From Caballeronia sp. (GTDB taxonomy: Bacteria; Pseudomonadota; Gammaproteobacteria; Burkholderiales; Burkholderiaceae), in NCBI RefSeq assembly GCF_028292365.1, contig NZ_JAQGMM010000258.1, positions 1 through 34,917 on the forward strand: 34,917 nt of DNA. Reading direction: 5' to 3'. The notes beneath the pieces were generated by a model. It was not told the origin of the DNA. It searched no databases and saw only the letters and a list, made by a program, of their open reading frames with translations. Positions 1-34,917 of the stretch are shown piece by piece. Numbering within the stretch: position 1 is the stretch's first letter; the number at the start of each line of letters is the position of its first letter. The translations under genes were made by a program, and so were the position numbers.

Positions 1-221
1 GCGAATCTGAAAAATTCCAGAAGGATCCCTACTGGCGGGATAGTTTGCTGTTCTACGAATACTTTCATGGCGACAATGGCGCCGGCATCGGCGCCAGTCA
101 TCAAACGGGATGGACGGGTGTTGTTGCATGCCTGATCGAAATTTTTGGGAAGCTCGATCCCGAGAACTTTCTCGGGGGCGGGCGAAGAGCGGAATTTGGC
201 CGGGAGAAGGGACGAACGTAG
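1..221 (+). CDS. C-terminal fragment of an MGH1-like (GH63-type) glycosidase
   Basis: This is the last 72 codons of a gene that begins before the window, read from base 3 to a TAG stop. The peptide holds [23 protein letters not shown] followed closely by [10 protein letters not shown], the pattern found at the end of bacterial MGH1-like / GH63-type alpha-glucosidases, where the Gly-rich HQTGWTG segment closes the (alpha/alpha)6 barrel. I recognise the family from this tail only, so the substrate cannot be stated. These proteins usually act on oligosaccharides or glucosylglycerate-type compatible solutes. The gene converges on the chloride channel gene with about 37 bases between the two stops. 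The catalytic acids lie outside the window. Confidence 0.6.
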
Positions 222-258
222 GCGGTGGTTGCCACGGGAAAACCGGTTTTCAGAACCT

Positions 259-1569
259 TCATTTCTCCGCACTCCGGCCACTGCCCGATTGACGGCGAGC
301 GAGCGAATCATAAATCGGCGGGCAGCCCAGCATGATTGGGACAATCATTGCTGTGAAGCACGCCGCCAGCATCGGCAAAAGCAAGGTGAAACTGCCCGTC
401 AACTCCGTCACCAGAACAATGCCTGTTATTGGCGCGCGCACCACCGCCGTGAAGAACGCTGCCATGCCCACCGCGGCAAACGCGCTGGGATAAGCGGCGA
501 CGCCCGGGAACCAGTCAATGCAGATCCTCCCGAAGACGAGGCCCGTTTGCGCGCCCAGCACGAGCATCGGCGCAAACAGACCACCCGGCGTACCCGCTGC
601 GTATGACACGGCGCCGAGACCGAAGCGCACCAAAAACAAGAGCCCGATGGCGGAAAGCGCGCCCGTGTTAGCAAGCACTCTTTGCGTGATTAAATCGCCG
701 CCGCCGACCATGTCCGGTACGTACCACGCGAGCACTCCAACTGCGGCGCCGACAACCGCGGCCCGCGCTGTCTTCGGACAGCCCGCAAGCTGGTCGGACA
801 CAGCGAGCACCCAGAGTATCGTGCGGCAATAGGCAACACCCAGCAGCCCTGCGATCACGCCAAGCAGGAGGTGTGCTGGAAGCGTGCCGAACCCAAGGAG
901 CGGTTGCACAGCGAGTTGAAATTCCGCGCCGCCGCCATGCACCAGGCGAGCCACCGCGATGGCGCTGGCGGACGCGCCCAGCGCTGCGACGGCAGTGCGG
1001 GTGTCGAATCGCCGCGTCAGTTCTTCCAGAACGAATACAGCGCCGGCTATGGGCGCATCGAATGCCGTGGCAAGTCCCGCTCCGGCGCCTGCTGCCATCA
1101 AGACCATGCAGTCGTGTGAGTTGCGGCGAAAGCTCTTGCCGAGCACATGCGCGATGGCCGCTCCCATATGCACGCTGGGACCCTCACGTCCCAGCGCGAG
1201 TCCAGCGCCGATCGCGAGCACCCCGCCGATGAACTTCACCGGAATGAGCGACAGCCGCGCGGGCGGAAGGTCGCCATTGAGGATGGCTTCGACCTGTGGG
1301 ATGCCGCTGCCGCTCGCCTCTGGCGCGAAACGCCCGACAAGCCACGCGGCGAGCGCAGTCGACGCCGATGCGGCCAGCAGCACAATGACCAGACCGATAG
1401 CGTGCTCGGAGCGGGCCCAGGTAACGAGCACATCGCGCAATTGGTCCGCGCGCTCGAGCGAAAACCGAAAGAGCGTTCCCAGCAACCCGGAGGCTGCGCC
1501 AACGATCAGAGAAACGATCGCCAGCATTACCAGACCGTTCCGTTGCTCCCGGATCTCGTTACTGTTCAT
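259..1569 (-). CDS. clcA: ClC-family chloride/proton exchanger
   Basis: Inner-membrane ClC transporter of 436 aa that exchanges chloride for protons. Hallmarks seen: GSGIP at residues 87-91 (chloride site), GREGP at 127-131 carrying the external gating glutamate E129, the EE pair at 182-183 where E183 corresponds to the internal proton glutamate, GGLFAP further on, and a PIYDSL tyrosine motif near the C terminus. Both glutamates argue for a coupled exchanger, not a passive channel. No cytoplasmic CBS domains follow. The frame stays open upstream to about 1761, but the extra residues are Arg/Pro-rich with no membrane character. The ATG at 1569 was chosen because the first helix follows it directly. 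An ATG at 1617 is possible, and neither has a strong ribosome site. Physiologically it may help acid tolerance. Confidence 0.88.
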   Translation of the reverse strand: MNSNEIREQRNGLVMLAIVSLIVGAASGLLGTLFRFSLERADQLRDVLVTWARSEHAIGLVIVLLAASASTALAAWLVGRFAPEASGSGIPQVEAILNGDLPPARLSLIPVKFIGGVLAIGAGLALGREGPSVHMGAAIAHVLGKSFRRNSHDCMVLMAAGAGAGLATAFDAPIAGAVFVLEELTRRFDTRTAVAALGASASAIAVARLVHGGGAEFQLAVQPLLGFGTLPAHLLLGVIAGLLGVAYCRTILWVLAVSDQLAGCPKTARAAVVGAAVGVLAWYVPDMVGGGDLITQRVLANTGALSAIGLLFLVRFGLGAVSYAAGTPGGLFAPMLVLGAQTGLVFGRICIDWFPGVAAYPSAFAAVGMAAFFTAVVRAPITGIVLVTELTGSFTLLLPMLAACFTAMIVPIMLGCPPIYDSLARRQSGSGRSAEK

Positions 1570-1794
1570 ATTGGAGCACGCCCGATAGGGACTCAGCGCA
1601 ACGATCGTATGTTGCATGAAGCGAGCCTGTGACTGCTGCCATCGCAACAGCGAGACCCGGCGAGCAGAGCAGCCGGGCAATGCGGGGCAGGGACCAGGAG
1701 GATCGCGACGGGACGGTCGTGCGTTGCTTCGGCGTTGCAGCCGTATTTCGCATTTTCTCAACCAGACAGAGCTGGACCCGTTCCCACGAATAAA

Positions 1795-2193
1795 CTAGGA
1801 CGGCGTGCACGCGCCGAACAGTACAAACACGTTTTCGTGGCTGACAAGCGTTGTCGATATGGCGCCCGTCTTCGTGTCCAGAGCAATACCCCACGCGTAG
1901 CCCAATTCCGTACCCTCAAGAAGCAGTTGGCCTTCGCCTGATTCCATAAAGCGAATCTCGGTGGTGCGCTGCGGCCCAGCAACGAGTTTCTTCGCGAAAT
2001 TGATACGGATGAATTGCGGTGCACCGAGTACGCCCGGCAGCGTTCGATAGCAAACCTCGCCGACATCGCAGAAGTGCGCGTCGATGGTGGCGCACAAGAG
2101 CGGTTTGCTGCCGTCGAAGTCCGCGGCGAGCACCCATGAGGGCGTCGAGCAAACAAGGACCACAAGTGCGGTTGCTCGTAATGTCTTCAGCAT
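1795..2193 (-). CDS. Small exported protein, ADFDGSKP family, copy 1
   Basis: A 132-aa protein with a Sec signal peptide (MLKTLRATALVVLVCSTPSW then VLA) cut before ADFDGSKP. I do not recognise a named domain. The mature part has four cysteines (in LLCATIDAHFC, EVCYR and FGAC) that probably form disulphides in the periplasm. The start is supported by AGGAG six bases before the ATG. It is clearly paralogous to the gene at 17760-18158: ADFDGSKPL-CAT-DAH-CD-GE-C, PQF-RI-FA, RFM/VxxGxxQLLLxGTELGYAW and a final FG-C all align. It follows the glycine-zipper gene at 2292-2798 on the same strand, the same pair order as in the second copy, so the two proteins probably work together. Confidence 0.75.
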   Translation of the reverse strand: MLKTLRATALVVLVCSTPSWVLAADFDGSKPLLCATIDAHFCDVGEVCYRTLPGVLGAPQFIRINFAKKLVAGPQRTTEIRFMESGEGQLLLEGTELGYAWGIALDTKTGAISTTLVSHENVFVLFGACTPS

Positions 2194-2291
2194 GGTGGCT
2201 CCTGCTGCCTGTCGTGATCCAGCGAGCGAACAAGCGGGTGATGGATCCGGTGACCGACGCGCGGGTGGGGCTGACAAATGCTTGTTCGAGG

Positions 2292-2798
2292 TTATTCGAC
2301 TGTGTAGCCACGCCCCGTCATACATGCCGCGACTGCGCGGTTGTATGTCGAAAGCTGACTCGACGCCTGCTGCTGCATGCCTTGCTGCTGCGTGGCCTCT
2401 TGCTGTTGTTCGCGCCGCATCCGCATGCCGCTTCCCATCGTGCCGACAAGCGCGCCGATTCCCGCTCCCTCGCCCCAGTGGCCGCCCGCCGCACCGCCAA
2501 TCAGTGTGCCGAACAACGCGCCGCCCGCGGCGCCGCGGAACAACCGTCCGCTCTGTTGCTGTGGAGGCGGACTGCTGGCCATCTGCTCGGCGAGCGCGAC
2601 AGGATTCACCCCGGTGGTTTGTTGCGCCCACGCATTGCATTCCGAAGTATCAGTTTGCTGACGCTCCCAACTCTGGCCGCGAGCGGGATAAATGATGGGC
2701 TGCTGCGCCTGTGCTGCACATACGGGCGAGAGCATCGCCAAGCCGATCCAGTATCGAACAATTCGTTGCATTCCAGCGCTTCGAATGCGGTTGAGCAT
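2292..2798 (-). CDS. Glycine-zipper exported protein, copy 1
   Basis: A 168-aa protein with a signal peptide ending near AQA before QQPIIYPARGQS. A central segment rich in spaced glycines (GGALFGTLIGGAAGG and GAGIGALVGTMGSG) is a glycine zipper, a motif of proteins that pack or insert in the envelope. A Gln-rich stretch and the closing STYNRAVAACMTGRGY follow. Two cysteines (ECNAWA and ACMTG) are kept in the paralogue at 17251-17727. The ATG at 2798 was chosen because GGGAG lies seven bases upstream. The alternative ATG at 2771 lacks such a site. The palindromic promoter at 2865-2913 points at this gene, with a predicted 5' leader of about 60 bases. Precise function unknown. Confidence 0.78.
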   Translation of the reverse strand: MLNRIRSAGMQRIVRYWIGLAMLSPVCAAQAQQPIIYPARGQSWERQQTDTSECNAWAQQTTGVNPVALAEQMASSPPPQQQSGRLFRGAAGGALFGTLIGGAAGGHWGEGAGIGALVGTMGSGMRMRREQQQEATQQQGMQQQASSQLSTYNRAVAACMTGRGYTVE

Positions 2799-2864
2799 GA
2801 CGGACTCCCATTGGCAACGCGTGAGCGGGCCAGAAACCTGCCAGCTGCTCTGATTAGATGAACC

Positions 2865-2913
2865 AATATAGGTGATTGGGTCAGCCAAAGACAATTGGAC
2901 TTTGGTCCCATAG
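2865..2913 (-). promoter_or_regulatory. Palindromic box A with -10, driving the 2798-1795 gene pair
   Basis: Read on the minus strand, the box at 2892-2913 has left arm CTATGGGACC, spacer AA and right arm AGTCCAATTG. Its centre is 2902.5. The hexamer TATATT (2865-2870) is centred 35 bp downstream and matches the sigma-70 -10 at five of six bases. Predicted transcription start is near 2858, about 60 bases before the ATG at 2798. It is one of eight such promoters in the window. The geometry is read directly; the activator role is inferred. Confidence 0.7.
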
Positions 2914-2952
2914 GCGGCTGATGCGCACGCCGAGCGGCGCCTGCCACGTTGA

Positions 2953-3960
2953 TCAGCTGGATTCAGGCCGGACCTTGCCCCGAAACACCCAGTACACGCC
3001 GGCGGTATAGATCGCGATTACGGGCAGCACGACCACGCCTCCGTAGAACAGGAACTGCAGCGACGCCTCTGGCGCCGCGGCGCTGCCCACGGTGATGGAA
3101 TAGGGGACCATGTACGGCCAGAACATCACGCCGAGGGTCAGGTAGGAGGTCAGCACGAACAACACCGTCAGCGCAAACGCCAATCCGTCGCGACGCGTCC
3201 GGGCGCCCATGGCGACGCCGCCCAAGGCCGCGATTGCGGCGACTGGGAAAACGATTCCCCAAGGACGATCACGCAGGTGGCTCTGCGCCACAGCGCCCGC
3301 ATCGATGGTCAGCGACACGGTGAAAGCCAGCCCCAACATGACGAATACGATCGCGGCGAGCCAGCCAATGCGCTTGTAAGCCCAGTCCCGCAACTCGCCC
3401 TCGCTCTTGAGGACAATCCAGCCCGCGCCGAGCAGCGCATAGCCGAACACCAGGCCGATACCCGTCAGCACCGAAAACGGACGCAACCACTCGAACGACG
3501 TGCCTGCAAACTGTTCGTTCACCACCGGGATGCCGCGCATCAGCGCGCCCACCGCCGCGCCCTGGACGAAGGCGACCACGGTCGAGCCGAGGAAGAAGCC
3601 CGCGTCCCAGAGCCAGCGCATCCGCACGCTGCGGTAGCGGAACTCGAATGCGATGCCGCGAAAGATCAGGCCGACGAGCAGCAGCAGTATCGGCAGGTAG
3701 AAGGCGCCCATGAACACCGCATAGACGACCGGGAAGGTCGCGAACAGACCCGCACCGACGACAACCAGCCAGGTCTCGTTGCCATCCCAGAAAGGCGCGA
3801 TGGTGTTCATCATGCGCAGCCTCTGGTCTTCGTCAACCGTGCTGCCGAACAGGATGCCGACGCCGAGGTCCAGGCCGTCCAGTATCACGTAGACCAGGAT
3901 GGAGATCGCGATGACGGCGGCCCAAAAGAGCGCCAGGTTGCTGGGTTGCAGCGCGCTCAT
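2953..3960 (-). CDS. cydB: Cytochrome bd-type (cyanide-insensitive) quinol oxidase subunit II
   Basis: A 335-aa inner-membrane protein of the CydB/CioB family. The N-terminal helix contains VYVILDGLDLGVG, the signature GxDLGVG region of subunit II, followed by MMNTIAPFWDGNETWLV, the conserved WDGNE(T/V)WLV segment. About eight more hydrophobic helices follow. With CydA it forms the quinol oxidase that reduces oxygen to water at low oxygen tension or when haem-copper oxidases are inhibited. The ATG overlaps the stop of cydA by four bases (ATGA), so the two are translationally coupled. No small CydX-like frame is obvious between its stop and the next gene. Identification is secure. Confidence 0.95.
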   Translation of the reverse strand: MSALQPSNLALFWAAVIAISILVYVILDGLDLGVGILFGSTVDEDQRLRMMNTIAPFWDGNETWLVVVGAGLFATFPVVYAVFMGAFYLPILLLLVGLIFRGIAFEFRYRSVRMRWLWDAGFFLGSTVVAFVQGAAVGALMRGIPVVNEQFAGTSFEWLRPFSVLTGIGLVFGYALLGAGWIVLKSEGELRDWAYKRIGWLAAIVFVMLGLAFTVSLTIDAGAVAQSHLRDRPWGIVFPVAAIAALGGVAMGARTRRDGLAFALTVLFVLTSYLTLGVMFWPYMVPYSITVGSAAAPEASLQFLFYGGVVVLPVIAIYTAGVYWVFRGKVRPESS

Positions 3961-5366
3961 CGCTTGCTCCCGGCATCGGCGTCGGCCGCCGGCCCGGTGC
4001 GCGCGGCAATGGCCAGTGGCCGGCTGGCCGTAACGTTGTCTGTCGCCTTGGCTTCACCGCGGGGCCCATCGCGCAACAGCTTGTAGATGTAGTAGATGCC
4101 GAACGAGACGAAGAGCCAGTAGACGACGATGTAGACGATCAGCGAGCTCAGCACATCGTTCGTGGTCAGCGCCGGTGTGAGCGCGTCCCGGGTGCGCAGC
4201 AAGCCGTACACCACCCAGGGTTGGCGACCGACCTCCGCGGTATACCAGCCGGTCAGGATCGCGATGAAGCCGGTCGGGAACGACAGGAAAGTGCCCCAGA
4301 GAAACCAGCGCGACGATTCCAGTTTGCCGCACCAGCGCAGCAGATTGCCGAGCCACGAAACGGCCAGCATGATGAGGCCCATGCCGACCATCAGGCGGAA
4401 AGCAAAGAACGGAATCAGCACCGGCGGCCGGTCTTCGCGAGGGAAGGACTCCAGCCCGACTTCGGCCGCGGTGAAGTTCCCGGACGCGATGAAGCTGCCC
4501 AGCTTGGGCACCGTGATGGCGAGCAGGTTGCGCTCGTTCGTTTCATCGGGGATGGCGATCAGCACCTCTCTCGCCGGTTGCTCGTTCTTCCAGCGCGCCT
4601 CGATCGCTGCGAACTTGGCTGGCTGGTGCTTCAGCACGTACTCGCCGGTCAGGTGTCCGAAGAACAGCTGGATGGGTATCACTATCGCCACTAGCGCCAG
4701 GCCCCAGTGGAGCATGACGCGCGCTTCGTCGCGATGTACACCGCGCAAGAGATACCAGGCGCCGGTGGCTGCCACGCACATCGCGCTGGTCAGGAAGGCA
4801 GCGAGCAGCATGTGCGGCCAGCGCACCATCTGCACCGGGCCGAGCACGATCTGCATCCAGTCGGCGGGAATGATCTTGCCGTTCGCGATCGTGTGGCCGA
4901 CCGGCACCTGCATCCAGCTGTTGTTGGCGAGAATCCAGAATGACGAGAACATCGTGCCCAGCGACACCATGCAGCAGGAAAAGAAGTAGAACCGCGGCGA
5001 CACGCGATCGCGCCCGAGCAGCAACACACCGAAGAAGCTAGCCTCGAGCATGAAAGCCGTGAAGGTCTCATAGCCCAGCAATGGGCCCTGGATGGGCCCC
5101 GTCTTCACCGCCAGCACACCCCAGTTGGTGCCGAACTGGAAGGCCATCACGATTCCTGTGACCACGCCCATGCCGAACGATACGGCGAAGATCGGCAGCC
5201 AGAAATCGAACACCCTGCGGTACAGCGCGTTGCCGGTCGCGAGCCGCGCGCCCTCGATCGTCGCCAGCCACGCCGCCAACCCGATGGTGAAGGCCGGGAA
5301 GATGATGTGAAAGCTGATCACGAAACCGAACTGGATACGCGAGAGGATGAGAGGGTCGAGTTCCAT
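3957..5366 (-). CDS. cydA: Cytochrome bd-type (cyanide-insensitive) quinol oxidase subunit I
   Basis: A 469-aa CydA/CioA family protein carrying the haems of the bd oxidase. H20 in FGFVISFHIIFPAF matches the conserved N-terminal haem-ligand histidine. The ETFTAFMLEASFFG helix keeps the conserved glutamates. RWPHMLLAAFLTSAM holds the haem b558 histidine region, and EVGRQPWVVYGLLRT is the usual GRQPW motif in the form typical of CIO enzymes. The length is short against the 520-aa E. coli protein because the long Q-loop is missing, again as in cyanide-insensitive oxidases. GGGGAGC precedes the ATG by about six bases. The GMC remnant lies immediately upstream on the same strand, so the cydA promoter must be inside or beyond that remnant. 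I saw no clear FNR/ANR box there. Confidence 0.95.
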   Translation of the reverse strand: MELDPLILSRIQFGFVISFHIIFPAFTIGLAAWLATIEGARLATGNALYRRVFDFWLPIFAVSFGMGVVTGIVMAFQFGTNWGVLAVKTGPIQGPLLGYETFTAFMLEASFFGVLLLGRDRVSPRFYFFSCCMVSLGTMFSSFWILANNSWMQVPVGHTIANGKIIPADWMQIVLGPVQMVRWPHMLLAAFLTSAMCVAATGAWYLLRGVHRDEARVMLHWGLALVAIVIPIQLFFGHLTGEYVLKHQPAKFAAIEARWKNEQPAREVLIAIPDETNERNLLAITVPKLGSFIASGNFTAAEVGLESFPREDRPPVLIPFFAFRLMVGMGLIMLAVSWLGNLLRWCGKLESSRWFLWGTFLSFPTGFIAILTGWYTAEVGRQPWVVYGLLRTRDALTPALTTNDVLSSLIVYIVVYWLFVSFGIYYIYKLLRDGPRGEAKATDNVTASRPLAIAARTGPAADADAGSKR

Positions 5367-5379
5367 GCGTGCTCCCCGC

Positions 5380-5627
5380 TCAGGCGGCCGCGCCGTTTAA
5401 GATCATATCCGCCGTCTTTCGGGATCGTTGATGGTCGGGCCGTTGGCGTGGTCGCCAGTCAGCGCAGGCATGAGCGAGGCGTCGATCACGCGCAGGCCCT
5501 GCATTTCGCGCACCCGAAGCTGCGGGTCCACCATCGCGATCTCGTCGTTGCCTATCTCGGAACCACCCATGGGCTGGTAGACGGCGTTGCGGTCCTGTAG
5601 TTTGCCATTCGCGATCCAGCCTCGCAT
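5380..5627 (-). pseudogene. C-terminal remnant of a GMC-family oxidoreductase, frameshifted
   Basis: On the minus strand, about 70 residues read IAMVDPQLRVREMQGLRVID then ASLMPALTGDHANGPTI. This is the end of the FAD-dependent GMC family (choline or alcohol dehydrogenases: VDPQLRV-GLRVIDASVMP-NTNAPTI). Right after DPE the frame falls into a stop (ERRRI*), while the next frame continues EKTADMILNGAAA to a stop at 5380. EKTADMI is the standard GMC ending, so one base appears lost in the GAAAGAC at about 5415. The FAD-binding and catalytic parts are absent. It lies 13 bases before cydA. It is a decayed gene and not expected to make an enzyme. Confidence 0.7.
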
Positions 5628-5663
5628 TGTTCGCCGCGTTACACCCCGCGCGTGTCTCGCCCT

Positions 5664-6470
5664 CTATGGCGTCGGCACGATACGGTAATAGACGCCGTTC
5701 GCTCCGTATGCGGGGCGAAACCAGGTATTTCCGCATAGATAATAGGTCCCGCCCGGTACCTTTGGCGAAATGCACCCCGCTGGAAGCGTGGCGTAGATTG
5801 CACCCATTGCGAACGTTCCGTTCACAGGTGTCGGCGCTGGATAGGCAACTGGAAGCGGTGCCGCGCTGGTGGCGCCAGCCACTACTCCGGCGTTGTATGC
5901 GTTAGCAGTGGCAGCGGCTGTGTTCGCGTTGGCTATCGCGGCACCCGCTGCAACGCCGACTACGGCGCCCGCTGCCGCGGCGCCTGCGGTCGACCAGCCA
6001 CCACAGTTATAACAACTGGCGCCATACGCGTTGACCGTTGTCGGCGGATGATAGGCGGGATACCTTGCACCGTAGTAGGGGCTGTGATAGGCCGTTGCAC
6101 CGGATGCGCTGGTGTAACTCGTATAGCCCGATCCTTGCGCATGGTACGCGGACCCTCCATAGGTGTTCTGTGCGCTCGTGCCTTGCCCATAGGTGTGAGT
6201 TGCGGTCGACCCGTATCGATTGGTCGCGGTCGTCTGGTTGGATCCCGCCTGGTGACTTGCGGTGCCCCCGTAGCGTCCTGTTGCGGTGGTTCCCTGGCCG
6301 TAGGTCTTCGTTTCGCTGCCGCCCATTGAATCCGAACGTGTCATTGACTCGGACCCTGGCACATGCGATGTCATACCGCCGTAAGAGTTGGCGTGTGACC
6401 AGGCACATGCGGGACCTGAAGCTGTTGCAAGCAGAATGAGCCCGGTGGGGAAAATGAGAATGTGTTTCAC
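5664..6470 (-). CDS. Secreted YG/ST-rich repeat protein of unknown function
   Basis: A 268-aa protein starting with GTG at 6470, supported by AGAGG six bases upstream. A signal peptide ends at ACA before WSHANSYGG. The first half is a low-complexity run of loose 12- to 15-residue repeats built on YGG/YGQGT/RYGSTAT with many Thr, Ser, Gln and His. A Tyr/Pro segment (YYGARYPAYHPP), a CYNC motif, an Ala/Gly-rich hydrophobic stretch and a compact tail with GCISP, YYLCGNTWF and AYGANGVYYRIV follow. The tail looks like a small folded disulphide domain. Similar Tyr/Gly repeats occur in the large protein at 10563-13073. It is the third gene of an apparent operon, 15 bases after the DUF2092 gene. Likely surface or periplasmic; no function claimed. 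Confidence 0.72.
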   Translation of the reverse strand: MKHILIFPTGLILLATASGPACAWSHANSYGGMTSHVPGSESMTRSDSMGGSETKTYGQGTTATGRYGGTASHQAGSNQTTATNRYGSTATHTYGQGTSAQNTYGGSAYHAQGSGYTSYTSASGATAYHSPYYGARYPAYHPPTTVNAYGASCYNCGGWSTAGAAAAGAVVGVAAGAAIANANTAAATANAYNAGVVAGATSAAPLPVAYPAPTPVNGTFAMGAIYATLPAGCISPKVPGGTYYLCGNTWFRPAYGANGVYYRIVPTP

Positions 6471-6485
6471 GAGTACCTCTTCCGT

Positions 6486-7352
6486 TCACTGGACTTGTAC
6501 AGTTCCTTTTCCGTTTTCCGGCGCCGGACGCATTTGCGTAGGATCCATAGGCTCCGGCCGTTCAAACGGGATTCGCCTGGCTCCATTGTCATTGCTGGAC
6601 ACCAGCGGGTCAGAGGGGAAATCTGCACCAATGGCCCAGTTGGAAAGTTCGAGTACGTGGCGCAACCGGACGGGATCGTTCAAGTAAATTGCATAGATCC
6701 GGCGAGGGAGATTATCAACTTGGCCGATCCAGATTTGCACGAATACGTCGCCGGTGACATACGCCACGATGTCCGTAGTCGTATCGCCCACTACTCCCGA
6801 TTGGCCGACGTAAAACGCCGTTTTCAATCCCTTTGCAATGTCAGCGTAGGGGTCGGCGACAATGACGTCGGCAAAAGGAAAGTAGATGGATGCGGTGTCA
6901 TAAGCTGCCTTCAACGTGGCGTCGATCGTCGTTGGTGCGTTGGCAGAAGCAATGAGATTTTGCCCTGGCTCGTAAGCCACCATCGTCTTGCCATCGTAGT
7001 AGAACTCGGAACTCGGCCCGTCGCCCACTGTGATTACTTTCAGTTTGTCCGGTCGTTGCACCATCACTTCCGATCTCGTTGAGTAGATAAGAGGAGGTCC
7101 CAGCCGGCTCGGACTTTCATAAGAGACAACGGCAGTGAAGGCCATGGATTGCGCCGATGCAAGCACCGCGCTTGACGCTTTTAGTATGGCGATTGCGCGG
7201 GGCTCGAGCCCGGGCTGAAAATCCATTGATTTTGCGGCGGTTGGCGCTTTCGACGATGTGTGATGGGCCTGCTGTGCGCCGACGGCTTGAGCGACGAGCG
7301 CCAACGCTGCAACGACGATAAATTTCGTGTACCTCGAATACCCATAGCGCAT
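6486..7352 (-). CDS. DUF2092 family predicted periplasmic protein
   Basis: A 288-aa protein with a signal peptide ending at VGA before QQAHHTSS. The body matches DUF2092: an N-terminal AIAILKASSAVLASAQSMAF, then RSEVMVQRPDKLKVIT, EFYYDGKTMVAYEP, ATLKAAYDTASIYFPFADVI and a C-terminal VDNLPRRIYAIYLNDP. The family is thought to have a LolA/LppX-like half-barrel fold that could carry a lipid or other hydrophobic ligand. That role is inferred from fold similarity only. GAGG lies six bases before the ATG. It sits 50 bases after the gene at 7403-7702 and 15 bases before the YG-rich gene, so all three probably form one transcript from promoter B. Confidence 0.82.
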   Translation of the reverse strand: MRYGYSRYTKFIVVAALALVAQAVGAQQAHHTSSKAPTAAKSMDFQPGLEPRAIAILKASSAVLASAQSMAFTAVVSYESPSRLGPPLIYSTRSEVMVQRPDKLKVITVGDGPSSEFYYDGKTMVAYEPGQNLIASANAPTTIDATLKAAYDTASIYFPFADVIVADPYADIAKGLKTAFYVGQSGVVGDTTTDIVAYVTGDVFVQIWIGQVDNLPRRIYAIYLNDPVRLRHVLELSNWAIGADFPSDPLVSSNDNGARRIPFERPEPMDPTQMRPAPENGKGTVQVQ

Positions 7353-7402
7353 TGCAGCCTCAGCATTGTTCGTTCGAGCGTCTTACTACGGCCGAAGTGT
7401 CG

Positions 7403-7702
7403 TCACGGCATCATGCCGCACTCGAACATCTTGTTGGCTACCGGGGCGGCGACTCTATCGATGAAAGCCGCGCGCATTTGTGCATTGGCTCGTAGCATCT
7501 GCACCGCTTCCTGTTCCCGTTGCGGCTTTGGGCGGCCCTGCTGCGCGGTTTTTTCCGCCCACAGTTGCTCACAGGAGGATTGCTGGTACTTTTGGATGAC
7601 CTTGTCGGCGACGGCATCCACAACGGGAAATTGTGCGAGCGCCGCACGTGAGCAGAGAAGCGCAGCCACGACGGCGAAACTCAACAGACGCTTTGTCATC
7701 AT
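7403..7702 (-). CDS. Small exported protein with CxxL...C pair, unknown function
   Basis: About 99 aa: a signal peptide (MMTKRLLSFAVVAALLCSRA, cut after ALA) and a short mature protein beginning QFPVVDAVADKVIQKYQQSSC. Two mature cysteines, in SSCEQLW and FECGMMP at the very end, could form one disulphide. The middle is charged and helical (REQEAVQMLRANAQMRAAFIDRV). I do not recognise a named family. The start could be either of two adjacent ATGs (7702 or 7699); a GAG-type site is better placed for the second. The frame opens further upstream to 7750, but that would bury the signal peptide. It is the first gene after promoter B and leads the probable operon with DUF2092 and the YG-rich protein. 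Confidence 0.65.
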   Translation of the reverse strand: MMTKRLLSFAVVAALLCSRAALAQFPVVDAVADKVIQKYQQSSCEQLWAEKTAQQGRPKPQREQEAVQMLRANAQMRAAFIDRVAAPVANKMFECGMMP

Positions 7703-7829
7703 GATCTCGATGAGAAGTAGTATCGATGGGGCCGGAGCTTGCAGCCTCAACGCTGATTCCGGTTCAGGGCGGTCTTCACCTGCTCAACATACGGTCTCAG
7801 TCAAGAGGCCACACCAGGACATTGAGTTC

Positions 7830-7877
7830 AGCTTACGGGAATAGGCTAACGTCGCCTATGGGACCTTGGTCCAACGG
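7830..7877 (-). promoter_or_regulatory. Palindromic box B with -10, driving the 7702-5664 operon
   Basis: The box at 7856-7877 reads, on the plus strand, left arm CTATGGGACC, spacer TT, right arm GGTCCAACGG, centre 7866.5. On the minus strand the hexamer TAAGCT (7830-7835) is centred 34 bp downstream. Predicted start is near 7823, leaving a leader of about 120 bases to the ATG at 7702. It lies just past the stop of the gene at 7894-8178, so it cannot serve that gene. Confidence 0.6.
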
Positions 7878-7893
7878 CAAGTCGGGCAGGGCG

Positions 7894-8178
7894 TTAATTG
7901 CAACCCTGATTGGCAGCGGTTCTGACACAGGTTTTCCCGCTGGGACTGGTGTACACGCCTTTTCCATTCTTGGATTTAGACTTTCCGCCGTTGCTGGTTT
8001 GTGCGGTTGTCACGCCGTTTTGATTTTTGTTTGCCGTCCAGGCAGTGCCGCGATTAGGGTTATAGCCAGCCGCCGCCTGCCCGTTGTTGCATACTTCGCG
8101 ACCCGTTGCGGTGGTCCTGCACTCTGCAAACGCGTGGATCGAAAAGCCAAGGCATGCAATTGCAATAAGAGTTTTCAT
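7894..8178 (-). CDS. Small secreted Cys-containing protein, unknown function
   Basis: A 94-aa protein with a clear signal peptide (MKTLIAIACLGFSIHAFA) and a mature part of about 76 residues starting ECRTTATGREVCNNG. Four mature cysteines (ECR, EVC, KTC and QGC) suggest two disulphides. Between them is an Asn/Gly/Lys-rich stretch (NGGKSKSKNGKG) that looks flexible. The start has AGGGGAA six bases upstream. No named domain is recognised. It stands alone on the minus strand with a long upstream region holding box C, which points at it. Confidence 0.68.
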   Translation of the reverse strand: MKTLIAIACLGFSIHAFAECRTTATGREVCNNGQAAAGYNPNRGTAWTANKNQNGVTTAQTSNGGKSKSKNGKGVYTSPSGKTCVRTAANQGCN

Positions 8179-8357
8179 GACTTTCCCCTGACCGCCGCGC
8201 GCAGACGATAAAAATTGCCGGCAACTTGGACGAATGATCAATATTCGCTTTCCACGCTTTCCACGCTTTGCATGCCGCTTAGATCGACGGCAGCCGAAGC
8301 CGAGCACAACCTCTCGACTGTCTGATTCCTGCGTCGACAAATAGGTGGCCAGAACTA

Positions 8358-8405
8358 AGCCTAGGACAGAAATGGAGAGGTTGCTATTGGACCTTGGTCC
8401 AACGT
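8358..8405 (-). promoter_or_regulatory. Palindromic box C with -10, driving the small Cys protein
   Basis: The box at 8384-8405 reads, on the plus strand, left arm CTATTGGACC, spacer TT, right arm GGTCCAACGT, centre 8394.5. On the minus strand the hexamer TAGGCT (8358-8363) is centred 34 bp downstream. The predicted leader to the ATG at 8178 is long, about 170 bases. Confidence 0.58.
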
Positions 8406-8523
8406 CGACAATGAATTGCCTTGTCACGGTCCGTTCGAATTCAGCGCGGCCATCCGTCTGATCTGCTGACGCGATCGCCGCGCAGAGCGTTGCTTCGACT
8501 CGGTCACCTGCTGACATGGCGTG

Positions 8524-8571
8524 CTATGGGACCAAGGTCCGATAGCGGTCAGGGACAATCATAAATATGCT
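8524..8571 (+). promoter_or_regulatory. Palindromic box D with -10, driving the outer-membrane gene at 8690
   Basis: The box at 8524-8545 has left arm CTATGGGACC, spacer AA and right arm GGTCCGATAG, centre 8534.5. The hexamer TATGCT (8566-8571) is centred 34 bp downstream. The predicted start is near 8578, about 110 bases before the ATG at 8690. Confidence 0.62.
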
Positions 8572-8689
8572 AACGGCGAGCGTTGTGAGAGGCTTCGCGA
8601 ACGATGACCAGGCAAGCGAGCGAAGTCAATGAAAGGTCTTAATCGATCTGAGCGAAGGGTCTGATGGTCCGCTGGTAACTACTCTAATC

Positions 8690-9604
8690 ATGCGAAAAAC
8701 TGACTGGGTGCGCCGCCTGAGCGGATTTCTTTTCGCTCTATGGTCCTCGGTCGTAACCGCTCAAGAACTGGAACCGCGCAGCTATTCAGCCGTTCCCGTC
8801 GGAACGAATTTTGTGGTCGCCACTTATGCCCGGTCGACTGGCGATATCCTCTTCGACCCATCGCTTCCGGTGACAGATCTTCACGCCGGCATCAATACCT
8901 ATTCACTTGGCTATTCACACAGCTTCGGTTTATTCGATCATGTCGCCAGCATCGCTTTGCTTGCGCCTTACGCGAATGCCAACGTGACGGGTAACGTCGA
9001 GGGCGCGCCCGGCCATGTTTATAGATCGGGGGCCGGGGATGTGCACTTCAGGTTTGCCGTTGACCTTCTCGGCGGGCCCGCGCTCGACCCGATCGAATTC
9101 GCCCGGCGCACCCCCGGCACGATTGTTGGAGCGAGCCTGAGTGTCATTGCGCCGACGGGACAGTACCTGCCGTCACGCCTCATCAATGTGGGAGCCAATC
9201 GCTGGTCGTTCAAACCTGAGATCGGCGTGTCTCACCCTATTGGTGATTGGTTCGTCGAAGGTGCGGCGGGGGTTTGGTTCTTTACGGATAACCCAGACTA
9301 TTTCGGTCACCACAATCGTAGCCAGGACCCATTGCCCGTCTTTCAGTGGCACGTTGGTTACAACTGGCGGCCGGGGTTATGGCTCGCCGCGGACGCCACC
9401 TATTTCCTGGGTGGCCAAACCAGTATTAATGGCGTTCCAGATCGCGATTTGCAGCGCAACATCCGATACGGACTCACACTTTCGTTTCCCCTTTCCGCAC
9501 AGTGGTCTGGAAAGCTCGCGTGGTCGCGTGGGCTTACCACCACTATCGGAGGCGACTTCCAGACCATCACCGTCGCGCTTCAGTATCGATGGTTTAATCA
9601 TTGA
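8690..9604 (+). CDS. Outer-membrane beta-barrel protein, MetA-pathway phenol-degradation/SphY-like transporter family
   Basis: A 304-aa protein with a signal peptide ending at VTA before QELEPRSYSAVPVGTNFV. The opening ELEPRxYSxxPVGTNF and the alternating aromatic/polar strands throughout (GINTYSLGYSHSFGL, WSFKPEIGVSHPI, FQWHVGYNWRPGLWLAADATYF, IRYGLTLSFPL) match the Phenol_MetA_deg-like outer-membrane family (COG4313). A short aromatic end (LQYRWFNH) fits a barrel terminus. Members are thought to admit hydrophobic substrates, but this protein's substrate cannot be told. The ribosome site is weak. It is monocistronic, converging on the DUF4239 gene 23 bases away, and is the likely target of box D. 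Confidence 0.75.
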   Translation: MRKTDWVRRLSGFLFALWSSVVTAQELEPRSYSAVPVGTNFVVATYARSTGDILFDPSLPVTDLHAGINTYSLGYSHSFGLFDHVASIALLAPYANANVTGNVEGAPGHVYRSGAGDVHFRFAVDLLGGPALDPIEFARRTPGTIVGASLSVIAPTGQYLPSRLINVGANRWSFKPEIGVSHPIGDWFVEGAAGVWFFTDNPDYFGHHNRSQDPLPVFQWHVGYNWRPGLWLAADATYFLGGQTSINGVPDRDLQRNIRYGLTLSFPLSAQWSGKLAWSRGLTTTIGGDFQTITVALQYRWFNH

Positions 9605-9627
9605 TATCGACACTCATCTTTTAGCGG

Positions 9628-10389
9628 TCATTCACCGAGCCTGCTGAGCGCTTCGCGCATTGGGGCAACCGATACACGCGCTACGCCGTCAAGCGGCGTA
9701 CTGAGTTCTTCGATCAAAAATATCGCACCGGCGGTTGACAACGCGCACACCGCAAACGCGGCGACCACAGTTGCATTGCGCCGCGCGAAAAGTCCGAAGG
9801 TTCCAAAGATGACGGAAAGCCAGAACACCAGAATGATCAGGAGCGACGGCGGCACTGTAGCGTGAGCGTGAAGCAGCGCCAGCCAGCGGGCAGAAAATAT
9901 GTCGTTGACGATTTGCAAGGCACGGGCCTGAAGACGACTTTGCGAAGCGTTATGCGGCGACAACGCTTCGACCTTGCGCTGAAAATCCTCGGTACGATGC
10001 AAGGCTTCAGGGCTACCCAGGCGGGCTAGTTGAGTGGAATCGCCTGACGCAATGATGTCAATCGAATCAGCATAAGTGCGCTTGAGCAGTACGCGGATTT
10101 CCTGGGTCTCGGTCCCATAGTTCGCCAGCGCGCGATCCAGGGTGATGACGTTCGCCGCATTGTGGACCAGGTCACTACTTTCAGTATCAAAAGCGACTTT
10201 CGCCGACGAGACCAGCAGCCCAAGCACCAAAGCCGCCAGCGTCGCTACCAGCCCTGTCGCCAGCTTGATGACGCCGACTGACTCATCGCTGAGATGGTGC
10301 TCGGGAAGACGGTGACGCAATTGAAGACCGACCATTGCGCTTCCAAATACGCAGACGAACACGGCGAACGCTATCACGAGGTGAGTCAC
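9628..10389 (-). CDS. DUF4239 family inner-membrane protein
   Basis: A 253-aa protein with two N-terminal membrane helices (VIAFAVFVCVFGSAMVGLQL and ATGLVATLAALVLGLLVSSA), a helical soluble segment, and two C-terminal helices (LLIILVFWLSVIFGTFGLF and VVAAFAVCALSTAGAIFLI). The segment SSAKVAFDTESSDLVHNAAN followed by VITLDRALANYGTET is diagnostic of DUF4239, a bestrophin-like family whose function is not established. Translation starts at GTG (10389) behind GGGAG. It lies 173 bases downstream of the 836-aa gene on the same strand and may be its operon partner under promoter E. A decayed relative appears at 33478-33564. Confidence 0.82.
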   Translation of the reverse strand: MTHLVIAFAVFVCVFGSAMVGLQLRHRLPEHHLSDESVGVIKLATGLVATLAALVLGLLVSSAKVAFDTESSDLVHNAANVITLDRALANYGTETQEIRVLLKRTYADSIDIIASGDSTQLARLGSPEALHRTEDFQRKVEALSPHNASQSRLQARALQIVNDIFSARWLALLHAHATVPPSLLIILVFWLSVIFGTFGLFARRNATVVAAFAVCALSTAGAIFLIEELSTPLDGVARVSVAPMREALSRLGE

Positions 10390-10562
10390 CGGAACATTCT
10401 CCCTAATCGCGCGTGCCCGGCAGCATTGAGCGGACGCTGACAGATCGCGCGGCGCGAACGTAAAGGCAGGAACCGTGAAAGAATCGGATCACGCGTTCGT
10501 GTTGCATGATCGCGCTCATGTTTCGCTCGCGCGGATACGTTGTCGCGTTGCGCGCGGCGTCT

Positions 10563-13073
10563 CTAACGGCGAAAGCCACCGCCGCGACCCTCACCGCGTC
10601 CGCCGCCCGTGGGGGCGAACCGTTGGCTTTGAGTCGCGCCTCGCTGTCGGTTCTGCATATCCTGATTCAGTTGAGCAGACGATCCGGCCGTTGAGGCCGT
10701 GGCCTGACGGGCTTGCACTGACGTGTTGCCTCGCGGAATCGATTGCGGCTGGTTTGGACGCTGCGGTTGAGCGGCTTGCCCGCTCGACCTTGCCTGAGCC
10801 GGGTTCGTTGCTGCCGCGGTCGAAGGCCGTTGCTTCTGATATGCCTGAGCGCTTTGCTTGCTCTGCGCCGTGTTCCCTCCAGAAGAGGGCCGTTGTGCCT
10901 GATTTGCCTGCGTGCTGGATCGGGCCGGCGGCGCAGTTCCACCAGGCGTTGTCGTGGTGCGTTGCTGCTGCGCCGATTGCAGGTTTTGCTGGCCCGACGG
11001 CGATGTCGCCGGCTTATTGACGTTGGACCACGAGCCGTTATCGTATTTCTGCCAACTGCCGCCCGTGTTTTTGTACACGTTGCCGTCTTTGCTCGCGTAC
11101 ATGTTGCCATTCGCAGTCTTGCCCGCCGCGGCGCTGTTGTTATAGCCCGCGCCCGCTACGGCCTTGCCGCCCGCTGAATTTTGATAGCTTCCCACGGTGC
11201 CGTTCGCGTTGCTCGAGTGTTGCGTGGTCGCCCATTTATTGCCGTTGGTCACGACCGAGCTGCCCCATTGGCCGTAAGCGTTCGAATGCTGTTGGCTTGC
11301 GGCATAAGTACCGGTTCTCGGATTGTAGGCTTGCCCCACCGAGGCCGAGCCATAGGGGCCTGATGCCGTGGCTCCCCGCGCATAGGTTCCGGTATAGGGA
11401 TTGTATGAAGATCCCCATTGAGCGCTTCCGTTCGGTCCATACGCACCGCCGCGCATCCCCACCGCTCCCGTATAGGGGTTATAGGTGTTGTAGCCATAGG
11501 GCATCGGGCGAGGGTAATAAACGGGATACGGTCCTCGGCCCACCGCAACATAGGGCGGGTAGTAGTACCCGTTTCCCTGAGCGACGATGGCGCCAAGCGC
11601 CGCACCGGCGATAAACACGCCCAGGTATCCGGCGGTATAGCTCGCCTGGACCGTCCCCGCCGGCGTAACGGTCTGCGTCACATAAACGACGTTGTAGACC
11701 GGGGAACTGGGTGGGATCGTGTAGATGACCTTGGGCACCACGACGGTAGTCGTCCATGGACCGCCCGGCGAAGCGGAATCGAACCACACGCCTTGCGTGC
11801 ACACGTAGTAGCGTTGGTCCACCTTGATCACTTTCGCGGGCGTGTTGGACGCGTAGGACATCGTGGTGCCGGGGATTGGCGTGAAAGCAGGCTCGCCGCT
11901 ATACGCAACCTTGACTTCAGCGGCGGCGGCAGCCGGGTTGATCTCGACCGTAGTGGGAATTTGAGCCAGCAGCACCGCATCTTTCGCTTCCGGGGTTCCA
12001 GGTACAGAGCTCAGCACTTTTCCGGCAGGACTGTTGGGTGGAATCCTGGCGAAGTCCTCGGGCAGTTGATCGGTCGCGTACGTCCACGGACCCGTTGGGC
12101 CTGGCGCCGAAAACCAGCGACCGCCGCTCAGGTAATAAAAGGCCCCGGTCGGTGAATAGCGAAACAAGACGCTTTCGGTGTTGGTTGCGTAGGTGAGCTT
12201 GGTGCCGGAGATTGCCGCGAATGCCGGCTTGCCGCGAAAGACGATGAGCTCGGCGGGGACGTTGCTGTAGAAAATCGCAGGACTTCTCCCGGATTGCGTG
12301 GAGGTCGCGCCCAGGTAGTCTTTAAGGGACGCCCATTGAGGGTCCGCCGGAATTTTGGCCATTTTTGCCGGGAGTGCGGGCGCGTCTTTCCATCCACTTT
12401 TAAGATCGGTGGACACCACCCAACGCTGACCGGTGAACAGGTAGTATTGCTGCGTTGCCGGATCAAGGAAGAGCGGCCAGTTTGCATTGACAACGGCTTG
12501 CATATCCACGTTTTGGACGGGCGCCAGCACGGGATCGCCATCTACAAACAACAGGATTGCCGATCCGAGACTGACAAAAATGACCGGCGGGTCATTTTTA
12601 ACTTGTATTCCCGGCGTTTCATTTTTTTGATCGACGCTCGCCACCAGGCGATCAACTGAAATAGTCTCCTTCACGTCCGGATTGAGAAACGTGCGCACCA
12701 TGTGATCAAGTTTCTTCGCCGTTGCCGGATCAGTGCCGGGGAATGAAGTTTCCGTGATCGAAGGGTTGCTAAGAAGAACGGTACGACTATCCATATCGGT
12801 ATCGGTATTCATTTGGAATGTCACCACACCGACTTGTTGCTTGCCCCCTTTGGGCGTAATGGAGATCGCCATCCGGCCGCTGACCTGTTTGAACTGCGTC
12901 CAGTTGTCGACCTGTGGTTGGTAAAGCACCAGATGAGTGCCATCGAGGTCTCGCTCACGGGGCCAGCCGGGGTCGTCTGCCGCTGCATCGGCAGAAAATC
13001 CGCCTGTAACAAGCGATACAGCAAGCGCGATCGACGTAGCCTTCAGTGAACGACGCTTCAGTGCCCTGTTCAT
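10563..13073 (-). CDS. Large secreted protein with three repeated modules and a Tyr/Gly plus Gln-rich tail
   Basis: An 836-aa exported protein (signal peptide ends near ADA before ADDPGWP). Residues about 164-245, 268-350 and 385-458 are three related modules. Each has a Pro-X-hydrophobic strand, an acidic or GTxxxYATNT strand, then YYxxxGxRWF, a GPW turn and LPxxFxxIPPxSP. A hydrophobic Gly/Ala stretch lies near 475-505. Beyond it come YNPYTG repeats (YNPYTGAVG, YNPYTGTYA, YNPRTGTYA), a NVYKNTGGSWQKYDNGSW motif, a long Gln/Ala/Ser/Pro-rich tail and an RGEGRGGGFRR end. The ATG at 13073 was chosen for its signal peptide and GGGAG upstream. A TTG at 13199 with AAGGAT exists in frame but would hide the signal. 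Cell-surface or periplasmic location is likely. Function is unknown; a role in surface binding would be speculation. Confidence 0.72.
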   Translation of the reverse strand: MNRALKRRSLKATSIALAVSLVTGGFSADAAADDPGWPRERDLDGTHLVLYQPQVDNWTQFKQVSGRMAISITPKGGKQQVGVVTFQMNTDTDMDSRTVLLSNPSITETSFPGTDPATAKKLDHMVRTFLNPDVKETISVDRLVASVDQKNETPGIQVKNDPPVIFVSLGSAILLFVDGDPVLAPVQNVDMQAVVNANWPLFLDPATQQYYLFTGQRWVVSTDLKSGWKDAPALPAKMAKIPADPQWASLKDYLGATSTQSGRSPAIFYSNVPAELIVFRGKPAFAAISGTKLTYATNTESVLFRYSPTGAFYYLSGGRWFSAPGPTGPWTYATDQLPEDFARIPPNSPAGKVLSSVPGTPEAKDAVLLAQIPTTVEINPAAAAAEVKVAYSGEPAFTPIPGTTMSYASNTPAKVIKVDQRYYVCTQGVWFDSASPGGPWTTTVVVPKVIYTIPPSSPVYNVVYVTQTVTPAGTVQASYTAGYLGVFIAGAALGAIVAQGNGYYYPPYVAVGRGPYPVYYPRPMPYGYNTYNPYTGAVGMRGGAYGPNGSAQWGSSYNPYTGTYARGATASGPYGSASVGQAYNPRTGTYAASQQHSNAYGQWGSSVVTNGNKWATTQHSSNANGTVGSYQNSAGGKAVAGAGYNNSAAAGKTANGNMYASKDGNVYKNTGGSWQKYDNGSWSNVNKPATSPSGQQNLQSAQQQRTTTTPGGTAPPARSSTQANQAQRPSSGGNTAQSKQSAQAYQKQRPSTAAATNPAQARSSGQAAQPQRPNQPQSIPRGNTSVQARQATASTAGSSAQLNQDMQNRQRGATQSQRFAPTGGGRGEGRGGGFRR

Positions 13074-13236
13074 GGATGCAGGCTCCCAGTGTTGGGATGG
13101 TGGTTTCGTTACGATTGATAGTCCGACCTTGGATGCGCCCGGCCGTAGGCCTCGCAGGTCGTCGAAGAGGTCTGCAGGAATGCAGGTCAGCCGTCCCAAG
13201 TGATCCTTCTGTGGCCACCAAGGTCAGGGAAGTCCC

Positions 13237-13284
13237 AAATTAGGCTCAACGCACGCGCTTAGCTATTGGACCTTGGTCCCATAT
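13237..13284 (-). promoter_or_regulatory. Palindromic box E with -10, driving the 836-aa secreted protein
   Basis: The box at 13263-13284 reads, on the plus strand, left arm CTATTGGACC, spacer TT, right arm GGTCCCATAT, centre 13273.5. On the minus strand the hexamer TAATTT (13237-13242) is centred 34 bp downstream. The predicted start is near 13230 with a leader of about 157 bases. The kinase gene on the other side is about 400 bases away, so this box is assigned to the leftward gene. Confidence 0.65.
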
Positions 13285-13429
13285 GAAACCTGCACTTTGC
13301 TGCTATTTCGTTCACTGCCTTGAATATTTGAAAGAAGTCCTTGCCCGAAACAATTTCAGCGTCTAATCTCGCGGTAAACATTCGTTACATCTACCCATTT
13401 GCTTTTCGCCCGCCTCGTTCCAGGTTGTC

Positions 13430-13447
13430 GTTAACTATCTAGTTAAC
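13430..13447. promoter_or_regulatory. 18-bp palindrome GTTAACTA-TC-TAGTTAAC, possible operator of the kinase operon
   Basis: Two perfect 8-bp arms are separated by two bases. It differs from the GGGACC boxes and is the only copy seen in the window. It lies 235 bases before the kinase ATG in an AT-rich stretch, a fair position for an operator of a different regulator. The structure is seen; the function is inferred. Confidence 0.4.
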
Positions 13448-13596
13448 AATGAAGATTCCATGGCGAACAGGCCGTCTTTGGCTGACTGATTTATGCTAGC
13501 CGGGCTAGATTGCACTGCCGAAAGCGCAAGCGTCTTTGAAACGTGAGCGACTGAGAGAGTCAAGGGCAGTGCGAGTTTCTCTCAAAAAGTCCTGAC

Positions 13597-13653
13597 AAGC
13601 GGCCCCTAGAGGCCACGCTTAAGCGCCGGCTGCGCCTGGGTTCAGACGCAGCC
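13597..13653 (+). other. Two hairpins in the leader of the sensor kinase gene
   Basis: First hairpin: AAGCGGCC (13597-13604) pairs with GGCC-a-CGCTT (13611-13620), an eight-pair stem with one bulge. Second: GGCTGCG (13628-13634) pairs perfectly with CGCAGCC (13647-13653) across a 12-base loop. The second ends 28 bases before the ATG at 13682, close to its ribosome site. No U-run follows, so they are not simple terminators. They may be leader structures or binding sites. Confidence 0.35.
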
Positions 13654-13681
13654 TCCCAATATTGCTGAGGGAGCACAGGTC

Positions 13682-15193
13682 ATGACCGTGTTCGCAGTGT
13701 GCGGGGCCGTTATATTTATCGTACTACTTAGCTTCGTTAAGATCAGACGTCTCGTACCCGAAGGCGCACCTAACGATTTAGCGAGCCATCTTCAGCGGTT
13801 GAAGCCGGCGCCCAACAACTATGTCTTCGCATACGAAGGTGGCGGCATGGACGCCGACCCGGCTTTCAACATGCGATCAGAATGTGCCGATTTACGTCAG
13901 GCAGCCAGTTTCCGGAAGCCTTGGGAAGCGGGCCGATCATTCATTCGAGTGCGCTTCCGAAGATTCAAGTCCCAGCGTTTGCTCCGGACTCAGTTAAGCG
14001 GGGATCCGCCAAAGCATCCAGACAAGATCTGGTCAGATTCGCCCACACCGGGGCGTAACGAAGCGCGGCCGCTAAACGACGGTGATCCATTTAGTTGCGC
14101 GCTCGACCTGCTGCCGCTCGCCGTCATCGTGGCCGATCCGAATGGAGAAATAGTCTTCGTGAATGTTGCAGCCGGAGAACTGTTCGGCTATCCGGTCGAG
14201 GAGCTGATTGGTTCAAACACCATTAAGTTGGGTGACGCATTGAAATCCCCATGGCCTTTCGCTGACTCGCTATTCGATGCGACAGGACGCCATGCTGAGG
14301 GCGAGAAGAGCGTGCGAGAGGTCGTCGCTATTCGAAAGGACGGCGTCGAGTTTCCGGTCGAAATATCGGTCAAGCACATTTTGGGACCTACCGGAGCGTA
14401 TTCGTTGTCGATCGTCATGGACCGGACGGAGCGCAACGAGTTGGCACGTCACCGGCAACAACTTGCTCACCTCACGCGTGTTTCGACCTTGGGCGAGCTT
14501 GCCGGGTCTCTCGCTCACGAGCTAAATCAGCCGCTTACCGCGATCCTCAGTAACGCGCAGGCGGCACAACGTTTCTTGACGGCGGAGCCTGTCAATCTTG
14601 TGGAAGTGCGGGAGATACTCCACGATCTTGTACAGGACACCCACCGTGCAAGTGAAGTAATTAAGAGAATCCGCGCACTTGTAAAAAAAGGCGAGATCGA
14701 GACCGCGCCCCTTAGCGTGGCGAGTGTGATCAGGGACGTGGTAGTACTTGTACACAGCGATGCAATCGTGCGCGGTATCCGGGTCGTGGTGATTGCCGCG
14801 CCCGAATTGCCCCCCGTGCAGGGAGACAGGGTTCAACTTCAACAGGTCGTTCTGAACTTGCTGCTCAATGCTTTTGATGCAATGGAAAACTGTTCGTTAC
14901 CTGGGCGCGTGGTCTCGATCCAAAGTTCGGTTGATCCTTCGGGAGAGATTCGTATTGCGGTGCGGGATGGCGGAACAGGCATTTCGGGCGACAGGGTTTC
15001 CAGGTTATTTACGCCTTTCTGTACGTCCAAGCGAGATGGGCTCGGTCTGGGGTTATCAATCAGCCGGTCCATAGTGCAGATGCATGGCGGTCGAATTTGG
15101 GCCGAAAACAACAATGACCGGGGCGCTACGTTTTACTTCACGTTGCCCATTGGCATACCGCCAGGAAGCGCCTCTTCAAGGGTGACGCCATGA
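13682..15193 (+). CDS. FixL-like PAS sensor histidine kinase
   Basis: A 503-aa kinase. Residues 1-19 form one hydrophobic helix, about 20-135 are a basic linker, and 140-250 are a PAS domain (LPLAVIVADPNGEIVFVNVA, ELFGYPVEELIG, VAIRKDGVEFPVEIS). Residues 265-300 are a FixL/DctB-type dimerisation helix with the phospho-accepting H279 in AHELNQPLTA. The catalytic domain follows with N box LNLLLNAFDAM (391-401), RDGGTGI (428-434), TPFCTSK and GLGLGLSI (453-460). The PAS resembles FixL, but where FixL has its haem histidine (RHDSY region) this protein has PFADSLF, so haem oxygen sensing is not supported. The stop overlaps the ATG of the response regulator by four bases, so they are partners. GAGGGAGC precedes the start. 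Confidence 0.9.
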   Translation: MTVFAVCGAVIFIVLLSFVKIRRLVPEGAPNDLASHLQRLKPAPNNYVFAYEGGGMDADPAFNMRSECADLRQAASFRKPWEAGRSFIRVRFRRFKSQRLLRTQLSGDPPKHPDKIWSDSPTPGRNEARPLNDGDPFSCALDLLPLAVIVADPNGEIVFVNVAAGELFGYPVEELIGSNTIKLGDALKSPWPFADSLFDATGRHAEGEKSVREVVAIRKDGVEFPVEISVKHILGPTGAYSLSIVMDRTERNELARHRQQLAHLTRVSTLGELAGSLAHELNQPLTAILSNAQAAQRFLTAEPVNLVEVREILHDLVQDTHRASEVIKRIRALVKKGEIETAPLSVASVIRDVVVLVHSDAIVRGIRVVVIAAPELPPVQGDRVQLQQVVLNLLLNAFDAMENCSLPGRVVSIQSSVDPSGEIRIAVRDGGTGISGDRVSRLFTPFCTSKRDGLGLGLSISRSIVQMHGGRIWAENNNDRGATFYFTLPIGIPPGSASSRVTP

Positions 15194-15831
15194 GTTCGTC
15201 CAGCCTTGCCACTGTTTTCGTGGTTGACGATGACGAATCGATTTGCCGGGCGCTTGGCCGGCTGATTCGCGCTGCAGGTCATGTTGTAGCGTGCTTCGGC
15301 TCCGCGCAAACTTTCCTGAGCGCAGACGTGCGTACTGCGGGCACGGCGTGTCTTGTATTAGACGTGGGACTGCCGGATATCAATGGCCTCGAGCTGCAAC
15401 GCGAAATGAATGCGGCCGGGAAAGCGATGCCAATTATCTTCTTGACGGGACAGGGCGACATCGCAATGACGGTTCGCGCCATGAAAGCCGGGGCGACCGA
15501 CTTTCTGTCGAAGCCAGTGAACGAAACGGATCTTTTGCGCGCGATCGATCTTGCGCTCCAGCGCTCATCGTACGAGCTATCGCGCCGTTCGGAACTCGAC
15601 GCAATCCGGACGCGGATGTCACTGCTTACGCCACGTGAGCGCCAGGTTCTCACACTGCTGGTCAAGGGACGCATGAACAAGCAGGTGGCATGCGAATTGG
15701 GCATCGCTGAGAAGACCATTAAAGTGCACCGGGCCCGCGTCATGGAAAAAATGGCTACCCGCTCGTTGGTCGAGCTCGTCAGGGTCACCGACAAAGTCCC
15801 CACGCTTTCTGCCTCGCCGTCAATATCCTGA
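15190..15831 (+). CDS. FixJ/NarL-family response regulator with LuxR-type HTH
   Basis: A 213-aa regulator. The receiver has the acidic pocket D13-D15, phospho-acceptor D58 in LVLDVGLP, T86 in FLTGQG and K108 in SKPV. The C-terminal GerE/LuxR helix-turn-helix begins LTPRERQVLTLLVKG (146-160), with the recognition region around AEKTIKVHRARVMEKM (173-188). Family members bind short inverted repeats as dimers and usually activate. It is cotranslated with the kinase (ATGA overlap). It is the only FixJ/LuxR-type regulator found in the window, and palindromic boxes lie on both sides of its operon. It is therefore my first candidate for the protein that binds them; that link is inferred. Confidence 0.93.
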   Translation: MSSSSLATVFVVDDDESICRALGRLIRAAGHVVACFGSAQTFLSADVRTAGTACLVLDVGLPDINGLELQREMNAAGKAMPIIFLTGQGDIAMTVRAMKAGATDFLSKPVNETDLLRAIDLALQRSSYELSRRSELDAIRTRMSLLTPRERQVLTLLVKGRMNKQVACELGIAEKTIKVHRARVMEKMATRSLVELVRVTDKVPTLSASPSIS

Positions 15832-15878
15832 CGGCTGCGGATACGCATCGTACGTGACCCGGCGCACCCTCAGTGTCT

Positions 15879-15927
15879 GGTATGGGACCAAGGTCCCATA
15901 CCACTGACCTTCCGAATACCTTAACCT
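15879..15927 (+). promoter_or_regulatory. Palindromic box F (best copy) with -10, driving the stand-alone receiver
   Basis: Perfect 11-bp arms GGTATGGGACC and GGTCCCATACC flank spacer AA, centre 15890.5, the most symmetric of the eight boxes. The hexamer TAACCT (15922-15927) is centred 34 bp downstream. The predicted start near 15934 gives a 55-base leader to the ATG at 15989. It lies 48 bases after the stop of the response regulator gene. Confidence 0.72.
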
Positions 15928-15988
15928 GAACCAACGTCGAAAACGAAAAGCGTTCAGTCATAGGGTGTTTGCATGAGGGATATTCGCC

Positions 15989-16372
15989 ATGAGCCAAATC
16001 AAACCGTTCGTCGCCGTAGTGGATGACGACGATTCGGTGAGTCGCGCCATCAAGCGATTACTCCGATCAGGCGGATTCGAGGCCGAGACCTTCAAGACAG
16101 GTGACGATTTTCTTCTCATGTTTGACTCCATACCGTCGTATCGGCCAGTGTGTCTTGTGCTCGACGTTCAAATGCCTGGCTCGAACGGACTTGAAGTGCA
16201 AAGGAGAATATCGGGCAGCGGCATACCCGTGGTCTTTATTACGGCACACGATGAAAGCGGCGTTCGGGAGCAGGCTTTGCTTGCCGGGGCGACCGCCTAT
16301 CTACGCAAGCCTTTCAACGACGAGCTTTTGATCAAAGCTATTCGTACAGCAATTAGTACAACTGGTAAATGA
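15989..16372 (+). CDS. Single-domain response regulator (receiver only)
   Basis: A 127-aa CheY-like protein consisting of one receiver and nothing else. It has the acidic cluster VVDDDDSV near residues 12-15, phospho-acceptor D59 in LVLDVQMPG, T85 in FITAHD and K107 in RKPF. The pocket is intact, so it should be phosphorylatable. With no output domain it may act as a phosphate sink, a competitor for the neighbouring kinase, or a partner-binding switch. Its sequence is closest in style to FixJ-type receivers. Box F lies 87 bases upstream, so it probably belongs to the regulon and could provide feedback on the kinase/regulator pair. That wiring is inference. Confidence 0.9.
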   Translation: MSQIKPFVAVVDDDDSVSRAIKRLLRSGGFEAETFKTGDDFLLMFDSIPSYRPVCLVLDVQMPGSNGLEVQRRISGSGIPVVFITAHDESGVREQALLAGATAYLRKPFNDELLIKAIRTAISTTGK

Positions 16373-16406
16373 TGTCGGTTATTAAACGATGTCGGTCTGA
16401 AAAATT

Positions 16407-16454
16407 CTATGGGACCAAGGTCCAATAGCACGGGCGAAGCGGCAATCGCATCAT
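16407..16454 (+). promoter_or_regulatory. Palindromic box G with weak -10, driving the SYLF lipoprotein and following genes
   Basis: The box at 16407-16428 has left arm CTATGGGACC, spacer AA and right arm GGTCCAATAG, centre 16417.5. At 34 bp downstream lies CATCAT (16449-16454), four of six matches to TATAAT but lacking the first T. The predicted start near 16461 gives a leader of about 66 bases to the ATG at 16527. A 9-bp direct repeat GATGTCGGT (16371-16379 and 16388-16396) lies just upstream. Confidence 0.62.
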
Positions 16455-16526
16455 TGTTCTGTCCGAGAGGATATGAGGCCTTGGAATGAAGCAATTCTTG
16501 ACGTCACTTACAACGGAGCATTGATC

Positions 16527-17084
16527 ATGATTAGAACCCTTCGGCTTCTTTTGGCAATTCCTCTTTTCCTCCTCGCGGTGGGTTGCTCGACAGACCCGAC
16601 CGTCGCCAATGGCGGAGATCCTGAGCTCGACGCGCAAGCACGCCAGGCATTGCAACAACTGTTCAGCAATGCCCCACGTGCACAGGAACTTCAATACCGG
16701 GCCAAGGCCGTTCTGGTCTTTCCCAGTATCGTCAAGGCAGGTCTGCTTGTAGGTGCCCAAGGCGGCAAGGGCGTGATGTTTAGTCCGGATGGAAAGATCA
16801 TTGGTTATTACAGGGTGCGCGGATTGTCATACGGCCTCCAGGCCGGCGGGCAGACATACTCGGAAGCGCTGTTTCTGATGACAGACGCGGCGATTAGTTC
16901 CGTCAGCAGTGGTACGGGCTTATCCGTGGGCATGGGGCCGAGCGTGGTAGTGGTGGATGCCGGCGTGGCGAGGTCGATGACCACAGAGACGCTTAAATCC
17001 GATGTCTACGCGATGATCTTCGGTCAGGAGGGCTTGATGGCCGGTCTCGGCGTTCAAGGACAGCGGATCGTCAAATTCGAGTGA
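16527..17084 (+). CDS. SYLF (Ysc84-type) domain lipoprotein
   Basis: A 185-aa lipoprotein: signal MIRTLRLLLAIPLFLLAVGC with the lipidated cysteine at 20. The mature protein is a SYLF domain, recognised from YRAKAVLVFPSIVKAGLLVG, then AQGGKGVMF, YYRVRGLSYGLQAGGQTYSEALFLMTD, a GTGLSVGMGPSVVVVDAG stretch and the end EGLMAGLGVQGQRIVKF. SYLF domains bind lipids in other organisms, and bacterial members are small envelope lipoproteins whose role is unclear. The ATG at 16527 has GGAG nine bases upstream and gives a proper lipobox; the earlier in-frame ATG at 16473 would spoil it. It is the first gene after box G. The glycine-zipper and ADFDGSKP genes follow on the same strand. Confidence 0.85.
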   Translation: MIRTLRLLLAIPLFLLAVGCSTDPTVANGGDPELDAQARQALQQLFSNAPRAQELQYRAKAVLVFPSIVKAGLLVGAQGGKGVMFSPDGKIIGYYRVRGLSYGLQAGGQTYSEALFLMTDAAISSVSSGTGLSVGMGPSVVVVDAGVARSMTTETLKSDVYAMIFGQEGLMAGLGVQGQRIVKFE

Positions 17085-17250
17085 TGTCGTTTGACAGGTT
17101 GAAGGGATCCCGTTGCAGTGCCCGTATCAAGGCACCGTCTTGCGCAGGGAATCGCTCGGGAGGTTTGTGTGCATCGATCTGCGCCACCTTCCGGGCGCCG
17201 GCAATCGTTGGACCGGTTGAAGCTAAAACTTTCAAAGAAGGTGCCGAGCC

Positions 17251-17727
17251 ATGCAACGAGTGCGACAGGTTTTGATCGGCTTTGCGGCATGGGGGCTCGT
17301 TTTTTCAGCCGCGGCACAGCAACCGATCATCTATCCGGCAAGAGGACAGAGTGTTCAAAAGCAAAATGCGGACACGGCCGAATGCCAGTTGTGGGCGAAG
17401 CAAACCACCGGTGTCGATCCCGTTGCCATTGCACAGCAAAGCGCAAACCAGCAGGGCGGACAGCCCAGGCAAGGAGGCGCAATAAAAGGGGCCGTCGGGG
17501 GCGCTGCCGTGGGTGCAGCGATCGGGGCGATTGCGGGTAATGCGGGCAAGGGCGCGGCAATTGGGGCGGTGACCGGAACCGCCGGAGGGGGTCTGCGCCA
17601 GCGCCGCATGAATGAGGCCGCAGCGAGTCAACAGCAGGCGAACCAGCAGCAGGTCTCCCAGGAGATGTCCACTTACAACCGGGCCGTTGGAGCGTGTATG
17701 ACGGGACGTGGCTACTCGATTCAGTAG
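17251..17727 (+). CDS. Glycine-zipper exported protein, copy 2
   Basis: A 158-aa paralogue of the protein at 2292-2798. A signal peptide ends at SAA/AQQ, then comes QQPIIYPARGQS, identical to the other copy over those residues. ECQLWAKQTTGVDPVAIAQQ follows, then a longer glycine zipper (GAVGGAAVGAAIGAIAGNAG and KGAAIGAVTGTAGGG), a Gln/Ala-rich segment and STYNRAVGACMTGRGY. GAAGG precedes the ATG. There is no palindromic box in the 166 bases separating it from the SYLF gene, so it is probably read from promoter G. Glycine-zipper proteins can insert in or brace the outer membrane, but no function is established for this one. Confidence 0.8.
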   Translation: MQRVRQVLIGFAAWGLVFSAAAQQPIIYPARGQSVQKQNADTAECQLWAKQTTGVDPVAIAQQSANQQGGQPRQGGAIKGAVGGAAVGAAIGAIAGNAGKGAAIGAVTGTAGGGLRQRRMNEAAASQQQANQQQVSQEMSTYNRAVGACMTGRGYSIQ

Positions 17728-17759
17728 GGGACGCTCAGGGCGCATACCGGAGACCAACG

Positions 17760-18158
17760 ATGAAATCCAAGTTATTACCTTGTGCTGCAGCATTCGCGCT
17801 GCTCGCGATTGGTTCAGAAGCGGGCGCCGCAGATTTCGACGGCAGCAAGCCGCTGATCTGCGCGACCGTTGACGCGCATGCGTGCGATCCCGGTGAGACC
17901 TGCCTTCGGGGACTCCCCGACTTCATCGGGATGCCGCAGTTCATGCGCATCGACTTCGCGGGCCAGACGATCGCCGGTCCCAAACGCACCGCCCAGATCC
18001 GTTTCGTCGACAAGGGAGCTGACCAGTTGCTCTTGCAGGGCACCGAGCTTGGCTACGCCTGGACCATCGTCATCGACAAGACCGACGGATCAATGACCGT
18101 CTCGCTCTTGAATCGCGAGGAAGCCTATATCGTTTTTGGCAACTGTACCGCGGCGTAG
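17760..18158 (+). CDS. Small exported protein, ADFDGSKP family, copy 2
   Basis: A 132-aa protein, the same length as its paralogue at 1795-2193. The signal peptide is MKSKLLPCAAAFALLAIGSE followed by AGA, cut before ADFDGSKPLICATVDAHAC. Four mature cysteines match those in copy 1, as do PQFMRIDFA, QLLLQGTELGYAW and the C-terminal FGNC. GGAGA lies eight bases before the ATG. It begins 32 bases after the glycine-zipper gene. A small hairpin, TCCGG-TAGC-CCGGA at 18162-18175, follows the stop, with a T-run ten bases on; it could give partial termination before the efflux operon. Unrecognised family. Confidence 0.76.
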   Translation: MKSKLLPCAAAFALLAIGSEAGAADFDGSKPLICATVDAHACDPGETCLRGLPDFIGMPQFMRIDFAGQTIAGPKRTAQIRFVDKGADQLLLQGTELGYAWTIVIDKTDGSMTVSLLNREEAYIVFGNCTAA

Positions 18159-18226
18159 CAATCCGGTAGCCCGGACTTTGCGTGGCGTTTTTTATCCGGG
18201 AGCCGGTTGCCCAATGGGAGACTCAC

Positions 18227-19504
18227 ATGGTGATGTCATCGGTGCGAATCAACGCATTTGAAATGAACCGTACCCGTGATCGCTGGACGCGACGCCTGTC
18301 GTATGGCGCGTCGGCCATGGTGTTGCTCGCCGCTTGCAGCAAGCCGGTGAACGAGCTGCCGCGGCAGGTCACTGAGGTCAGCGTCATGACGGTCACTCAA
18401 CGCGACACACCCGTCGACTTTGAATTTACCGCCCAGACTGAAAGCTCGCGCGAGGTCGAGATCCGCGCACGCGTGGACGGGTTCCTGGACAAGCGTGTCT
18501 ACACAGAAGGTCAGCCGGTAAAAGCCGGCCAGACCCTGTTCCTGATGGACGCAAAACCATTCGAAGCCACGCTGCAGTCGGCACGGGGCCAGCTTGCGCA
18601 ACAGCAGGCGCGCCTGACCGTGGCGAAGGCCAATCTTAATCGCGTGCTTCCGCTTGTCAAACAGAACGCACTGAGCGAAAAAGACCGCGATGACGCCATC
18701 GGCAGCGAGAAAGAAGCCGAGGCAGCAGTGATTGCCGCCAAAGGCCAGGTCACAACCGCGGAGTTGAACCTGAGTTACACGACCATCAAGTCGCCGCTCG
18801 CGGGTCTTTCCAGCTTCGCGAAACAACAGGACGGAAGTTTTGTCACCGCGTCCGCGTCGGGTTTGCTGACCACGATCTATCAGCTCGACCCGATGTGGGT
18901 GAACTTCAGCGTTTCCGAAAACGAGCTGCTGGGTTACCGCGATCAAATCGAAAAAAAGCGGCTGCGTTTTCCGCAAGACAACAATTTTGTAGTGACGGTG
19001 ATATTGGCCGATGGCACGGTGTACCCCACTCGCGGGCGCATTAATTTTGCAAATCCGGCATTCAGTTCGCAAACCGGGACCTTCCTCGTGCGGGCCTCGT
19101 TCGCCAATCCGCAAGGCAGTCTGCGGCCCGGGCAGTTCGTTCGGGCGAGGGTGTCCGGCGCGACACGCCCCGATGCCATCCTGGTTCCGCAACGCGCGGT
19201 CCTGCAGGGTGCCAAGAGCCATTTTGTCTGGGTAGTGGACGGCGACTCGAAAGCGCATGAGCGTGTTGTGGAGGTGGGTAACTGGCACGGCGATGACTGG
19301 TTCATCACGGACGGCCTCAGGGTCGGTGAGCGCGTGGTTGTGGACGGCGCCATTCGTGTCGCAGCGGACACCCCCTTGAAGATCACGGAAGCGCCGGCGG
19401 CACAATCGACCACGCAACCGGGCGCGCCAGGCGCCGCCGTCAGCAACGAGGCGGTCATGCAACGCCTCGCACAAGGCAAGTCCGACAATAACGCAGCGAA
19501 CTGA
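18227..19504 (+). CDS. RND efflux periplasmic adaptor (membrane fusion protein)
   Basis: A 425-aa AcrA/MexE-type lipoprotein. Lipobox LLAAC is at about residue 37, followed by the membrane-proximal strand (EVSVMTVTQRDTPVDFEFTA). The biotinyl-lipoyl part comes next (REVEIRARVDGFLDKRVYTEGQPVKAGQTLFLMD), then the alpha-hairpin coiled coil (about 110-165), the second lipoyl half (LSYTTIKSPLAGLSSF) and the barrel. It links the inner-membrane pump to the outer-membrane channel. The ATG at 18227 has GGGAG seven bases upstream. A later ATG at 18263 would give a tidier lipoprotein signal but has no ribosome site. It is the first gene of a transcript running through the pump, channel and pqi genes. Confidence 0.93.
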   Translation: MVMSSVRINAFEMNRTRDRWTRRLSYGASAMVLLAACSKPVNELPRQVTEVSVMTVTQRDTPVDFEFTAQTESSREVEIRARVDGFLDKRVYTEGQPVKAGQTLFLMDAKPFEATLQSARGQLAQQQARLTVAKANLNRVLPLVKQNALSEKDRDDAIGSEKEAEAAVIAAKGQVTTAELNLSYTTIKSPLAGLSSFAKQQDGSFVTASASGLLTTIYQLDPMWVNFSVSENELLGYRDQIEKKRLRFPQDNNFVVTVILADGTVYPTRGRINFANPAFSSQTGTFLVRASFANPQGSLRPGQFVRARVSGATRPDAILVPQRAVLQGAKSHFVWVVDGDSKAHERVVEVGNWHGDDWFITDGLRVGERVVVDGAIRVAADTPLKITEAPAAQSTTQPGAPGAAVSNEAVMQRLAQGKSDNNAAN

Positions 19505-19517
19505 GCGGATTGGCGAA

Positions 19518-22500
19518 ATGAACCTTTCCCACTTTTGCATTGACCGGCCGATCTTCGCGTCTGTCATCTCGATCATCATCACGCTGGGCGGCGCGCTCGC
19601 GATGCTGAGCTTGCCTATCGCTCAGTATCCCGATATAACACCGCCTCAGATAACCATCTCGGCCAGTTACCCCGGTGCGACCGCCGATGTCGTCGCGAAC
19701 AACGTTGCCGCGCCCATCGAGCAGCAGGTCAATGGCGCCGACAACATGATCTATATGAACTCGTCGAGTTCATCGACGGGTAACTTCACGCTCAACGTGT
19801 TCTTCAATATCGGCACGAACCCGGCGCTCGCACAAGTCGATGTTCAAAACCGCGTCAACCTTGCACTGGCACAACTGCCTTCGTCGGTGCAGTCACAAGG
19901 TATCCAGGTCCAGAAAAAGTCGTCGGCTTTCATGATGGTGATTGCGGTCTACTCACCCAGTAATCGCTACGATCCGACTTACATTGCCAACTACACGAAC
20001 ATCTATGTTCTCGATGCGATCAAGCGCGTACCCGGCGCTAACCAGTCGAGCATTTTCGGCACGCCCGACTACGCGATGCGAATCTGGCTGAAACCAGACC
20101 GTATGGCCCAGCTCGGCATCACCGCGTCAGATGTCCAAAGAGCCGTGGCGAACCAGAATCAGCAGTTCGCGGTCGGCAGCATCGGCCAGTCGCCCACGGG
20201 CACGCCGGTTGAACAGTCGTTCGCGGTGACGACCACGGGCCGCCTGACCGACCCGAGCCAGTTCGACAACATCATTATTCGCGCCGCGAGCGGCGACGCC
20301 GCCATCGTGCGTCTGCGCGACGTTGGACGCGCACAGCTCGGACAGAAAGACTATTCGATCCGAAGCAAGTTTCAGGGTAAGCCGGCGACCGTGATCGCGG
20401 TGTATCAGCAGCCTGGCGCCAATGCACTCGACGTTTCCAAGCAGGTCCGGGCAGCGCTCGACCAGATGAAAAAGTCGTTTCCCGAGGGACTGGAATATGA
20501 CATCGCGCTCGACACCACCGAGTTCACCCGCGCGTCGATCTCGGACGTTGTCTACACGTTCTTCGAAGCGCTGGTTCTGGTGGTGATCGTCGTCTATGCC
20601 TTCCTGCAGAGCTTTCGCGCCACGCTCATTCCGGTGCTGGCGGTGCCCGTGTCGATCTTCGGCACCTTCATGGGCATGCTTGCGCTCGGCTTCTCGATCA
20701 ACATGCTGACCTTGTTCGGCATGGTGCTCGCCATCGGCATTGTGGTGGATGACGCCATTGTCGTGATCGAGAACGTCGAGCGGAATATGAACGTTCATAA
20801 ACTCAGCCCGAAGGATGCGGCCAAACGCGCCATGGACGAGGTGTCGGGACCGGTGGTCGCGATTGTCCTGGTGCTATGCGCGGTGTTCGTGCCGGTCGCG
20901 TTCCTGGGCGGCATAACTGGCCAGCTCTACAAACAATTCGCGATCACGATTGCAATCTCCGTCGTCTTCTCGGGGCTGGTCGCGCTGACGCTCTCGCCGG
21001 CGCTCGCGGCATTGCTGCTCAGACCGGGACATGACAAGAAACCCGCTTTTTTCAGATGGTTCGACAACGGCTTCGGCAAGATGACTTCCGGTTATACGCG
21101 CGTCGTGCAACTGGTCATCAAGCGCTTCGTGGTCGCCTTGCTTTTATTCGCAGGGATGATCGCGGTCGCTGTCCTGATGGGAAAGTCCATTCCTACGTCC
21201 TTCCTGCCGCCGGAGGACCAGGGTTACCTGCTGGGCGCCGTCATCATGCCGGACGCTGCCAGCCTTGACCGTACCGGCGACGTCACTCGGCACGTCACCG
21301 ACTATTTCATGAAGCAGCCGGCGGTCGGCAGCATAACGGTCATTGATGGTTTCAGTCTGCTCGATAGCCAGAACAAGAACAACGCCGCGGCATTTTTTGT
21401 TGGCTTCAAGAGTTTCGACGAACGCTATAAGTGGGCCAACATCAAGACACAGAACGCGCGTGCAGTGTTGATCGGTGCCTACGAGAATCTCTCCAAGGTG
21501 AAGGAGGGCATTATCCTGCCTGTCAATCCGCCGTCCATTCCCGGACTCGGCACGACCGGCGGCACCGAGATGTGGATTCAGAGCAAAGGGGACGGCAATA
21601 CCAGCCAGCTTGCGGCTGTCGTCGACGACTTCCTGGCCAAGGCCAGGCGACGTCCAGAGCTGGCTCGAGTCACGTCGACATTCAATGCGGACTCCCAACA
21701 ATTACTCGTGAACGTGGACCGCGATAAAGCCGAAACGCTCGGTGTCCCGGTCGAGGAGGTGTACAGCTCGATGCAGACCATGTTCGGTTCGCAGTACATT
21801 TCCCAGTTCAACCGGTCGAGTCGCCTGTGGCAGGTCATCATGCAGGCGGAGCCGTCGTACCGTCTCAAGCCTCAGGATCTTGACCAGATCTACGTGCGCA
21901 GCAAAACCGGCAGCATGGTCCCGCTTAAGGCCGTGGTGACCACGCAGTTTGTTACGGGCCCCGACCTGGTGACGCGCTTCAATAATTTCCCTGCCGTGAA
22001 AATCACCGCGAATCCGGCGGTGGGATATAGCACGGGCCAGGTCCTTGCGGCGCTCTCCGAGATAGGTGCCCAGGTGATGCCGTCCGACTATGCCATTGGC
22101 TGGAGCGGAGAAGCTTACGAAGCGCAACAGGCGGGCAGTACGTCAGCACTCGTGTTCGTGTTCGGCCTGATCATGGTGTTCCTGATCCTGGCCGCTCAGT
22201 ATGAGAAGTGGAGCTTGCCGGTCGGCGTATTGATGGCGGTGCCTTTCGCACTCTTTGGCGCGCTGCTCGCAATCCTTTTGCGAGGGCTCGAGAACGACGT
22301 CTACTTCCAGATCGGCCTGACCATGCTGGTCGCGCTCGCCGCCAAGAACGCGATCCTGATCTTCGAGTTCGCCGTGCTCAATCGCGAGTCGGGGGAATCC
22401 ATCTACGACTCCGCCGTGACTGCCGCGACTGAACGCTTACGCCCCATTGTCATGACCTCGCTCGCGTTCATCCTCGGCTGCGTCCCGCTGGCCATCGCGA

Positions 22501-22754
22501 CGGGGGCATCGGCAAATAGCCGTCATTCGATCGGAACGGGGGTGATCGGCGGCATGCTCGGTGCAACCGTCATCGCTGTGTTCTTCATTCCGATGTTCTT
22601 CTACATCCTCGAGACGATGTCGGAAAAAAAGGGCAAGGACAAACAGAAGCCGGACCCGCACGATGGCGCCCAGCTCGCGGGGCCACCGGGACCGCCGCTC
22701 GCAGGTGCAGGCGGACCGACGATCGCTGCTTCCGCAAACGTCAAGGACGAGTGA
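19518..22754 (+). CDS. RND multidrug efflux inner-membrane pump, HAE1 family
   Basis: A 1078-aa AcrB/MexF-like proton-driven pump. The N-terminal helix FCIDRPIFASVISIIITLGG and LPIAQYPDITPPQITISASYPGA are standard HAE1 features. The proton relay is present: the adjacent aspartates in IGIVVDDAIVVIENVERN (helix 4) and the lysine in AAKNAILIFEFA (helix 10). Two large periplasmic loops give the full-length duplicated architecture, and the length is normal. The C-terminal tail is Pro/Gly/Asp-rich and variable. It starts 13 bases after the adaptor gene. Substrates are likely hydrophobic drugs or solvents, which cannot be predicted from sequence. Confidence 0.95.
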   Translation: MNLSHFCIDRPIFASVISIIITLGGALAMLSLPIAQYPDITPPQITISASYPGATADVVANNVAAPIEQQVNGADNMIYMNSSSSSTGNFTLNVFFNIGTNPALAQVDVQNRVNLALAQLPSSVQSQGIQVQKKSSAFMMVIAVYSPSNRYDPTYIANYTNIYVLDAIKRVPGANQSSIFGTPDYAMRIWLKPDRMAQLGITASDVQRAVANQNQQFAVGSIGQSPTGTPVEQSFAVTTTGRLTDPSQFDNIIIRAASGDAAIVRLRDVGRAQLGQKDYSIRSKFQGKPATVIAVYQQPGANALDVSKQVRAALDQMKKSFPEGLEYDIALDTTEFTRASISDVVYTFFEALVLVVIVVYAFLQSFRATLIPVLAVPVSIFGTFMGMLALGFSINMLTLFGMVLAIGIVVDDAIVVIENVERNMNVHKLSPKDAAKRAMDEVSGPVVAIVLVLCAVFVPVAFLGGITGQLYKQFAITIAISVVFSGLVALTLSPALAALLLRPGHDKKPAFFRWFDNGFGKMTSGYTRVVQLVIKRFVVALLLFAGMIAVAVLMGKSIPTSFLPPEDQGYLLGAVIMPDAASLDRTGDVTRHVTDYFMKQPAVGSITVIDGFSLLDSQNKNNAAAFFVGFKSFDERYKWANIKTQNARAVLIGAYENLSKVKEGIILPVNPPSIPGLGTTGGTEMWIQSKGDGNTSQLAAVVDDFLAKARRRPELARVTSTFNADSQQLLVNVDRDKAETLGVPVEEVYSSMQTMFGSQYISQFNRSSRLWQVIMQAEPSYRLKPQDLDQIYVRSKTGSMVPLKAVVTTQFVTGPDLVTRFNNFPAVKITANPAVGYSTGQVLAALSEIGAQVMPSDYAIGWSGEAYEAQQAGSTSALVFVFGLIMVFLILAAQYEKWSLPVGVLMAVPFALFGALLAILLRGLENDVYFQIGLTMLVALAAKNAILIFEFAVLNRESGESIYDSAVTAATERLRPIVMTSLAFILGCVPLAIATGASANSRHSIGTGVIGGMLGATVIAVFFIPMFFYILETMSEKKGKDKQKPDPHDGAQLAGPPGPPLAGAGGPTIAASANVKDE

Positions 22755-22755
22755 C

Positions 22756-24234
22756 ATGCGCGCGCCGATTCTCTCGCTTGTGGCTTTGCTGACGCTTGGC
22801 GGATGCCTGCTCGGTCCCAATTATGAACGCCCCGTTGTCGAGACGCCGGCGACCTTCCGCTTCGCCGAGTCTGACGCAAAGGACCTCGTCAACACAGCGT
22901 GGTGGGAGCAGTTTCAAGACCCGGCGCTAAACCAGTTGATTGCCACCGCGCTGGCCGACAACAAGGACGTCAAGATAGCGGCTGCACGCGTCGAGCAATT
23001 CCTGGGGCAGTTCGTCACGACGCGTTCGCAGCTATTCCCGCAGATCGGCGCGGGCTTTAATGCAGAGCGCGAGCGCATTCCGTTGGGGACAGCGCAGTTG
23101 CCCGCGGGCGTGGGGCCCGTATTCAACCAGTTTCAGGGAACGCTCTCGGCGTCTTGGGAGATCGACTTCTTCGGCAAGCTGCGGCGCCAGACCGAATCCG
23201 CGCGCGCAAGTCTGCTTGCGAGTGAAGAAGGCCGGCGCGCCACCATCCTGACGCTGGTGGCATCGGTGGCGACGTCATACGTCAACCTGCTGTCGCTCGA
23301 CCGGCAACTCAAGATTGCGAATGCCACAGTTGCGAGCCGCGAGGCATCGGTGAAAGTCTTCGAGCTACGCTTCGCCGGCGGCCAGGTTGCCCAGATGCAG
23401 CTTGCACAGAGCCAGTCGGAATACGAGGCGTCCCGGGCGACCATCCCGCAGATCGAACTGCAGATTGCGCAGCAGGAAGATTCGTTATCGATCCTGCTCG
23501 GACACAACCCCGACGCTATTCCACGCGATCGCGAGCTGGACGATCTTGCGTTACCGGCCGTGCCCGCGGGCTTGCCTTCCGATTTGCTGGAACGCCGGCC
23601 GGACTTGCGTCAGGCGGAACAAGACCTGATCGCAGCGAACGCACAGATTGGCGCCGCGCGAGCGCTGTACTTCCCTTCAATATCGTTGACCGGTCTGTTC
23701 GGCACTGCGAGCGGGCAGTTCTCCGCGCTGTTTACGGGGCCGACGCGCCTGTGGTCCTATGCGGGCGCCGTGACTGTACCGATCTTCACGGCAGGCGCGA
23801 TCAGCGGGCAAGTCAAGCAAGCCGAAGCGCTGCAACAGCAAGCCTTGTTCAGTTATCAGAAGTCGATTCAGGTCGCCTTCCAGGAGGTGGCTGACGCACT
23901 GGTGTCGTTGCAGAAAAGCCGTGATCGACTCGTGGTTCAAGGACGTCAGGTGGACGCACTCGCCACCTACTCGCACCTGGCGAGCTTGCGTTACGAAGGC
24001 GGCTACACGAGTTATATAGAAGTGCTCGATGCAGAGCGTAGCCTCTTTAACGCTCAGCTCAGCTACGCGCAGACACAGGGCGCCGTTTTCATTTCATCGG
24101 TGGATTTGTATAAGGCCATGGGCGGAGGCTGGGTCACCGAGGCTGAAGGAATGACCGCGGTCACCTACAGTGACACCGGACGCGCATTGTCTCCTATCAC
24201 CTCTACAGCCGGACCGAAAGGGACATCGCCATGA
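22756..24234 (+). CDS. Outer-membrane channel of the efflux system (OprM/NodT family)
   Basis: A 492-aa TolC-like outer-membrane factor of the NodT group. A lipoprotein signal gives MRAPILSLVALLTLGGC with C17, then LLGPNYERPVVETPATFR, the usual start of this family, and AWWEQFQDPALNQLIATALADN. Two repeats of helical hairpins follow (VEQFLGQFVTTRSQLFPQIG; ANAQIGAARALYFPSISLTG), and the protein has the GLPSDLLERRPDLRQAEQDL motif. The ATG lies one base after the stop of the pump gene, and the stop overlaps the pqiA start (ATGA), so expression is tightly linked in both directions. It completes the tripartite pump. Confidence 0.94.
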   Translation: MRAPILSLVALLTLGGCLLGPNYERPVVETPATFRFAESDAKDLVNTAWWEQFQDPALNQLIATALADNKDVKIAAARVEQFLGQFVTTRSQLFPQIGAGFNAERERIPLGTAQLPAGVGPVFNQFQGTLSASWEIDFFGKLRRQTESARASLLASEEGRRATILTLVASVATSYVNLLSLDRQLKIANATVASREASVKVFELRFAGGQVAQMQLAQSQSEYEASRATIPQIELQIAQQEDSLSILLGHNPDAIPRDRELDDLALPAVPAGLPSDLLERRPDLRQAEQDLIAANAQIGAARALYFPSISLTGLFGTASGQFSALFTGPTRLWSYAGAVTVPIFTAGAISGQVKQAEALQQQALFSYQKSIQVAFQEVADALVSLQKSRDRLVVQGRQVDALATYSHLASLRYEGGYTSYIEVLDAERSLFNAQLSYAQTQGAVFISSVDLYKAMGGGWVTEAEGMTAVTYSDTGRALSPITSTAGPKGTSP

Positions 24235-25496
24235 CAGCGATGCGCCTCATTGCCTGTCATGAATGTGATCTGCTGCAACGGGAGACGGTGCTTGGCCGTG
24301 GCGGCTCGGCTCGGTGCAGACGCTGCGGTGCGATGCTCTACAAAAGCCTGCCCGCCAGTGTCGACCGTACGCTCGCGCTGACGCTTGCAGCACTCATTCT
24401 TTTCGGTGTCGCAAACGCTTTCCCGATCGTGGGACTTTCGGTGAATGGCACGCTGGTCGAGACCACGCTTTTCGGCGCCGCGCGCATCCTTTACCTGGAC
24501 GGCGTCTGGCCGCTCGCCGGCCTCGTGTTCGTCACGACCCTGCTAATGCCGCTGGTGGCCATGCTGGCGATGCTGTATCTGCTCATGCCGCTGCGCACGG
24601 GACGCGTGCCGAAGCGGCCCGATATCGCGCTGCGTCTGCTACGCCGCGTGGCGCCGTGGGGAATGATCGAGGTCCTGATCCTCGGCATGCTGGTCGCGCT
24701 CGTCAAATTAGCTGCTATCGCGAGCGTGGTGCCGGGCATTTCCCTGTGGGCGTTCGGCACAGTGATGGTGCTGCTGGCCGCTGCCGGCGCAACCTTCGAT
24801 CCTCACGATATCTGGGCGCGTATCGACGTGGCCCAGGGCCGTCGTTCCTCCTTTCATGGACGGGTGAGCGGCTCCGCGCCGACGGCGGCCGGCGCGGGCC
24901 TGTTCGTCTGTCACGATTGCGGCCTGTTGTCAAAGCCCGCTGCGGGTACGCACGAGGGGATCTGTCCTCGGTGCGGCTCGGCCTTGCATTTTCGGAAACC
25001 CGGCAGCATTGCGCGCACCTGGGCATTCGTGATCGCGGCGGTCGTGCTGTACATCCCGGCGAACGTGCTTCCTGTCATGGACACAAGTTCATTGTTCGGC
25101 GCGCAAACGGACACGATCATGAGCGGCGTGGTGTTTCTCTGGGTCTCGGGCTCGTGGCCGCTTGCCGTGCTCGTGTTTGTCGCGAGCATCGCCGTGCCGA
25201 TGCTCAAGATCATTTCGCTGATCTTCCTCGTCCTGACCGCCCAGCTTCGCTGGCGCTGGCTACCGGAGAAAAGGACGCGCATCTATCGCGTGGTGGAGCT
25301 GGTCGGCCGCTGGTCGATGCTCGACATCTACGTCATCACGATCCTGGTCGCCCTCGTACAGTTCAGCGCACTCGCGACAATCATGGCGGGCCCCGGCTCG
25401 ATCGCTTTCGGCTCGGTAGTGGTGCTCACGATGTTCTCGGCAATGTCATTCGATCCACGCCTGATCTGGGACCCGCTGGAGCCCGACCATGAATAA
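24231..25496 (+). CDS. pqiA: Paraquat-inducible protein A family, inner-membrane component
   Basis: A 421-aa protein with two PqiA repeats. Each begins with a cytoplasmic zinc-ribbon-like cysteine set (C9, C12, C29, C32 and C227, C230, C245, C248) and continues with four hydrophobic helices. The repeats share motifs such as NxFPIVGLS/NVLPVMDTSS, LYLDGVWPLAGLVF/VVFLWVSGSWPLAVLVF, and FGTVMVLLAAAG.TFDPHDIW/FGSVVVLTMFSAMSFDPRLIW. Its length equals E. coli PqiA (about 417). The family works with the MCE protein PqiB and lipoprotein PqiC in lipid movement across the envelope. Its ATG overlaps the stop of the efflux channel gene, and it overlaps pqiB by eight bases. Confidence 0.93.
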   Translation: MTAMRLIACHECDLLQRETVLGRGGSARCRRCGAMLYKSLPASVDRTLALTLAALILFGVANAFPIVGLSVNGTLVETTLFGAARILYLDGVWPLAGLVFVTTLLMPLVAMLAMLYLLMPLRTGRVPKRPDIALRLLRRVAPWGMIEVLILGMLVALVKLAAIASVVPGISLWAFGTVMVLLAAAGATFDPHDIWARIDVAQGRRSSFHGRVSGSAPTAAGAGLFVCHDCGLLSKPAAGTHEGICPRCGSALHFRKPGSIARTWAFVIAAVVLYIPANVLPVMDTSSLFGAQTDTIMSGVVFLWVSGSWPLAVLVFVASIAVPMLKIISLIFLVLTAQLRWRWLPEKRTRIYRVVELVGRWSMLDIYVITILVALVQFSALATIMAGPGSIAFGSVVVLTMFSAMSFDPRLIWDPLEPDHE

Positions 25497-27117
25497 GCCA
25501 CTTGGGCCCCCCGGGGAACCGGATAGCCCCGATTTCCCGGAGGCGGTCGCGGTGCGCCGTTCGCGCTGGCGCGTTCAGCTTATCTGGCTGGTACCGCTCA
25601 TCGCGATATTGATTGGTGGCTGGCTCGCCGTGCAGTCGATTCTCGAAAAAGGTCCGACCGTCACCATCAGCTTTCAGAACGCCGATGGCCTGGAGGCCGG
25701 CAAGACGAAAATCAAGTTCAAGAATGTGGACGTCGGCGTGATCAAGAAGGTCGCGCTGGCGCCGGATGACAAGTCAGTGATCGCCACGGCCGAAATGTCG
25801 CGCGACGCCTCGAAAATGCTGGTGGACGACACCCGTTTCTGGGTCGTGCGCCCGCGTATTTCGGGTGGCACGGTGTCCGGCATCGGTACACTGTTGTCGG
25901 GCTCGTACGTGGGTGTGGACATCGGCACGAAGACAGAGAAACGCACTGATTTCGTCGGCCTCGAGTCGCCGCCCGTATTCGCATCCGGCGTGGCCGGCCG
26001 CGAGTTCATACTCAAGAGCGAGAACATGGGCTCGCTCGATGTGGGCTCACCCATATTCTTCCGGCGACTGCAGGTCGGCCAGGTTACTTCCTATGCGCTT
26101 GACCCCGACGGCGAAGGCATGACGCTGCATGTCTTCGTCAACGCCCCGTACGATAAATACGTGACCAACGACACCCGCTTCTGGCACGCAAGCGGCGTCG
26201 ACGTCACGCTCGATACGACTGGCGTCAAGGTCAACACGGAGTCGCTCGTGTCGATCCTGATTGGCGGGTTGGCGTTTCAAAGCCCTCCCGATACGGTTGA
26301 TAAGACGGAAGCCGCTGCGCACAGCGAATTCACGCTGTTCGAAGAACGGGCTGAGGCCATGAAGCGGCATGACACCATCGTCGACACTTATGTGATGAAC
26401 TTCAAGGAATCGGTGCGCGGCTTGACGGTCGGCGCGCCGGTGGATTTCCGCGGCATCGTGGTGGGCGAAGTCTCTGCGATCTATACGCGCTTTGACAAGG
26501 TGACAAAGGAGTTCAGTATTCCGGTCGAGCTGCGCCTCTTTCCAGGGCGCTTCACGTCGCGCTTCGAGAAGGGCGGCGGCGGTGGACGCATTGCTACGGA
26601 TCGGCAGGCCTTTACTAACTACCTGGTCGCGCACGGACTGCGCGGTCAACTGAAAACCGGCAGCCTGTTGACGGGTCAGCTCTATGTGTCCGTCGACTTT
26701 TTCCCTGCCGCGCCCAAAGCGACCATCGACTGGAGCAGGAGCCCGCCCGAATTGCCGACCGTGCCGGGCAATCTGCAGGGGCTGCAGGATTCGATCACCA
26801 GTCTGGTCGCCAAGCTCAACAAAATACCGTTCGAAGGTATCGGCCAGGACCTGCGCAAGACCTTGGGCGATGCATCGGCCTTGCTGACTACGCTCAATAC
26901 ACAAGTGGCGCCCGAAGCGCGTGCCACGCTGGCGGCCGCCCACGATGCGCTCGTGTCCGCCAACAGCACACTGCAACCCGACTCAGCGCTGGCGCAAAGC
27001 ACGGTCGACACGATGCGGGAGCTGTCGCGCACCGCGGCGTCCTTCCGCGCGCTCGCCGACTATCTCGAACGGCATCCCGAAGCGCTGATTCGCGGCAAGA
27101 CGGAGGATAAAAAATGA
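25489..27117 (+). CDS. pqiB: PqiB-type MCE protein with three MCE domains
   Basis: A 542-aa protein, the length of E. coli PqiB. After a short Pro-rich cytoplasmic end and one membrane helix (VQLIWLVPLIAILIGGWLAV), three MCE domains follow: about 44-145 (VTISFQNADGLEAGKTKIKF), 165-265 (EFILKSENMGSLDVGSPIFF) and 298-410 (YVMNFKESVRGLTVGAPVDF). The C-terminal region (LQDSITSLVAKLNKIPFEGI onward) is the long helical tail that stacks into a periplasmic tube in this family. It is anchored in the inner membrane and spans the periplasm to carry lipid. It overlaps pqiA by eight bases and pqiC by four, so the three are cotranslated. Confidence 0.94.
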   Translation: MNKPLGPPGEPDSPDFPEAVAVRRSRWRVQLIWLVPLIAILIGGWLAVQSILEKGPTVTISFQNADGLEAGKTKIKFKNVDVGVIKKVALAPDDKSVIATAEMSRDASKMLVDDTRFWVVRPRISGGTVSGIGTLLSGSYVGVDIGTKTEKRTDFVGLESPPVFASGVAGREFILKSENMGSLDVGSPIFFRRLQVGQVTSYALDPDGEGMTLHVFVNAPYDKYVTNDTRFWHASGVDVTLDTTGVKVNTESLVSILIGGLAFQSPPDTVDKTEAAAHSEFTLFEERAEAMKRHDTIVDTYVMNFKESVRGLTVGAPVDFRGIVVGEVSAIYTRFDKVTKEFSIPVELRLFPGRFTSRFEKGGGGGRIATDRQAFTNYLVAHGLRGQLKTGSLLTGQLYVSVDFFPAAPKATIDWSRSPPELPTVPGNLQGLQDSITSLVAKLNKIPFEGIGQDLRKTLGDASALLTTLNTQVAPEARATLAAAHDALVSANSTLQPDSALAQSTVDTMRELSRTAASFRALADYLERHPEALIRGKTEDKK

Positions 27118-27701
27118 ATAATGCGCTCCGATTCATGCTGGCGACGCTGTTGTTCATCAGCGGATGTGCCAGTACACCGAAGGCCACCTTCTACACGCTG
27201 ACGCCACAGACGCCGCAGGCGCACCCGGACGCGCGCTCGCCCATCGCCGTTGCCATCACGATCGGCAACGTCAGCGTGCCGGACCTCGTCGATCGCCCGC
27301 AACTGGTAACGAGAGTCGACGCAACAACGGTCTCCATTGACGAGTTTGCGCGTTGGGCGGATCCGCTCAAGAGCCAGGTGCGCCGGGTCCTGACCACAGA
27401 CCTGGCGTTGCAATTCCCCGGGGCACTGGTATCCGGAAGTCCGCAAAATGCCGATCTGGCGATGACCTTCCTGGTGTCGCTGGATATCCAGAGCTTCGAA
27501 TCGGTGCCGGGCGATTCAGCGTCGATCGCTGTGCTGTGGTCCGTGCGGACACCGAAGGGGAAGTCGGCGAGCGGTTACAGGCTCGTCCGTGAGCCGACCA
27601 GCGGTGCAGGCGACGATGCACTCGTAGCCGCGCATAGCCGGGCGCTTGCGGCCGTAAGCGCTGATATCGCCACGGCGATCCGCTCGAACCTTCAACCCTG
27701 A
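27114..27701 (+). CDS. pqiC: PqiC-type lipoprotein (ABC-type transport auxiliary family)
   Basis: A 195-aa outer-membrane-type lipoprotein. The signal peptide ends LLFISGC with the lipid-bearing cysteine at 18, followed by ASTPKATFYTLTP, the typical start of the PqiC/YmbA (DUF330) group. RWADPLKSQVRRVLTTDLA, VSLDIQSFESVPGDSASIAV, LWSVR and a C-terminal helix with AHSRALAAVSADIATAI complete the domain. It is thought to receive the distal end of the PqiB tube at the outer membrane. The ATG overlaps the pqiB stop (ATGA). It closes the apparent pqiABC set; the antiporter gene follows after 16 bases. Confidence 0.92.
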   Translation: MNNALRFMLATLLFISGCASTPKATFYTLTPQTPQAHPDARSPIAVAITIGNVSVPDLVDRPQLVTRVDATTVSIDEFARWADPLKSQVRRVLTTDLALQFPGALVSGSPQNADLAMTFLVSLDIQSFESVPGDSASIAVLWSVRTPKGKSASGYRLVREPTSGAGDDALVAAHSRALAAVSADIATAIRSNLQP

Positions 27702-27717
27702 AACGGCGGCCATCGCG

Positions 27718-28893
27718 ATGGAGCAGATGCTGGTCGACGTGGTGATCTTTCTCGCTGCGGCGCTGATCGCGGTGCCGCTATCGGTCCGGCTGGGCTTTGG
27801 CGCCGTGCTCGGTTACCTGCTCGCGGGCGTGGCTATCGGCCCTTGGGTGCTGAAACTTGTCACTGACGTCGACGCCATCCTCCACTTCGCGGAATTGGGC
27901 ATCGTATTGATGATGTTCGTGATCGGCCTGGAAATGCGGATCGACAAGCTATGGGCGATCCGCCACACCATCTTCGGCTATGGCGGCGGCCAGATGGCGC
28001 TGTGCGCGTTTGTGCTGACCGCCGTTTTCCTGCTGTTGGGCACGCCGTGGCGCATTGCGCTGACAGGCGGCCTTGCGTTGGCTTTGTCGTCGACGGCGAT
28101 GGTCATCGCCGAGCTTCAGGCGCGCCACCTCATGGAGACGCCAGCGGGAAGGGCTGGCTTCGGCATACTGCTGTTCCAGGACATGGCGGCCATTCCGCTG
28201 ATTGCGCTACTGCCGCTGCTTGGGCCTACGGTCGCCAACGACGCAGCCGATCCCGGCTGGCTGGTCTCCCTGAAAGCGCTGGCGATGCTCGCCGCCATCG
28301 TTCTGGCGGGGCACTTCCTGCTGCGCTTTGTCCTTCGGGCGGTCGCGCGCACCGGTGTGCCGGAAATGCTGACCGCGTTCGCACTGCTCTGGGTGGTAGG
28401 GGTCGCCTTGCTCATGCAAGGCGTCGGGCTGTCCATGTCATTGGGTGCATTCGTTGCGGGCATGCTGCTCGCGGACTCCGAATTCCGTCACGAGGTGGAA
28501 ACCGATATTGCGCCCTTCAAGGGACTGCTTCTGGGTCTTTTCTTCATCGCGGTGGGGATGTCGATCGACTTCGGGGTATTGGCGCGCGAACCCGGACGCG
28601 TCGTTGCGCTGGTCGTCGCGCTCGTTGGCATCAAGGCGGTGGCGTTGTGGTGCCTGGCGGGCAGGTTCAACGTGCCGACCGGGCAACGCGCGTATTTTGC
28701 ATTGCTGTTGTCGCAAGGCGGAGAGTTCGCGTTCGTCGTGCTGGCGGCCTCGCTGGCTGCGCGCGTGATCGATCAGCGCCTGTCTTCGCTTGTCACGTTG
28801 GTCGTCACGTTGTCGATGGTCACGACGCCGCTGCTTTTGCTTGCGCATCAGCGATTTCGAGCGTCGCGTTCCAGCGAAGATCTGACGACTTAG
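27718..28893 (+). CDS. CPA2-family cation/proton antiporter, membrane domain only
   Basis: A 391-aa KefB/KefC-like antiporter with about twelve hydrophobic helices. Recognisable segments are [64 protein letters not shown], with the conserved acidic residue in [39 protein letters not shown] and [16 protein letters not shown]. coli KefB/KefC carry a C-terminal TrkA-N/RCK domain of about 200 residues; here the protein stops just after the membrane part ([15 protein letters not shown]). A stand-alone membrane-domain CPA2 exchanger is possible. An RCK domain occurs on the separate channel gene at 31490-32581. Transported ion (K+ or Na+) is not determined. Confidence 0.88.
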
Positions 28894-28957
28894 GGCGAAG
28901 CTACGTCCGCCCCTCGGTTGGCATAACAGCTTGACGCATAAAGGCGGACCACGCATC

Positions 28958-30172
28958 GTGATCACCAGCACGTTTCGAAAGGCGGCCGACGGCATGGCCG
29001 AGTTCCTGAAGCTCGAGTCGGCCGGTGGACTGCTGCTTGTCGCCGCTGCCGTACTCGCGTTGATGTGCAGCAACACGGCGCTTCGCTCGGCCTACGACGC
29101 CCTGTTAAATATTCCAGTCGAGGCGCGCTTTGGATCGTTCGCTATCGCGAAGCCGCTGCTCTTGTGGATCAACGACGGCCTGATGGCCATCTTCTTTCTG
29201 CTCGTCGGGCTGGAGGTCAAGCGTGAAGTGATCGAGGGTGAGCTTTCGACGCCCGCGCAGGTGGTGCTGCCGGTCGTTGCCGGCTTGGGCGGCATGATCA
29301 CGCCGGCGTTGATCTACGTGTTCTTGAACCGCAATGATGGACCGGCACTGAGCGGCTGGGCCATTCCCACCGCCACCGACATTGCTTTTGCGCTCGGTGT
29401 CCTGTCGTTGCTCGGCAAGCGGGTTCCGGTCTCGCTGAAAATTTTCCTGACCGCGGTAGCGATAGCCGACGACCTGGGCGCGATCGTCATCATTGCGCTC
29501 TTCTACACCGCCGAGCTTTCCGTCACGATGCTGTATCTGGCCGCAGGGGCCATTGCGGTGCTGATAGCCCTGAACCGGCTGAAGGTCACACGCATTGCGC
29601 CCTACATCATCGTTGGCGTGTTCCTGTGGGTATTCGTCCTCAAGTCGGGTGTACACGCGACGCTGGCGGGCGTGGCCATTGCGTTTGCCGTGCCCTTGAA
29701 GACGGTTGATAACGCGGGGCATGCACCGCTGCATCGGCTTGAACATACCCTCCATCCCTGGGTCGCCTTCGGCATCTTGCCGCTTTTCGCTTTTGCCAAT
29801 GCGGGTGTTTCGTTCGCTGGCGTGACCCTGGGTGTCCTTGCGGAGCCATTGCCGCTCGGCATCGCCATCGGCCTGTTTGTCGGCAAGCTGGTGGGCGTCT
29901 GCGGCGCGAGCGCAATCCTGATCCGGATGGGCGCGGCCAAACTTCCCGATGGCGCCAGCTGGAGCCAGTTGATCGGGGTCGGCGCATTGTGTGGCGTGGG
30001 CTTCACCATGAGCTTGTTCATCGGTTCGCTCGCATTCGAAGGCCCGGAATATTTCACGCCGCTGCGTCTGGGTGTGATAGTCGGCTCGACGCTATCCGGT
30101 GTGACCGGCTATCTGCTGCTCAGGTTCGCATCGGCTCGGCCTGGAACAAGCCCATTGCCCGGCGCTGACTAG
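28958..30172 (+). CDS. nhaA: NhaA-type Na+/H+ antiporter
   Basis: A 404-aa NhaA. Helix IV keeps the aspartate in [17 protein letters not shown], and helix V keeps the paired ion-binding aspartates in [36 protein letters not shown] and [18 protein letters not shown] are further signatures. It extrudes sodium using proton import and helps pH and salt balance. The start was set at GTG 28958 because AAGGCGGA lies about nine bases before it and the following [17 protein letters not shown] fits family N termini. An in-frame TTG at 28931 has no ribosome site. It follows the CPA2 gene by 64 bases, probably in the same transcript. Confidence 0.95.
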
Positions 30173-30196
30173 TCTCATGAACGGGAGAACAGAACT

Positions 30197-31396
30197 GTGG
30201 CGCTGAACACGCTGGAAACGCTGATGGTTGCGTCCCTGGTTCTCCTGCTCGGGAGAAAGATCATTGCCCGTGTTTCTTTCCTGCGAACCTACAGCATCCC
30301 TGAACCCGTGGTCGGCGGACTGCTCGTCGCCGTATTAGTACTGGTGGCGCGCAGCACCCTGCACGTCGAACTCCGATTCGATACAACGCTCCAGACGCCG
30401 CTGATGTTGACGTTTTTTGCGACCATCGGACTCAACGCCGATCTGGCCGGCTTGAAAGCGGGCGGGCGTTCGCTTGCTGTATTCCTTGGCGTGGTGGTCG
30501 GTTTGCTTGTGATGCAAAACGTGCTTGGCATCGGGCTCGCATGGGCGCTGGGGCAGGATCGTCTGGTCGGCTTGCTGGGAGGCTCGGTCACGCTATCGGG
30601 AGGCCACGGCACCGGTGCAGCGTGGGCGAAGGTATTCTCCGAACGGCACGGGATAGCATCAGCGACAGAAATTGCCATTGCCTGTGCCACCTTCGGTTTG
30701 ATACTTGGCGGTCTGGTCGGCGGACCGGTCGCGCACTTCCTCATCACGCGCCACGGCCTTGCTGCCAGGACAGAACCCAGTGGGACGGACATGACCGGGT
30801 TCGAACAGCCCAAGGCTGTCCGCCCGATCACAGCGGACGCGCTCATCGAAACCGTTGCGCTGATCGCCGTATGCCTCGCGGTCGGCTCCACGCTGGAGTC
30901 GGGCCTTAACGGAACGGCGTTTGAGCTGCCGGCATTTGTCTGTGTCCTGTTCGTCGGCGTGGTCCTTCGAAACGGACTGGCGATGTCCGGACACTATCGG
31001 GTCTTCGAAGCTGAAGTGTCACTGCTCGGCAATGTGAGTCTCGGGCTGTTCCTTGCCATTGCATTGATGAGCCTGCGATTGTGGGACCTCACCACCCTGG
31101 CATTGCCTTTACTCGGCATCCTGTTCATACAGGCGCTGGCGATGGCGTTCTACGCGATCTTCGTCACGTTCCGGGTGATGGGGCGCAACTACGATGCGGC
31201 GGTACTTGCCGCGGGGCATTGCGGATTTGGCCTGGGCGCCACGCCAACGGCGATCGCCAACATGCAGGCGATCACGGACCGCTTCGGTCCGTCTCATCTG
31301 GCGTTCCTGATAGTGCCTATGGTAGGCGCATTTTTTATCGACATTGCCAATGCAATCGTGATCAAGCTGTTCCTGTTGTTGCCCATCTACGGGTAG
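30197..31396 (+). CDS. gltS: Sodium/glutamate symporter
   Basis: A 399-aa GltS-family transporter with inverted-repeat topology. Signatures are SIPEPVVGGLLVA near the start, FFATIGLNADLAGLKAGG, the re-entrant GGSVTLSGGHGTGAAWAKVF, and its counterpart in the second half, AAGHCGFGLGATPTAIANMQ. It imports glutamate with sodium. The start is GTG with GGGAG ten bases upstream. Beside NhaA the logic may be sodium recycling: GltS brings sodium in, NhaA sends it out. Glutamate is also the counter-ion accumulated with potassium during osmotic stress, which fits the nearby potassium channels. That physiological link is inference. Confidence 0.93.
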   Translation: MALNTLETLMVASLVLLLGRKIIARVSFLRTYSIPEPVVGGLLVAVLVLVARSTLHVELRFDTTLQTPLMLTFFATIGLNADLAGLKAGGRSLAVFLGVVVGLLVMQNVLGIGLAWALGQDRLVGLLGGSVTLSGGHGTGAAWAKVFSERHGIASATEIAIACATFGLILGGLVGGPVAHFLITRHGLAARTEPSGTDMTGFEQPKAVRPITADALIETVALIAVCLAVGSTLESGLNGTAFELPAFVCVLFVGVVLRNGLAMSGHYRVFEAEVSLLGNVSLGLFLAIALMSLRLWDLTTLALPLLGILFIQALAMAFYAIFVTFRVMGRNYDAAVLAAGHCGFGLGATPTAIANMQAITDRFGPSHLAFLIVPMVGAFFIDIANAIVIKLFLLLPIYG

Positions 31397-31489
31397 TGAC
31401 AGCGCACCATATAGTCGCGCAGGAGAACCGCTCGCCGGGCACGGGGCCATGGTTGTGGCGAGCGTGATCGTTGTCCCAAGGAGACCCGC

Positions 31490-32581
31490 ATGCGCTTCGA
31501 ACGCGGAAGGTCGTACCGGTTACGGTTCTCACGGCTTAAGCGTTCGCACTGGCATGCGCCGCGTACACGGACGTTGTTCACGCGTCCGGCCGCACCGCCC
31601 CGACGGGTTCTGTTGATCCGCCTGGGTGTAGTGGTCGGTTTGTGCGTACTCGCCTTCGCCGTGCTGTATCTCGACCGCAAGGGCTTGCACGATGCGACCA
31701 AGGAAACGCTCGGCGTGATCGATCTGATGTACTTCACGATGGTCACCGTGGCGACGGTAGGATACGGCGACATCGTGCCCGTCACGGCGCGCGCGCGCCT
31801 GATCGACGCTTTTGTCGTCGTCCCGATCCGGATCGTCATCTGGTTTGTCTTTCTTGGAACAGCCTATCAATTCGTCATCCAGCGCGCTATTGAGGAGGTT
31901 CGCATGAAACGCTTGCAAAAGCGGCTGCAGGACCACGTTGTCGTATGCGGCTTTGGGCTTAGCGGCTCAGTTGCAGTGCGCGAACTGCTGGAAAGCGGCT
32001 TTGATCCCGATTCGATCATCGTCATCGACCCTCAACAAGCGGCGCTCGAAAACGCCACGGCTCTTGGCGTGGCGGGTTTGCTCGGCGACCCGTCGCGTGA
32101 GGACATCTTGCAGCAGGCAAAAGTGCGCCATGCAAAGGCCGTCATCGTCACGGTGGCGGATGATGCGACCGCTATTCTGCTTACCCTGAGTATCCGGAGC
32201 ATTGCGCCGGACACGAAGATTGTCGTGCGCATCCGGGAACATCTGTTTCAACGACAACTGCGGCAGGCGGGGGCGGATGTGATCGTCTCGTCAACCAAGA
32301 TTGGTGGCCTGCTGCTTGCCGATGCGGTGGAAAGCCGCTACATCGTTCCGCTCGTCAACGACCTGCTCTCGGCGCGAGGACGCGTCAATCTCCTCGAGCG
32401 GTCCGCCAAACCCGAAGAAGTCGGGCGCTCGTCGAACGAGATTACCGGTTTGCTCGTCGTCGCACTGGTCCACGAAGGCCGGATGTTCTCTTTCTATGAT
32501 GAACCACCGCGCACGATAGAGGGCGGCGACATACTGATTGTGATGGAGTCCAATCGATCCCGGCGTGCTGAACAGGCATGA
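31490..32581 (+). CDS. Two-helix potassium channel with RCK (TrkA-N/TrkA-C) domain
   Basis: A 363-aa channel. A basic N terminus is followed by helix one (about 40-60), a pore loop with selectivity filter TVATVGYGD (86-94), and helix two (about 108-130). A Rossmann-type RCK domain then begins HVVVCGFGLSG (G154-x-G156-x-x-G159), and a TrkA-C-like end follows (EEVGRSSNEITGLLVVALVH, EGGDILIVM). The architecture is that of MthK and of the YugO/Kch-like channels, gated by a cytoplasmic ligand. AAGGAGA lies seven bases before the ATG. It lies 93 bases after gltS on the same strand. Confidence 0.92.
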   Translation: MRFERGRSYRLRFSRLKRSHWHAPRTRTLFTRPAAPPRRVLLIRLGVVVGLCVLAFAVLYLDRKGLHDATKETLGVIDLMYFTMVTVATVGYGDIVPVTARARLIDAFVVVPIRIVIWFVFLGTAYQFVIQRAIEEVRMKRLQKRLQDHVVVCGFGLSGSVAVRELLESGFDPDSIIVIDPQQAALENATALGVAGLLGDPSREDILQQAKVRHAKAVIVTVADDATAILLTLSIRSIAPDTKIVVRIREHLFQRQLRQAGADVIVSSTKIGGLLLADAVESRYIVPLVNDLLSARGRVNLLERSAKPEEVGRSSNEITGLLVVALVHEGRMFSFYDEPPRTIEGGDILIVMESNRSRRAEQA

Positions 32582-32616
32582 CCTTGTTGTCAGTGAGGCG
32601 CACCTGTGCGCTATCG

Positions 32617-32664
32617 CTATGGGACCAAAGTCCAATAGCAAGTCACGCTGACTGAAATTAAGCT
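32617..32664 (+). promoter_or_regulatory. Palindromic box H with -10, driving the exported protein at 32732
   Basis: The box at 32617-32638 has left arm CTATGGGACC, spacer AA and right arm AGTCCAATAG, centre 32627.5. The hexamer TAAGCT (32659-32664), the same as at box B, is centred 34 bp downstream. The predicted start near 32671 gives a leader of about 61 bases to the ATG at 32732. This copy is over 16 kb from the main group. Confidence 0.66.
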
Positions 32665-32731
32665 TGGTTCGGGCGAAGTAGTCCACGTCCGATCAACCTT
32701 CGCCTGATCAATCTCATTTCCAGGGGCTGAT

Positions 32732-33346
32732 ATGCATACAAACCTTGCTCGCCGTCTCGCGCTTGGCAGTACCTTGTTTCTCGCGTTGGCAGCGTCTGCG
32801 ACGCTAGCCGGGCGCGCGTCGGCTCAGGATGTAAAGATCGTTACCGGCACGGGCCCGGACACCGCTGGCGTTGCGGCGCTCATTCAAACGAAGGCTACGG
32901 TCATTGGCATCGACGCTGCGTCCCTGACCGCCACGTTGCGCGGTCAAGGCGGACGGACCTTCGAAGTCACGGTCAGCCCGGAGGTAGGCGACATCAAAAA
33001 ATTGCGAATCGGTGACACGGTGGACATTGCCTATCACGAGTCTTTCCTGATCCATGCTGACAAGGTGAAATCGAATGGCATCCGCGAGCGCATCGACTCC
33101 ACGGAGATTCTTCCGGCCTCCGGCGGCGTCGCCGCATCCGCACAGTCAGTGCAGGTTCTGGCAACGATCGAGAAGGTGGATGTGAAAAGACGCCTCATCA
33201 CGCTCAGGGGGCCGCTCAGGACTGGCACGGTGAAAGCGGGACCTGACGTTTCGCTTGCGGACCTGAAGGTAGGCGACAGTGTTCGCGCGGTATATATCAC
33301 CGCCACTGCTGTGAAAGTGACGCGAGGCGAAACTGCATTGAAGTAA
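32732..33346 (+). CDS. Exported protein with two tandem beta-type domains, unknown function
   Basis: A 204-aa protein with a signal peptide ending ASA before QDVKIVTGTG. Two similar halves are visible. The first is ATVIGIDAASLTATLRGQGG then TFEVTVSPEVGDIKKLRIGD then TVDIAYHESF; the second is ATIEKVDVKRRLITLRGPLR then VSLADLKVGDSVRAVYITA. Each reads as a short beta-barrel repeat ending in LKVGD-V-A-Y, resembling the DUF5666-like OB modules of small periplasmic proteins. No catalytic residues or cysteines stand out. AGGGG lies about eight bases before the ATG. It is monocistronic, directly downstream of box H, which links it to the regulon centred at 13-17 kb. Periplasmic location is inferred from the signal peptide. 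Confidence 0.72.
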   Translation: MHTNLARRLALGSTLFLALAASATLAGRASAQDVKIVTGTGPDTAGVAALIQTKATVIGIDAASLTATLRGQGGRTFEVTVSPEVGDIKKLRIGDTVDIAYHESFLIHADKVKSNGIRERIDSTEILPASGGVAASAQSVQVLATIEKVDVKRRLITLRGPLRTGTVKAGPDVSLADLKVGDSVRAVYITATAVKVTRGETALK

Positions 33347-33477
33347 AGGTGGCGGGTCGCAAGCCATTTCACCAGTCACGTCCACGAGACCCGGATCTCG
33401 GGCATTCCGACGGCTGCGGCCTGCAGGGCAGCACCACGCCTACGGTGCCCGGATGCTGTACGGGCAGGGTGCCTACA

Positions 33478-33564
33478 GGCCTCCGGCCCATAGTCGGCCA
33501 AAGCGCGATCGAGCATGACGACCGTGGTCGCGCAAGCTTTCGCGAAGCCAACGTACAGCACCAT
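33478..33564 (-). pseudogene. Possible remnant of a DUF4239 gene
   Basis: On the minus strand this stretch encodes MVLYVGFAKACATTVVMLDR followed by ALADYGPEA. The VVMLDRALADYGPEA part closely matches the DUF4239 signature seen intact at 9628-10389 (VITLDRALANYGTET). The residues before it resemble LLVSSAKVAF with about fifteen residues missing. Downstream the frame turns into unrelated Arg/Ala-rich sequence, so this is at most a decayed fragment. Nothing else coding is seen in the 299 bases between 33347 and 33645. Confidence 0.42.
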
Positions 33565-33645
33565 CAGCGGCCGTGCATACCGCGGGTGCGCGAAAATCGA
33601 GCGATCAAGTGGACGATCCACCAGCGCCTGAAAGGGCTTTCGACG

Positions 33646-34347
33646 TCAAGCCTGGTTCGAACCAGAGCCGCTGCCCGCTACATGAAGTGACACCAGGCGC
33701 GCGAGCACGATCGCCGGATACAGCTGTCCGATCAGGGCCTCGAGTATCGCAAGCGACCTCGCTGCATGAGCGACTGGCGTGATGTCGCCGTATCCCACGG
33801 TCGTCAGCGTGACAAAGCTGAAGTAGATCCACGACGAACGATCGATCGAGCTACTGTCATGCGCAATTCCGGCATAAGCACCCGGTACGCGGATGCTGAT
33901 GAGTTGATAGGCCTCCGCCCAGACGACCCCGATCAACACGTAAAGCACGATTGCCCCAACGATCCGGTCAAAGGTCACGGTGCCCGGGCTGAACACCTTG
34001 ATCCCTATGACCACGCAAAGAATGCCGAGCGAAAAGAGCGCGGTTTCGTCAAGTAGTCCGGGCGTCTTTCCCGGTGGATAAAGCCATCCTGTCCAGCGTA
34101 CCAGGATCGCCACGCCTGCGACCAGCGCGATTGCCACGAACAGCCGATGGTGGTCCGAGACCGTCGCCACCCCGCTCAGGAGAATCATTGAGAGAAGCAC
34201 GTCTCTTACTATTCGCGCGAAGGCGCTATCCGGCGCGAGAGTAAAGGGCACGACGAACACATTAAGCGCGAGCAGAACGAGGAGCAACACCATGCTGCCG
34301 ATGCGCAGTTGTACGTTGCGATCATGCCACCGTTGCCCGTATGCCAT
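33646..34347 (-). CDS. Potassium channel family membrane protein
   Basis: A 233-aa protein with about six hydrophobic segments. The last pair brackets a pore loop, SSWIYFSFVTLTTVGYGDIT, with the canonical TVGYGD filter, then AALIGQLYPAIVLARLVSLH-type closing helix. The first segments (MVLLLVLLALNVFVVPF, FVAIALVAGVAILV, LFSLGILCVVIGIKVF, IVGAIVLYVLIGVVWAEAYQ) resemble a reduced voltage-sensor-like domain without regularly spaced arginines, and there is no RCK domain. This form is common in Burkholderia as an ion-channel family protein. AGGAGC precedes the ATG by about eight bases. It is transcribed away from the ABC transporter gene. Gating is unknown. Confidence 0.88.
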   Translation of the reverse strand: MAYGQRWHDRNVQLRIGSMVLLLVLLALNVFVVPFTLAPDSAFARIVRDVLLSMILLSGVATVSDHHRLFVAIALVAGVAILVRWTGWLYPPGKTPGLLDETALFSLGILCVVIGIKVFSPGTVTFDRIVGAIVLYVLIGVVWAEAYQLISIRVPGAYAGIAHDSSSIDRSSWIYFSFVTLTTVGYGDITPVAHAARSLAILEALIGQLYPAIVLARLVSLHVAGSGSGSNQA

Positions 34348-34708
34348 TTCGCTTCGCTCCTGCTTTGTGAGTCAAACGACAATCAGTGCCTGCTTCCAGG
34401 CGCCATTGAATGGCTGCCAATGCCTGCGCTCGCGCGATAGCCTGTGTAACCCGAGCGTAGTGTCGTGCAGCGGGCTCGTGAGCGCCCGAAGCGAACTATT
34501 CAAAACGCAAGCGGCGAGGCCCTTGGCACTATCTTAGTGAAATAACGGGAACCCTTCGCGTTCCGATGAGTATCGATAGCATTATTAACGGACATCGACA
34601 GTAGGTTGGCTGTGTGCGCGCATACGCCGCGGCAAGACCGCCGTACAGGGTCGTATTGGACAATCGCCCGTGTCCTCGGTCGCGATCGCCGTGCGTTAAG
34701 GGAGGCTC
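34348..34708. other. Divergent intergenic region, no gene seen
   Basis: About 360 bases between the potassium channel (leftward) and the ABC transporter (rightward). I find no palindromic GGGACC box here. A weak inverted pair, GGGAAC and GTTCCG, lies near 34546-34563, and AT-richer sequence at 34535-34595 may hold promoters for both sides. No RNA gene was recognised. Confidence 0.45.
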
Positions 34709-34917
34709 ATGAGCAACCAATCGTCCGACGCTGCATCTGGGCAACCCGACCGTGTCTCGGCGTGGAGTCTTATCAGACCATACTGGGTCTCCAGGGAATT
34801 CGGAGCCGCCTGGGGATTGCTGATCGCGATTATCGCAATGGACTTGCTACTGGTAGGCGTCAATGCCCGGCTGAACACATGGAACCGTGAGTTCTACGAT
34901 GCACTGGAAAGCAAGGG
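34709..34917 (+). CDS. SbmA/BacA-like ABC transporter permease-ATPase, N-terminal fragment
   Basis: The first 69 codons of a gene that runs off the window. After a short polar N terminus (MSNQSSDAASGQPDRVSAWS) comes LIRPYWVSREFGAAWGLLIA, a membrane helix (IAIIAMDLLLVGVNARL), then NTWNREFYDALESK. The LNTWNREFYDALE motif is characteristic of the SbmA/BacA and YddA-type family (COG4178), where a six-helix membrane domain is often fused to an ATPase. Members import peptides or act on very-long-chain lipids. Whether the ATPase domain is present here cannot be seen. A strong ribosome site, AAGGGAGG, lies just before the ATG. Confidence 0.8.
   Translation, partial: MSNQSSDAASGQPDRVSAWSLIRPYWVSREFGAAWGLLIAIIAMDLLLVGVNARLNTWNREFYDALESK

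Follow-up and report, generated by a model that had tools for sequence, protein, structure and literature searches.

A stretch of 34,917 nucleotides from Caballeronia sp., called the window here, carries eight copies of a palindromic box, each with a -10-like hexamer at a near-fixed distance, and the question raised by this locus is which protein reads the box and to what effect. To our knowledge, the operator is known for few FixJ-type regulators. We propose, from what can be read in the sequence, that the candidate regulator is a FixJ-type response regulator (RR) coded at 15190-15831 in the window itself, a point that is new with respect to the first-pass annotation in which the boxes were described.

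Results

The eight boxes and the genes behind them

The window is the entire contig C192 of genome G000 (8.1 Mb). Scanning it with TATNGGACCNNGGTCCNATA at up to 2 mismatches gave 8 matches, exactly the eight palindromes of the first-pass annotation, each of which was located by sequence check where it had been placed (Table 1), and raising the limit to 4 mismatches added one further match, at 10100. Genome-wide, the pattern at up to 2 mismatches has 11 matches and the reversed pattern 1, and 8 of the 11 are on the window's 35-kb contig.

The annotation had also held that no box lies inside a gene, which is true only after the genes have been judged, since 5 of the 8 boxes touch a mechanical ORF of at least 90 aa: box 2892 touches ORFs 2292-2894 and 2606-2947, box 7856 touches ORF 7726-8211 (+), box 8384 touches ORF 7894-8517, box 16407 touches ORF 16407-16760 (-) and box 32617 touches ORF 32291-32686 (-). 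ORFs 2292-2894 and 7894-8517 likely start internally, at signal-peptide methionines near 2798 and 8178, so that the box would be upstream of the gene in both cases. ORF 2606-2947 has no Pfam match, and the remaining three ORFs over boxes, antisense or overlapping frames, are in our judgement spurious.

Table 1. Boxes, their putative targets and the two-component genes of the window
Feature	Position	Strand	Remarks
Box 1	2892..2913	-	20-bp pattern from 2893; -10-like TATATT 2865..2870 (-), 35 bp from palindrome centre
Gly-zipper protein ORF, box 1 target, leftward	2292-2894		likely start ~2798
Small secreted protein, box 1 target, leftward	start 2193		presumed same operon
CLC channel, box 1 target, leftward	259-1761		presumed same operon
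Box 2	7856..7877	-	pattern from 7857; -10-like TAAGCT 7830..7835 (-), 34 bp
Small secreted protein ORF, box 2 target	7403-7750		likely start ~7702
DUF2092 gene, box 2 target	6486-7352		follows the small secreted protein
Box 3	8384..8405	-	pattern from 8385; -10-like TAGGCT 8358..8363 (-), 34 bp
Small secreted protein, box 3 target	start 8178
Box 4	8524..8545	+	pattern from 8525; -10-like TATGCT 8566..8571 (+), 34 bp
Outer-membrane-type protein (Phenol_MetA_deg), box 4 target	8690-9604
Box 5	13263..13284	-	pattern from 13264; -10-like TAATTT 13237..13242 (-), 34 bp
836-aa exported protein, box 5 target	10563-13073	-	box and gene order kept in G002, G008
Sensor histidine kinase (PAS, HisKA, HATPase_c)	13682..15193	+
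FixJ-type response regulator (RR; REC + GerE)	15190..15831	+	proposed box binder
Box 6	15879..15902	+	pattern from 15881; -10-like TAACCT 15922..15927 (+), 34 bp
Lone receiver gene, box 6 target	15989..16372	+
Box 7	16407..16428	+	pattern from 16408; -10-like CATCAT 16449..16454 (+), 34 bp
SYLF/Ysc84 lipoprotein, box 7 target	16527..17084	+	likely start 16527
Box 8	32617..32638	+	pattern from 32618; -10-like TAAGCT 32659..32664 (+), 34 bp
Exported protein, box 8 target	32732-33346

The first genes behind the boxes look exported in 7 of 8 cases (N-termini read by eye in the translations), and the eighth codes for a lone receiver (REC) and is flanked by boxes 6 and 7. The Gly-zipper matches of ORF 2292-2894 are under the curated cut-off. 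Box 7 probably also drives the downstream RND, PqiA/MlaD, Na+/H+ antiporter, GltS and K+-channel genes, and from the gene order we infer that its control may extend over all genes from 16527 to 32581. By Pfam, the transporters of the window are a CLC channel, cytochrome bd subunits I and II, a bestrophin, an RND system, a PqiA/MlaD/ABC-type lipoprotein, two Na+/H+ antiporters, GltS and two K+-type channels. The 836-aa exported protein matches nothing in Pfam or NCBIfam at E 0.001; its C-terminus is Gly/Tyr/Asn-rich and Gln-rich, and it is found at 74% identity in two relatives. The genes at 1795-2193 (-) and 17760-18158 (+) code for two members of a small exported family with the motif FDGSKPL.CAT, which has no Pfam match and is repeatedly found close to boxes in relatives.

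Elsewhere in the same genome, L066:7819-8241 (G000:C71) is likely a ninth promoter of the regulon, with a similar site in G002 and G008, and is followed by an exported protein that we take to be BON/OsmY-like from the resemblance of its translation. The odd box in the conserved DNA of G000:C71, G002:C36 and G008:C131 was also considered as a mobile repeat, and this was rejected, as it precedes the exported protein and has CAGATT at offset 21. A possible tenth site is found at G000:C73:2684-2730 (-), with 3 mismatches over box and hexamer, and two weak box sites at C235:10985 and C437:19968.

Promoter geometry

The distances described for the hexamers were recovered, with 34 bp from the palindrome centre in seven boxes and 35 bp in one (2893, TATATT). 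The transcription starts predicted here agree with the eight of the annotation to within 1 nt and lie about 55-173 nt ahead of a plausible start codon in 8 of 8 cases.

The same geometry was seen in relatives. We collected 45 distinct sites at no more than 3 mismatches from the 26 scanned family loci and the named loci and gave them the orientation of the RR gene; many are orthologous and so not independent. Of these sites, 43 have A at +23 and 42 have T at +27, while +22 is T in 24 and C in 20. These three positions form the downstream information peak, a sigma-70-like -10 hexamer, and lesser peaks are present at +1, +2 and +19. An orientation-free test covered 130 distinct sites at up to 2 mismatches (123 A/T-centred, 7 with another centre; sites near a locus end dropped), in loci fetched by box or RR and never by hexamer. 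The sequence [CT]A...T was present exactly 21 bp downstream of the box, on at least one side, in 93 of the 123 A/T-centred boxes, compared with 1-13 of 123 at each of the 19 other offsets from 12 to 31, and in 1 of the 7 boxes with a non-A/T centre. In two places of one genome (G016:C103:10333-10406 and G016:C141:3947-4020) a hexamer is found at offset 21 on both sides, and one box seems to serve divergent promoters.

A hexamer 21 bp beyond a 20-bp box puts the box centre near -43.5, as for an activator overlapping the -35 region. A class II-type site would have a fixed position against the transcription start, next to -35; what was observed is the fixed distance to the -10 hexamer, from which the starts are predicted. 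No TTGACA-like -35 was evident in the box sites inspected. The overlap with -35 would by itself be compatible with repression as well, the RR blocking polymerase from the palindrome. However, rigid spacing between site and -10 is typical of activator-dependent promoters, whereas repressors tolerate variable spacing, and the 21-bp distance kept in 93 of 123 sites with no evident -35 makes a repressor unlikely. The comparative data, in which the box-hexamer distance holds at additional sites, favour the activator-type site and unnamed regulon that the annotation had suggested.

Identity of the response regulator and kinase

The RR has the REC and GerE domains of the NarL/FixJ type (PF00072, E 3.7e-25; PF00196, E 1.7e-21). 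FixL-FixJ is the best NCBIfam match for both the RR and the kinase, and the domain order of the RR is alike, but neither reaches the family cut-off: the RR scores 200.5 against 255 bits for FixJ proper (NCBIfam NF006900) and the kinase 222.4 against 850 for FixL. The nearest solved relatives of the kinase are chimeras with a FixL kinase core, and the nearest solved relative of the RR is StyR (1yio, E 1.1e-51), with DosR at E 2.8e-15.

Co-occurrence of the box and the regulator

Another regulator, encoded elsewhere, could bind the box, with the two-component genes merely among its targets. With the RR as query, G000 gives 89 matches at E 1e-3, among them lone receivers and further proteins with a receiver domain; most genomes searched in this way hold paralogues of the RR at about 45% identity, and the binding of the RR to the box is itself a prediction. 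Across 398 family genomes, the box (up to 1 mismatch) was present in 40, an RR orthologue (E up to 1e-60) in 41 and both in 24. The box is thus found in 24 of 41 RR-positive and 16 of 357 RR-negative genomes (Fisher 2.3e-17, a type of value that overstates independence because the genomes are related), and where at least two boxes are present the RR is found in 17 of 20 genomes. The box is almost absent from 398 phylum-wide genomes: 4 genomes besides the window's own carry one at up to 1 mismatch, and none of these boxes is A/T-centred, which corresponds to background.

The near-perfect box is absent from 17 of the 41 RR-positive genomes, a point in favour of another regulator; some of these carry diverged boxes. 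Two (G015, G298) have no box even by the composite pattern of box and hexamer, and in G014 this pattern has a single match, by count no more than its reversed control. Among the 16 genomes that have the box and no RR orthologue, 12 carry a more distant RR whose helix reads EKTIK (G084, G141, G149, G205, G216, G221, G227, G270, G286, G319, G387, G408), and no EKTIK regulator was found among the RR matches examined in the other four (G034, G259, G302, G392). In G302, G392 and G034 the boxes are without hexamer, and G259 has a perfect box with hexamers. Thirteen of the 16 belong to genus group g32, where the EKTIK type is present in 12 of 13. As a control, g32 genomes without box or close RR were inspected, and 5 of 16 hold an EKTIK regulator among the matches examined, which weakens this one, secondary, supporting point; two of these five (G185, G049) have 3-mismatch boxes beside the regulator.

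The arrangement around the RR gene was compared at up to 4 mismatches in 26 of the 48 family RR loci (L001-L003, L007, L100-L121). Two boxes 507-574 bp apart are found behind the RR in 19 of the 26, one box in L007 and L104, and none in L105, L106, L108, L111 and L116. Both the box-receiver-box and the box-exported-protein arrangements of the window recur in G008 and G002. In G010 and G014 the RR locus is without a box, and a diverged box is located 87-120 bp ahead of a receiver gene elsewhere. In four loci (L052, L063, L064, L067) the neighbour of the kinase and RR is a gene of roughly 1620 codons in place of a receiver, and in G016 genes like cytochrome bd are near boxes.

Distant carriers

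A search from an alignment of the RR with 30 of the 41 family orthologues having a match gave at least 80 loci of RR relatives. In the 80 listed loci (1.31 Mb), 19 boxes at up to 2 mismatches were counted, compared with 2 matches to the reversed pattern; 10 of the boxes and none of the reversed matches lie no more than 300 bp downstream of the RR match. The carriers of this RR-adjacent box are Caballeronia (2), Paraburkholderia (2), two Bacillota MAGs, a Desulfobacterales MAG, the delta-proteobacterium NaphS2, a Muproteobacteria MAG and an Acidobacteria MAG, that is, six loci outside Burkholderiaceae among the matches listed; several are MAG contigs, for which misbinning is conceivable. A receiver gene comes next in the Bacillota (L138, L156) and Muproteobacteria (L154) MAGs. 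NaphS2 (L141) has DUF2092, a domain also present behind box 2 of the window, and then a receiver; in the Desulfobacterales MAG (L139) a universal stress protein is next, and no receiver is among the called ORFs of the Acidobacteria MAG (L167). Desulfoferrodoxin and pyruvate:ferredoxin oxidoreductase are coded downstream in L138. Whole-genome scans of 20 genomes behind the listed RR loci found boxes in 13 and none in 7, with 19 boxes against 0 in the control in a Rokubacteria MAG (L150, G418).

The recognition helix and known operators

Two regulators with known operators were used for comparison. The DosR (DevR) box of mycobacteria is TTSGGGACTWWAGTCCCSAA (PMC2275270), and DosR contacts bases through Lys179, Lys182 and Asn183 (PMC4082495). 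StyR, TodT and TutB bind ATAAACN4GTTTAT, read through Lys175, Val176 and His179 (PMC5874301). The DosR box is the closest known operator, a 20-bp palindrome with an A/T centre and a GGAC/GTCC core equally far from the centre, and it differs in the outer arms (TTS, TAT here) and the inner base (T, C here). DosR is, like the proposed binder, a LuxR/GerE-type RR, and in alignment coordinates K175, K178 and V179 of the window RR are paired with 179, 182 and 183 of chain 3c3w (DosR). Two of the three contact residues reported there and the GGAC core therefore match and the remainder differs, residue 183 being Asn in DosR and Val here. Membership of the DosR family was rejected, the whole RR being far from DosR.

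The StyR operator is also palindromic, with AC at the same place of the half-site, but has AA before AC where GG is found here, and StyR is the closest solved RR. StyR Val172 and His179 correspond to K175 and A182 in the window RR, so that of the reported contacts Lys and Val are kept (K178, V179) and His is replaced by A182. An ordinary StyR/TodT system was rejected, since operator and helix are both different. None of the five RR relatives with StyR-like helices (L128, L136, L145, L152, L175) has such a box at the thresholds of the helix test described below.

For this test, positions 175, 178, 179 and 182 were chosen beforehand from DosR and StyR and compared with box presence (at most 3 mismatches close to the RR, or at most 2 at any place in the locus) in the 80 listed relatives, three of whose translations contain a stop and were kept. 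The box is present in 13 of 24 RRs with both K175 and K178 and in 1 of 56 others (Fisher 9e-8). When 8 Burkholderia-group and Cupriavidus loci are removed, the counts are 9 of 18 and 0 of 54 (Fisher 6e-7). At the thresholds used, 11 of the 24 K175+K178 regulators have no box, and the lone exception on the other side, L126 (P. caledonica), has a 3-mismatch box and Q at 175. The extra lysine K175 (179 in DosR; Val172 in StyR) may be what selects GG before AC.

Discussion

In our reading, the box probably serves a class of FixJ-type regulators as an operator that is new to the literature, and the promoter geometry that goes with it is rigid. A text search of the literature for exact core strings (AAAG-type core aside), judged by title and mostly confined to literature outside subscription, found no bacterial paper, and in further literature searches no title pointed to such an operator. 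We consider it likely, and say so with good confidence, that TATnGGACC-WW-GGTCCnATA is the operator of the FixJ/StyR-type RR 15190-15831, which would act as an activator at these promoters. Binding of the box by another regulator seems improbable to us: box presence tracks the RR orthologue across the 398 family genomes, box and RR gene stay linked in distant carriers too, and a correlation with the RR's own recognition helix would be unexpected for a bystander.

In the mechanism that we propose for the RR as activator, the kinase 13682-15193 would phosphorylate the RR, and an RR dimer would bind both half-sites, centred at about -43.5. Contact of the bound RR with sigma-70 RNA polymerase across the poor -35 region would then activate transcription at the -10 hexamer (TAnnCT or CAnnnT), which lies 21 bp past the 20-bp box. 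Genes whose products are exported or membrane-bound would be turned on in this way (efflux, ion transport, lipid handling, small secreted proteins), and with them the lone receiver, a possible phosphate sink that may act back on the system. The Burkholderia lxa low-oxygen locus was considered as a lead.

That the palindromes are instead RNA hairpins or dispersed REP-like repeats and no operator is hardly credible: they are indeed palindromic, repeated and mostly intergenic, but most of the information outside the box falls on the hexamer (smaller peaks are at +1, +2 and +19), the copies are few and promoter-linked, and palindromes upstream of the -10 are not transcribed from that promoter. An RNA element was likewise rejected, as there is no Rfam match at gathering scores in the box loci L050 and L066 and the palindrome is upstream of the -10.

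More tentatively, and with the scales tipped slightly against it, it is possible that the K175/K178 FixJ-type RRs form an ancient specificity class that has kept GGACC-WW-GGTCC close behind the RR gene across several phyla, often before a lone receiver, and that, together with DosR and StyR, they reflect a code in which GG or AA before AC follows one helix residue (Lys, or Val/Met). If true, this relation between helix and operator could be used to assign operators to uncharacterised regulators.

In the case discussed here, the sequence shows the candidate regulator, its putative operator, the promoter geometry and the predicted targets, and comparable pairs are met again in distant bacteria. 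In Caballeronia, the proposed regulon would bring efflux and ion transport together with functionally uncharacterised exported proteins under one FixJ-type RR.
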